Source of the DNA: an uncultured Erysipelotrichaceae bacterium
GTDB taxonomy: Bacteria; Bacillota_I; Bacilli_A; RF39; UBA660
Length of the DNA stretch: 45,631 nt
Assembly: GCA_902768065.1 (NCBI GenBank)
Contig: CACXJP010000004.1
Coordinates: forward strand, 1-45,631
Direction of reading: 5' to 3'
The translations under genes were made by a program, and so were the position numbers. This document shows positions 1 through 45,631 of this stretch, piece by piece (position 1 is the first letter of the stretch; each line of letters opens with the position of its first letter). The notes under the pieces are model-generated. The model made no database searches and was not told where the DNA came from. It saw nothing but the letters and a program-made list of their open reading frames with translations.

Positions 1-177
1 GTTTGTCAGTTTGGTAAATATTTAGATCACTATAAGAATAAAACACAATTCTTAATAATCACTCATAAAAAGAAGACAATGGAATATGCTAATACATTAT
101 ATGGAATAACAATGCAAGAGTCAGGTGTATCAAAATTAGTAAGTGTTAAATTACAAGATGCAAATGAAATATTATAA
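1..177 (+). CDS. smc: Chromosome partition protein SMC, C-terminal end (partial)
   Basis: This is the last 58 codons of a gene that begins outside the window. The translation contains QFLIITHKKKTMEYANTLYG and ends in MQESGVSKLVSVKL, which matches the extreme C-terminal half of the SMC ATPase head, after the signature and Walker B regions. SMC is the coiled-coil ATPase of the condensin complex with ScpA/ScpB that compacts and segregates the chromosome. It ends in TAA and is followed directly by a hairpin terminator, so it closes its operon. Identification is firm despite the short length because this tail is highly conserved. Confidence 0.9.
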   Translation, partial: VCQFGKYLDHYKNKTQFLIITHKKKTMEYANTLYGITMQESGVSKLVSVKLQDANEIL

Positions 178-202
178 AGAAGTGGTTACTTCTTTTTTTT
201 TT
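178..202 (+). terminator. Rho-independent terminator after smc
   Basis: The stem AGAAGT/ACTTCT (178-183 with 188-193) has a GGTT loop and is followed by a run of T. It starts at the base after the smc stop. Confidence 0.85.
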
Positions 203-230
203 AGAAAAAAAATACTTCAAATGAAGTATT
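203..230 (-). terminator. Terminator of the surface-protein gene (minus strand)
   Basis: The inverted repeat AATACTTC/GAAGTATT (211-218 with 223-230) is followed on the minus strand by a T run (the A run at 205-212 on the plus strand). It touches the stop codon of the minus-strand gene. Confidence 0.8.
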
Positions 231-1387
231 TAATTACTTTTTTTACGAACCATTAATAATCCACCAACAATTCCAATTATAGAAATAACTAGTACAATAA
301 CCATTTTCATTATATTATCACCAGTAGTAGGATTACTTACAACTTCAGTACTTTTTTTACTATCAGAAGAATTATTATTAATAAATGCTTTTAATTTACT
401 TATTAATAAATTCATATTATCAATATTTTCAGAAAATTCATTAGCTTGTTGTGTAAAATCATCTTCGCTACTATTAGTATCTAAATAGAATGGACTACCG
501 GCATCAAGTAATTCTTTAAAATCAGTAGCTTCTTGAATTAATTCTTCTAATTCACTTTTCTTATCATTTGATAACTTAGAAGTATCAAAATCTAAAGCTT
601 CTGTAATAGCATCTCCCAAACTAGAAGTATTTACAACTACATTATTAAGAGCAGTAACAAATTGATATATCATTTCTTTATAATTACTAATATGAAGAGT
701 TTGATCATAATCATAAAAAGTAACCATAACATTATTTAAAGCTAACATAGCATTACCATCATTCGTTAAATCTTTTAAAGTATTATAACTAGTAGAATCA
801 ATTAAATCTTTAGAATCATCAATACCACTTAAAGCATCAACATAATATTGAAGTAAACTCATATCATAAACATACCAATTACCACTATATTTTCCATCAC
901 CATCAACAGAAGTACCACAATCAAAATAAGAACCACCTTCTAAATAAGCTAAATTAACAGTTTGTTTTCTGTTACTATGAGAATCATTACCAGAAAATAT
1001 AATATAATTAAATTTTACAAAATCTTCATCATATTGATATGAATAAATATCATGACCATCAATTTGTTCATTAGTATTAGTCATTTCAATACCAGGCCAA
1101 AATCCTCCAGTAGGAACATCACCAGTAGATTTTTCATATAAGTATATTTTTACATCAGTCCAATCATTAGAATTTTTAAAATAAATTGTTTCACCCTTCT
1201 TAATAGAAGTCCTTACACCAATAGAAGGTTTATAATTATTTGAAGAATCAAAAGTAGTACCCGGAACTATATTTTGAATAGTCTGTCTATCATTTTCATC
1301 CTTAACATTATAATCGCTCGCATCAACCATTACTGGTAATATAAATAAACAACATAAAACCCCAAAAATTAAAGAAATCTTCTTCAT
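230..1387 (-). CDS. Sortase-anchored surface protein with a CBM26-like starch-binding module
   Basis: This is a 385-residue secreted surface protein. Residues 1-23 form a signal peptide (MKKISLIFGVLCCLFILP...). Residues ~55-160 resemble a family 26 starch-binding module: IYFKNSNDWTDVKIYLY, then a WPGIEM stretch, then FNYIIFSGND, the order of the aromatic and Asn residues that hold alpha-glucan in this family. Residues ~175-345 look helical and have no recognised domain. The C-terminus is a cell-wall sorting signal: NPTTGD, a hydrophobic stretch and the basic tail RKKSN. Inference: it is fixed to the wall by the sortase encoded divergently next door and binds starch-like glycans. No catalytic domain is visible, so it is probably a binding protein rather than an amylase. 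Confidence 0.75.
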   Translation of the reverse strand: MKKISLIFGVLCCLFILPVMVDASDYNVKDENDRQTIQNIVPGTTFDSSNNYKPSIGVRTSIKKGETIYFKNSNDWTDVKIYLYEKSTGDVPTGGFWPGIEMTNTNEQIDGHDIYSYQYDEDFVKFNYIIFSGNDSHSNRKQTVNLAYLEGGSYFDCGTSVDGDGKYSGNWYVYDMSLLQYYVDALSGIDDSKDLIDSTSYNTLKDLTNDGNAMLALNNVMVTFYDYDQTLHISNYKEMIYQFVTALNNVVVNTSSLGDAITEALDFDTSKLSNDKKSELEELIQEATDFKELLDAGSPFYLDTNSSEDDFTQQANEFSENIDNMNLLISKLKAFINNNSSDSKKSTEVVSNPTTGDNIMKMVIVLVISIIGIVGGLLMVRKKSN

Positions 1388-1461
1388 AACAACACATCCT
1401 TATTATATATCATATATTATAATAATACAAATCTATGTAATTTGTCAACTAACAATAAATT

Positions 1462-1499
1462 AATATTTCATATGAAATATTAAAAAAATGATGTATAAT
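1462..1499 (+). promoter_or_regulatory. Sortase promoter with adjoining perfect palindrome
   Basis: TGTATAAT at 1492-1499 is a good -10. Just upstream, 1462-1481 is a perfect 20-bp palindrome (AATATTTCA and its complement) lying over the -35 area, where a dimeric regulator could bind. The operator role is inference. Confidence 0.5.
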
Positions 1500-1520
1500 A
1501 GCATTAGAATAGGAGTATGT

Positions 1521-2513
1521 ATGAACAAAAAGACTAAAGAGGAAAAAATAGAAATTTTAACATTTGAACCTTCAGAATCTCCACCAGATAATACAAAAAT
1601 TAATAAAAAAGAGGCTCAAAATGAAAAAATAGAAGAACCATTTGAAAAAAAACAAGAAAATCAAATAGATAAACAAGTAAAAGAAAACAAAAAAATCAAA
1701 AAAAAAATAAAACTTAAAAAGAAAGTTTATATTATCTTATTATTTATAAGTATCAGTTTGTTACTATATTCATCATTTGAAATTGTAAAATGGTTTTTGG
1801 ATAATCATAATACAAAAGATACAATTAATGATATTAAAGATAATACTAAAGTAAAAGAAAAAAAAGATACAGAAAATACAGAAATAATTCAAACTGAAGA
1901 AATAGATCCTAGTAATCCATATTGGGATTATATAAAAATGAACTTATTAGATGTTGATTTCAGTGAATTAAAGAAAACAAATAATCAAACAGTAGGTTGG
2001 ATTCAAGTTAAGAATACAAATATAAATTATCCATTTGTTCAAACTAGTGACAATGAGTTTTACCTCAATCACTCATATAATAAATCAAAAAACAACGCTG
2101 GTTGGATATTTATGGATTATAGAAATAATCCAACAGAATATGATGATAATACTATATTATATGGACATGGTAGATATGATAAGACAATGTTTGGTTCTTT
2201 AAAAAAAATCTTAACTAGTGGATGGTTAAACAATAGTGAAAATTATGTTGTTAGGCTTTCTACAGAATATGAAAATACAATGTGGCAAGTATTTAGTGTA
2301 TATAAAATAAATACAACAACAGATTACTTAACTATATATTTTCCAACCCCTGATAATAAAACAGAATTTTTAAATAATTTAAAAAATAGATCAGCATATG
2401 ACTTTAATACTCCAGTGAATGCTAATGACAAAATATTAACACTATCTACATGTTATAGTGATAGTGAAAGAGTAGTGCTTCATGCTAAACTAATAAAAAG
2501 AGAAAAAAGATAA
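1521..2513 (+). CDS. Class B sortase
   Basis: This is a membrane-anchored cysteine transpeptidase that joins sorting-signal proteins to peptidoglycan. An in-frame ATG lies at 1488, but the -10 box TATAAT (1494-1499) falls after it. ATG 1521 has AGGAG six bases upstream and is the chosen start (330 residues). A Lys/Glu-rich cytoplasmic tail (~1-65) precedes one membrane segment (YIILLFISISLLLYSSF) and the catalytic domain. Catalytic residues are visible: His in LYGHGRYDKTMFGSL, Cys in TLSTC, Arg in SERVVLHAKL. The fold order and TLSTC motif fit class B. The divergently encoded NPTTG protein at 230-1387 is its obvious substrate candidate. The charged N-terminal tail is longer than usual. Confidence 0.88.
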   Translation: MNKKTKEEKIEILTFEPSESPPDNTKINKKEAQNEKIEEPFEKKQENQIDKQVKENKKIKKKIKLKKKVYIILLFISISLLLYSSFEIVKWFLDNHNTKDTINDIKDNTKVKEKKDTENTEIIQTEEIDPSNPYWDYIKMNLLDVDFSELKKTNNQTVGWIQVKNTNINYPFVQTSDNEFYLNHSYNKSKNNAGWIFMDYRNNPTEYDDNTILYGHGRYDKTMFGSLKKILTSGWLNNSENYVVRLSTEYENTMWQVFSVYKINTTTDYLTIYFPTPDNKTEFLNNLKNRSAYDFNTPVNANDKILTLSTCYSDSERVVLHAKLIKREKR

Positions 2514-2539
2514 AATATAAATAAAAAAGGAGAAGTAAT

Positions 2540-3309
2540 ATGAAAAAAAACAATTTATATAATAATAATCATAATATTAGTAATGACTACACTAGGATTA
2601 GGTGCTTTTATAGCATATGATAAGTTATTTGTAAATACAAATAATAAAGAAACAACATCGTCAAAAATAGAGAAAAGTAAAAATAAAGAAGAATTAGATA
2701 TAAATGATTCAACAGTACAAGAATTATTTTCTGCATTTGAAATGACACCATGTTACATGTCAGTAGATGGATTAAATAATGATAATAGAGTAAGATTAAG
2801 ACTAGCATATGATAACGCAGAATATAAAAATGTTTATTCTAGCAATTGTTTTGATTCTGAAGGTGTATTATCAACACTGTGGAGAAAGCATGAATAATCA
2901 AATGAGTGATAAATATATTAAAGGTGGAATAACTGAAGCATTCAAGGAAAAAGCAAAAAATAACAGTACAAAAGCTATAGGCCAAGATAAATTAGAAAAA
3001 ATTTACAAAAAGTTATTTGGAAGCAATTATACAATTAAACATGAAAGTTTTGGATTAGTAACAACGATAGAACCAAAATGTGCCCTAATGTATTACTCAT
3101 CAGCTAAACAAAAATATGTTCAGTATAGTGGAGAATGTGGAGGATCATGTGCTGAAAAAACTCAAAATATTACTAAAGCATATAAACAAGATAATAAATT
3201 ATGTATAGAAACAGACTACAGTGATGCAACTGGTAAACAAAGTAAGATAAATTATGAATTTAAACTAGAAAATAATAATTATACATTTGTAAAAGCAGAA
3301 GAAAAATAA
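2540..3309 (+). pseudogene. Single-pass exported protein gene broken by two frameshifts
   Basis: The ribosome site AAGGAG and ATG 2540 open a reading frame that fails within the eight-A run 2543-2550. With seven A it reads MKKTIYIIIIILV and continues into MTTLGLGAFIAYDK, a plausible membrane anchor. The middle part (2583-2897) ends in frame at TAA 2895. The rest continues in a third frame to 3309 (MNNQMSDKYIKGGITEAFKE...). Both shifts correspond to one extra base. The C-terminal half has Cys residues in ECGGSCAEK. The family is not recognised. It follows the sortase by 26 bases, so it was probably co-transcribed. It could be a real pseudogene, a slippage-expressed gene or sequence error. Confidence 0.6.
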
Positions 3310-3334
3310 TACCAATCAAGGTATTATTTTTTTA
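3306..3334. terminator. Bidirectional terminator
   Basis: The stem AATACC/GGTATT (3308-3313 with 3320-3325) has T runs on both strands and serves the broken gene on the left and def on the right, which converge here. Confidence 0.75.
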
Positions 3335-3880
3335 TATACTTCTATATTCGTCTTTTCCTTTATATGGATTTTTCTTATCAATATGATCAATAAATAGAAT
3401 TCCATTTAAATGATCTAATTCATGTTGGAAACAAATTGCAAGATCTTCTCTAGCACGTACGTTAATCTTTCTTCCTTCCATATCATATGCTTCCATTGTA
3501 ACTCTTGCATATCTTGGAACAATTCCTTCAACAGGTCTATTAACAGAAAGACAACCTTCACCTTCTTCAACATATATTTTTTCCATTGAATTTGAGATGA
3601 TTCTAGGATTAATCAAAATATATGTATCAAATTCACCTTCATCAACTTCGTGTACAACAACAAAGTATCTTTTTGGTATTCCAAGTTGTATTGCAGACAT
3701 TCCCATTCCAGGTCTTAAATCATATTTTTCACTTAATTCATCTATTTGACTATCATGTAAATATTTAATCATTGTATCTATTGTCTCTTTATCCTTTTTT
3801 GTTAATGGAAAAGTAACTTCTTTACTTACAGTTCTAAGTATTTTTTCTTTTTCGTCTAAAATATCTTTTGTCTTTAACAC
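3332..3880 (-). CDS. def: Peptide deformylase
   Basis: This metalloenzyme removes the formyl group from the N-terminal methionine of new proteins. All three motifs are present: GMGMSAIQLG (motif 1, with Ser where Ala is common), EGCLS (metal Cys) and QHELDHLNG (metal His and catalytic Glu). The chosen start is a GTG at 3880, five bases after a GAGGTGG ribosome site, giving MLKTKDIL, which matches the usual MxTMKDI opening. A GTG three codons upstream is also open. At ~182 residues with an insertion before the EGCLS motif it fits the type 2 (Gram-positive) class. It is convergent with the broken gene at 2540. Confidence 0.95.
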   Translation of the reverse strand: MLKTKDILDEKEKILRTVSKEVTFPLTKKDKETIDTMIKYLHDSQIDELSEKYDLRPGMGMSAIQLGIPKRYFVVVHEVDEGEFDTYILINPRIISNSMEKIYVEEGEGCLSVNRPVEGIVPRYARVTMEAYDMEGRKINVRAREDLAICFQHELDHLNGILFIDHIDKKNPYKGKDEYRSI

Positions 3881-3949
3881 TAATACCACCTCAACTCCAT
3901 ATATTTTAACAAATAATTTAAGAAATTTAAAGTTAAAATCCTAAAGTAT

Positions 3950-4915
3950 TTATTTTTTTTCTTTAGTTTTTTGATATTTCTTAATTTTATTAACAATACT
4001 ATTAAATTTATCACGTTGATTATTTAAATAATAATCTTTTGTTTCATCACCATAGTTTAGTTCAATATTATCAATTATTCCACAAATTCTTCTAAAACCA
4101 TCGTCGTCTTCTAAAATTTTGTTAATTCTATAAATTGTATTTTCTATTCTTCCATCTACAATATTTTCTTCAAGAATTTTTCTTATTTCATCAATTTCCC
4201 AAAGATCTCTAACTACTTCAACACTTCCTTCGTAACCATGATCTTCCATCATTTCATCTCTATTTAAAGTGCTTAAAAAATCTAACACATCTTCATCATC
4301 AGTTATATTTTCCAAGTTTAGTATTTCTTTCATAATTTCAGTAGTTTGAATTGTATTAACTGCTTCATCAAAGTAAGAAAAATGTTGGTTTTCTGTTAGA
4401 GTATCTTTTTTTGAATTATATCTATAAAGATAATGAGCAAGTCCTGTTCTCATATAATAATCGGTTATATTTTCATTTTGATAAATACCATAATTGAGTA
4501 ATTTACCTTTAATTAAATGTGCCATCTCATGACAAAATGAATTTAGTATTTTAACAATAGTAACATCTTTTAAACTACAAATGACAAAAGGATCTCTCTT
4601 AGCATAATTAATACTATCCCATACTTCATCATAGACAAATAAATGTCCCTGGCAAGAAACAGCAAATGTTCTAGTATGTTCATCATCCTCATCTTCAAAT
4701 TCAATTTCAATTTCATATTTTTCTAAAATATTACTTATCGTATCATTTTCTAAATAAAAATCAGTATTTAAAAATAAATCACATACTATATCTGGATAGT
4801 TTTTAAATTTACATAATAATCCATATATCGCACAAATAAAAAATGGTTTAATATCATTATCTTCTGGAAACATTTTATTAACAACCATTTTTGCTAATCT
4901 ATAGAACCCCTCCAT
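3950..4915 (-). CDS. Protein with HExxH motif, putative zinc metallopeptidase
   Basis: This is a soluble protein of about 321 residues, rich in Asp/Glu. It contains CHEMAHLIKGKL near residue 130, an HExxH zinc signature, with acidic runs nearby (EFEDEDDEHTRTF). No signal peptide is visible. The reading frame is open to 4984, but ATG 4915 (MEGFYRLAKMVV) has an AGGTGA ribosome site and lies downstream of the promoter at 4932-4959, so it is the likely start. The family is not recognised and a third zinc ligand cannot be assigned with certainty. It could be a cytoplasmic metallopeptidase or a structural relative. Confidence 0.6.
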   Translation of the reverse strand: MEGFYRLAKMVVNKMFPEDNDIKPFFICAIYGLLCKFKNYPDIVCDLFLNTDFYLENDTISNILEKYEIEIEFEDEDDEHTRTFAVSCQGHLFVYDEVWDSINYAKRDPFVICSLKDVTIVKILNSFCHEMAHLIKGKLLNYGIYQNENITDYYMRTGLAHYLYRYNSKKDTLTENQHFSYFDEAVNTIQTTEIMKEILNLENITDDEDVLDFLSTLNRDEMMEDHGYEGSVEVVRDLWEIDEIRKILEENIVDGRIENTIYRINKILEDDDGFRRICGIIDNIELNYGDETKDYYLNNQRDKFNSIVNKIKKYQKTKEKK

Positions 4916-4931
4916 AAAATCACCTGCGTAT

Positions 4932-4959
4932 ATTATACTCAAAAATGAAAAAAAGTCAA
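4932..4959 (-). promoter_or_regulatory. Promoter of the HExxH gene
   Basis: On the minus strand, TTGACT (4959-4954) and TATAAT (4937-4932) are separated by 16 bases, close to the sigma-A consensus. Confidence 0.7.
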
Positions 4960-4961
4960 AA

Positions 4962-4982
4962 AAAGAACCTTTTATAAGGTTC
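4962..4982 (-). terminator. Terminator of the YjcZ-like gene
   Basis: On the minus strand the inverted repeat GAACC/GGTTC around TTATAA is followed by eight T. It lies directly after the small gene at 4988-5134. Confidence 0.7.
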
Positions 4983-4987
4983 AATTA

Positions 4988-5134
4988 CTAATTAGAAAAT
5001 CTATTACCAATAATAATAACTAAGAGAATAAATAATACTAAAACAATTGCATAATTATTTCTATTTTGATAGTTACCTACAGGATAATAATAAGAAGTTT
5101 GATTAGGGCAACAAGTCCCACCATTATAAAACAT
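4988..5134 (-). CDS. YjcZ-like small membrane protein (48 residues)
   Basis: A 48-residue peptide starts MFYNGGTCCPNQTSYYYP and ends in one hydrophobic helix (YAIVLVLFILLVIIIGNRF). The pattern of a Tyr/Asn/Gly-rich head followed by a single C-terminal helix resembles the YjcZ family of small proteins known from spore formers. A strong AGGAGG ribosome site lies six bases before ATG 5134, and a terminator follows. The Cys pair is unusual. The cellular role in this organism is unknown. Confidence 0.7.
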   Translation of the reverse strand: MFYNGGTCCPNQTSYYYPVGNYQNRNNYAIVLVLFILLVIIIGNRFSN

Positions 5135-5253
5135 AATATCCTCCTTTTCTAATATAAATTATGTTAATTTACATTTTTTGCTAGTAAATTTAGCCTAGAA
5201 AATTTATTAATAATTAATTTTATGTTATATTTATAGTAGAAGGGAGAATGCAA

Positions 5254-6390
5254 ATGATAAAGAAATTAAAGTATTTAGATAAGCCTTTATTGATTGTTAC
5301 TATTCTTTTGTTTGTAATTGGATTAGTAATGGTTTTTTCAGCTTCAAATGTTACAGCATATATGTCACAAGCAGTAAGTCCTTATAATTATTTTTTCAGG
5401 CAATCAGTTTTTTTGGTTGCTGGAATAATATTATTTGTTTTTATGATTCCATTTAATACATATGTTTATGGTAAAGTAGCAAGGCCATTTCTCTTATTTA
5501 ATATTGCTGCCTTAGTTGCATTATTAATATATGGAAGTGCAAAAAACCAAGCAATAAGCTGGTTTGACCTAGGTTTTGTTAGTATTCAACCATCAGAGTT
5601 TGTAAAAGTAATAACAATTATATTTTTAGCAGATTATTATGAGATACATAAAAAAAGTTTGGATGGGTGGATAGCAACTTTATATCCAATAGGAATATGT
5701 ATTGCTATTGCGGGATTAATCTTTGTTCAACCGGATTTAGGAACAACAATTATATATTCAGCAATAGTTGCTATTATATTTTTCTCAGTACCTATTGCAA
5801 AAGAAATAAAGTATAAAATATCGTTTGTAGCAATAGCCCTGGTTCTTCTTGGAGGTTTTGCTATAATGAGTATGGGTAAAAATATCTTAGAAGATAGACA
5901 AAAAGAAAGATTTGATATATCAAATCCATGTGCAAAAATATTAAGTAATGGTAATCAGGTTTGTAATTGTTATATAGCTATTAATAATGGTGGTCTAATG
6001 GGAGTAGGACTTGGAAATTCTACTCAAAAGTACTTATATCTACCAGAACCATACACAGACTTTATATTTGCAATAATTGTAGAAGAATTAGGTGTAGTAA
6101 CAGGAGTAATAATACTTTTATTATATTTGATAGTTTTATTTAGAATATTATTAATTGGAAGGCAATCGCCGACTAATAGGGGAGCAATCCTCTGTTATGG
6201 AATAGCAGCATATATCTTTTTACACATAACCGTAAATCTATTAGGTATTATGGGACTTATGCCAATGACAGGAGTACCTTTACCGTTTATGAGTTATGGA
6301 GGTAGTTATACAATATGTTTAATTGCTGCATTAACTGTGGTTCAAAGAGTTAATATAGATACAAAATTATATAATGAAAAGAGGGGATAA
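5254..6390 (+). CDS. ftsW: FtsW/RodA/SpoVE family peptidoglycan glycosyltransferase
   Basis: This polytopic membrane protein (~10 helices) polymerises lipid II glycan strands with a partner class B penicillin-binding protein. Diagnostic stretches are IQPSEFVKV, FVQPDLGTTI, LPEPYTDFIFAIIVEELG (with the catalytic Asp in YTDFIFA) and GVPLPFMSYGGS. Two ATGs are close together. The one at 5254 has AGGGAG seven bases upstream, while the one at 5248 is too close to it. The length of ~378 residues fits FtsW or SpoVE. FtsW is preferred over RodA because of PYTDFIFA..EELG, though the paralogue cannot be settled from one copy. Its end overlaps the next gene. Confidence 0.85.
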   Translation: MIKKLKYLDKPLLIVTILLFVIGLVMVFSASNVTAYMSQAVSPYNYFFRQSVFLVAGIILFVFMIPFNTYVYGKVARPFLLFNIAALVALLIYGSAKNQAISWFDLGFVSIQPSEFVKVITIIFLADYYEIHKKSLDGWIATLYPIGICIAIAGLIFVQPDLGTTIIYSAIVAIIFFSVPIAKEIKYKISFVAIALVLLGGFAIMSMGKNILEDRQKERFDISNPCAKILSNGNQVCNCYIAINNGGLMGVGLGNSTQKYLYLPEPYTDFIFAIIVEELGVVTGVIILLLYLIVLFRILLIGRQSPTNRGAILCYGIAAYIFLHITVNLLGIMGLMPMTGVPLPFMSYGGSYTICLIAALTVVQRVNIDTKLYNEKRG

Positions 6391-7292
6391 TAAGAAAAAT
6401 AAACAGTTGAAAATGTTTATTTTGTTATTAATCTTTATTGGTGTTTTAGGAATTGGATATGCAACTATACAGAATATAAATTTTAACATAAATGGTAATT
6501 ACACAGCTTCTGTAGATAGTGATAACTACAATGCTCATTTTAATAGAAATGTTACACCAACTGTTTCATCTGATAATATTAATGCCAATATAGATGAAGA
6601 TGATGATAAAGTTGCAATCTAATCTAGTAACAATGGATGATGAAGCAACAGTAACCTTTAATGTAATAAATGAATCAAATGGTATAGCAACATTATTATC
6701 TTTGGAAATAACAAATAGTAATACAGAGTATTTTAATGTTTCTAAAGATATTCAAAAAACAAATTTACTTGCGGGAGAAAATACTAATGTAACAATCACC
6801 GTTTCACTTAAAAAGCTTCCAATTAGTGAATCAGTATCATCTAGTATCAAATTAAAGATTAAAGCAAATCCAATCGAGAATGAGGAAACTTTATATTTAT
6901 ATGGAAATCCAAATACACCTGGAATCCAAACATATACTAATTATTATGATTTAAATAAAAATGTATTCCTTTCTAAAAGAGGTAATAATATTGAATTATG
7001 TATAATTAAAAAAGGAACAGTAACCTGTATGACTAATGACTACAATACAAGTGATTCAGTAATGATTCGCGCAGTAAGAGGAGAAAATGATGAAGGATAT
7101 TGTAGTTTTGGAGCTATGGATCCTCCTGATTGTGATCCTTGGGAAGATGAAGATTGTGAATTAATAAATATGAGTTCATGTTCATATAATGGATTAAGCT
7201 GTAATATTTCAAGTGATAATTATATTAGTTGTTATGATAATACAACAAATGCAAGGTGTTATATAAATACAGAAGGAGCAGGATGTAATTAA
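6374..7292 (+). pseudogene. Exported protein with TasA-like N-terminus and Cys-rich tail, frameshifted
   Basis: The first frame (6374-6622) encodes a membrane/signal segment MFILLLIFIGVLGIGYAT followed by a beta-rich part. It stops at TAA 6620, and the second frame (open 6594-7292) carries on (NLVTMDDEATVTFNVINES). Removing one T near 6619 joins them into ~305 residues. The GIGYAT segment and following NINGNYTASV resemble secreted TasA/CalY-like matrix proteins; that is a resemblance only. The last 60 residues hold nine Cys and an acidic PPDCDPWEDEDCE stretch. It overlaps ftsW by 17 bases, so it is translationally coupled. It could be disabled, or a base may be wrong. Confidence 0.6.
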
Positions 7293-7309
7293 TATCTTGC
7301 TTTTTTTTT
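7278..7309 (+). terminator. Rho-independent terminator
   Basis: GCAGGAT/ATCTTGC (7278-7284 with 7294-7300, one G-U pair) is followed by nine T. The stem overlaps the end of the frameshifted gene. Confidence 0.8.
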
Positions 7310-7459
7310 GCAAAAAATATACAATAATTCTTAAATGAAGAAAAAAACTATGTTTTTATATGATAATAGTTGATATTTATGATTTGAAATAAAATCTATA
7401 AAAAATAGGAAATAATAAATTAGCAAAATAATTATCTTATAGTATATAACCCAAAAAAC

Positions 7460-7488
7460 TTGAAAAAAATCTAAAAATATGGTATAAT
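7460..7488 (+). promoter_or_regulatory. Sigma-A promoter of the DHH gene
   Basis: TTGAAA at 7460-7465, a 17-base spacer and TATAAT at 7483-7488 preceded by TG, making an extended -10. The 170 bases between the terminator and this promoter hold nothing else that I recognise. Confidence 0.8.
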
Positions 7489-7523
7489 GTTGCCTATCTT
7501 TAGAGGGGTAGAGGAGTTAGTGT

Positions 7524-8603
7524 ATGAATACGTTAAAAGAGCTCAGAAATAAGCTTGAAAATGAAATGAAAAAATGTTCACAAGTATTTATAATTGGGCA
7601 TAATGGACCTGACTTAGACGCAATTGGTTCAGCAATTGGACTATGTACTCTTGCAAAATACTATAAAAAACCAGCATATATTATTGTTGATGATGATTTA
7701 TCTAAAGTAGATTCAAGTGTAAAAAAAGTAATTGATGAATGCAAAGATAGTATAAATATTATAAAAAAAGAAAAAGCCTTGGAAATGGTAAATTCCGATT
7801 CATTATTAATTTTAACAGACGTTAATAAAGAAGATATGATTTCACTTGGTAGTGATGTATATAAGTATAAAGAAATAATAACAATAGACCATCATGGAGA
7901 AAATGATAAAACAGTAAAAACAGAAAATAAGTTTATAAGACAAGATGTTTCTAGTGCAAGTGAGATAGTTTCTGCAATTTTAAATATGAACAAGATTCCA
8001 TATGGATCAACTGTTGCAAATTACCTTTTAGCTGGAATAAATCTTGATACAAAAAGATTTAAACAAAATGTAACGGAAAAGACTCATGATACTGCAGAAA
8101 AACTTATTCGACATGGCGCTGATATCGATAAAGTAAATGAACTGTTTTTAGAGGATTTTGATAGTTTTTGTAGAATAAGTAATTTAATAATAAATGGTAC
8201 AACTTTAAAACAATACTCAAGTTCATTACTTGAAACAATAAATGTATCATTTACACTTAATAGAAATAGTCCAGCAACAATTTATTCAGTAGTTGATTTG
8301 GCAAAGACAGCAGATAGAATGATGAAGTTTTATGGAATAGATGCTGCTTTTGCTATAGGGTTTTTAGACGATACTAGTATTTATATATCAGCAAGAAGTA
8401 ATAAGAAGGTTAATGTAAACAAGATAATGAGTGAGTTAAAAGGTGGAGGGAATCCGCAATGTGCAGGAGCAAGGATATATGCAGATGACTTATTTCAAGT
8501 AGAAAATAAATTGATGGATGCAGTACCTGCAGGATTATCTGATAAAGAAAATATTATTGAAGAACCACCTGTAATTAAAAAGAAACAAATAAAAAGAAAA
8601 TAG
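7524..8603 (+). CDS. DHH/DHHA1 phosphoesterase, GdpP-catalytic-domain-like
   Basis: A 359-residue cytoplasmic protein. The metal-binding motifs of the DHH superfamily are visible: GHNGPDLDAIGSA (~25-37), ILTDVN (~99) and IDHHGE (~122). SSASEIV follows, and the DHHA1 motif GGGNPQCAGA lies near residue 310. The residues around the motifs resemble the catalytic part of GdpP, the cyclic-di-AMP phosphodiesterase. There are no membrane helices, PAS or degenerate GGDEF domains here, so this is a stand-alone catalytic unit. Substrate could be c-di-AMP, pApA or short oligonucleotides (NrnA-like). It sits just upstream of comEA with a terminator between. Confidence 0.8.
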   Translation: MNTLKELRNKLENEMKKCSQVFIIGHNGPDLDAIGSAIGLCTLAKYYKKPAYIIVDDDLSKVDSSVKKVIDECKDSINIIKKEKALEMVNSDSLLILTDVNKEDMISLGSDVYKYKEIITIDHHGENDKTVKTENKFIRQDVSSASEIVSAILNMNKIPYGSTVANYLLAGINLDTKRFKQNVTEKTHDTAEKLIRHGADIDKVNELFLEDFDSFCRISNLIINGTTLKQYSSSLLETINVSFTLNRNSPATIYSVVDLAKTADRMMKFYGIDAAFAIGFLDDTSIYISARSNKKVNVNKIMSELKGGGNPQCAGARIYADDLFQVENKLMDAVPAGLSDKENIIEEPPVIKKKQIKRK

Positions 8604-8605
8604 AA

Positions 8606-8634
8606 AGAAAAGTGCTATACTTTTCTTTTTTTTT
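8606..8634 (+). terminator. Rho-independent terminator
   Basis: AGAAAAGT/ACTTTTCT (8606-8613 with 8619-8626) is followed by T. It separates the DHH gene from comEA. Confidence 0.85.
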
Positions 8635-8659
8635 GAATAATAAAAATGGAGGTGAGATT

Positions 8660-9340
8660 ATTACATTTAAATATAGATATAGAAAACAAATAATGATTGG
8701 TATAGTAATTGCAATAGTACTAATTGGAATAATATCATCTTCAATATACTTTTTAACAAAGAATAAATCAGATAAAAAAGATATTATAAAAGAAGATAAA
8801 GTAATAGAAAAAAATAGTATAAATAAAAAAGAAGAATCAAAGGAAAAAATTAAAGTTGATATTAAGGGGCAAATAAATAATCCGGGTATTTATGAATTAA
8901 CAAATGAATCAAGAGTGATAGATGTTATTAACCTAGCAGGTGGCTTAACAGAGGATGCAGATACATCAGTAATAAATCTAAGTAAAAAAATAAAAGATGA
9001 AATGGTCATAATAATATATAGTAAAGATCAAGTTCGAGATTTTGAAAAAACAAAAGAAATAGAAAAACAGGTCCAAGATAAATGTACAAAGAGTGAAGAA
9101 TACTCACTTAATAATGATGCTTGTATAAAAACAGAAAGCATAATAACAGGCAAGATAAATATTAATACAGCCACAAAAGAAGAATTAATGACACTTCAAG
9201 GAATTGGTGAATCAAAAGCAAATGACATCATAAAATATCGTGATACAAATGGCAAATTTAATTCAATAGAAGATATCAAAAAAGTAACAGGAATAGGAGA
9301 AAATGTTTTTGCTTCAATTAAGGAAAATATTACTACATGA
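8660..9340 (+). CDS. comEA: Competence DNA receptor ComEA
   Basis: This membrane-anchored double-stranded DNA receptor of natural transformation has ~226 residues. Order: a membrane helix (IMIGIVIAIVLIGIISSS), a Lys/Glu linker, an SLBB-type domain (KVDIKGQINNPGIYEL...VINLAGGLTEDA), and a C-terminal helix-hairpin-helix DNA-binding unit (GKININTATKEELMTLQGIG...VTGIG). The start is unusual. ATG 8612 lies inside the preceding terminator and has no ribosome site. GGAGG at 8648-8652 points to ATT at 8660, giving (M)TFKYRYRKQ. ATG 8693 is the fallback and would cut into the helix. It ends in TGA followed at once by TAA and overlaps comEC by 38 bases. Confidence 0.88.
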   Translation: MTFKYRYRKQIMIGIVIAIVLIGIISSSIYFLTKNKSDKKDIIKEDKVIEKNSINKKEESKEKIKVDIKGQINNPGIYELTNESRVIDVINLAGGLTEDADTSVINLSKKIKDEMVIIIYSKDQVRDFEKTKEIEKQVQDKCTKSEEYSLNNDACIKTESIITGKININTATKEELMTLQGIGESKANDIIKYRDTNGKFNSIEDIKKVTGIGENVFASIKENITT

Positions 9341-11333
9341 TAAATTATATATAATAATATTTATAATAGTATTATTGATTTCATTCGTTAGATTAAATAT
9401 AAAGAAAGAATCTATATATACAAATAATACTCATAAAGTAACAGGAACCATTTATAAGATTGTAAAAGATAATGATAATAGAAAAATATATTTAAATGGA
9501 AAAGAAAAACTAATAGTAAATGATTACACAAAAAATAAGGTAAAGTTAAACTTAGGAGATAAAGTAGAAGTAATAGGAACATTTATTAAACCGGATAATA
9601 GTAGAGATGATTACTCATTTGATTATAAAAAGTATTTAGAAAGAAATAACATATATTATATTGTAAATACTAAAAAAATAAAGAAAGTTAAAAACAACAG
9701 TAATATTTATTATTATTTAAAACAAATAATAATAAACCACCTTGGCAATAATCCATATCTAAATACTTTCATAGTTGGCGATAAATCACTTATAAATAGA
9801 GTAAGTATTAGAAGTTACCAAGAAAATGGAATAAGTCATTTATTCGCAATTAGTGGAATGCATATTACATTGTTATCAACTATAATTACAAAAATATTAA
9901 GAAGATTTATGTTTGAAGAAAATGCTTTCAAATTAACATCAATAGTATTAATATTTTATCTACTACTAATTGGATTATCACCATCAGTATTAAGAGGTGT
10001 TTTATTCTTTATCTTATTTGGAATAAATAGAATATACTATTTTTATGTTAAGCCAAGAAATATCTTTCTATTAATAATATCTTTTTCATTATTAATAAAT
10101 CCAAAATACATTTATGATGTTGGATTTCAATATTCTTATTTAATAAGTTTTTCACTTATAGCTTTAAATAGTAAACTAAAATCATCAAATTATTTTATAT
10201 CATTATTTAAAGTGTCACTATTATCTTTTTTTGTTTCAATTCCAATTACTATATACAATTTTTATCAAATAAATATTATGAGTATAATATATAATCTGTT
10301 TTTTGTACCACTAGTAAGCTTAATAATCTTTCCACTGGGAATTATCAACTTTATTGTAAAACCCACTGAACCTTTCTTTATTTTTTTTACAAAGTTAATG
10401 GAAAAAATATCTATATACATATCAAATATAAATATTGGAAAACTAATATTTATTAAATTACCAACATTTATTTATATAGCGTATTTTATAATTGTAATTC
10501 TTTTTGTGTTAACTAAAAAGAGATGTTATATATTTTTATTAGTTATTATGTTAATTATTCATTTTTTTATTCCATATATAAGTAGATCAAATTATGCTTA
10601 TTATATAGATGTAGGACAAGGTGATTCTACAATCCTTCATATTAATAATAAGAATATATTAATAGATACTGGTGGAAATAGAAAAAAAGAAATATTCTAT
10701 AACACATTAAGTCCAGCTTTAAAAACCAAAGGGATTAGAAAAATAGATATTCTGATAATTACCCATGGGGATTACGATCATATGGGAGAAGCGATTAATT
10801 TAGTAAATAATTTTAAAGTAGAGAAAGTGATATTTAATTGTGGAACATATAATGATTTAGAACAAGAATTAATTAATGTATTGGATAAGAAAAAAATTAA
10901 ATATTATTCTTGTGTTAAAGAACTAAATATAGATAAGAATAAATTATATTTCTTACAGACAAAAGAATATGATAATGAAAATGATAATAGTAATGTAATT
11001 TATACAGAATTAAATGGTTATAAATTTATGCTTATGGGAGATGCTGGAGTAGATAAAGAAAAAGATATATTAGATAAGTATAATATATCAAATATAGATG
11101 TATTAAAAGTAGGACATCATGGGAGTAAGACAAGTAGTGGAAAAGATTTTATAAATGAAATAAATCCTAAATACTCGATTATTAGTGTTGGCAAAAATAA
11201 TAGGTATGGTCATCCAAATAAAGAAGTATTAGATAATTTAGATAATTCAAAAATATATAGAACAGATCAAGATGGAAGTATTATGTTTAAAATTAAAGAT
11301 AATAAATTAAATATTGAGACTTGTTGTCCATAA
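9303..11333 (+). CDS. comEC: ComEC/Rec2 DNA-uptake channel with C-terminal MBL domain
   Basis: A full-length (676-residue) channel for single-stranded DNA import. An N-terminal OB-like segment (~45-120) is followed by the competence domain with many helices (ISHLFAISGMHITLLS near 180, then a hydrophobic stretch to ~430). The C-terminal metallo-beta-lactamase domain (~435-676) has DVGQGDSTIL, ITHGDYDHMGEA, LMGDAG and DVLKVGHHGSKTSSG, the active-site motifs. The start ATG 9303 has GGAG four bases upstream inside comEA, so the two are coupled. Its last ~190 codons from H488, or the last ~50 from V629, recur eight times downstream. This intact copy heads that array and is followed at once by a promoter and a trpF-like gene. 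Confidence 0.95.
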   Translation: MFLLQLRKILLHDKLYIIIFIIVLLISFVRLNIKKESIYTNNTHKVTGTIYKIVKDNDNRKIYLNGKEKLIVNDYTKNKVKLNLGDKVEVIGTFIKPDNSRDDYSFDYKKYLERNNIYYIVNTKKIKKVKNNSNIYYYLKQIIINHLGNNPYLNTFIVGDKSLINRVSIRSYQENGISHLFAISGMHITLLSTIITKILRRFMFEENAFKLTSIVLIFYLLLIGLSPSVLRGVLFFILFGINRIYYFYVKPRNIFLLIISFSLLINPKYIYDVGFQYSYLISFSLIALNSKLKSSNYFISLFKVSLLSFFVSIPITIYNFYQINIMSIIYNLFFVPLVSLIIFPLGIINFIVKPTEPFFIFFTKLMEKISIYISNINIGKLIFIKLPTFIYIAYFIIVILFVLTKKRCYIFLLVIMLIIHFFIPYISRSNYAYYIDVGQGDSTILHINNKNILIDTGGNRKKEIFYNTLSPALKTKGIRKIDILIITHGDYDHMGEAINLVNNFKVEKVIFNCGTYNDLEQELINVLDKKKIKYYSCVKELNIDKNKLYFLQTKEYDNENDNSNVIYTELNGYKFMLMGDAGVDKEKDILDKYNISNIDVLKVGHHGSKTSSGKDFINEINPKYSIISVGKNNRYGHPNKEVLDNLDNSKIYRTDQDGSIMFKIKDNKLNIETCCP

Positions 11334-11346
11334 ATATTAATTGATA

Positions 11347-11355
11347 TGATATAAT
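11347..11355 (+). promoter_or_regulatory. Extended -10 promoter directly after the comEC stop
   Basis: TGATATAAT lies 14 bases past the comEC stop and drives the first trpF-like gene. The following leader ATAATTATAGGATGTGA is almost identical to that at 27,706-27,722. Confidence 0.75.
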
Positions 11356-11375
11356 AATTATAGGATGTGATACTA

Positions 11376-12026
11376 ATGAAGGTAAAAATATGTGCTAATA
11401 CAAGCGTAGAAGAAGCTCAAATGTGTCTAGATGCAAAAGCGGATGTAATAGGAATTTTAGTTGGGCAAGAACATGCTAGTAATGATTTTGTTGATAAAGA
11501 AAAAGCTAAAGAAATATGCGACTATGTTAATGGTAGATGCGATGTTTCGTTAGTTACACATTTAACAAGTGCGGAAGAAATTATTGAATTAACAAATTAT
11601 ATCGGAAATAATATAATTCAATTACATTCAGATATTGCTGAAGAAGAAGTTAAAAAAATTAAAAATGAATTGCCAAATATAGAATTAGTTAGATTAATTC
11701 ATGTAGCAAGTGATGGAACAATTTGCACTGATTATAAAAAAATGAAATATGCGGATTATTATTTGTTGGATAGTTTTAATTTAAAAACAAATCAAGTTGG
11801 AGGTACTGGCCTTACACATGATTGGAATAAGAGTGGAGAATTAATAAAACAATTAGACAAACCAACATTTTTAGCCGGCGGTTTAAATCCAGACAATGTT
11901 AAAATTGCAATTGAAACAGCTAGACCATATGGTGTCGATGTAAATAGTGGATGTAAAAATGAACATGGCAAAAAAGATAAAGAAAAAGTACGACAATTTG
12001 TTGTTAATGCAAAAAATATATTTTAA
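11376..12026 (+). CDS. Phosphoribosylanthranilate isomerase-like protein, copy 1
   Basis: A 216-residue TIM-barrel protein of the TrpF family. TrpF isomerises N-(5'-phosphoribosyl)anthranilate in tryptophan synthesis. Visible features are KICANTS at the start (the catalytic Cys of the family's KICG motif), LLDSF with the catalytic Asp, QVGGTGLTHDW and LAGGLNPDN for phosphate binding, and VDVNSGCK. The start ATG 11376 follows AGGATG and aligns with the second copy at 30,338. There are no other tryptophan genes nearby, and the TrpF signature Gly of KICG is Ala, so the substrate may differ. About 85% identical by eye to the copy at 30,338; the two bracket the array. Confidence 0.75.
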   Translation: MKVKICANTSVEEAQMCLDAKADVIGILVGQEHASNDFVDKEKAKEICDYVNGRCDVSLVTHLTSAEEIIELTNYIGNNIIQLHSDIAEEEVKKIKNELPNIELVRLIHVASDGTICTDYKKMKYADYYLLDSFNLKTNQVGGTGLTHDWNKSGELIKQLDKPTFLAGGLNPDNVKIAIETARPYGVDVNSGCKNEHGKKDKEKVRQFVVNAKNIF

Positions 12027-12039
12027 TTAGTAATTAATA

Positions 12040-12063
12040 AAAACTACATGAGTAGTTTTTTTA
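12040..12063 (+). terminator. Terminator of trpF-like copy 1
   Basis: AAAACTAC/GTAGTTTT (12040-12047 with 12052-12059) with an ATGA loop and trailing T. Confidence 0.85.
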
Positions 12064-12082
12064 TTTGTCTAAATCATATATG

Positions 12083-12196
12083 TATTAACTACATAGTACC
12101 AGTTGGTAAAAATAATAGGTATGGTCATCCAAATAAAGAAGTATTATGTTTAAGATAAAGAATGATAGATTGAAAATAGAAACTTGTAGTCCATAG
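12083..12196 (+). pseudogene. comEC 3'-end remnant, short type, with internal deletion
   Basis: It begins TATTAACTA...CCAGTTGGTAAAAATAAT and matches comEC from codon ~629 (VGKNNRYGHPNKE). It jumps from GAAGTATTA to TTATGTTTAAG, losing ~50 bases between two GTATTA repeats. It ends with the typical ACTTGTAGTCCATAG. There is no ribosome site and it is not expected to be translated. Confidence 0.8.
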
Positions 12197-12228
12197 AAAA
12201 TGAGAGGTTATGTGTATAAATAAATTTG

Positions 12229-12237
12229 TGATATAAT
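12229..12237 (+). promoter_or_regulatory. Extended -10 promoter of the histidine phosphatase gene
   Basis: TGATATAAT lies ~33 bases after the comEC-remnant stop. The predicted RNA start is only ~10 bases before ATG 12254, so the leader is almost just the GGTGAT ribosome site. Confidence 0.7.
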
Positions 12238-12253
12238 ATTTATGGTGATTGAA

Positions 12254-12790
12254 ATGATATATCTGACAAGGCATGGTCAAACTGATTGGAATGTTCAAAA
12301 GAAAGTAATGGGTAGATGTGATGAACCATTAAATGAAAAAGGAAGAGAACAAGCTAAACAAACCAAAGAATTATTATCAGATATTAATTTCGATTTAATA
12401 ATATGTTCTCCATTGTTGAGAGCAAAGGAAACTGCTCAAATAATAAATCAAGATAGAAATATTAAGATAGAATATGATGATAGAATTATAGAAAGAGATT
12501 TTGGAGAACTTGAAGGATTAGAAACAAAAGATTTTGATTTTGATGGATTTTGGAATTATTATAAGAATAATATGTATGATAGGGCAGAAAATATACAAGA
12601 TTTTTTTAATAGAATATATGATTTTTTAGATGATATTTGTGTTAAGTATGCTGATAAAAATGTATTAATAGTTGCACATGGGGGTGTAAGTATTCCATTT
12701 AATTGTTATTTTGCAAAAAATATTCCAAATGGATCATTAGTTGAAGCAGGACTTGTATTAGGCAATTGTCAAGTTGCTTCTTATGAATAA
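12254..12790 (+). CDS. Histidine phosphatase family protein (phosphoglycerate-mutase-like)
   Basis: A 178-residue cytoplasmic phosphatase. The catalytic motif LTRHGQTDWN is at residues 4-13. The second His is in VAHGGVSIPFNCYF (~140), and an acidic residue lies in IIERDFGELEG. These make up the phosphohistidine active site of the branch that includes cofactor-dependent mutases, CobC and broad phosphatases. The substrate cannot be told from sequence. ATG 12242 is also in frame but lies at or before the transcription start; ATG 12254 gives the standard MIYLTRHG opening. It is followed 12 bases later by the NIF3-like gene, so the two form a two-gene cassette. Confidence 0.85.
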   Translation: MIYLTRHGQTDWNVQKKVMGRCDEPLNEKGREQAKQTKELLSDINFDLIICSPLLRAKETAQIINQDRNIKIEYDDRIIERDFGELEGLETKDFDFDGFWNYYKNNMYDRAENIQDFFNRIYDFLDDICVKYADKNVLIVAHGGVSIPFNCYFAKNIPNGSLVEAGLVLGNCQVASYE

Positions 12791-12802
12791 TGGAGATGAA
12801 TT

Positions 12803-13150
12803 ATGAATATTAATGTTAATAGAGTTAAGATATGTGTTACTGTTCCTAGAGATAATACTAGTGAAGTACTAGATGCAATGTGTAACGCTGGAGCTGGTAC
12901 TTTATCTGATTCAAATTATACTTATTGTACAACTACTATTAAGACAATTGGTACATTTCTTCCAAATGATAAGGCTAATCCTTATATTGGAGAGACTAAT
13001 AAATTAGAAATTGTTGAAGAGGATAAAGTAGAAGTAATATGTGAAATTGATAAATTAAAAAAAGTAATATCTATTTTAAGAAAAACTCATCCATATGAGG
13101 AACCTGCTATTGATATTATTCCTTTAATTGACGAGGATAGTTTAGTTTAA
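12803..13150 (+). CDS. YqfO/NIF3 PII-like domain protein
   Basis: A 115-residue protein matching the small PII/CutA-like domain found inside YqfO-type NIF3 proteins and as stand-alone proteins. Key stretches are RVKICVTVPRDNTSEVLDAM, NAGAGTLSDSNYTYCT, GTFLPNDKANPYIG and LRKTHPYEEPAIDI. The HPYEEPA motif is diagnostic. The molecular role is uncertain; the domain is linked with metal or small-molecule binding. ATG 12803 follows a GGAGATG ribosome site and lies 12 bases after the phosphatase gene. Confidence 0.8.
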   Translation: MNINVNRVKICVTVPRDNTSEVLDAMCNAGAGTLSDSNYTYCTTTIKTIGTFLPNDKANPYIGETNKLEIVEEDKVEVICEIDKLKKVISILRKTHPYEEPAIDIIPLIDEDSLV

Positions 13151-13153
13151 TAG

Positions 13154-13181
13154 GAATTATCAAATTGATAGTTCTTTTTTT
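13154..13181 (+). terminator. Rho-independent terminator
   Basis: GAATTATCA/TGATAGTTC (one G-U) with T7. Similar GAATTATC stems end several other cassettes (14,406; 16,468; 29,649). Confidence 0.8.
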
Positions 13182-13202
13182 GTATGTGATGATTCGAAAA
13201 TT

Positions 13203-13231
13203 AAATAAATAATAAAATGAAAATAGAATGT
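13203..13231 (+). other. Possible heavily decayed comEC tail
   Basis: AATAATAAAATGAAAATAGA resembles the last codons of the comEC copies (AATAATAAATTGAAAATTGA) and lies in the expected place, between a terminator and a promoter. The match is short and AT-rich, so it may be chance. Confidence 0.25.
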
Positions 13232-13232
13232 A

Positions 13233-13241
13233 TGATATAAT
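13233..13241 (+). promoter_or_regulatory. Extended -10 promoter of MFS gene 1
   Basis: TGATATAAT, with the GGTGAT ribosome site directly downstream. Confidence 0.7.
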
Positions 13242-13256
13242 TTTATTGGTGATAAT

Positions 13257-14420
13257 ATGAATAAAAGAAATACTATAGTATTATTTATATATTCTTTTTT
13301 AAATAGTTTTTTATTATATAGAGCATGTGATGTTTTATATTATTTATCTAAAGGAATTAGTAATTCAGAGTATATAAATTATATTACTATTGGTAGTGTA
13401 ATAACTATTATATTTTTAATACCTTTTGGAATAATAAAAGATAAATATAATCGTAAATATATTCTTATTAGTAGTAATATATTTTTATTAATAGCAACAT
13501 TATTTTATATTTATTCAAATAATGTATATTTAATGGGAATAGGAATTGTGATGTCAGCGATTTCTAATTTATTATCTCAAGGAATAGTTATATCATTACT
13601 TCATTCTTATATTAAAGATAAAAGTGAATATTCAAAGATGTATTATAAATGGTCTTTCTTTTATTATTTGGGATATTTAATATCCATGATACTTGGTGGT
13701 ATAGTTGCTAATTATAGTTTAGTTTCTATGTATTATATTAGTTTAATTCCTATAGTAATTAATTTTATAGTTTTATTATTACTTGATGATAAAAATGAAA
13801 AGACTAAAGAGAAGAATGGTACAAAGTATTTAATTAAAGAATCTATTAAACTGTTAGGAAATAATAAATTATTAAAAGTAATACTTTTATCTGAAATAAT
13901 AATTGTTCCTATAGCTGATATATTAGCTGAGAGTCATCCAGAGTATTTATCTAATATGGGAGCATCAACTACTATAATAGGAATATATACAGCAGTTATG
14001 TGTTTATTTGCGATAGTTGGTAATAAGATTGCTAGTATATATAAGAAACAAATAAATGTATTCTTTATATGTTCATTATTTTTTAGTATTAGTTTAATAT
14101 TGATTGGTTTATTAAATAATTATTTTTCTATTATTTTCATAATTTTATTTCAATGTTTCTTTTCTATTACAAATAATATTTATAATACTACTATTCAAAA
14201 TGAATGTAGTGATTCTTATAGACAAACAGTTTTAGCAATATTTACTTTTATAACTTCAATTTCAGAAATGATTATATGTACTATAACATCACTGATATTT
14301 AAAAATATCAGTCTAGGCAATTCATATGTTGTATTAGGTATCTTTGGTTTAGCAATAATATCGATTGCATTTTTATTTAGTATTTTTAAAAAGAAAAATG
14401 TTCAAGAATTATCTAAATAG
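13257..14420 (+). CDS. Major facilitator superfamily transporter 1
   Basis: A 387-residue inner-membrane transporter with about twelve hydrophobic segments. FGIIKDKYNRKYILISSN between helices 2 and 3 corresponds to the MFS loop motif (G-x-x-x-D-[RK]-x-[GN]-R-[RK]). A Lys-rich central loop (DDKNEKTKEKNGTK, ~178-192) separates the two six-helix halves. The substrate cannot be predicted; short drug-efflux-like members have this size. It is a single-gene cassette with its own promoter, and its stop codon lies inside the terminator stem. The protein lacks close similarity to the other MFS gene at 32,063 beyond the family pattern. Confidence 0.8.
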   Translation: MNKRNTIVLFIYSFLNSFLLYRACDVLYYLSKGISNSEYINYITIGSVITIIFLIPFGIIKDKYNRKYILISSNIFLLIATLFYIYSNNVYLMGIGIVMSAISNLLSQGIVISLLHSYIKDKSEYSKMYYKWSFFYYLGYLISMILGGIVANYSLVSMYYISLIPIVINFIVLLLLDDKNEKTKEKNGTKYLIKESIKLLGNNKLLKVILLSEIIIVPIADILAESHPEYLSNMGASTTIIGIYTAVMCLFAIVGNKIASIYKKQINVFFICSLFFSISLILIGLLNNYFSIIFIILFQCFFSITNNIYNTTIQNECSDSYRQTVLAIFTFITSISEMIICTITSLIFKNISLGNSYVVLGIFGLAIISIAFLFSIFKKKNVQELSK

Positions 14421-14432
14421 ATAGTTCTTTTT
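14406..14432 (+). terminator. Terminator of MFS gene 1
   Basis: GAATTATCT/AGATAGTTC (14406-14414 with 14419-14427) then T5. It contains the stop codon. Confidence 0.85.
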
Positions 14433-14461
14433 CTTTACTTAAACCCGTATGCATAAACACA

Positions 14462-15039
14462 GGTCACCACATGGAGACTTTGATCATATGGGAGAAGCTA
14501 TTAACTTAGTTAATAACTTTAAAGTAGAGAAAGTTATATTTAATTGTGGAGAATACAACGATTTAGAAAAAGAATTAATTAAAGTTTTAGATAAAAAGAA
14601 GATAAAGTATTATTCGTGTATTAAAGAATTAAATATAGATAAGAACAAATTATATTTCTTACAAACAAAAGAATATGATAATGAAAATGATAATAGTAAT
14701 GTTATTTATACAGAACTTAATGGTTATAAATTTATGTTTATGGGAGATGCAGGAATAGAAAAGGAAAAAGATATTTTAGATAAATATAATTTGTCTAAAA
14801 TAGATGTTTTAAAAGTAGGGCATCACGGAAGCAAAACAAGTAGTAACAAAGAATTTATAAATGAGATTAATCCAAAATATTCTGTTATTAGTGTAGGTAA
14901 GAATAATAGGTATGGTCATCCAAATAAAGAGGTACTAGATAATTTAGATAATTCAAAAATATATAGAACGGATCAAGATGGTAGTATTATGTTTAAAATT
15001 AAAAATAATAAATTTAAAATTGTGACGTGTAGTCCGTAG
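14462..15039 (+). pseudogene. comEC 3'-end copy, long type (MBL half domain)
   Basis: The frame is open from 14449, but homology begins at CACCACATGGAGA (PHGDFDHMGEA) and runs intact to the comEC stop, ~190 codons. Upstream of it is a terminator and no ribosome site, and the first half of the MBL fold (including DVGQGDS) is missing, so a working protein is unlikely. Against comEC over the last 74 codons I count 19 synonymous and 8 amino-acid changes, five of the latter in the last dozen codons. It is followed 12 bases later by the nuclease gene, whose AAAGGAG site begins at the stop. Confidence 0.8.
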
Positions 15040-15051
15040 AAAGGAGTAAAT

Positions 15052-15942
15052 ATGAATTATTATGATGAGATAAAGAAAAACTTAATAAAATGTGAAATAT
15101 ATGATAAATCCAAAGACTTTGCAAAAAATAAGAATAGAGTTATAACATATTTTGAAAATGGGAAACTGTTATATGAGGCAGGAAGTACATATGGTAAAAA
15201 TATAATTAAACAGTACTCAGAAAAGTTGATGATTGAAGTTGGTAAGAAATATAATGAACGAACATTATATAGAATGAGAAAATTTTATGAAGTATTTAAG
15301 AGTGAAAAATTGACACCATTGGTGTCAAAATTGAGTTGGAGTCATTATATACAGTTATTGTCTATTAATAATGAAGATGAAATCATTTATTACATAAATG
15401 CAACTATAAATAACAGCTTGAATAAAAGAGAACTTCAAGAAAAAATTAATAATCGAGAGTATGATAGGTTAAGTAGTGAAACTAAAATAAAACTTATTGA
15501 ATCAGGTGATTTAATTGTAAATGATCTTGTACCAAATCCAATAATAATAAAATCTGATTTATTGAAAGAAGAACTAACTGAATATGCGTTAAAACAAGCT
15601 ATACTGAATAATCTTGATAACTTTTTAAAACAATTAGGTGTTGGCTTTACTTATGTTGGTAATGAATATAAAATAAAAATTGATGATAGATACAATTATA
15701 TTGATTTACTTCTTTATAATATTAAATATAAATGTTATGTAGTAATTGAATTAAAAGTAACTGAATTAAAAAAAGAACATACAGGTCAAATTATGACTTA
15801 TATGAATTATATTGATAAGAATATTAAAACTATAGAAGAGAATGATACTGTAGGAATTATTATTTGTAAGCAGGATAATGAATATGTCATAAAATATTGT
15901 TCAGATGAGAGAATAATAGCTAGAGAATATGAATTAGTATAA
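15052..15942 (+). CDS. DUF1016 family PDDEXK nuclease (YhcG-like)
   Basis: A 296-residue protein. The N-terminal ~150 residues match the DUF1016 N domain (GKLLYEAGSTYGKNIIKQYS, RTLYRMRKFYEVF, LSWSHYIQLLSI). The C-terminal ~110 residues form a PDDEXK-type fold with YIDLLLYN followed by YVVIELKV, giving the Asp and Glu-x-Lys of the metal site, then GQIMTYMNYIDK. Such proteins occur in defence islands and near restriction genes; the target is unknown. It has no promoter of its own: its AAAGGAG site starts on the stop codon of the comEC copy, so expression depends on upstream transcription. Confidence 0.85.
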   Translation: MNYYDEIKKNLIKCEIYDKSKDFAKNKNRVITYFENGKLLYEAGSTYGKNIIKQYSEKLMIEVGKKYNERTLYRMRKFYEVFKSEKLTPLVSKLSWSHYIQLLSINNEDEIIYYINATINNSLNKRELQEKINNREYDRLSSETKIKLIESGDLIVNDLVPNPIIIKSDLLKEELTEYALKQAILNNLDNFLKQLGVGFTYVGNEYKIKIDDRYNYIDLLLYNIKYKCYVVIELKVTELKKEHTGQIMTYMNYIDKNIKTIEENDTVGIIICKQDNEYVIKYCSDERIIAREYELV

Positions 15943-15954
15943 TTATAGAAATTA

Positions 15955-15963
15955 TGATATAAT
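15955..15963 (+). promoter_or_regulatory. Extended -10 promoter of the DUF488-like gene
   Basis: TGATATAAT, 13 bases after the nuclease stop, with no terminator between. Confidence 0.7.
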
Positions 15964-15988
15964 ATTAATTAGTTTGTAGCTGGTTTTG

Positions 15989-16465
15989 ATGATTATAAAA
16001 GGAACAAGTTGTTATGCAAATGCAAAAAGTGGTAATTTAGTATCAATTACTGGTGATGGTGGGAATGCCTGGGGTTTTTATGGTAATGCATATAAGAAAA
16101 TGTCTCCAAAATTATATTTATGGCAATATTATGATCAAAATCCCGATAATTTATCAGAAGATGAATTAATTGATTGGTATATAAAAGAATTTTATGATTT
16201 AAGGCTGAAAGACTTAAATCCATATGAATTAATGGATACTCTAAAACAAAAATTTGGAGAGGAAATAATATTACTTTGTCATGAGCTGCCTGGATTAGAA
16301 ATAAATAAAGAACACTTTTGCCATAGAAGATTATTAGCTGATTGGATTGAACTTGAAACGGGTATTGTAATTCCTAAACTATCAATTAATGAATCTGGTG
16401 TAATAACTTTTGAAGAAACATATGATCTGAAACCTAGAATGAAAAAACTAATTAAAAAGGATTAA
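15989..16465 (+). CDS. DUF488-like protein
   Basis: A 158-residue cytoplasmic protein. It contains EFYDLRL, IILLCHELPG and a C-H-R motif in FCHRRLLADWIELETG. The latter two match the order 'LLCaE...CHR...la.wl' of the DUF488 family. The function of the family is not settled. A TTG (15986) precedes ATG 15989 directly; the ATG is chosen. The ribosome site is weak (TAGCTGG). It shares a cassette with the upstream nuclease. Confidence 0.6.
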   Translation: MIIKGTSCYANAKSGNLVSITGDGGNAWGFYGNAYKKMSPKLYLWQYYDQNPDNLSEDELIDWYIKEFYDLRLKDLNPYELMDTLKQKFGEEIILLCHELPGLEINKEHFCHRRLLADWIELETGIVIPKLSINESGVITFEETYDLKPRMKKLIKKD

Positions 16466-16466
16466 A

Positions 16467-16494
16467 GAATTATCATAATGGTAATTCTTTTTCT
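16467..16494 (+). terminator. Rho-independent terminator
   Basis: AGAATTATC/GGTAATTCT stem followed by T5, just after the DUF488-like stop. Confidence 0.8.
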
Positions 16495-16501
16495 TTGATG
16501 T

Positions 16502-17099
16502 TATTCGACTTACTTTTTGACAATTACCACATGGAGATTACGATCATATGGGAGAAGCAATTAACTTAGTTAATCATTTTAAAGTAGAGAAAGTCATATT
16601 CAATTGTGGAGAATACAATGATTTAGAAAAGGAATTCATCAAAGTATTAGATAAAAAGAAAATAAAATATTATTCCTGTATTAGTGAATTAAATGTAGAA
16701 AAAAATAAATTATATTTCTTACAAACTAAAGAATATGATAATGAAAATGATAATAGTAATGTAATAATCACTGAACTTGATGGATATAAATTCATGTTTA
16801 TGGGAGATGCGTCTACAAATACTGAAAAAGAAATAATGAATAAATACAATTTACAGGATATAGATATATTGAAAGTTGGACATCATGGATCTAAGACAAG
16901 CAGTGGGAAAGAGTTTATTAATGAAATAAATCCAAAGTATTCAATAATAAGTGTAGGTAAGAATAATAGATATGGTCACCCAAATAAAGAAGTATTAACT
17001 AATTTAGATAATTCAAAAATATATAGGACAGATCAAGATGGTAGTATTATGTTTAAGATAAAAAATAATAAATTGAAAATTGAGACTTGTAGTCCATAG
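16502..17099 (+). pseudogene. comEC 3'-end copy, long type
   Basis: Homology to comEC runs from the HGDYDHMGEA region to the stop with an intact frame. The 5' junction carries CGACTTACTTTTTGACAAT, also present before the copy at 28,313 but not in resident comEC. An extra base before CATGG puts the upstream remnant out of frame. No start signal precedes it. The only in-frame ATG (16548) lies inside the motif. The stop is followed by AAAGGAAG, which serves dinD. Confidence 0.8.
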
Positions 17100-17115
17100 A
17101 AAGGAAGATGATAAA

Positions 17116-17928
17116 ATGAATCAAATAAAAGAATATACAGAAACAATATTTGAAGATATAAAACATATAGATGAATTAGGTAATGAGTATTGGTTAGCAA
17201 GAGAATTAATGAAAGCATTAGAGTATAAAGAATGGAGAAAGTTTGACAAAGTAATTAAGAAAGCAATTGAGGCTTGTACAGGTAGCAATTATTATACTTT
17301 AGACCATTTTGTCTTTGAGGACAAAATGGTTAATATTGGTTCTAACACAATTAGAAAAATTCATGATTACAAATTATCAAGATATGCTTGTTATTTAATA
17401 GTTCAAAATTGTAATCCAAGAATCAAAATTATTGCTCTTGCTCAAACTTACTTTGCCATTCAAACAAGAAAACAAGAACTATCTGAAAAAGAATATAATG
17501 AACTTACTGAGGATGAAAAAAGATTATATAGAAGAAATCAAGCAAGAAAAGGCAATTATAATTTACCAGTTAATAGTGGAGTAAAAGACTTAGCTAGATT
17601 TCATAATGCTGGATATAAAGGACTTTATAATGGTGAAACGGCAGATGACATTTTTAAAAGAAAGAAATTAAGATATAGAGAAGATATATTAGATAATATG
17701 GGTAGTGAAGAACTTGCAGATAATATATTTCGAATTGCGCAAACAGATGCTAAATTAAAAAGAGATAAAGTAGATAATGAATATACAGCAAATTCTGTTC
17801 ATTATGAGGTAGGTAAGGAAGTAAGAAATAGCATTAAGAGATTAGGTGGTACCATGCCTGAAAATTTACATACACCAAATAAAAGTTTAAAAGAGTTAGA
17901 AAAAGAAAATTTGAAACTAAAAGAATAG
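17116..17928 (+). CDS. dinD: DNA damage-inducible protein D (DinD)
   Basis: A 270-residue homologue of DinD, which in E. coli is LexA-controlled and inhibits RecA filaments. The N-terminal BRO-like domain has IKHIDELGNEYWLAREL, then YKLSRYACYLIVQNCNPR and ALAQTYFAIQTRKQEL. The C-terminal part has DLARFHNAGYKGLYNG, then IAQTDAKLK and the Lys/Glu tail LKELEKENLKLKE. ATG 17116 follows AAGGAAG, which starts on the stop codon of the comEC copy. There is no independent promoter, as with the DUF1016 gene. A second, interrupted copy lies at 20,633 and 27,620. RecA inhibition here is inferred from the family. Confidence 0.88.
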   Translation: MNQIKEYTETIFEDIKHIDELGNEYWLARELMKALEYKEWRKFDKVIKKAIEACTGSNYYTLDHFVFEDKMVNIGSNTIRKIHDYKLSRYACYLIVQNCNPRIKIIALAQTYFAIQTRKQELSEKEYNELTEDEKRLYRRNQARKGNYNLPVNSGVKDLARFHNAGYKGLYNGETADDIFKRKKLRYREDILDNMGSEELADNIFRIAQTDAKLKRDKVDNEYTANSVHYEVGKEVRNSIKRLGGTMPENLHTPNKSLKELEKENLKLKE

Positions 17929-17938
17929 ATAATAAATG

Positions 17939-17947
17939 TGTTATAAT
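17939..17947 (+). promoter_or_regulatory. Extended -10 promoter
   Basis: TGTTATAAT, 10 bases after the dinD stop. It drives the gene at 17,966 and excludes an earlier in-frame ATG (17,936). Confidence 0.75.
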
Positions 17948-17965
17948 GTACATAGAGGTGACATT

Positions 17966-18985
17966 ATGCGTAATTCTCCAACTGATAATTATGATAGTAT
18001 TGCCTTAATTGGGAATAGTCCATCTGATATAAAATTTATGCATTATTTATTTGAATCTCAAGGGGTTAAAGGCGTTTATGATTTTAATTTTGAATTATCT
18101 GATTTAGATAAAGATGATATTCTTAAAAGAATCGCATATTACTTTGGTAGTCGTGGTCCAGTTTTAATTGATAATAATGGGCTTAGACAATTATTTGAGA
18201 AATATGGCATTAATGAAACTATAAGTATTCCAAAATTAAGTGCACAAGATATTATAAATCAAATAAATTTTTGCATGCAAAGTGATGTGGTATATGTTTG
18301 TAATTCTTGTGGTGAGATTAGTAATTATATATCATTTATACTTGGATATCTAATGTCAAAGAAGCAAGAAATATTTTTTTGGAATGATATAGATGAATCA
18401 GAGTGGCTAATGTCCTCTATTACCAAAAATAACAATCACGGTTTTAAAGAAACAATTGTATTTCCTTTAGAAATAGTGAGAGTATTAGCTTTTCCATATA
18501 TCCTAAATGAAGATAATGATGATAAAAAAATTGGTGTACCAAGAAATACGACTTTTAGCATTGATACAGAAGAAGCTATAGAAACGCTTCCTAAAACAGT
18601 TGTTTTTTTAGGAAGTTTAAGAAAGCAGTTAGACTCTATAAAAAATCAAGCCTATGAATATCAGAAAAATGGATATACTGTATTAGCACCAAAAATATCT
18701 GCTGTAAAGAAAGATACTAATGGTTTTATTATATTTGAAGATGATGAAAGTGATGAACCAATTCTTATAGAAAAAGATTTCTTAGAAAAATGCCTTAAAT
18801 CCGAAGAAATTGTCATTTGTGATAAAGATGGTTACATAGGAAATACAGTTATGATGGAAATGGGATATTTACTTGGAAAAGGCAAGAAAATAAAATTAAT
18901 TGAAGAACCAATTGAAAAATGGGTTATGGCTACAATCGAGCATTTAGAAAACCAAATGGAGACGGTTGCAAAACGACATATTTAA
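17966..18985 (+). CDS. Nucleoside deoxyribosyltransferase-like protein
   Basis: A 339-residue cytoplasmic protein made of two Rossmann-like halves. The C-terminal half (~195-320) has VVFLGSLRK, an acidic insert, then EIVICDKDGYIGNTVMMEMG and YLLGKGKKIKLI. This is the pattern of nucleoside 2-deoxyribosyltransferase-like folds, where an Asp and a Glu-x-Gly-x-A/L segment build the active site. The N-terminal half (IALIGNSPSDIKFMHYLF...DVVYVCNSCGEISNYISFILG) looks like a diverged repeat of the same fold. The true reaction is unknown; similar folds act as nucleotide or NAD sensors. The start ATG 17966 has AGAGGTGA upstream. Confidence 0.5.
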   Translation: MRNSPTDNYDSIALIGNSPSDIKFMHYLFESQGVKGVYDFNFELSDLDKDDILKRIAYYFGSRGPVLIDNNGLRQLFEKYGINETISIPKLSAQDIINQINFCMQSDVVYVCNSCGEISNYISFILGYLMSKKQEIFFWNDIDESEWLMSSITKNNNHGFKETIVFPLEIVRVLAFPYILNEDNDDKKIGVPRNTTFSIDTEEAIETLPKTVVFLGSLRKQLDSIKNQAYEYQKNGYTVLAPKISAVKKDTNGFIIFEDDESDEPILIEKDFLEKCLKSEEIVICDKDGYIGNTVMMEMGYLLGKGKKIKLIEEPIEKWVMATIEHLENQMETVAKRHI

Positions 18986-19011
18986 ATTGCATTTATTGCA
19001 ATTTTTTTATG
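18985..19011 (+). terminator. Rho-independent terminator
   Basis: AAATTGCA/TTGCAATTT around a short TTTA loop, then T. Confidence 0.75.
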
Positions 19012-19021
19012 CATAAATTCA

Positions 19022-19613
19022 TATGTATAAACGTATGTCACCACATGGAGACTACGATCATATGGGAGAAGCAATTAATTTAGTAGAAAACATTAAAGTA
19101 GAGAAAGTTATATTCAACTGTGGGAAGTCCAATTATTTAGAAAAGGAGTTAATAAAGGTATTGAATAGAAAAAAAATAAAGTATTATTACTGTATTAAAG
19201 AGTTAAATATTGATAATAACAAATTATATTTTTTACAAACAAATATTTATGATAATGAAAATGATAATTCAAATGTTATCTATACAGAACTTAATGGATA
19301 TAAATTTATGTTTATGGGAGATGCATCAGTTACTACAGAAAAAGAAATATTAGATAAATATAATCTATCAGATATAGATGTATTAAAAGTAGGACATCAT
19401 GGAAGTAAGACAAGTAGTAGTAAATACTTTATTGATGCGATAAATCCTAAATATTCTGTAATTAGTGTTGGAAGGAATAACAGATATGGACATCCAAATA
19501 AAGAAGTATTAGATAATTTATATAATTCAAAAATATATAGAACAGATCAAGATGGGAGTATTATGTTTAAGATTAAAAATAATGAATTAAATATTGAAAC
19601 GTGTGAACCATAA
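19022..19613 (+). pseudogene. comEC 3'-end copy, long type
   Basis: Homology starts at GTCACCACATGGAGA and runs in frame to the comEC stop, as PHGDYDHMGEA...VGHHGSKTSSS...VGRNNRYGHPN. It is preceded by a terminator and lacks a ribosome site. Its first ~150 bases are nearly identical to the truncated copy at 30,089, closer than either is to comEC. A promoter follows its stop. Confidence 0.8.
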
Positions 19614-19626
19614 ATGTGTATTAGTA

Positions 19627-19635
19627 TGATATAAT
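19627..19635 (+). promoter_or_regulatory. Extended -10 promoter of the radical SAM gene
   Basis: TGATATAAT, 13 bases after the stop of the comEC copy. Confidence 0.75.
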
Positions 19636-19668
19636 ATATTAAAAATATTAAATGTTGGTGGTGAAAAA

Positions 19669-20424
19669 ATGTTTGATAATGGATATATCTTTGCTAATGA
19701 CAATAAAAGAGTATTTATTAATAGTTCTTTAGGATGCAAAGCTCAATGTTCATATTGTTATTTACCTATACTTGGATACAACAAGTCTATAAAAAAAACT
19801 ATCTCTGCAAAAAAAATAATTGAATTGTTAGAGCAAAATAATTTAGATATAAATAATAATACATTAATATCAATAGGTTGTTTTTCTGAGTGCTGGGATG
19901 AAAATAATAAAAAAGAAACCATAGATATAATTAAATATTTTTTAAAAAAAGGAAATCAAATTCAGTTGTCTACAAAATGCAAAATTTTAAAAAAGGAACT
20001 TGCAGAAATATTACCACTCATAAAATATCCCGGACAATTAATTATTTTTGTTAGTTCAGCAACTATATCTAAACATAATATTTATGAAAAAAACACCACA
20101 TCAATTTCAGAAAGGTTTAAAACATTTGAAATTTCAAAAAGTACAAATATACCTGTTGTTTTATATATTAAACCAGTTTTACAAAATATTACTATAAATG
20201 ATATAGATCTATATAAAAAATATATCGAGAAATATGATATAAAAGATGTAGTGGTTGGCAGTATATTTTCAAATAAAAAATCTGAAGAAACAGTACATTT
20301 CTCTAACAAAAATGAGTTGTTTTATAGTAAATGTCAAGACGAAGAATTAATAATTTCTAAATTATCAAAGATTACAAATATATACAGAAGAAGTTCTGAA
20401 GTAATGGAAAAGTATAAAAACTAG
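19669..20424 (+). CDS. Radical SAM protein
   Basis: A 251-residue protein with GCKAQCSYCYLP at residues ~24-35, the CxxxCxxC site that holds the 4Fe-4S cluster cleaving S-adenosylmethionine. A following SIGCFSECWDE stretch fits the second strand of the partial TIM barrel, and VVLYIKPVL lies later in the barrel. No C-terminal SPASM-type Cys cluster is present, which argues against peptide-maturase classes. It resembles small SplB-like or uncharacterised members. Single-gene cassette: its own promoter, GGTGGTGA ribosome site and terminator. The substrate is unknown. Confidence 0.75.
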   Translation: MFDNGYIFANDNKRVFINSSLGCKAQCSYCYLPILGYNKSIKKTISAKKIIELLEQNNLDINNNTLISIGCFSECWDENNKKETIDIIKYFLKKGNQIQLSTKCKILKKELAEILPLIKYPGQLIIFVSSATISKHNIYEKNTTSISERFKTFEISKSTNIPVVLYIKPVLQNITINDIDLYKKYIEKYDIKDVVVGSIFSNKKSEETVHFSNKNELFYSKCQDEELIISKLSKITNIYRRSSEVMEKYKN

Positions 20425-20446
20425 ATTGCAATTTGCAATCTTTTTG
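20424..20446 (+). terminator. Rho-independent terminator
   Basis: GATTGCA/TGCAATC with T5, overlapping the radical SAM stop. Confidence 0.85.
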
Positions 20447-20449
20447 TAT

Positions 20450-20616
20450 GTACTAAATACTCAATACCAGTTGGAAAGAATAACAGATATGGACATCCAA
20501 ATAAAGAAGTATTAAATGTACTAGATAAATCTAAAATATATAGAACAGATCGAGATGGTAGTATTATGTTTAAGATTAAAAATAATAAATTAAAGATTGA
20601 TACTTGTAGTCCGTAG
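20450..20616 (+). pseudogene. comEC 3'-end remnant, short type
   Basis: It begins with ACTAAATACTC (comEC codon ~621, with a small deletion), then CCAGTTGGAAAGAATAAC, and runs in frame through GHPNKEVLNVLDKSKIYRTD to the stop TAG. The junction is shared with the copies at 12,083 and 29,680. It is followed by AAAGAAAG, which serves the second dinD. Confidence 0.8.
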
Positions 20617-20632
20617 AAAGAAAGTTGATGAA

Positions 20633-20998
20633 ATGAATGAGATAAAAGAATATACAAATAAAATGTTTGAAGACATTAAACATATTGATGAATTTGGTAA
20701 TGAATATTGGTTAGCAAGAGAATTACAAAGTATTTTAGGATGCAATCAGTGGAGAAGTATAAATGATTTAATTGTAAGAGCTATATCAGCTTGTAAAGAA
20801 AGTAAATATAATATTGATGACCATTTTGCGTTGTACCGCAAAATGGTTGATATAGGATCTAAAACAACAAGAAAAATTATAGATTATAAACTATCTAGAT
20901 ATGCATGTTATTTAATTGTAATGAATGGAAATCCTCAAAAAGAAATAATTGCTCTTGCTCAAACTTATTTTGCTATTCAAACAAGAAATCTAGTTTAG
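20633..20998 (+). pseudogene. dinD copy 2, 5' part, truncated by a mobile element
   Basis: The first ~118 codons of a second dinD (IKHIDEFGNEYWLAREL...ALAQTYFAIQTR) closely follow the copy at 17,116, then break off into foreign sequence after CAAACAAGAAA and stop at 20,996. The matching 3' end is found 6.6 kb downstream at 27,620-27,691. About 130 codons between are missing. Like copy 1 it follows a comEC copy with only a ribosome site between, so comEC tail plus dinD moved or was duplicated as a unit. Confidence 0.85.
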
Positions 20999-21003
20999 GA
21001 CAA

Positions 21004-21138
21004 ATGACAAATAATATAAAAAATATAGATTTACTTTATTTTCAAGGATTAATTAAAAGAACAGCATTTTATATAAAACCTAAAGAAGATGCAGATAGTG
21101 ATTATAATTTAGATATTTTAATATCAATTAGTATATAA
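21004..21138 (+). CDS. Small hypothetical protein at the left edge of the element
   Basis: An open frame of 44 residues (MTNNIKNIDLLYFQGLIKR...). A weak AGGAC site lies upstream. It may be a real accessory gene or the tail of a larger lost gene. No family is recognised. Confidence 0.35.
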   Translation: MTNNIKNIDLLYFQGLIKRTAFYIKPKEDADSDYNLDILISISI

Positions 21139-21271
21139 ATGTCCTCATTTTGATATTAAAATAAATAATTTACTTATAAGTATTTAAAAAGTAATTGGTT
21201 ATGAAATAATTAAGGGTATGTTTAACGACATATCTTTTTTATTGTGTAAAAAAGAAAGGAGAAACGATATT

Positions 21272-22567
21272 ATGAATTTAAATTATGCAATATTTAGAAG
21301 TGAACCTATTTATACTATACCTGATTTAGCACAAATAGGATCACATAATAAATGAGAAAAGAAAGCTTATCAATCAAATAAAGATATTAAAATAAACCTG
21401 AGTAAAAACAATATAGAACTTGTTCCTTTAAATGTTAAATATGTTAAAGGTTTTGATGAATTAACTAAAGAATATAAAAAAGAACACGAAGAAAGAATGA
21501 AAACTGAACGAGCTGATAGAAAGAAAAGATACCATGAAATGTTAAATAGTTCTAAAAATGTAGTTGCTGATGAATTAGTTATGACTGCTTCACATAATTT
21601 CTTTAAAGATATGTCTAGAGAACAAATAAAAGATTGGGCTGATACTTGTATGGATTTTGTTTATAATGATTTAGGTTATAAGAAAGAACAAATACTTCAT
21701 GCAACTATCCATTTAGATGAAGAAACACCACATATTCATTGTGTAGTAGTTCCACTTGTTAAGAAATTAGATAAAAGAACTAATACAGAACGATACACTA
21801 TTTCTAAAAAACAATATATCAAAGATAAAATTCAATTATCACATTTACAAGACTTATATCATAAAAGACTAACTGATAAAGGTTATGATCTAGAAAGAGG
21901 TATTAAAGGAAGTGATAATAAACACATTAAAATAAAAGAATATAAACAACTTACTAAAAAACTAAATCATGAATTAAATGTTAAAAATGATAGATTTGAT
22001 AAAGCAATGAATGATTTTGAAGAAAAAATGAAAACTACTAAACAAACATTAATTATTGATAAAGAATTTGTTAAGGTTAAAAAAGATACTTTTGAAAGTA
22101 TGAATAATGTAATTAAAGAATCTAAAAAAGTAATGGAATTACAACCTAAACTACAAACAATATTCAATGAAGTTGATAATTATGCTAATAGTTATAAATC
22201 ACTTGAAAAAGAAAATCAAAAATATAAGAAAGAAATTAGTAAACTAGAATATGAAAATCAAAACCTAGAACAAGAAAATAGAAGTTTAATTTATAGATTA
22301 AATGAACTATTTCAATTATTAAAGAAATTTTTAAGAAAACTATTACAACGAGGTAATGACTACACTAAAGATGAAACTGCTCTAGTTGTTAAAGATTGTT
22401 ATGATAATAGTGAGTTTTATATGGGAGATGTTGTAAGAATATCTAAAGGGGCAACTAAACAAGATGAATTATTTGATTATGTTGAAGCACCTGATTATTA
22501 TAAAGAACGAGTTAGAGATTATGATGAGGATGAATATAATAAAGATGATTTTGATATGTTTAGATAG
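21272..22567 (+). pseudogene. MobV-type relaxase (plasmid mobilization protein) with in-frame stop
   Basis: From ATG 21272 (AAAGGAG site ten bases upstream) the frame reads MNLNYAIFRSEPIYTIPDL then GSHNK, meets TGA at 21353 (codon 28) and continues EKKAYQSNKDI, the conserved HNxR...Y.N.D opening of MobV relaxases. The stop replaces the position usually held by Arg, one base change from CGA or AGA. The rest is intact for ~400 codons, including the metal motif HLDEETPHIHCVVVP and a coiled coil (~520-850 nt from the start). Translation from ATG 21497 would give 356 residues without the N-terminal motif. MobV proteins nick oriT and start plasmid transfer. Confidence 0.85.
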
Positions 22568-22594
22568 TATTTTTTATAAAAATGTTTAAATACC

Positions 22595-22623
22595 TTGCAA
22601 TTTAATCAAAAATGTTGTATAAT
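22595..22623 (+). promoter_or_regulatory. Strong promoter of the folE operon
   Basis: TTGCAA at 22595-22600, a 17-base spacer, TATAAT at 22618-22623. It lies directly after the mobV stop. Confidence 0.8.
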
Positions 22624-22655
22624 ATCAGTCAATGTTTTATGAGGGGGGAGATAGT

Positions 22656-23213
22656 ATGCAAGATAAATTTTTAGAAAGCATAAAAGCAGGATTTGTAAAT
22701 CAAATAGAAGAAATAATTAATGAGGCAAAATTGAAATCGGAAGAAGATAATTTAAGCGCTATCGATACTTTAGGGTTAATTAATAACAATATTAGTTCTT
22801 GGATATCTTCAATAAATGGAATGATTCATATTGATGATGCATTATTAACTAAGGTTGCTAGCTTAAAAAAGCCTTTCGTTAGTGCTGCTAAAAAAGAAGT
22901 AGCAATAGAAGTTTCTAAAATAATAGAAAATGAGCAATCTGATGTAACTTCAAAGATTAATGATTTTGTGAATGGCTTAAAGAAAAAAGGTATTGATTTA
23001 GATCGAGATAGTAAGGAAGATAAAAAAGAAACAACACCTAAAATTGATACTGAAATTCATTCAAGAACTATAGATACTTCGTCTTATGATTCAGAACCTT
23101 CATTTGGTTTAGGTAGACAACGTGTTTTAAAAAGAGAATTTGAGAGTCCAAGAAGAACTACTTCTGATTGTCCACCAGATTCTTGTGGCGGTGGCGGAGG
23201 TTGTGGTTGCTAG
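22656..23213 (+). CDS. Hypothetical protein with Cys/Gly tail (operon leader gene)
   Basis: A 185-residue soluble protein. Residues ~1-125 look helical and charged (QIEEIINEAKLKSEEDN..., VASLKKPFVSAAKKEV). A polar linker with many Ser/Thr/Asp follows, and the C-terminus is CPPDSCGGGGGCGC, four Cys in 14 residues. The tail could bind a metal, carry a modification or be a peptide substrate; none is proven. The start ATG 22656 follows GAGGGGGGAG. The gene is first in an operon with folE, a deaminase, a methyltransferase and a PNPOx-like protein. A hairpin with T6 just after it may attenuate the downstream genes. The family is not recognised. Confidence 0.6.
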   Translation: MQDKFLESIKAGFVNQIEEIINEAKLKSEEDNLSAIDTLGLINNNISSWISSINGMIHIDDALLTKVASLKKPFVSAAKKEVAIEVSKIIENEQSDVTSKINDFVNGLKKKGIDLDRDSKEDKKETTPKIDTEIHSRTIDTSSYDSEPSFGLGRQRVLKREFESPRRTTSDCPPDSCGGGGGCGC

Positions 23214-23227
23214 CCACTTTTTTATTT
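23203..23227 (+). terminator. Hairpin between the Cys-tail gene and folE
   Basis: GTGG/CCAC around TTGCTAG then T6. It overlaps the stop and is a weak stem, so partial read-through to folE is likely. Confidence 0.5.
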
Positions 23228-23243
23228 ATAAAGGGGGATTTAT

Positions 23244-23783
23244 ATGGATGAAAAACTAATCAAAAAAGCTGTATATGATTTATTAAAGGCAATAGGTGAG
23301 AATCCTGAACGTGAAGGATTAAAGGATACTCCTCAAAGAGTAGCAAAAATGTATTCTGAAATCTTATCATATCCTGAAATTAATTACACTACTTTTGAAG
23401 ATAAATATGATGATTTAGTAATGGTTAAAAATATTGAATTTTGTTCTATGTGTGAGCATCATCTATTACCTTTTTATGGTATAGCTCATATAGCATATAT
23501 TCCTAACAATAAAATTATTGGACTTAGTAAAATTGCAAGAGTTGTAGAAAAGCATTCAAGAAAATTACAAGTACAAGAACGTATGACTGAAGATATTTTG
23601 AATGAATTAAAAGAAAAACTTAATACTAATAATATAGCAATTTATATAGAGGCAAAACATATGTGTATGATATCTAGAGGTGTAAAAAAAGAATTATCAG
23701 GTACAATAACTACTAAATTGAGTGGCACATTCAAAAATGAAAGAAAAAGTGATTTTTACTTTTTGTTAGGTAAGTGTAATTAA
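23244..23783 (+). CDS. folE: GTP cyclohydrolase I
   Basis: A 179-residue enzyme converting GTP to 7,8-dihydroneopterin triphosphate, first step to folate, other pterins and 7-deazapurines. The zinc and active-site motifs are intact: FCSMCEHHLLPFYG (Cys and His ligands), IIGLSKIAR, and KHMCMISRGVKK (second Cys ligand). The N-terminal GENPEREGLKDTPQRVAKMY is typical. The C-terminus is a little extended (KSDFYFLLGKCN). ATG follows AAAGGGGGA. No other folate genes are near. The next gene begins two bases after the stop. Its place on a mobilizable element suggests a special pterin or deazapurine product rather than housekeeping. Confidence 0.95.
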   Translation: MDEKLIKKAVYDLLKAIGENPEREGLKDTPQRVAKMYSEILSYPEINYTTFEDKYDDLVMVKNIEFCSMCEHHLLPFYGIAHIAYIPNNKIIGLSKIARVVEKHSRKLQVQERMTEDILNELKEKLNTNNIAIYIEAKHMCMISRGVKKELSGTITTKLSGTFKNERKSDFYFLLGKCN

Positions 23784-23784
23784 A

Positions 23785-24762
23785 ATGAACTACGAAAAGT
23801 ATATGCAGATTGCTATTAATGAAGCAAAAAAAGGAATTGAAATTGGGGAACAACCTTACGGTGCTGTGTTAGTAGCAGATGGAAAAATTGTATCTGTTGC
23901 ACATAATGAGGTATTATCTTCAAAAAATATTTTAAATCATGCTGAAATAGTTGCTATAAATAATTACTTAAATTCTATGACTAATAAACCGAATGATTTG
24001 ACACTTATTACTACTTGTGAGCCATGTGTTAAATGTTTTGGAACTGCTATAAAATTAGGCGTAAATAGATTTGTATATGGTTCAGATTTGGAAACTGCAA
24101 TTAGTTATGGTTCTAATGATATTCATTTAGGAATTAATGATTTTAAATCAATTTATAAATTTGAAACTATAAGCGGTGTATTAAAGAATGAATGCGATAT
24201 GCTGTTAGATACATTTTATTTTAGAAATAATGTTGTAACTTATTCAACAGGAAATGATGAGGAAATTTTTTGGATGAAAAGAGCCTTACAAGTTGGAAAA
24301 AAAGGAATGATAGAAAATGATGAATTACCAATAGGGGTTGTATTAGTTGCAGGAAATAGATTATTGACCGAAACGTGCACACTTACATATACACTTAATT
24401 CACCAATTACTCATGGTGACTTTATGGCATTATTCAATGCTGAAAGAGAAGTATATTCTCCAAATATTGAAAGGCCTTTGGTTCTTTATAGTTCACTTGA
24501 ACCACATTTACTGGGGTTTGGTGCAGCGATAAAATGTAAAGTTGATAAAGTTGTATTTGGTTTAGAAGCAATACCAGATGGTGGTTCTTGTTATTTAAAA
24601 AATATGGTTGGAATTAAAGAAAGAATACCAAAAGTAGTTGGAGGAGTTTTACGAGAAGAACAGTATAAATTAATGAAAGAATTTTTAGAAACCCATGAAG
24701 AAAATCGTGTTGGTTATGGTTATGCAAAAAGTCTTGTAAAATTATATGAGAAAGGAAGATAA
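23785..24762 (+). CDS. Tandem nucleoside-deaminase-fold protein with degenerate second domain
   Basis: A 325-residue protein containing two cytidine-deaminase-like domains. Domain 1 (~1-150) has the complete zinc site: HAEIVA and TCEPCVKC (HAE plus PCxxC). Domain 2 (~155-310) repeats the fold (FWMKRALQVGKKGM..., LPIGVVLVAG) but has HGDFMALFNAE and SSLEPHLLGFGAAIKC, lacking Glu of HAE and both Cys. One active and one structural domain in a chain recalls tRNA-deaminase heterodimers or APOBEC-type double domains. The substrate may be guanine, a pterin or a cytosine compound; unknown. It is tightly packed between folE and the methyltransferase. Confidence 0.8.
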   Translation: MNYEKYMQIAINEAKKGIEIGEQPYGAVLVADGKIVSVAHNEVLSSKNILNHAEIVAINNYLNSMTNKPNDLTLITTCEPCVKCFGTAIKLGVNRFVYGSDLETAISYGSNDIHLGINDFKSIYKFETISGVLKNECDMLLDTFYFRNNVVTYSTGNDEEIFWMKRALQVGKKGMIENDELPIGVVLVAGNRLLTETCTLTYTLNSPITHGDFMALFNAEREVYSPNIERPLVLYSSLEPHLLGFGAAIKCKVDKVVFGLEAIPDGGSCYLKNMVGIKERIPKVVGGVLREEQYKLMKEFLETHEENRVGYGYAKSLVKLYEKGR

Positions 24763-24763
24763 T

Positions 24764-25378
24764 ATGGATTTTGATTATTTCTATTCTAAACAAAAAAGTT
24801 ATTTTGGTGAAGAACCATCTGACGGACTTGTAGCAATGCTAAAACAATATCAAGTTAATATTGGAAAGGCATTGGATATTGGCGCAGGTGAAGGACGAAA
24901 TTCAGTTTATTTGGCAGGATTGGGATTTGATGTAACTTCCATAGAACCAACAAAAGATGGCTCAAACAAGATAATTGAAAAATCCAATCAGTTAGACTTG
25001 AATATAAATGTATTAAATTGTGATTATTTAAGTGAAAATTTGAATGAAAAATATGATTTTATAATTGCAGGGACATCATTAGATCATATGGAAAAAGATT
25101 ATTTAGATAAAGCAGTAGAAAAATTAAAGGGTAGCTTAAACAAAGGTGGACTAGTTTATATTGTTGTATTTACTCAAGATGATCCTGGATATTTAAAACA
25201 ATTAGATAATGCTAGTGAGTGTTCTGATTTTATTAAACATTATTTTTCTAAAAATGAATTGAGAGATTATTTCAAAGAATTTGATATTTTATATTACAAT
25301 GAGTATATAAAACCAGATAATTCTCATGGCAAACCACATGTTCACGGAAAAGCAAAATTAATTGCAAGGAAAATATAA
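24764..25378 (+). CDS. Class I SAM-dependent methyltransferase (TehB-like)
   Basis: A 204-residue Rossmann-fold methyltransferase. Motif I is ALDIGAGEGRNSVYLAGLG (~37-55), the acidic end of strand 2 is in VTSIEPT, motif post-I is NVLNCDYL, and motif IV is YDFIIAGTSLDHM. The Gly-rich loop with GRNSVYLA resembles the TehB and UbiE-like small-molecule branch. The substrate is unknown; context suggests the product of the deaminase/FolE pair or a toxic compound. The start ATG 24764 follows AAAGGAAG and lies one base after the deaminase stop. Confidence 0.85.
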   Translation: MDFDYFYSKQKSYFGEEPSDGLVAMLKQYQVNIGKALDIGAGEGRNSVYLAGLGFDVTSIEPTKDGSNKIIEKSNQLDLNINVLNCDYLSENLNEKYDFIIAGTSLDHMEKDYLDKAVEKLKGSLNKGGLVYIVVFTQDDPGYLKQLDNASECSDFIKHYFSKNELRDYFKEFDILYYNEYIKPDNSHGKPHVHGKAKLIARKI

Positions 25379-25379
25379 T

Positions 25380-25871
25380 ATGGAATATGATTTGTTATTA
25401 GAAAAAATCACTAATTTACTTTCAAGAGTAAATTATGTGGTACTTGCTACTGCAAGTAAAGATGGTGTTGTAACAGCTAGTAAGATGTGTGTTATATCTG
25501 ATGGAACTGCGCTTTATTTTCAAACAGATTCTAACTTTGAAAAAGCAAGAAATATAATGGAAAATCCTAATGTTGCAATAACTATTGAAAATATTTATTT
25601 TAAGGGACATGCTAGTATTATAGGTCATCCATCAAAAAATATATATTTTGTAAATCAGATGAAAGAAAAACATTTTCAAACATATGAAAATTATACAAAT
25701 TTACCAAATCAAATTTTGATAAAAGTAGAACTTACTGAATGTAGGATTTGGGGAATATGGAATAATATAAATGATTGCGATAATAATAAAGAAGAGTCAA
25801 TAAAAGTTTTAAATTTAAAAAATAAACAATTAACAAAAATAAAATGTGATAATTTAAAAGGTGGATACTAA
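25380..25871 (+). CDS. Pyridoxamine 5'-phosphate oxidase family flavoprotein
   Basis: A 163-residue split-barrel protein. The segments VVLATASKDGVVTASKM, ISDGTALYFQTDSNFEKARNI and PNVAITIENIYFKGHASI have the order of the PNPOx-like fold that binds FMN, F420 or haem. It lacks the C-terminal R-[LI]-... motif of true PdxH, so vitamin B6 synthesis is unlikely. It may be a flavin reductase or oxidase acting in the operon pathway. ATG follows CAAGGAAA. Last gene of the five-gene operon. Confidence 0.75.
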   Translation: MEYDLLLEKITNLLSRVNYVVLATASKDGVVTASKMCVISDGTALYFQTDSNFEKARNIMENPNVAITIENIYFKGHASIIGHPSKNIYFVNQMKEKHFQTYENYTNLPNQILIKVELTECRIWGIWNNINDCDNNKEESIKVLNLKNKQLTKIKCDNLKGGY

Positions 25872-25898
25872 TTTATAATATAATGATTTATGTATTTA

Positions 25899-25951
25899 AC
25901 TATCTTTTAGACAAGATAGTAACACACTACCAAGTCGGCATAATGCCAACT
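25899..25951 (-). other. Candidate oriT of MobV (pMV158) type
   Basis: On the minus strand TAGTGTGTTA (25929-25920) equals the known MobM nick sequence TAGTGTG/TTA. As in pMV158 a hairpin lies just 5' of the nick: AGTTGGCAT/ATGCCGACT (25951-25933, one mismatch). An 8-bp hairpin ACTATCTT/AAGATAGT (25899-25906 with 25913-25920) lies on the other side. The match to the nick site is from memory of the literature; function is inferred. It is ~3.4 kb downstream of the mobV pseudogene instead of next to it. Confidence 0.6.
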
Positions 25952-25962
25952 AGGATTGTGTG

Positions 25963-26036
25963 CCAAAGGAGATCCTTTGGGAACCCATTTAAGCACCAAT
26001 ACTACAAACTATCGTAAAGAGTATTGGTGCCTTTTT
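25963..26036 (+). terminator. Tandem hairpins ending in a terminator
   Basis: CCAAAGG/CCTTTGG (25963-25969 with 25974-25980) is followed by a 10-bp perfect stem GCACCAATAC/GTATTGGTGC (25993-26002 with 26021-26030) and CTTTTTATTTT. The second is a good terminator for the folE operon. The GC content exceeds that of its surroundings. Confidence 0.75.
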
Positions 26037-26117
26037 ATTTTGTCTTGCGACTTCATAAAAATGAAAAAAATTCTACTACTTTCATTGCTAACGCAACAAA
26101 ACGTAATATCCTTTTTT

Positions 26118-26152
26118 TATAGAAAAATCTCTAATCTTGCGAAAAGAGATTT
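26118..26152 (-). terminator. Terminator of the XRE gene
   Basis: AAAATCTC/GAGATTTT with T runs on both strands flanking, directly past the minus-strand stop. Confidence 0.6.
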
Positions 26153-26674
26153 TTAATTTTGCTTCGGTAACTTATCATAGTCATATTTATGCTCAGCAAA
26201 TTCTAATTCCTCAAAAGCATATTTTATATCTTCTATTGCCTTATCAATAGTATATAGACTATCTTTATTATCTTTCATGATTTGTAAGTGTTCCATTGTA
26301 TAAAATAGCTTTTGTCTAGCATCACTAATTTTTCTTCTCTTTTGAGAATCAAAATCTAATAAATCTATTTCGGATTTTTTATATTGTTCTATTAATTCTT
26401 TTAAATCTTTTGAAGATTTATTTGCATATTTATCTTTATTAAAATAGAATAGCATTTCATCATAACCTGCAACCTTTAATAATTTTTGTAAAGACATATC
26501 TAATGTTTCAGCAATCTTTCGTAGATCATCAATATCTACTTTTTTTATTTTGCCATTAATTAAGTCATTTAATGTACTTCTACTAATACCTGTTTGTTTA
26601 GCAAGTTCTCTTTGTGAAATACCTTTTTTAATTCTAACATCTTCTATTAAAATTTTAAGTTCTTCTGAGTTCAT
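26153..26674 (-). CDS. XRE family transcriptional regulator
   Basis: A 173-residue regulator. Residues ~5-65 form a Cro/C1-type helix-turn-helix: RIKKGISQRELAKQTGISRS then TLNDLINGK and IDDLRKIAETLDMSLQKLL. The C-terminal ~100 residues are helical and charged with a coiled-coil look, perhaps for oligomerisation or anti-repressor contact; no peptidase motif is seen. It is the only minus-strand gene of the island and is divergent from the winged-helix gene across an operator-rich spacer. Likely represses its own and the neighbouring promoter and keeps the mobilizable element quiet. Confidence 0.85.
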   Translation of the reverse strand: MNSEELKILIEDVRIKKGISQRELAKQTGISRSTLNDLINGKIKKVDIDDLRKIAETLDMSLQKLLKVAGYDEMLFYFNKDKYANKSSKDLKELIEQYKKSEIDLLDFDSQKRRKISDARQKLFYTMEHLQIMKDNKDSLYTIDKAIEDIKYAFEELEFAEHKYDYDKLPKQN

Positions 26675-26763
26675 TTAAACCACATCCTTTTTACTAATAA
26701 ATCATTATAATTACTAGCAATTTTATTCCTCAGTAATTACATTTTAGCACATAATTACGAAAA

Positions 26764-26842
26764 TGTCCAGTTTTTCGGTTAAAATACTTGACATTATTTT
26801 CGGACAATGATATATTTATGCTGTCCGGCATATTGGACGTAC
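26764..26842 (+). promoter_or_regulatory. Divergent control region with TGTCC/GGACA operators
   Basis: TTGACA (26788-26793), a 17-base spacer and TATATT (26811-26816) form a promoter toward the winged-helix gene. Half sites: TGTCC at 26764, CGGACA at 26801 inside the spacer, TGTCCGG at 26822 and TTGGACGTACA at 26833. The CGGACA and TGTCCG sites are inverted, as expected for an XRE dimer. Confidence 0.6.
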
Positions 26843-26862
26843 AGAAAGGAGTGAGTTTATGA

Positions 26863-27120
26863 ATGAGGATTAGACATCTAGAAGTATCAGAAACGATTTG
26901 GAAAGAAAAAAGAATTCCAAAAGAAACGAAATTGATCTACTCATATATTTATACCAAAGGTATGACGCGAATAATCACAGATATAAATGTAGGAGAGATT
27001 CAAAGAGTAGTAAACATCAAGAATAAAGGTTTGAGAAAAAGCCTTAGGATATTAGAAGAATTAAAATATCTAATATATAAGGAATACTCAAACGGAATGT
27101 ACACAATAACACTTAACTAG
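26863..27120 (+). CDS. Winged-helix replication or regulation protein
   Basis: An 85-residue protein that reads IRHLEVSETIWKEKRIPKE, KLIYSYIYTKGM and KGLRKSLRILEELKYLIYKE. This looks like a single winged-helix domain of the kind at the N-terminus of replication initiators. The AAAGGAG site is spaced best for ATG 26859, which reads only four codons; ATG 26863 in the next frame opens the gene, so the start may be shifted by a one-base change. The function is unproven. Confidence 0.5.
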   Translation: MRIRHLEVSETIWKEKRIPKETKLIYSYIYTKGMTRIITDINVGEIQRVVNIKNKGLRKSLRILEELKYLIYKEYSNGMYTITLN

Positions 27121-27395
27121 AAATGTATAAATGAACGCTAGTTATAAGAGGCTCGGTAAGATATTAAGGCTTATATCAGAACCTATCTTATAGAAATATA
27201 AGATAAATACAAGTTTGAACTATAACATATTTCAAAGAACGAATTAAAAGAAATATAAAGGGGTTAGGAAATATGTATGTTATAGCTCAAGCTATTACCA
27301 TAAGAAGAATCTATTCTTCTATAGGGATTTTTACTATGTTTTTAAGTATTGTTTAATATTTCAGCTTGTAGAATCATTTACAAGTTTTTTTATTG
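27121..27395 (+). other. Non-coding stretch with hairpins and a small ORF
   Basis: It contains a 9-bp perfect hairpin with a GAAA loop (27184-27192 with 27197-27205) and a terminator-like CTTGTA/TACAAG stem with T7 near 27,364-27,390. A 27-codon frame (27273-27356, MYVIAQAITIRRIYSS...) follows an AAAGGGG site. It could be a regulatory RNA or replication region; nothing else is recognised. Confidence 0.35.
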
Positions 27396-27619
27396 CCAAA
27401 AATTAAAGGAAATAGAAAAAATAATAAATGAACCTACAATTTTAACTGAATTTAACAGAGAAATTTTTGATACTATTGTTGATAAAATTGTTGTCGGTGA
27501 AGTTTCAGAAACTGGAGAAGTAAAACCTAATGTAATTAGATTTATTTTAAGGACAGGTAAAGAATATAAAACTATAATAAATAATAACAGAAATAAAAAT
27601 GTGTCATTATGTACAAAAG
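27396..27619 (+). pseudogene. Large serine recombinase, C-terminal remnant
   Basis: The frame (open 27349-27675) includes ILTEFNREIFDTIVDKIVV and PNVIRFILRTGKEYK, which match the end of large serine site-specific recombinases, where the pattern 'FD.elfd.lvekv.V' followed by a 'v.F.fk.G' strand is typical. The catalytic Ser domain and most of the zinc and coiled-coil region are missing. It lies at the right edge of the element, where such integrases normally sit, and passes directly into dinD sequence. Confidence 0.7.
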
Positions 27620-27691
27620 ACAGAAAAATTACCAACTCCAAAAACAAGTTTAAAAGAATTAGAAAAAGAGAATAAGAAAATAAAAGAATAG
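27620..27691 (+). pseudogene. dinD copy 2, 3' end
   Basis: Read in the frame ending at TAG 27689, this gives TEKLPTPKTSLKELEKENKK then IKE, aligning with the DinD C-terminus NLHTPNKSLKELEKENLK at 17,870-17,928. It is the missing end of the gene begun at 20,633. Confidence 0.85.
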
Positions 27692-27699
27692 ATAAAATA

Positions 27700-27722
27700 T
27701 GATATAATAATTGTAGGATGTG
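27700..27722 (+). promoter_or_regulatory. Extended -10 promoter with conserved leader
   Basis: TGATATAAT then AATTGTAGGATGTGA. The same promoter plus leader occurs after comEC at 11,347 (one base differs over ~23) and, in part, at 28,924. Shared leaders suggest common ancestry of cassette fronts. Confidence 0.7.
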
Positions 27723-27728
27723 AGCCGT

Positions 27729-28259
27729 ATGAATAAAATTTTAAAAATAATGGATAAACTAAATAGTATAGAATATGGTTTTAAAGATAAAAATGGAAAT
27801 AACTTAATTAATAGTGAAAGATGGGATAAAGAATTTTATAAGTTTTATTTTTTATTAAGTCCAGAAGAATTATTATCAAGTAAATGTGGAGTATGTTGGG
27901 ATCAGGTTGAACTTGAAAGAAAACTATTTAATGATGCTAATATAGATTGTGATACATATTTTATTTATATTGATGATAATGAAAATTTACCATCACATAC
28001 TTTTCTTACATTTCAATTGAATGATAAATATTATTGGTTTGAACATTCTTGGTATGATATGAAAGGAATTCATGAATATAATAATATAGAAACACTTTTA
28101 AACGATGTAAAGATTAAATTCATTGAGAGTAGAAAAAATGAGATAGATTCAAGTTTAAAATATGACACTTATATATATAAATATAACAAGCCAAAATATC
28201 ATATAAATTGTGACGAATTCTATAATTATATAAAAACTCAAGATAAAATTAATATTTAA
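27729..28259 (+). CDS. Transglutaminase-like cysteine hydrolase, putative
   Basis: A 176-residue cytoplasmic protein. CGVCWDQVELERKLF (~57-71) looks like the nucleophile helix of transglutaminase-like proteases. SHTFLTFQLNDKYYWFEHSW supplies a His on the next strands and a Glu/Asp (WFEHSWYD) shortly after, giving a Cys-His-acid order. ATG 27729 is chosen over GTG 27720 because of AGGATG spacing and similarity to the trpF leader. No partner gene is in the cassette. The substrate is unknown and the catalytic assignment is inference. Confidence 0.5.
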   Translation: MNKILKIMDKLNSIEYGFKDKNGNNLINSERWDKEFYKFYFLLSPEELLSSKCGVCWDQVELERKLFNDANIDCDTYFIYIDDNENLPSHTFLTFQLNDKYYWFEHSWYDMKGIHEYNNIETLLNDVKIKFIESRKNEIDSSLKYDTYIYKYNKPKYHINCDEFYNYIKTQDKINI

Positions 28260-28263
28260 TAAA

Positions 28264-28292
28264 CATTAGGTGCTTAAATAAGCATCTTTTTC
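28264..28292 (+). terminator. Rho-independent terminator
   Basis: AGGTGCTT/AAGCATCT with a short loop, then T5. Confidence 0.75.
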
Positions 28293-28312
28293 TTTGTAAA
28301 AAAACATTTTTA

Positions 28313-28911
28313 TTCGACTTACTTTTTGACAATCACCACATGGCGATTATGATCATATGGGGGAAGCAATCAATTTGGTTAATAATTTTGAAGTAGAAAA
28401 AGTAATCTTTAATTGTGGTGAATTTAATGATTTAGAACAAGAATTAATTAAGGTATTAGATAAAAAGAAGATTAAATATTATTCCTGCATTAAAGAATTA
28501 AATATTAATAATAATAATAAATTATATATTTTACAAACAAAAGAATATGATAATGAAAATGATAATAGTAATGTTATTTATACTGAACTAAATGGTTACA
28601 AATTTATGTTTATGGGAGATGCATCTATTACTACTGAAAAAGAAATAATGAATAAATATAGTTTATATGATATAGATGTATTAAAAGTAGGCCATCATGG
28701 ATCTAAAACAAGTAGTAGTGAATCTTTTATAAATAGAATTGATCCAAAATACTCAATAATTAGTGTAGGTAAAAATAATAGGTATGGTCATCCAAATAAA
28801 GAGGTATTAGATAATTTAAAAAATAGTAAGATTTATAGAACTGATCAAGATGGAAGTATTATGTTTAAGATTAAAAATAATAAACTAACGATCAAAACTT
28901 GTAACCCATAG
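28313..28911 (+). pseudogene. comEC 3'-end copy, long type
   Basis: It shares the 5' junction CGACTTACTTTTTGACAAT with the copy at 16,502. The frame is intact from HGDYDHMGEA to the stop, with a one-codon insertion in the Asn run (INNNNKLYIL). No start signal. A TGATATAAT promoter follows the stop. Confidence 0.8.
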
Positions 28912-28923
28912 AGCATATTAATA

Positions 28924-28932
28924 TGATATAAT
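28924..28932 (+). promoter_or_regulatory. Extended -10 promoter of the YdcF-like gene
   Basis: TGATATAAT, 12 bases after the stop of the comEC copy. The leader to ATG 28997 is ~58 bases. Confidence 0.7.
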
Positions 28933-28996
28933 AATTGCAAGAGAATATTAATTATAATAGAAAAATGATATATTTATATAAATGTTTGGAGGAAAT

Positions 28997-29665
28997 ATGA
29001 AATTATCTGATTATAAAAATGTAGAGTTATCTAAAAATATAGTTGATGAAATTGTTTTCAGCAACATTGAAGATACTGGTGAATTTTGTTATTATGCGCT
29101 TGTATTTGGGCATGCAATGTTAATTGTTGAAAGAACATTAAAGGCCGTAGAGATGTATAAACAAAAAAGAGTAAAGAAACTTGTATTTATGGGTGGTGGC
29201 TATGGTGATAGCAATGTATCAAAAGATCATATTCCAGAAGCACATAAAATGCGTGAATTAGCTATAAAAAATGGAGTTAATCCTGATGATATAATAGTAG
29301 AAGATAAATCTAGAAATACTAAAGAAAATATTTTATTTGCGCTAGATTTATTAGATAAATCCAACTTTGACAAAGTTATGCTAATAACAAGCGAATTTCA
29401 TTTAAAAAGGTGTAATGCTCTAATTAAGAAAATTATACCAGGTGTAAGTACTATATTAGTTAAAGCACCAGATGGAATTCACGATAGAGACAATTGGTTT
29501 ATGAGTGACAATATTTGGGATAACAATGGAAAACATGGTAGCGGAAAATCATTAGTTGAAAATGAAGCACGAATATTAATTGAAGGAGCTTGCAATGGCA
29601 CATTAGAAAATTTTGAAGTTAACAATAGACCATACAACTATAATTTAAGAATTATTAATAAATAG
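28997..29665 (+). CDS. YdcF/DUF218 family protein
   Basis: A 222-residue protein without the N-terminal membrane helix common in SanA and ElyC relatives. The DUF218 core is visible: LVFGHAM at the first strand (usual 'vvLGgg'), LVFMGGGYGDSN, PEAHKMRELAIKNGV, IIVEDKSRNTKENI and VMLITSEFHLKRC. The S-R-N-T-x-E-N signature is diagnostic. The family is linked to envelope maintenance and possibly to polyprenyl or nucleotide substrates; the reaction is not settled. The start ATG 28997 follows TTGGAGG. A single-gene cassette. Confidence 0.85.
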   Translation: MKLSDYKNVELSKNIVDEIVFSNIEDTGEFCYYALVFGHAMLIVERTLKAVEMYKQKRVKKLVFMGGGYGDSNVSKDHIPEAHKMRELAIKNGVNPDDIIVEDKSRNTKENILFALDLLDKSNFDKVMLITSEFHLKRCNALIKKIIPGVSTILVKAPDGIHDRDNWFMSDNIWDNNGKHGSGKSLVENEARILIEGACNGTLENFEVNNRPYNYNLRIINK

Positions 29666-29677
29666 TTCTTTTTTTAT
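29649..29677 (+). terminator. Rho-independent terminator
   Basis: AGAATTATT/AATAGTTCT stem overlapping the stop, then T7. Confidence 0.75.
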
Positions 29678-29679
29678 GT

Positions 29680-29844
29680 ACTAACTATTCAGCACCAGTA
29701 GGAAAGAATAACAGATATGGCCATCCAAATAAAGAGGTATTAGAAAATTTAGAGGATTCAAAAATATATAGAACAGATCAAAATGGTAGTATTATGTTTA
29801 CGATTAAGAATAATAAATTAAATATTGAAAAATGTATACCATAA
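29680..29844 (+). pseudogene. comEC 3'-end remnant, short type
   Basis: Begins ACTAACTATTCAG then CCAGTAGGAAAGAATAAC, as in the copies at 12,083 and 20,450. The frame is intact through VGKNNRYGHPNKEVLENL to CIP and TAA. Confidence 0.8.
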
Positions 29845-29859
29845 AAATAAATAATATAT

Positions 29860-29865
29860 TATAAT
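29860..29865 (+). promoter_or_regulatory. -10 box of the small cargo gene at 29,885
   Basis: TATAAT, 16 bases after the stop of the comEC remnant, without the TG extension. Confidence 0.5.
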
Positions 29866-29884
29866 ATTATCAGGAGAAAATGAT

Positions 29885-30142
29885 ATGAAAGAAGAAATGA
29901 TAACTATTGCCAAGAAACCCGGAGTAAAGGATTGTGTTAGAATTAGTAGTGTGAATGATATTCCTGATTTTTTGAAAGAAGTTGTAAGAGTTGATGGGGA
30001 AAATTTGGTTCTTGATTGTCTTGAAGGAGAAGAAAGATGTCCATTGAGTTCAGTAATTGCTTTTGAAAAATTAGAAAGTGGAAAAATGAACGTAAGTCAC
30101 CACATGGAGACTACGATCATATGGGAGAAGCAATTAATTTAG
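29885..30142 (+). CDS. Small hypothetical protein, 3' end replaced by a comEC fragment
   Basis: Codons 1-~69 encode a small acidic protein (MKEEMITIAKKPGVKD, VNDIPDFLKEVVRVDGEN, CPLSSVIAFEKL). The frame then runs, without a terminator, into the comEC copy at ~30,089 and stops out of frame at 30,140. Its natural C-terminus is therefore lost and the last ~17 residues are comEC DNA in the wrong frame. Ribosome site CAGGAG. No family recognised. A protein could still be made. Confidence 0.5.
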   Translation: MKEEMITIAKKPGVKDCVRISSVNDIPDFLKEVVRVDGENLVLDCLEGEERCPLSSVIAFEKLESGKMNVSHHMETTIIWEKQLI

Positions 30143-30240
30143 TGGAAAACATTAAAGTAGAGAAAGTTATATTCAACTGTGGGAAGTCCAATTATTTAGA
30201 AAAGGAGTTAATCAAGGTATTGAATAGAAAAAAAATAAAA
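30089..30240 (+). pseudogene. comEC fragment, truncated at both ends
   Basis: Begins GAACGTAAGTCACCACATGG. It is almost identical over ~150 bases to the start of the copy at 19,022 (KVEKVIFNCGKSNYLEKEL, then KVLNRKKIK) and breaks off there. It is the last comEC copy of the array and is followed by a terminator and the second trpF-like gene. Confidence 0.8.
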
Positions 30241-30265
30241 TTTTAGAAAAATAAAATATATTAAA

Positions 30266-30289
30266 GCTGACTCTTGAGTCAGTTTTTAT
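30266..30289 (+). terminator. Rho-independent terminator
   Basis: CTGACTC/GAGTCAG with T5, after the truncated comEC fragment. Confidence 0.8.
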
Positions 30290-30310
30290 TTATAAGTAGC
30301 ATTATAAGTA

Positions 30311-30319
30311 TGATATAAT
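30311..30319 (+). promoter_or_regulatory. Extended -10 promoter of trpF-like copy 2
   Basis: TGATATAAT ahead of a GGGTGA ribosome site. Confidence 0.75.
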
Positions 30320-30337
30320 AGCCATGGGTGAAGAATT

Positions 30338-30982
30338 GTGAAAGTAAAAATATGTGCTAATACAAGTGTAGATGAAGCTAAAATGTGTATAGATGCTGGA
30401 GCGAATATAATAGGAATTTTAGTTGGTCAAGAACATACAAGTGATGATTTTGTTGATAAAGAAAATGCTAAAAAAATATGTGACTATGTAAATAAAAAAT
30501 GTGATGTATCGTTAGTTACGCACTTGACGAATGCAGATGAAATTATTGAATTAACAAAATATATTGGAAATAATATAATTCAATTGCATTCAGATATTGC
30601 TGAAAGTGAAGTAGAGAAAATAAAAAATATTTTACCAAATATAGAATTAGTTAGATTAATTCATGTAGCAAGTGATGGAACTATTTGTACTGATTACAAA
30701 AAAATGATATATGCAGATTATTATTTATTGGATAGTTTTAATTTGAAAACTAATCAAGTAGGAGGAACAGGTCTAACACACGATTGGCATAAGAGCGCTG
30801 AATTAATAAAAAAATTAAATAAACCAACTTTTTTAGCTGGTGGTTTAAATCCAGATAATGTTAATATTGCGATAAAGATAGCTATGCCATATGGTGTAGA
30901 TGTTAATAGTGGCTGTAAAAATGAGACTGGTAAAAAAGATAGAGAAAAAGTAAAACAATTTGTTGCTAATGCAAAGGCATAG
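30338..30982 (+). CDS. Phosphoribosylanthranilate isomerase-like protein, copy 2
   Basis: A 214-residue paralogue of the protein at 11,376, about 85% identical by eye, with the same KICANTS, LLDSF, QVGGTGLTHDW, LAGGLNPDN and VDVNSGCK motifs. It starts with GTG, six bases after GGGTGA. All active-site positions seen in copy 1 are kept, so both are probably functional. It lies directly after the last comEC fragment just as copy 1 lies after intact comEC. Tryptophan synthesis is not supported by neighbours. Confidence 0.75.
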   Translation: MKVKICANTSVDEAKMCIDAGANIIGILVGQEHTSDDFVDKENAKKICDYVNKKCDVSLVTHLTNADEIIELTKYIGNNIIQLHSDIAESEVEKIKNILPNIELVRLIHVASDGTICTDYKKMIYADYYLLDSFNLKTNQVGGTGLTHDWHKSAELIKKLNKPTFLAGGLNPDNVNIAIKIAMPYGVDVNSGCKNETGKKDREKVKQFVANAKA

Positions 30983-31001
30983 ATTAGTTAGAATCTAATG
31001 A

Positions 31002-31024
31002 TAAAAGCTACGAAAGTAGTTTTC
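31002..31024 (+). terminator. Rho-independent terminator
   Basis: AAAAGCTAC/GTAGTTTT with GAAA loop. Confidence 0.75.
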
Positions 31025-31086
31025 TTCTTTGTATTATAATAAGAATAGAGATTAAAATATTGGCTAAAGAACAATTAAAATTTTTA

Positions 31087-31095
31087 TGCTATAAT
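31087..31095 (+). promoter_or_regulatory. Extended -10 promoter
   Basis: TGCTATAAT, 24 bases before ATG 31119, with TTAGGGGAG as ribosome site. Confidence 0.75.
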
Positions 31096-31118
31096 GGTTC
31101 TAGTTAGGGGAGTTTATT

Positions 31119-31502
31119 ATGGATAATATAGAAAGCATTAATGACAGAATAATGAAACTAAAAAAGTTAGGAGAAAATGTCAAAAAAATAAGTGATGGAA
31201 ATCATACTTTTGAGGAATTATATCTTCAAAGAATGTATTTGTTTAGTGCAATATGTAATTGCTATCCAGAATTGTCTTGGAAATCAAAAAAACATTTTGA
31301 TGAAGAAAATGATCCGATGTTTAACGGTTGCTTTATAGTTGGAATAAACACTCCATCAGGAGTTGCTTCCTATCACTTTAAATTAGAACACTGGGATGAG
31401 TTTCTAGTAAAAGAAATAGAAAATGCTCCTCAATATGATGGTTATACACCGGAAGAAGTATTATCCAGAATAAAGTCTTTAAAAAAGAAGATAAGAGATT
31501 AG
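31119..31502 (+). CDS. WDGH domain protein
   Basis: A 127-residue soluble protein of a family common in phages and mobile regions. Diagnostic stretches: NHTFEELYLQRMYLFSAI, LSWKSKKHFDE, GCFIVGINTPSGVASYHF and APQYDGYTPEEVLSRI. The motif that names the family (WDGH) appears as YDGY. The biochemical role is unknown. It is followed 13 bases later by a Nudix gene, likely in the same transcript. Confidence 0.7.
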   Translation: MDNIESINDRIMKLKKLGENVKKISDGNHTFEELYLQRMYLFSAICNCYPELSWKSKKHFDEENDPMFNGCFIVGINTPSGVASYHFKLEHWDEFLVKEIENAPQYDGYTPEEVLSRIKSLKKKIRD

Positions 31503-31515
31503 AAAGGGTAATAAC

Positions 31516-31986
31516 ATGGATATAAGATATATAAATAATGACTTTCAATTTTTATTAAGAGTATCTGCATTAATCTATAATGAAGATAAGTCAAAAATAT
31601 TGATTTTTAATGTAAATGGAAGAGATTTCTATTTACTACCAGGTGGAAAGATAAATGAATTAGAAGAAAGCATTGATGCGATAAAAAGAGAAATAAAAGA
31701 AGAACTTGGTTGGGATAATATAGATTATAAATTTTCGGGAGTATGTGAAGAAATAGTAAACTTTAAAGGTTATAATAATCATCAAATAGATTTAATTTAC
31801 AAAGGTGTTTATAAGGAGAAAATAGAATCCTTTGAGTTTAAAGGAATTGAAGGAGATTGGATTAATTTCAAATGGATTGATACAGATGATATAGATAAAT
31901 ATAATATATATCCAAATATTGTAAAAGAAATGGTAAAAGATAAAACAGATAAAATATATCATTCAATTAGTAATGAAATAAAATGA
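31516..31986 (+). CDS. Nudix hydrolase
   Basis: A 156-residue hydrolase of nucleoside diphosphates linked to another moiety. The Nudix box is complete, GGKINELEESIDAIKREIKE followed by ELGW (~43-66), with the catalytic Glu residues in REIKEE. The C-terminal half (FKGYNNHQIDLIYKGVY, WINFKWIDTDDIDKYNIYP) fits ADP-ribose or NTP-type members, but the substrate cannot be assigned. ATG follows AGAAAGGG. It ends in TGA, rare in this window. Confidence 0.88.
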   Translation: MDIRYINNDFQFLLRVSALIYNEDKSKILIFNVNGRDFYLLPGGKINELEESIDAIKREIKEELGWDNIDYKFSGVCEEIVNFKGYNNHQIDLIYKGVYKEKIESFEFKGIEGDWINFKWIDTDDIDKYNIYPNIVKEMVKDKTDKIYHSISNEIK

Positions 31987-32010
31987 TTGCATAAGCAATC
32001 TTTTTTTTAT
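31985..32010 (+). terminator. Rho-independent terminator
   Basis: GATTGC/GCAATC around ATAA, then T8. Confidence 0.85.
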
Positions 32011-32062
32011 GAGTGGTTGTTGTAAAAATATCTTTATGGTATCATTATTATGGTGATAGTAT

Positions 32063-33187
32063 ATGAATAAAAAGGTAGATGATAATAATAGAAAATTTAA
32101 TATTTTTAATTTTTTATCGACATTTTCTAAATGTTTAATAGAAATATTTATATCATTATATTTATTTAAAAATGGATTCGATATTAAACATATCTTATTA
32201 TTTTATATTTTAGAAAACTTCTTTGCTATTTTTATTTCATATTTTTATGTAAAAATAGGTGAAAAATATAGCTATTCTGTACCTATAAGTATTGGTATTG
32301 TATCTTTTATAGGATTACAGGTTTTATTAAATAAATATATTTGTAATACATTTTCATATTTATTATTGATTTCGATAGTATATTCAATGTATAGAAGAGG
32401 GTACTGGGTATCAAGAAGATTTTATATTACTACAATAATGCCGAAAAGAGCATCATCAGAAAGATTTAGTATTGTTACTATAGTTGCTCAACTTGCCTCA
32501 ATATTATCTGGATATATTGGTTCTTATCTCTTAGATAGTTTAAACATGGGATTATTAACAATGATATCTGCAATAGTTTTATTAATTAGTATTATTCCAT
32601 TAATAGATATTGATTATGATAATACGAATACAAAAATAGAATTAATAAAAAACTTAAAAAAATATGATATTAGAAACTTTTTAGCATTCTCAATTTTTGA
32701 ATTAGATAACTTATTAGAATTCATTTTTCCAATTTATATTGCAATATACATAAAGAATTCATATATGATGGCAGGAACGATAAACGCCGTAAGTAATATT
32801 TCGATTATTATTTTTATATTTATATATGGAAAAATTATAAAAAAGAAGAATTATTTTATTATAAGTACTATTTTATTTATCCTACTAAGTTTCTCTAAGT
32901 TGTTTATTACAAGTTATTTAATATTATTTATCTATTTCTTTGATGGTATAGTTAAAAAGATGCAAAATCAATCGCTTAATAAAATATATTTTGAGAATCA
33001 TAAGGAAATAGATAATGCTAACTATAATTTGATATATCAAATATTAGAATCAGTAATTAGGCTAATAGTTGCGGCACCCTTACTTTTATTCAATGATATA
33101 AAGTATATGATAATATTTGTACTAATTGTAATTTTAATACAACTAATAATATACATTAGAATGAAAAAGAATAAGGTGTTGAATTAG
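32063..33187 (+). CDS. Major facilitator superfamily transporter 2
   Basis: A 374-residue transporter with 10-12 hydrophobic helices. Between the halves is a charged loop (IDIDYDNTNTKIELIKNLKK, ~178-197). RRGYWVSRRFYITTIMPKRA near residue 113 is a positively charged cytoplasmic loop. The MFS A-motif is poorly kept, so this is a distant member. The promoter is probably TTGTTG/TATCAT at 32,017-32,045. It is 15 bases upstream of the metalloprotease/amidohydrolase fusion gene, so it may move the substrate or product of that pair. Confidence 0.7.
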   Translation: MNKKVDDNNRKFNIFNFLSTFSKCLIEIFISLYLFKNGFDIKHILLFYILENFFAIFISYFYVKIGEKYSYSVPISIGIVSFIGLQVLLNKYICNTFSYLLLISIVYSMYRRGYWVSRRFYITTIMPKRASSERFSIVTIVAQLASILSGYIGSYLLDSLNMGLLTMISAIVLLISIIPLIDIDYDNTNTKIELIKNLKKYDIRNFLAFSIFELDNLLEFIFPIYIAIYIKNSYMMAGTINAVSNISIIIFIFIYGKIIKKKNYFIISTILFILLSFSKLFITSYLILFIYFFDGIVKKMQNQSLNKIYFENHKEIDNANYNLIYQILESVIRLIVAAPLLLFNDIKYMIIFVLIVILIQLIIYIRMKKNKVLN

Positions 33188-33202
33188 CAAAGGAGTAATA
33201 AA

Positions 33203-34531
33203 ATGAAAAAAGTATTAGAAAATGATTTATGTATAGTAGATTATTCTGAAACTCTACAAAGTTTAGCTGAATCAACAATGGAATTATTAAAGGGAAAAAT
33301 ACCAGAATATGAAGAATTCTTTTGTGTAAAATTAACTGATAAAATAAAAGTGAATTATTTTGATAACTTACAAGAATTTAGAGATTTTATTCACAATATT
33401 AGAAATGACAATTCTCTTCCTGAATATGCAACTGGAACATATGATAAAGATATGATAAATGCTTGTATTAATCCAGAAGACCAAAATAGAAGAGTATTTA
33501 CAGCATCCCATGAGTTATTTCATATTCTATATAAAAAGTATATTTTAGAAAAAAATAATTTTGATAGGATTGTTTGGTACGATGAAGGAATGGCTCAATA
33601 TATGTCAGGAGAAAAAGATAAAATAAAAGATGAAGAATCTTTTAAACAATTCTATTTAAAAGTAAAAGCTGACACAAAAATAATTCCAGAATTAGGTTCT
33701 TTAATACATGGAAAGATGTTTTTAAACGATAATTATAATGGATATAATTTATCATATATTGCAATAAGATATTTAAATGAAATATTAAATCCAGACGAAT
33801 TTAAAAATCTAATGTATAATCCTGAAAAAATAAAAGAATATGGAAAAAGAATAGTTATAAATTCTTTTAATTACTTTGATAAGAGATATTGTCAAAATGA
33901 TCAATTTGAAGAAGAAATAGAATATTTGGAAAGACTAAATTATGATAATGATTATTTATATTTAAAAGGAAAGAATAAAATATTATTTTCAGCTCCTCAT
34001 ACCATGATGCAAGAAAGAGAAGATGGTAGTATAAAATTAAGTGAACCATATACTAAGGCAATTTCTCTTTTTTTAAATCGTCATGATGATACATATTCTA
34101 TGGTTAAGTTAAAAGATACCAAAATAGAATCTAACAATGATAATTATGATGATTATAATGTGGAACTAAGAAGGCTAATAAAAGAAAATGATATTGCAAT
34201 AATAATAGATCTACATGGAGCAGCAAAAGAAAGAGATTTTGATGTTGAGTTTGGAACATTAAATAATTTATCAACAGACTATATAACCGTAAAAGAATTA
34301 GAGGATAGTTTTAAAGAAAATGGAATAAATAATATTGCTTATAATGATCCGTTTAAAGGAGGAGCAATTACAAAGGGATTATTTGAAATTGATAATGTCG
34401 ATGTAATTCAAATTGAAATTAATAAAAAATATAGAGAAGATCCAGAAAGCTTAAGAAAAATAATTTCTTCGTTAGAAACATTTATAAAAAAATATAATGA
34501 ATCAATTAATAAAAAAACTATTAGGAGGTAG
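33203..34531 (+). CDS. Fusion of HExxH metallopeptidase and N-formylglutamate-amidohydrolase-like domain
   Basis: A 442-residue two-domain protein. Residues ~1-235 form a gluzincin-type metallopeptidase: ASHELFHILYKKY with HExxH and WYDEGMAQYMSG with the downstream Glu zinc ligand. Residues ~250-435 resemble N-formylglutamate amidohydrolase: FSAPHTMMQERE (SxPH), IIDLHGAAKERDFDVEFG (DLHG) and VIQIEINKKYR (E near the end). No signal peptide, so it acts in the cytoplasm. Possibly a peptide is cut and an N-acyl group removed. The ADP-ribosylglycohydrolase gene begins three bases after the stop. The fusion is not one I know. Confidence 0.7.
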   Translation: MKKVLENDLCIVDYSETLQSLAESTMELLKGKIPEYEEFFCVKLTDKIKVNYFDNLQEFRDFIHNIRNDNSLPEYATGTYDKDMINACINPEDQNRRVFTASHELFHILYKKYILEKNNFDRIVWYDEGMAQYMSGEKDKIKDEESFKQFYLKVKADTKIIPELGSLIHGKMFLNDNYNGYNLSYIAIRYLNEILNPDEFKNLMYNPEKIKEYGKRIVINSFNYFDKRYCQNDQFEEEIEYLERLNYDNDYLYLKGKNKILFSAPHTMMQEREDGSIKLSEPYTKAISLFLNRHDDTYSMVKLKDTKIESNNDNYDDYNVELRRLIKENDIAIIIDLHGAAKERDFDVEFGTLNNLSTDYITVKELEDSFKENGINNIAYNDPFKGGAITKGLFEIDNVDVIQIEINKKYREDPESLRKIISSLETFIKKYNESINKKTIRR

Positions 34532-34534
34532 GTT

Positions 34535-35299
34535 ATGTTAGGTGCAATTTATGGAGATAAAGCAGGTAGTATTTATGAGTATAATCAAACAAAAAATATA
34601 ACACATATATACCCTGATAAATTAATTACAAGTGATTCTTTTTATAGTGATGATACTATAGAGACTATTGCTTTAATTGATGCAATAACAAGTAACAAAG
34701 ATTATGAAAAAAAATTAAGAAAATACATTCTAAAAAATGAAAATTATAAACCTAACTATACTCCATATTTTGAAAAACCATTTTCACCAAATACAATGAA
34801 ATGGGCCAAGGGACTAGGCAATTCAAATAGCACAGGTAATGGTGCAATGATGAGAATATCTCCTGTAGGATACTTGTTTAATACAGAAGAAGATGTAATA
34901 GAAAATGTTAAGTTAGCAACAATTCCTTCACATAATTCAAAAGAAGCAATAAATTCAGCAACAACAATTGCTTTAATAATATATTATTTTAGACAAGGAT
35001 TAACGAAAGAAGAAGTTTTTAGAAAATTGAATTTAAAAGTAAAATATAGCCCATTTGAAAAATTTAATATGACATGTCATGAGACTATAGGCAACTGTTT
35101 GTATGCATTATATGAATCTGATTCTTTTGAGGATGCAATTAGAAAGTCGTTATCAATGGGAGGAGATACTGATACAAATTCTTGTATTGTTGGATCGATG
35201 GCAGAAGCATTATATGGTATGACAGAAAAACAAAAAGAAGAAGCTAAAGAAAATCTTCCAAAAGAGTATATAAAAATTCTTAAAAGAGTAGGTTATTAG
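34535..35299 (+). CDS. ADP-ribosylglycohydrolase (DraG/ARH family)
   Basis: A 254-residue hydrolase that removes ADP-ribose from proteins or small molecules. Metal and substrate motifs are present: GAIYGDKAGSIYE at the start, SDDT (~46-49), GNGAMMRISP (~100) and GGDTDTNSCIVGSMAEALYG (~208-227). These supply the acidic ligands of the two Mg ions. It is last in the three-gene operon 32,063-35,299, with AGGAGG overlapping the fusion gene stop. It could reverse an ADP-ribosylation or process ADP-ribosyl peptides made by the partner; no ADP-ribosyltransferase is seen. Confidence 0.9.
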   Translation: MLGAIYGDKAGSIYEYNQTKNITHIYPDKLITSDSFYSDDTIETIALIDAITSNKDYEKKLRKYILKNENYKPNYTPYFEKPFSPNTMKWAKGLGNSNSTGNGAMMRISPVGYLFNTEEDVIENVKLATIPSHNSKEAINSATTIALIIYYFRQGLTKEEVFRKLNLKVKYSPFEKFNMTCHETIGNCLYALYESDSFEDAIRKSLSMGGDTDTNSCIVGSMAEALYGMTEKQKEEAKENLPKEYIKILKRVGY

Positions 35300-35424
35300 A
35301 GCAAACAATAATATATTTATATATTTTAGTAATGATAAGAAATTTTTATAGTAAAAAAAAGTAAATTAACTAGATTTTTATTATGTTTTACGTTAGAATT
35401 TATTTATAAGTGGGTGGTGAAAAT

Positions 35425-36327
35425 ATGAAAAAAATTAATGAACTATACAATATAGATAAGACCACCTTGTCACATTCTTTTCAAGAAGCATGTAGTGATA
35501 AAGATTTTAAAAAATTTGTCTATGATTTAAATATAAAAGAGGAAGTATTAGAAAAATATACTTCTAGTTTACAAGATGCCTTTGTAGAATACAAAAATTG
35601 TAAAAACTGCAAAGGATTATCAGTGTGTAAAAATAGTGAAAAAGGATATAAATATACACCTATTGGTGGAGATAAAATAATAGATTTTTCATATGATGCA
35701 TGTGATAAATTAAATAAAGAATTGAAAGCAAATGAATATAAGAATAATTTAAGTGTATTTGAAATGAATGAAGAAATAAAAAATGCTTCATTTAAGGAAA
35801 TATATAAAGATGATAAAGCAAGAGTACCAATAATAAAATATTTTAAACAATTTATTGATGACTACAATAATGATAATCATCCAAAAGGTTTATATTTACA
35901 TGGATCATTTGGATCAGGTAAAACATATTTGATAGCATCATTATTTAATGAATTAGCAAAAAAAGATATTAAAAGTACTTTGGTTTATTATCCGGATTTT
36001 TTAGTAACACTAAAATCCTCATTCCAAACTGATTTTTCAGAGAAGTTTAATTATATCAAAAAGACTCCATTACTCTTATTTGATGATATAGGAGCAGAAA
36101 ATTGCAGTAATTGGTCTAGAGATGAAGTACTTGGACCAATACTACAATATCGAATGGAAAATCATTTACCAACGTTTTTTACATCAAATCTAACTATCGA
36201 AGAATTGGAAAAGTCTCTTTCAATTACTTCATCTGGTGTTGATAAAATAAAAGCGAAACGTATAATTGAAAGAATTAAACAGTTAACAATTCAAGAAGAA
36301 TTGATTAGTAAAAATAGGAGGAAATAA
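35425..36327 (+). CDS. dnaI: Primosomal helicase loader DnaI
   Basis: A 300-residue AAA+ protein that loads the replicative helicase. The N-terminal domain has a zinc-type cluster YKNCKNCKGLSVCKN (~56-70). The ATPase has Walker A LYLHGSFGSGKTYLIASL (~160), Walker B PLLLFDDIGAEN (~225) and sensor-type FFTSNLT. The start at 35425 is in GGTGGTGAAAATATG. An ATG five codons earlier lacks a ribosome site. It marks the return to core genes after the island. In relatives dnaB/dnaI form a pair; no dnaB is seen here. Confidence 0.9.
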   Translation: MKKINELYNIDKTTLSHSFQEACSDKDFKKFVYDLNIKEEVLEKYTSSLQDAFVEYKNCKNCKGLSVCKNSEKGYKYTPIGGDKIIDFSYDACDKLNKELKANEYKNNLSVFEMNEEIKNASFKEIYKDDKARVPIIKYFKQFIDDYNNDNHPKGLYLHGSFGSGKTYLIASLFNELAKKDIKSTLVYYPDFLVTLKSSFQTDFSEKFNYIKKTPLLLFDDIGAENCSNWSRDEVLGPILQYRMENHLPTFFTSNLTIEELEKSLSITSSGVDKIKAKRIIERIKQLTIQEELISKNRRK

Positions 36328-36329
36328 TA

Positions 36330-38258
36330 GTGAACATTGAGAAAGCATTAAGAAATTATTTGAACAGAAAAGGACCAAAAATCAAATATGATGATTTTTG
36401 TGTGTATTGTGAAAATAATGCTGATGCTGCAATCAATGTTCTTTTTAAATTGGCAAATGAAGAAATAGATACAATGACTGATTCTAAAACACTAGATAGG
36501 GTTGTTGAAGTTCTAAAATATGTTGAATTGATAATTGGAAATTGTGATGATGCAAATAGAAAGATTGTTAATAGGAAAATAGTTAAGTTAACAGAAAAAC
36601 TAACTAGAATTCAAATTGAAGAGTATAAAAGATTCTCTAATATGAATAAAATAAAAAGTGAGTTTAATAAAGTAAAAAGAGAACTAGAAGTATTATTAGA
36701 CTTATGTGAGAAAAAAGATACAAAGCAATATAATTTTATGCAATACTTGATTGAAGAATCAAAAAATATTGAGTATTTAGAATATACAATTAAAAAGATG
36801 CCTGCATTAGTAAATGTTAAAGATAAAGATGAAGTTCCATTGTTCAGAAATTTAGTAAAGTCCTACTTAGAAAGTGTTATTGATTACAATGAAGAAAATG
36901 TTTTATATTATGGGAATTTAATTACACTGATAATGTCTCAAAAGAGTTTTACACTATCTGATATTGAAAAAAGAAAATGTTTAGAAGAAGTGTATAAATG
37001 TATCAATAAAATGAGTTTCAATAAAAAGAAACAAAAAAAGAATGCTTCAAAATTAGAATTATTAAAAAAACTTACAGATATTATTAAAGGAAATTCTGAA
37101 AAATATTTAGATATAGAAGAAATAGCCTCTAAATATAATATTGAGATTAATTTTAGTGATACATTACTTGAAAAGGTTCATCTAAATAAGACTGCATCTG
37201 AAGGATATATGTCAGGAAGAAAAGAAATAGATGATTATATTATTTCAATGGATGGAGATACTGCTGTTGAGATTGATGATGCACTATCATGTAGAAAACT
37301 ACCTAATGGAAATTATCTATTAGGAGTACATATTGCATCAGTATTAGGATATTTCCCATATGAATCAGATATTATTCAAAATGCTATTACAAGAAATCAA
37401 TCAATTTATCTACCTCATAGATATCAATCTAAATCAGATGAATTCAATAGAACAATACCGATTTTTCCATATGAGTTTTGTGCAGATAAGGCTTCCTTAA
37501 AAGAGGGGGAAAAAAGATTAGCAAGAAGTTATTTATTTGAAATAGATAAAGATGGAAATATTGTAAATGAGACATTCAAAAAAACAATAATTACCAATAA
37601 TAAACAGTTGACTTATGAAGATGCAAATAAGATAATTACACATGGTACAAAAGATGAACAATTACAAAATACAATAAATAATTTATTAGAAGTAACAAAG
37701 ATTTTAGATAAAAAATATGTATCAACAGAACTATATGACAAGATTAAAGAAAATGTAAGTGATACATCTGAATTAAGAGTTAAAAGGATTGGTTCAGAAA
37801 ACATTGTTTATCAGTCTATGCTTTTAACGGGAAATAGAGTAGCAGAATACTTTAATAGAAATGGTTTCCCATTATTATATAGAGTTCACTATGTTAATGA
37901 AGAGAATAATAGAAAACTAGAAGCGATGATAGATAATTTAAATAGAACATATAAAGGGAATCAATTTAAAAATCTATATCAACTAATTGAAGGCATCTAT
38001 CCAAAAGGATGGTATGCAGAAGAAGGTAGACATACAGGTTTAGATTTGGATCATTATTGTCACTGTACCTCAGTACTAAGAAGAGCAGCAGATATAATAG
38101 TTGAACATGCATTAGAGATTTGCTATGACAAAGAGCCAACGAAAGAAGAATTAGAACAGTTAAAAGAAGAAATCGCGACAAAAGTGGTTGAAATAAATGC
38201 AAAACAAACACCAATAGAATACTTCTTAAAAGAATATCAGAAAAAACATAGAATGTAG
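36330..38258 (+). CDS. RNB-domain exoribonuclease (RNase II/R family)
   Basis: A 642-residue protein. The first ~270 residues are helical and unlike the usual cold-shock domains. The RNB catalytic domain follows (~300-600): MDGDTAVEIDDALSCRKL with the Asp cluster for Mg, GVHIASVLGYFPYES, IYLPHRY, LARSYLFEID and a late NRVAEYF/FPLLYRVH segment with the conserved Arg-Val-His. No S1 domain is visible at the C-terminus (ends QKKHRM). It starts with GTG 36330 after AGGAGG, two bases after dnaI. It degrades RNA 3' to 5'; being without CSD or S1 domains is unusual for RNase R. Confidence 0.8.
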   Translation: MNIEKALRNYLNRKGPKIKYDDFCVYCENNADAAINVLFKLANEEIDTMTDSKTLDRVVEVLKYVELIIGNCDDANRKIVNRKIVKLTEKLTRIQIEEYKRFSNMNKIKSEFNKVKRELEVLLDLCEKKDTKQYNFMQYLIEESKNIEYLEYTIKKMPALVNVKDKDEVPLFRNLVKSYLESVIDYNEENVLYYGNLITLIMSQKSFTLSDIEKRKCLEEVYKCINKMSFNKKKQKKNASKLELLKKLTDIIKGNSEKYLDIEEIASKYNIEINFSDTLLEKVHLNKTASEGYMSGRKEIDDYIISMDGDTAVEIDDALSCRKLPNGNYLLGVHIASVLGYFPYESDIIQNAITRNQSIYLPHRYQSKSDEFNRTIPIFPYEFCADKASLKEGEKRLARSYLFEIDKDGNIVNETFKKTIITNNKQLTYEDANKIITHGTKDEQLQNTINNLLEVTKILDKKYVSTELYDKIKENVSDTSELRVKRIGSENIVYQSMLLTGNRVAEYFNRNGFPLLYRVHYVNEENNRKLEAMIDNLNRTYKGNQFKNLYQLIEGIYPKGWYAEEGRHTGLDLDHYCHCTSVLRRAADIIVEHALEICYDKEPTKEELEQLKEEIATKVVEINAKQTPIEYFLKEYQKKHRM

Positions 38259-38284
38259 GAAGAAATAATATTTCTTCCTTTTTA
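38257..38284 (+). terminator. Rho-independent terminator
   Basis: AGGAAGAAA/TTTCTTCCT (38257-38265 with 38271-38279) then T5, closing dnaI-rnb. Confidence 0.9.
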
Positions 38285-38345
38285 TAATGTGTTCAACTTT
38301 ACAAAAAAATTAAAGTAAGATAAAATGAAAATAGGAGGATTTCAT

Positions 38346-39383
38346 ATGAAAGTACTTAAAGATAACCATGGTTTTACACTAGTAGAAATTTTAGCTACTA
38401 TGGCAATATTAATTATTCTAATGGGAGTAGGAACAGCTGCTTATACTAGATATAGAAAAGATTCGTTAAATAAATCTTATGATTTAATTCAAAAAAATGT
38501 TGTAACAGCAGCAGAGAATTATTTTATTGATAATATTTATGATACAAATGTTGATATAAATGATTTAGTTGATCAAGGATATTTAGATACTGTAATAGAT
38601 CCAGCACATAAAGATAAGACATGTAATGGTAGAGTTGTATTACTAGGCCAAATACAACCAGAAAATCCAGAAGCTATTCAAAGTTCATCTTTGAAAGTAA
38701 GTCTAGAATGTGGAAAAGAGAAAAGATGTATGAGTTCAAACACAGATTTATCATGTGATATTGAAGGTGGAGTAACAACAGATGGAAAAACCACTTATTA
38801 TATGTGTGGAGTAAAGGATAATGCTACTTCTCCAGAAAATAAGAAGTCAACGATATTTAAAGAAGGAATAACACTAGTTGCTCGCGTTAAATTTAATGAA
38901 TTAAAAACAGAATCAATGGATTATTTTGGAAATTGGCAAAATGGTGGTGGAGGTTTAGGACTTTCTGCAAATTCCCATACATTCTTCTTTAATGAATATA
39001 TTGTAAATGAAATCGATGCAGAACATTCCCAAAATATTGGCTACAAAACTGCTTCATCAAGTGTCCCAGCAATTAGAAATAGATGGTATGTAGTTGTAGG
39101 TACATATGATAATAATGATTTGAAGTTATATATTAATGGAGAAAATAAAGCAACAGAAACAGTCCCAGGATATGTTTCATCAAGCCCAATGGAGTTTATG
39201 CTTGGAGGAAATCCTCAACCGGTTGGAGATGGGTGGCCAATGATACTACCAGCAAACATATCAATAAGTAATGCGCTAATATTTGATAAAGCATTATCTC
39301 AAGATATCATTGAAGAAAATTATTCAAATCCTGAAGTAGAAATTACTTATACAGGAGATGCAATATTCAGCAGAGCATTCTAA
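38346..39383 (+). CDS. Prepilin-like protein with C-terminal LamG-type domain
   Basis: A 345-residue surface protein. NHGFTLVEILATMAILIILM at the N-terminus is a type IV prepilin leader, cleaved after Gly with Phe+1 and Glu+5. A pilin-like helix follows, and a middle segment with Cys residues (KTCNGR, LECGKEKRCMSSNTDLSCD). The last ~190 residues resemble a LamG/concanavalin-type sandwich (ARVKFNELKTESMDYFGNW, WYVVVGTYDNNDLKLYINGE, GWPMILPANISISNALIFDK), a usual glycan- or protein-binding fold. ATG 38346 follows AGGAGG. It pairs with the next gene. Such tip pilins could serve adhesion, or DNA uptake together with ComEA/EC. Confidence 0.8.
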   Translation: MKVLKDNHGFTLVEILATMAILIILMGVGTAAYTRYRKDSLNKSYDLIQKNVVTAAENYFIDNIYDTNVDINDLVDQGYLDTVIDPAHKDKTCNGRVVLLGQIQPENPEAIQSSSLKVSLECGKEKRCMSSNTDLSCDIEGGVTTDGKTTYYMCGVKDNATSPENKKSTIFKEGITLVARVKFNELKTESMDYFGNWQNGGGGLGLSANSHTFFFNEYIVNEIDAEHSQNIGYKTASSSVPAIRNRWYVVVGTYDNNDLKLYINGENKATETVPGYVSSSPMEFMLGGNPQPVGDGWPMILPANISISNALIFDKALSQDIIEENYSNPEVEITYTGDAIFSRAF

Positions 39384-39409
39384 TGAATAAAAAATATTAG
39401 GAGGAATTT

Positions 39410-41428
39410 ATGAAAAATAGAAATGGTTTTACATTTGTTGAAATGTTAGCTGTAGTAGCAATTGTTGGACTTCTTCTTGGAATATCTACTTTTGCGATAT
39501 CAAAAGTTTTAGATAATTCAAGAAAAGAGATATATCTTGCATCAGTAAAAACTCAATTAGAAGGAGTAAAATTATTAATTGAATCAGAAGAATATGATGT
39601 TTATGATGAAAATACAACATATTATTTTGATTATCATTTACTAAAGCAAACAGATGATATTAGAAGTCCTTATGGCGATTGGGTTGATGCTTATGTAGTT
39701 GTAACCTATAATGGTGAAAAATTAAAATACTATTGGACTGGTATAGATACAGCCGGTTGGAGAATTGATTTAAGAAAACAGGTTGAAAAAATGACAAAAA
39801 AAGATATCTATAACAAAGCAGGAAACATTTTAGCAGGAAATTCACTAGAGGGAAAAGACAATATAGTTGTTTCTAAAGTAAATGACAAAGGAAAAGAAGT
39901 ACAAGAAGATGAAGAATTATCAAATCACTTAACTGCAGAAGAAGCTGATTTATGTTATGAATATGAAATGCTTGATGATAATACATGTAGAATAACAAAT
40001 TATAAAGAATCATGTGGATCAGATGTAAATATGCCATCATCAATAAATGGAAGTGTTGTAACAAAAATAGGTAGAGGATCATTTAGAGGAAAGAATATCA
40101 CAAGTGTAACATTGTATGATGGTGTAGAAGTTATTGAGTTAGGAGCATTCCAAGACAATGCTATTAACAAGTTAAAACTTTCTAAGTCTATTAAGAAAAT
40201 AGAGGATTATGCATTTTATAAGAATCAGATACCAGAAGTATCATTCCCAGAAGGACTAACTACAATTGGATCATGGGGATTTGCAAATAATAAGATAAAG
40301 AAAGTATTATTCCCTGAATCTCTTAAAACGATTGGCCCATATGCATTCTATGGAAACTTACTAACTGAAATTACATTTAATTCTAATCCTACTCTTGGTG
40401 GTGCAGCATTTTCAAATAACAAAATGCCATCGTCTGAAGGTATATTATACCTATATGATGCAACAACAAAGCAATTTGATTATTCGACAATAATTGGATA
40501 TTGTACTGATGTAAAAGATTTGGTGATACCTCCAGAAGTAAATGGTATACAGCCTAAGAGGATAAAATCAAATGCTTTTGCAAACTCTGGACTAACTTCT
40601 GTAAGAATGCCAGACTCAATTGAAGTAATAGAATCTGATGCATTTGCCTTTAATTCAATAGCAACAGTAAATTTATCAACATCATTGAAGACAATAGGTA
40701 ATGGTGCCTTTAGAAGTAATGATATTACACATATAGATATACCACCAACTGTAACAAGTATTGGTAATTATGCCTTTGTAACTAATCGATTAACAGGGGA
40801 TAATTCCATAATATATGCAAGAAATTCATCTGGAATTGATTACACAACAATAGTAAGTTATGGTGGAGGAAGAACAGATGGAAATATAACAATACCAGCA
40901 GAGTCACATGGTGTAAAATTAAAACTAATCAAATCTGGATCTTTTGCAGATTCTAAACTAAAATCTATTACTCTTCCGGATTTAGCGGTTGCTGATAAAC
41001 TAACAATTGAAAATGATGCATTTGTCAGAAATAAAGTAAGTGGAGATGCCGGATTTATTTATAAGATAAAAGATGGGGAAATTGATTATTCAATATTATC
41101 AAGTTACGCTGGCCCTCAAGGAGGAAAAGACGGAGTTATAACAATTCCAAAAACAAAGAAAGGTGTAGATTTAAAAAGTATTCAAGCATCATTTGGTTGG
41201 ATGTCATTTAAAAAGATAGTTGTACCTGAAACAGTAACATCAATTTCAGCAAGTACTTTCTCACATAGTAATCGTAATAATGTTAATTTTAAGACAATCG
41301 TAAATAAAACTAACAAATCCTTTGATTGGTATGGTATAACAAGTTCATCAATTACACCAAGGCCAGCTCCATTTGTAGAAGGAACTATAGAACATCAATC
41401 TGGAAATATAGTTGTAGAAAAGGGATGA
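39410..41428 (+). CDS. Prepilin-like protein with BspA-type leucine-rich repeats
   Basis: A 672-residue surface protein with the prepilin leader RNGFTFVEMLAVVAIVGLLL. After a pilin helix and a pilin-type globular part (to ~180), residues ~190-650 hold BspA/LRR_5-like repeats: VVTKIGRGSFRGKNITSVTL, GVEVIELGAFQDNAINKLKL, SIKKIEDYAFYKNQIPEVSF, with units of ~23 residues containing 'I...AF..N.L..v.lp'. Such repeats bind host or bacterial surface proteins. It starts after AGGAGG, 26 bases past the LamG pilin, and ends TGA-TAA. A pilin with BspA repeats is an unusual combination. Confidence 0.85.
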   Translation: MKNRNGFTFVEMLAVVAIVGLLLGISTFAISKVLDNSRKEIYLASVKTQLEGVKLLIESEEYDVYDENTTYYFDYHLLKQTDDIRSPYGDWVDAYVVVTYNGEKLKYYWTGIDTAGWRIDLRKQVEKMTKKDIYNKAGNILAGNSLEGKDNIVVSKVNDKGKEVQEDEELSNHLTAEEADLCYEYEMLDDNTCRITNYKESCGSDVNMPSSINGSVVTKIGRGSFRGKNITSVTLYDGVEVIELGAFQDNAINKLKLSKSIKKIEDYAFYKNQIPEVSFPEGLTTIGSWGFANNKIKKVLFPESLKTIGPYAFYGNLLTEITFNSNPTLGGAAFSNNKMPSSEGILYLYDATTKQFDYSTIIGYCTDVKDLVIPPEVNGIQPKRIKSNAFANSGLTSVRMPDSIEVIESDAFAFNSIATVNLSTSLKTIGNGAFRSNDITHIDIPPTVTSIGNYAFVTNRLTGDNSIIYARNSSGIDYTTIVSYGGGRTDGNITIPAESHGVKLKLIKSGSFADSKLKSITLPDLAVADKLTIENDAFVRNKVSGDAGFIYKIKDGEIDYSILSSYAGPQGGKDGVITIPKTKKGVDLKSIQASFGWMSFKKIVVPETVTSISASTFSHSNRNNVNFKTIVNKTNKSFDWYGITSSSITPRPAPFVEGTIEHQSGNIVVEKG

Positions 41429-41433
41429 TAAAT

Positions 41434-41772
41434 ATGAACAAAAGAAACATTTTAATTATAATAATATCTATTTTACTTATAGTTTTAATAGCAGTGGGAA
41501 TAGTATTATATACATCATATGCCAAAGAAAACGGTTTGTCAGGAAAAGAAATGTTTGATGATAATCCATCTGAAGGAGTAAATCTTGTCCCTGGAACACA
41601 AGAAGATGTAATAGAAGAAATAAAAGCTTTCTATACAGAAAGCCCGAATTCAACTGTTACATTTATTAAAGAAGAAGATGAATGTTGGTATTTTAATGAC
41701 AGCGAAGGAAACGATTATATGTATTGTTTTTCAAACCCTGAGGTTATAAAATTAGAAAAAAAGACTAGTTAA
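41434..41772 (+). CDS. Small single-pass membrane protein
   Basis: A 112-residue protein with a basic start (MNKRN), one helix (ILIIIISILLIVLIAVGIVLY) and an extracellular domain with EEDECWYFNDSEGNDYMYCF. It follows the LRR pilin by five bases and is probably its operon partner, for example in assembly or anchoring. The family is not recognised. ATG 41425 is an alternative start. Confidence 0.6.
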   Translation: MNKRNILIIIISILLIVLIAVGIVLYTSYAKENGLSGKEMFDDNPSEGVNLVPGTQEDVIEEIKAFYTESPNSTVTFIKEEDECWYFNDSEGNDYMYCFSNPEVIKLEKKTS

Positions 41773-41838
41773 TTTGAACTGAACCCCGTTTCTTGGACAT
41801 AAGAAACGGGGTTCATATCAATTCTAGTCTTTTTTATT
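41757..41838 (+). terminator. Terminator with a large hairpin nested in its loop
   Basis: The outer stem AAAAAAGACTAG (41757-41768) pairs with CTAGTCTTTTTT (41824-41835) and ends in the T run of a terminator. Its ~55-base loop contains a perfect 14-bp hairpin GAACCCCGTTTCTT/AAGAAACGGGGTTC (41781-41794 with 41801-41814). The inner stem is GC-richer than anything nearby. Confidence 0.7.
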
Positions 41839-41845
41839 TGAAAAT

Positions 41846-41874
41846 TTGACTTATTAAGTAATTTTTAGTATAAT
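41846..41874 (+). promoter_or_regulatory. Sigma-A promoter of the M23 peptidase gene
   Basis: TTGACT at 41846-41851, a 17-base spacer, TATAAT at 41869-41874. Confidence 0.85.
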
Positions 41875-41901
41875 ATACGCTGTTTTTTAGGGGGAATTGG
41901 C

Positions 41902-42711
41902 ATGTATTCTAGAAAAATATCTGCGAAACAAGAAATAATTATTAATATTTCTATAATACTATTACTAGTTTCAGTTGGATTACAATGTAAAGACTTATTT
42001 ATAAAAGATGATAATTACACAGTAAATTATGAATATGTAAATATAAAAGATATGTCTAAATCAAATGTTACTAGTAAGGTTGATAATAAAAATATAGTTG
42101 ATAATTTATTATCTGGAAATAGTATAACTAATAGTCTTGGTTCAGTTGAAGAAGTTAGTCTTAAGAAAAATGAAAATTTAGAATCAGTAGATTTACCAGT
42201 ACAAAATGAATCTGTAGCAAGTGTTCCAGCACCACAGATCTGGTATTTACCTACAGAATTAGGTAGAATCTCTCAAGCACCAAGGTATGGACATAATTCA
42301 TATGATATAACAAGTCCAAGAGGAACTGGAGAAACAATTCACCCTGTTGCCAATGGTATAATATCAAGTATTTACACAGATAGTGCAGGTGCTTTAATTG
42401 TAACCGTACTTCATAATGTTGATGGAAGAAAATATACATCACAATATGTGCACTTATCAAGTTATGCACCTGGTATATATGTAGGTATGCCAGTTACAAT
42501 AAATGATGCACTAGGACAAATGGGAACAACAGGGAATTCAACAGGAGTACACCTTCATATAACAGTAATGGACTGTGCCTTATTTGATCCAGAGGATCCA
42601 AATTGTAACAACTTAGGTAATTGGTTTAACTATGCCAATAGAAGATTCACAGAAGAATACATAGGTTTAGGAACAGTAATGTATGTTCCATATGAATGGT
42701 CTAGTAGATAA
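41902..42711 (+). CDS. M23 family peptidase (LytM-type)
   Basis: A 269-residue membrane-anchored or secreted peptidoglycan endopeptidase. An N-terminal helix (IIINISIILLLVSVGLQ) precedes a Ser/Asn-rich linker. The M23 domain (~125-245) has YGHNSYDITSPRGTGETIHP (the H-x(3)-D zinc pair), YVHLSSYAPGIYVG and GNSTGVHLHITVMD (HxH). The zinc ligands are intact, so it is probably active rather than an EnvC/NlpD-like activator. The start ATG 41902 follows AGGGGGAATT. It likely cuts cross-links during growth or division. Confidence 0.88.
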   Translation: MYSRKISAKQEIIINISIILLLVSVGLQCKDLFIKDDNYTVNYEYVNIKDMSKSNVTSKVDNKNIVDNLLSGNSITNSLGSVEEVSLKKNENLESVDLPVQNESVASVPAPQIWYLPTELGRISQAPRYGHNSYDITSPRGTGETIHPVANGIISSIYTDSAGALIVTVLHNVDGRKYTSQYVHLSSYAPGIYVGMPVTINDALGQMGTTGNSTGVHLHITVMDCALFDPEDPNCNNLGNWFNYANRRFTEEYIGLGTVMYVPYEWSSR

Positions 42712-42724
42712 AAAGATTTAATTA

Positions 42725-42733
42725 TGATATAAT
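42725..42733 (+). promoter_or_regulatory. Extended -10 promoter
   Basis: TGATATAAT, upstream of an AAGGAG ribosome site for the gene at 42755. Confidence 0.7.
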
Positions 42734-42754
42734 TTTCCTATAAGGAGAATAACT

Positions 42755-43297
42755 ATGTCAAACAAATCACTTAATAAAATGAATAATGAATTAAAAGTAT
42801 ATATTAATGAAGCATGTGGTATATCAGAAAAATGTAAAAGAAAACTAATAAATCTTGTTGAAAAACATTTCTATGTAGATTTACCAAATGATAATTATCT
42901 AAATATAGATATAACAATTCTAGAAAATGGAAATATTATCATGAGAGATGAAGAATATAAAACAGAAAAAGATATATCCTCTTCAAGTGATTTAGTTAAT
43001 AGATATGAAGAGTTTCAAAAAGACATAGAGGTTTTATTAAAAAAGAATGAAACTAATTTTGATACAAAGAAAAGAAATAATGAAATAAGTAATCTTTTAA
43101 TTATTCTATTAGTATTTATTATTTCAGTTATATTATTAATTGTTGGTATTAATAGATTATTAATGGGAGATTTATTTGGAGTTATATGGCTAATATTTAT
43201 AATTTCTTATTATATTATTCCTGCGAGTGGAAATAGAATGAGAAATAGATTAATAAGAGCAAAAAAATATCTTACAAAAAAATTTACAAAAAAATAA
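42755..43297 (+). CDS. Hypothetical membrane protein
   Basis: A 180-residue protein. The N-terminal ~108 residues are soluble and charged (INEACGISEKCKRKLINLVE). Two close membrane helices follow (LLIILLVFIISVILLIVGI and LFGVIWLIFIISYYII), then a basic tail (RNRLIRAKKYLTKK). No family is recognised. It has its own promoter and stands between the M23 gene and the T-box operon. Confidence 0.6.
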   Translation: MSNKSLNKMNNELKVYINEACGISEKCKRKLINLVEKHFYVDLPNDNYLNIDITILENGNIIMRDEEYKTEKDISSSSDLVNRYEEFQKDIEVLLKKNETNFDTKKRNNEISNLLIILLVFIISVILLIVGINRLLMGDLFGVIWLIFIISYYIIPASGNRMRNRLIRAKKYLTKKFTKK

Positions 43298-43361
43298 AAA
43301 AGTGTTATATTACATATAACCAATAAATACATTGACAAAGGACACGATATATTAATGTAGT

Positions 43362-43527
43362 TTTAAGAGAGTTCATGGTTGGTGAGAATGAATAGCAAGT
43401 TGATATATTACTACCTTTTGAGTAGAATTATGAAAAGTAATTCCGGCATATGTCGTTAAAAAAAGAAGAGTTAAAGAAAGGATGGTACCGTGCATAAGCA
43501 CTCCTAAGGTATCATTCTTTTTTATTT
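43362..43527 (+). ncRNA. T-box riboswitch (threonine)
   Basis: The leader contains the T-box core AGGATGGTACCGTG (43479-43492), whose TGGT can pair with an ACCA tRNA end. The alternative terminator GGATGGTACC/GGTATCATTC is followed by T6 (43508-43524). Upstream, GGTTGGTGAGAATGAATAGC and TACTACCTTTTGAGTAGAA fit stem I with specifier ACC (Thr). Uncharged tRNA-Thr would favour antitermination and expression of the downstream genes including thrS. The specifier choice is inference; the TTGACA at 43,332 may be its promoter. Confidence 0.85.
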
Positions 43528-43542
43528 ATAGGAGATGATAAT

Positions 43543-44142
43543 ATGAAATATGAAGTACTACATCATGCATCTATTAAGTTTACAGGAGATAAGATAATAT
43601 ATTTTGATCCATACAAAATAGAAAAAGAAACCCATGATGCGGATTATATTTTTATAACACATGATCACTATGATCATTATGATAAAGAGTCTATTGAAAA
43701 AATAAGAAAGGATTCAACCAAAATAGTTTTACCAGAATGTCTAAAAGATGAAGATAATTATTTAGTAGTTGAACCTGATAGAGAATATGTAATAGATGAT
43801 ATAACATTTAATACGGTAAGCTCATATAATACCAACAAATCATTTCATCCAAAGAATAAAAAGTATGTTGGTTATAACATATTACTAGATGGAAAAAGAT
43901 ACTACATTATGGGAGATACGGATCGAACCGATGAATCAGATAAAATAGAAACGGATGTATGTTTTGTTCCAATAGGTGGCACCTATACGATGAATGTAAA
44001 TGAAGCATCCTTATATATAAATGATTCAAAACCACAAAAAGCTATTCCAATTCATTATGGACTAATAGTAGGTGACAAGTCACTTTCAAATATCTTTAGA
44101 GAACAAGTAAATGAAGAGATAGACGTAGAAATATTTATATAG
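43543..44142 (+). CDS. MBL-fold metal-dependent hydrolase (UlaG/YtnP-like)
   Basis: A 199-residue metallo-beta-lactamase-fold protein. FITHDHYDHYDKESIEKI (~41-58) is the HxHxDH motif. YYIMGDTDRTDE supplies the bridging Asp and PIHYG the last His. The short N-terminus (HHASIKFTGDKIIYFDPY) is like UlaG/UPF0173 hydrolases. The substrate is unknown. It is the first gene after the T-box, so it is controlled by threonine charging together with thrS, which is odd for this family. Confidence 0.85.
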   Translation: MKYEVLHHASIKFTGDKIIYFDPYKIEKETHDADYIFITHDHYDHYDKESIEKIRKDSTKIVLPECLKDEDNYLVVEPDREYVIDDITFNTVSSYNTNKSFHPKNKKYVGYNILLDGKRYYIMGDTDRTDESDKIETDVCFVPIGGTYTMNVNEASLYINDSKPQKAIPIHYGLIVGDKSLSNIFREQVNEEIDVEIFI

Positions 44143-44151
44143 GAGGAATTT

Positions 44152-44356
44152 ATGTTTAGAAAAAAAAGAGTCCAAATATGCAGATAAAAGTAAAACAGAA
44201 TTAAAAGAACAATTACAAATACTAAATTATGAGCTAGCAACAATAACAGATAAAAGACAATTAAGAAGCTTTTCAAAAGAAGCTCACGAAATATCCAGAG
44301 AATTAAAACATAGAAAAGAAATGGAAAACAATTCCATAGGAAGAAGAGGTAGATAA
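44152..44356 (+). pseudogene. Small basic/helical ORF with A8 frameshift
   Basis: ATG 44152 after AGGAGG reads MFRKKRVQICR and stops at TAA 44185. Removing one A from the eight-A run 44160-44167 gives MFRKKESKYADKSKTELKEQ and continues as a helical protein of ~67 residues to TAA 44354, two bases before thrS. The strong ribosome site and position argue for a real gene. Slippage on the A tract or sequence error could restore it. The family is unknown. Confidence 0.55.
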
Positions 44357-44357
44357 T

Positions 44358-45631
44358 ATGATAAATATAAAAGAAAATGAAAAATTAGATAAATTAAACC
44401 ACTCTTGTGCCCACTTATTAGCACAAGCAGTACAACACTTATATCCAAATGCTAAGTTTTGGGTAGGACCATCAATAGAAGAAGGTTTCTATTATGATAT
44501 TGATTTAGGTGATGATGTTATTTCAGAAGAAGATTTACCTAAAATAGAAAAGGAAATGAAAAAGTGCTCAAAGAGTGCTAAATATATAGTAAGAAATGAA
44601 CTTACAAAAAAAGAAGCATTAGAAAAGTTTAAAGATGATCCATATAAAATAGATTTAATATCAAGAATGGATGATAAAGATACAGTAATATCTTGTTATA
44701 CTCAAGGAGACTTTACTGATTTATGTCGTGGACCACACGTTGATAATACAAAAGAAATTAAATATTTTAAATTATTAAAGGTTGCTGGTGCTTACTGGAA
44801 AGGTGACTCAAATAATAAAATGTTACAAAGAATCTATGGAATATGTTTTGAAACACCAGAAGATTTAGAAGAACATTTAAAACTACTTGAAGAAGCCAAA
44901 GAAAGAGATCATAGAAAAATAGGTAAAGAACTAGGAATCTATATGATGAGTGACCTAGTTGGAAGAGGACTTCCAATGTACTTACCTAAAGGATTTACTT
45001 TATGGAATTTACTTGAAACATATATTAGAAATAAAGAAATAAAAAGAGGATACCTACATGTTCAAACTCCACCTTTAGGAAATGTTGAATTATATAAAAC
45101 AAGTGGACACTTAGATCATTATAAAGAATCAATGTTCCCAATTATGCAAGTAGAGGATGAAGAATATGTCCTAAGACCAATGAACTGTCCTCATCATATG
45201 GTAATGTATGCTAATGATATTCATTCATACAGAGATTTACCATTAAGAATTGCAGAAATAGCAAGAGACTGTCGTTATGAATCATCAGGTTCCCTAAAAG
45301 GAATTGAAAGAGTAAGAACTTTCTGTCAAAATGATTCTCATATCTTCTGTACTCCAGATCAAATAGAGTCAGAATTTAAAGATGTAGTTAATTTAATACT
45401 AGAGTGTTATAAAGATTTAAATATTACAGATTATAAGTTTGAATTAGCTCTAAGAGATCCAGAGGATAAAGTAAAATATTACCCTGATGACGAAATGTGG
45501 AATACTGCCGAAAATGCTTTAAGAAAAATATTAGATGATATCGGAATTCCATATAAAGAAATGGTTGGAGATGCAGCATTCTATGGACCAAAACTTGATG
45601 TTCAAGTTAAACCAGCTATTGGAAATGAATT
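44358..45631 (+). CDS. thrS: Threonyl-tRNA synthetase, lacking the TGS domain (partial at right edge)
   Basis: The first 424 codons; it runs past the window. It charges tRNA-Thr. It starts MINIKENEKLDKLNHSCAHL, so the ~60-residue TGS domain at the N-terminus of typical ThrS is missing. The editing domain is present (HSCAHLLAQAVQHLYP and DLCRGPHV, the HxxxH and CxxxH sites). The class II core follows: GMYLP-like LPMYLPKGFTLW, LRPMNCPHHMVMY with the zinc Cys, and motif 2 RDCRYESSGSLKGIERVRTF. Start ATG 44358 overlaps the ribosome region of the preceding small gene. Controlled by the T-box at 43,362. Confidence 0.93.
   Translation, partial: MINIKENEKLDKLNHSCAHLLAQAVQHLYPNAKFWVGPSIEEGFYYDIDLGDDVISEEDLPKIEKEMKKCSKSAKYIVRNELTKKEALEKFKDDPYKIDLISRMDDKDTVISCYTQGDFTDLCRGPHVDNTKEIKYFKLLKVAGAYWKGDSNNKMLQRIYGICFETPEDLEEHLKLLEEAKERDHRKIGKELGIYMMSDLVGRGLPMYLPKGFTLWNLLETYIRNKEIKRGYLHVQTPPLGNVELYKTSGHLDHYKESMFPIMQVEDEEYVLRPMNCPHHMVMYANDIHSYRDLPLRIAEIARDCRYESSGSLKGIERVRTFCQNDSHIFCTPDQIESEFKDVVNLILECYKDLNITDYKFELALRDPEDKVKYYPDDEMWNTAENALRKILDDIGIPYKEMVGDAAFYGPKLDVQVKPAIGNE

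Follow-up and report, generated by a model that had tools for sequence, protein, structure and literature searches.

Downstream of an intact comEC gene, the window (the whole 45,631-nucleotide stretch of DNA analyzed) carries detached comEC tails that alternate with cargo genes. We read this array, with a probability of about 0.7, as cassettes that lack an integrase and were stacked in comEC through site-specific recombination by a serine integrase. The original prediction counted eight detached tails, and exactly eight were found, all on the plus strand (Table 1). The repeated tails that it expected in related genomes were recovered as 57 detached stretches in 33 of the 61 comEC loci examined, a share inflated by two of the six peptide patterns of the locus search lying within the tail. 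The same junctions occurred in MAGs from several sequencing projects, so the tails are very unlikely to be an assembly artifact. The predicted co-orientation did not hold for all cargo, an XRE gene lying on the minus strand. Units did end in terminator-like sequence, with integrase half-sites bounding them as well, and the large unit also held a secondary mobile element inserted in its DinD gene. The tail copies proved to start at two fixed points, sites A and B, each with its own conserved leader.

Table 1. Features of the comEC array in the window
Feature	Position	Strand	Evidence or remark
Intact comEC	9303..11333	+	ORF; Pfam Competence E 1e-42, Lactamase_B E 2e-18; identity jump at codon 487/488 across 37 genes
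Mobile comEC tail brought by incoming units	from 10764 (codon 488)	+	Identity jump
Site A crossover dinucleotide CA, attB-like	10764..10765	+	First two bases of codon H488; junction alignment versus phage attP and prophage attL
Site B crossover dinucleotide GT, putative, attB-like	11187..11188	+	Codon V629; junction alignment, by analogy
Cargo of unit nearest comEC: PRA isomerase (TrpF) family	11367..12026	+	PF00697 E 1.7e-30
B-type half-site	12079..12101	+	4 mismatches to consensus over half-site plus core
Detached site-B tail, decayed	12102..12193	+	Core at 12102
Cargo: histidine-phosphatase-like, CutA1-like, transporter-like membrane protein	12242..14420	+	By eye; weak, sub-cutoff; by eye
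A2-type half-site	14443..14469	+	5 mismatches
Detached site-A tail	14470..15039	+	189 codons
Cargo: YhcG/DUF1016 PDDEXK nuclease, DUF488-like	15052..16465	+	PADLOC candidate PDC-S02; below Pfam cutoff
A1-type half-site	16503..16529	+	1 mismatch
Detached site-A tail	16530..17099	+	189 codons
Cargo: DinD-like BRO-N protein, one unassigned protein	17116..18985	+	PADLOC candidate PDC-S13
A2-type half-site	19017..19043	+	2 mismatches
Detached site-A tail	19044..19613	+	189 codons
Cargo: radical SAM-like protein	19669..20424	+	Below Pfam cutoff
B-type half-site	20447..20469	+	1 mismatch
Detached site-B tail	20470..20616	+	Open up to stop
Large cargo unit	20597..27701	+	DinD gene interrupted by secondary mobilizable element
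Split DinD	N part to 20998; C part ~27623-27691	+	
Secondary element: Mob_Pre relaxase	21497-22567		With several cargo genes
Secondary element: XRE gene	26153-26674	−	By eye
Secondary element: serine-recombinase C-terminal remnant	27394-27591		
Cargo: transglutaminase-like protein	27720..28259	+	PF04473
A1-type half-site	28312..28338	+	Identical to left half of phage L208 attP
Detached site-A tail	28339..28911	+	190 codons
Cargo: DUF218 protein	28982..29665	+	Pfam
B-type half-site	29675..29697	+	4 mismatches
Detached site-B tail	29698..29844	+	Open up to stop
Cargo: small unassigned ORF	29885..30142	+	Extends into next junction
Degenerate A-type half-site	30076..30102	+	9 mismatches (controls, 12-13)
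Truncated site-A tail	30103..30246	+	47 codons
Second TrpF-like gene	30338..30982	+	

Junctions and replaceable tails

Among the 55 detached tails with the left side present (2 of the 57 stretches lay at contig starts, and L027 contributes 2 pieces that may belong to a single decayed tail), 43 began at site A (about codon 488, core CA) and 11 at site B (about codon 629, core GT). A half-site of about 25 bp with sharp boundaries stood ahead of most detached tails. By eye, an A1, A2, or A3 half-site was recognizable before 39 of the 43 site-A tails, a count made up of 37 of 39 in the junction alignment plus the tails at window 14470 and L050 10689; four tails had been omitted from that alignment by filter (these two, L041 9293, and L047 393). 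The B half-site preceded all 10 site-B tails found by the tail-side pattern. The L047 tail begins at the core with no recognizable half-site, and those of L027 and window 30103 have degenerate half-sites. A reading of the half-site as coding sequence was rejected, given an in-frame stop in L003.

Over half-site plus core, the best window matches had 0 (A1) and 2 (A2) mismatches versus 12 to 13 in five order-1 resampled controls, and 1 (B) versus 9 to 10. Of 385 genomes, 22 had the A1 motif, against 0 in the reversed-pattern control columns. Conservation across 28 A1 junctions ran at 1.2 to 3.1 bits and dropped at −28 to about 0.2, with most positions beyond it below 0.6 bits and one (−34) at 0.87; the A1 pattern fixes −24 to the core largely by construction, the informative part being positions −27 through −25 together with the fall at −28. 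Among 25 hits, decay had made L114 illegible as a tail and had affected several others; tails farther out were often the more truncated. The first 300 nt of the second TrpF-like gene (30339-30638) were 85% identical to 11377-11676.

Between genomes, comEC identity rose from about 44% just 5′ of codon 488 to about 85% just 3′ of it (37 genes). Body-body distances gave a rho of 0.51, and body-tail distances were uncorrelated (rho, −0.12 to 0.04). In two one-unit arrays (L004 and L013), the displaced tail was native-like, 40 to 41% identical to the tail of the window. These comparisons indicate that tails pass from one genome to another separately from the comEC body, and they bear out the predicted restoration of comEC by incoming DNA with its own tail, which displaces the old tail and its cargo. 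Downstream displacement is further backed by the phage-defense-candidate nucleases YhcG and DinD, full-length genes being commoner in units adjoining comEC: of 36 loci, 27 had one or the other right after the intact gene (full length in 25); of 53 detached tails, 15 were followed by one (full length in 9). These counts leave out L061 and matches of <40% identity beginning upstream of codon 470.

Site A, its integrase, and its lysogens

On viral contig L208, a 56-bp attP (10194-10249; core CA) has perfect inverted ends of 12 bp and the A1 half-site as its left half, and it overlaps by one base the stop codon of a 473-amino-acid large serine integrase (Pfam; PHROG integrase). This attP fits the serine-integrase plan (about 50 bp, inverted half-sites round a crossover dinucleotide, beside the integrase gene), and relatives of the integrase in L210 and L211 had attPs of the same plan around CCA-CA-TGG. 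Site-A array junctions consist of P half-site, core, and target half, the A1 half-site being identical to that of the phage, and the A2 half-site is an inverted repeat of the P′ arm of the G022 prophage; site-B junctions match this pattern in shape only. Site A is very probably the att site of the L208-type integrase family. No site-B integrase was found, nor any exact A2 or B half-site in the viral contigs scanned. Integrases of the site-A clade (6 of 385 genomes) were rarer than A1 half-sites.

The boundary of the A1 half-site lies near the 25 bp of an attP half-site contacted by an enzyme of the large serine integrase class, according to the part of PMC3783163 drawn on here. Serine integrases are also reported there to recombine only attP with attB unless a phage factor is present; by that rule, integrase alone could not simply release a unit lying between attB and attR. 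In L042, a cassette ends in a complete attP, 56/56 identical to that of the phage, with no phage on that 3.3-kb contig, which the phage cycle proposed below does not predict.

In three genomes, comEC is interrupted at codon 488 by a prophage that encodes a relative of the site-A integrase. In G141, a contiguous 38-kb prophage (genes for terminase, portal, capsid, tape measure, and endolysin) lies between the comEC body and the displaced tail; comEC is likewise split at codon 488 in G073 and G022, the latter with prophage and array at the same core, on separate contigs. For L207, an attL reading depends on about 15 nt at a contig end that resemble comEC. Prophages in competence genes are treated in PMC12637031, as far as the part used here goes. 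The lysogen ComEC is truncated at codon 488, so uptake through it can probably not be assumed at that stage. For site A, then, the sites, integrase, lysogens, exact junctions, tail replacement, and array structure are established at the level of sequence.

The absence of a cassette integrase, part of the original prediction, held for the array as regards serine recombinases, and an integrase was found on phages. A search of 29 serine recombinases against 60 comEC loci and the window gave none in array units (E ≤ 1e-3) save the remnant in the window, which was rejected as the agent because it belongs to the unrelated element in DinD and resembles L121. PF07508 serine recombinases were present in 23 of 28 array genomes, and the genomes' own enzymes were rejected as direct agents, with 0 of 29 tested matching inside comEC loci; L053 has a different one about 10 kb past its tail, apparently on the same contig, behind apparent host genes. 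A Xer-like gene was rejected as array recombinase, as it followed tails in L049, L053, and L033 only; in L008 and L036, it sits upstream of comEC. No integron tyrosine integrase was noticed among the ORFs of eleven loci, save the Xer-like gene (L049 and L053).

Proposed mechanism and rival explanations

In this model, temperate phages with a large serine integrase take comEC codon 488 as attB (core CA), the prophage splits the gene, and an attR remains in which the phage half-site (P) is joined to the displaced tail. An array unit spans the core to the next P half-site, in the order comEC tail, often YhcG or DinD, one or a few cargo genes, and P. The unit adjoining the body rebuilds comEC, with older units farther out, and site B (codon 629, core GT) would work in the same way. 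We infer another enzyme for site B and, for cassette pick-up, a phage that integrates before an array and later excises via a distal attR, not its own, taking tail and cassette along as passengers. For delivery, it would enter comEC of a new host and excise again at the proximal attR, so that the foreign tail and cassette would stay, comEC would be restored, and the old tail would be pushed downstream behind a P half-site. Phage carriage is our preferred vehicle, with about even odds of being the right one; an exact-peptide scan of viral contigs showed no phage with a comEC tail or cassette, and no match to the tail in plasmid and phage records reached 60% identity.

Another vehicle, which we consider unlikely, would be small circles with one hybrid site (P-core-tail) that recombine with the prophage attL through the prophage integrase and a directionality factor, comEC being rebuilt ahead of a phage that is then lost. 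The expected product, comEC-cassette-complete attP, is the arrangement of L042, and conservation limited to the half-site is in keeping with it; however, free circles were not seen, and the L042 attP has no phage beside it.

Transformation, in which linear DNA taken up recombines via tail homology at comEC and shifts older tails downstream, is quite improbable as the founding mechanism, and here the original prediction found no support: site-A junctions are serine-integrase phage half-sites. Founding junctions also lie at one base in many genomes, the body sequence does not travel with the tail, and ComEC is truncated in lysogens, although tails about 85% identical across genomes would be enough for homologous exchange. 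Some such exchange does occur within tails: in L048 and L051, the intact tail agrees over its first 47 to 95 nt with the distal one and not with the mobile consensus, placing crossovers inside the tail; L055 has two tails identical over the 105 nt shown.

Still less credible is serial decay, with units as prophages deleted to their right end and comEC repaired each time by unrelated recombination. Prophages do occupy the site, and distal truncation would be expected; but 25 A1 loci compared with phage contigs in two ways had, among the matches listed (L096-L104 in the translated comparison), only comEC and half-site similarity, conserved sequence stops at the half-site boundary, and decay offers no source for a new tail. 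Homing, in which YhcG (DUF1016) and DinD would cleave comEC and thereby promote integration of the unit that encodes them, is highly improbable: the nuclease counts look like homing-like decay, but both types are found alongside A1, A2, and B half-sites, neither is present in 9 of 36 proximal units, 16 of 20 YhcG/DinD regions outside arrays lack flanking direct repeats clearly above controls (exceptions, L186, L195, L202, and L203), and the junctions fit integrase sites.

For cassette stacking by a serine integrase, the site-A enzyme and its sites have been delimited with single-base precision, which makes the core claim testable by a simple plasmid assay. More broadly, we tentatively suggest that serine-integrase phages collect and stack cassettes at their own attachment site, each with the missing gene end. 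If so, the phage would leave and the target gene would be whole again, since the cassette carries that end, and bacteria would gather candidate anti-phage genes at the doorway that the phage uses. Other conserved sites may host a similar arrangement (site B of comEC and, in another gene, the rbgA 5′ end). In L202, SRP RNA was rejected as the repeated gene (no Rfam match); the repeats look like rbgA 5′ ends. Small cassettes with no recombinase of their own would gain a route between divergent gut bacteria via the usual temperate-phage integration and excision. The array gives a readable record of order of arrival, and it links comEC, phage integration, and candidate defense genes at one locus.

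Comparison with known systems

No comEC-tail cassette array was described among the matches listed in a search of literature titles and abstract openings, subscription papers and preprints aside. In integron arrays, new units, themselves without a recombinase, enter beside a fixed platform in order of arrival; here, a coding gene serves as the platform and every unit rebuilds it, while phage half-sites of about 25 bp take the role of the sites. SCC elements use serine recombinases, insert into a conserved gene, and form tandem composites, whereas no ccr-type gene was found in array units, and the site is internal to the gene, with a long coding tail.

As described in the parts of the papers used here, Islander tRNA-splitting islands (PMC4383910) likewise restore the gene, a displaced fragment marking the far end, but with tyrosine integrases and at tRNA/tmRNA genes. 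Phi1207.3/Tn1207.3 is a serine-recombinase phage that inserts at a dinucleotide within streptococcal comEC; there, the site is GA and the prophage single, with no array or gene-restoring tail described in the part of PMC4260502 used. The Streptococcus suis phage record phi-SsuHCJ31_comEC is named for comEC and has a terminal comEC tail piece, 34% identical. Target-gene sparing is described, in the portions of the literature cited, for tyrosine-integrase elements at gene ends; here, serine-integrase sites within a protein motif are made harmless by carried coding tails.

CIMEs are integrase-less, keep attL and attR, and form composites of two or three elements at gene 3′ ends (PMC5704250 and PMC7563491, for the parts drawn on). 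Within the same scope, CIMEs and the accretion-mobilization of streptococcal ICEs and IMEs resemble the array in that units without an integrase pile up at a single gene, decay being greatest in those most distant from it, and in that cis movement with an autonomous element is proposed. Array units were also stacked, integrase-less, and decayed distally (truncated tails and nuclease counts), but they lacked attL and attR flanks, the left boundary being the rebuilt, attB-like comEC. They differ further from CIMEs as so described in the serine class of the enzyme, the site inside comEC, the eight detached tails in the window, and the 48- or 190-codon replacement tail that each unit brings.

Detached comEC tails and their leaders

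The eight detached comEC 3' ends of the original prediction, co-oriented with the intact gene and downstream of it, were found in the window, separated by small cargo gene sets (see the table). TrpF-like genes at the two array ends are 85% identical over 300 nt. A genome-collection search with the window ComEC gave 60 comEC loci from uncultured Bacilli-type MAGs, many labelled ruminant gut. With the window counted, 57 detached stretches occur in 33 of 61 loci, a share inflated because two of the six peptide patterns used in the search lie inside the tail. Left ends were assigned for 55 stretches, the other two sitting at contig starts: 43 begin at about codon 488 (site A), 11 at about codon 629 (site B), and one belongs, as its second piece, to a decayed tail of locus L027.

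Across the site-A junction, an alignment of 37 comEC genes gave a mean pairwise amino-acid identity of 0.44 for codons 456-486 versus 0.85 for codons 487-520. Two segments of the body are correlated in their pairwise identities (rho, 0.51; 0/500 permutations as high), body and tail show no such correlation (rho, −0.12 to 0.04), and a weak one links the A part of the tail to the B part (0.28; 14/500 permutations). Loci L008 and L045 share tails that are 98% identical on bodies that are 45% identical. By these alignments, comEC tails move independently of the body. The displaced tail in two single-unit arrays (L004 and L013) is just 40-41% identical to the window tail, the result expected if the native tail had been displaced.

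The sequence 5' of detached site-A tails is not comEC; it is a short conserved leader ending in CCA, followed by the CATGG of the tail. Leaders of type A1, A2, or A3 were recognized by eye in 39 of 43 site-A tails (37 of 39 aligned junctions, plus window 14470 and L050 10689; inspection covered all but L041 9293). The leader is degenerate at the last window tail and at the L027 tail, and in L047 (323-422), where the tail begins exactly at the site-A core, no recognizable phage half-site precedes the core. The 10 site-B junctions located with a tail-side pattern all have another leader, (T/G)ATGTAYTAA..., which ends in CAGT (GGGT in L059). Leader and core together read CCA-CA-TGG at site A and mostly CCA-GT-TGG at site B, and in this they are shaped like serine-recombinase sites. 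Among 385 genomes of one order, 22 had the A1 leader (≤2 mismatches; reversed-pattern control columns, 0); a comEC tail, decayed in several cases, came immediately after 24 of the 25 sites listed (judged by eye).

Features of the comEC arrays, related prophages, and other loci
Feature	Sequence	Position	Remarks
comEC	window	9303-11333 (+)	intact
Detached comEC 3' ends from codon 488 (n = 5)	window	14470, 16530, 19044, 28339, 30103	same strand as comEC
Detached comEC 3' ends from codon 629 (n = 3)	window	cores 12102, 20470, 29698	same strand as comEC
A1 leader			ATTCGACTTACTTTTTGACAATCACCA
A2 leader			ATTCGTATGCATAAACGTATGTCACCA
A3 leader			resembles A2
TrpF-like genes	window	11377-11676, 30339-30638	at the array ends
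Mobilizable element	window	20999-27622	Mob_Pre relaxase, FolE-like, deaminase genes, methyltransferase, PNPOx, XRE, serine-recombinase remnant
Serine-recombinase remnant	window	27394-27591
Truncated comEC	G141	10695-12233
Integrase	G141	12256-13686
attR	G141	50248
Complete attP	L042	2637-2692
Lone YhcG gene	L190	3731-5860	behind an elongation factor Tu gene (by eye)
rbgA/ylqF-like 5'-end arrays	L202, L203	1-8190, 3746-6413	read as NINW|YPGHMAK

Phage attachment sites and prophages at codon 488

Two viral contigs matched the A1 junction in an exact search. In phage contigs L206/L208, a 56-bp site has the A1 sequence as its left half; this site, with core CA and ends that are perfect 12-bp inverted repeats, shares one base, the last, with the stop codon of the gene for a 473-amino-acid large serine integrase (Pfam; PHROG integrase). 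Phage contig L205 terminates at the A1-CATGG joint, and L207, with the same integrase as L206/L208, ends ~15 nt beyond the core in sequence reading like comEC body. The attPs that accompany related integrases in L210 and L211 (65-68% identical) follow this plan, with different arms around CCA-CA-TGG. These matches identify the site-A leader as a phage attachment half-site. Conservation across 28 A1 junctions drops from 1.40 bits at −27 to 0.22 bits at −28, indicating that array units keep the half-site; among the matches listed, no phage gene was recognized beside the A1 half-site of array units. The A1 joint may form a promoter, since TTGACA inside the half-site stands ~16 nt before a TATGAT-like sequence of the comEC tail (window 28312-28360 and other A1 junctions).

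Relatives of the integrase (E ≤ 1e-60) were found in 6 of 385 genomes; two overlapping family-level samples each had them in 4 of 291, for seven distinct genomes overall. Three, those at least 63% identical (G141, G073, and G022), sit in comEC at codon 488, two (G211 and G132) lie inside genes reading as ABC ATPase motifs, and for G358 and G370 the contig stops before the target becomes readable. A single G141 contig holds the truncated comEC, integrase, endolysin and structural genes of the phage, attR, and a displaced tail (44% identity to the window tail); G073 has attR and the displaced tail on a separate contig. Genome G022, which also holds array contig L049, has a 13-nt inverted repeat in its P' arm in common with the A2 half-site, by which A2 is assigned to this integrase group. 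Its comEC body contig stops at the core, its prophage contig repeats the final 99 nt of the body up to the core, and its array contig begins 2 nt ahead of CATGG; if these contigs are linked as we infer, the pattern has the appearance of an assembly with coexisting occupied and unoccupied forms. Relatives of the comEC integrase at 46-48% (L215 and L216) adjoin sequence resembling ABC transporter ATPase motifs, so the integrase clade may favor conserved protein motifs.

Cargo, other recombinases, and a possible second target

A YhcG/DUF1016 or DinD gene follows the intact comEC in 27 of the 36 loci holding enough downstream sequence (25 full length) and detached tails in 15 of 53 cases (9 full length); nuclease type does not track half-site type. 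PADLOC labels YhcG/DUF1016 and DinD as phage-defense candidates (PDC-S02 and PDC-S13), a predicted function. Numerous copies of DinD and YhcG occur singly at other places in these genomes. One YhcG gene, immediately after an elongation factor Tu gene (by eye; L190), had no flanking repeats above controls.

Serine recombinases are present in 23 of 28 array genomes, and when 29 such proteins were compared with the 60 comEC loci and the window, the one match was the remnant within the mobilizable element. Because this remnant sits within a DinD gene split in two and, together with the XRE and small replication-like genes that accompany it, is similar to an element of G020 (L121), the element bearing it is a later guest. 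One of the recombinases (L092) lies ~10 kb past the L053 tail, on a contig that judging by length is the same one; a Xer-like gene and further genes, apparently of the host, stand between. Two array genomes have three (L122) and four (L123) serine recombinase genes in tandem, and an FtsK-like fragment (by eye) stands beside the L122 trio.

In G002 (L203), a DinD unit and the intact rbgA/ylqF gene (named by eye) are preceded by a 108-nt copy of the 5' end of that gene, 95% identical. In G008 (L202), repeated 5' pieces of apparently the same gene alternate with similar cargo; the cargo types at both loci (DinD, DUF488-like, and histidine phosphatase) match those of comEC arrays. Such repeated pieces accompanying similar cargo suggest that a system of this kind probably has a second target gene, rebuilt from the 5' side.

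Unit gain and comparison with known systems

Serine integrases reportedly recombine no site pairing but attP × attB unless a phage factor is present (PMC3783163), so units could not simply leave with the integrase as sole agent. Units could be gained if a phage integrated in comEC ahead of an existing array and excised via a more distal attR, carrying a tail and cassette along; it would then integrate in a new host and excise at the proximal attR. The outcome would be body plus foreign tail, cassette, P half-site, and old tail, which is the arrangement observed. This carriage cycle would need only canonical steps and would also explain the small units, missing integrase, exact junctions, and newest-first order; a scan of viral contigs found no phage carrying a cassette. 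In a close alternative, a cassette circle recombines with a prophage attL and leaves the cassette followed by a complete attP. Contig L042 (3.3 kb, no phage) has this layout, with an attP 56/56 identical to that of phage contig L208 behind a comEC-DinD-cargo unit; a TraX-like gene (by eye) comes after it. Internal exchange within tails (L048 and L051) indicates that homologous recombination also contributes once an array has been founded.

Within the portions of the literature compared, streptococcal CIMEs lack an integrase and retain both attL and attR; they form stacks with autonomous elements and move in cis, and decay is greatest in those most distant from the gene. The targets of serine-integrase ICEs are described there as internal sites in conserved genes that are dispensable (PMC5704250, PMC7563491). 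In streptococcal comEC, the site used by Phi1207.3 is GA (PMC4260502). As far as these partial accounts go, the comEC arrays have their stacking logic in common with known relatives, including streptococcal CIMEs, but depart from them in enzyme class, internal site, carried coding tail, and rebuilt attB.
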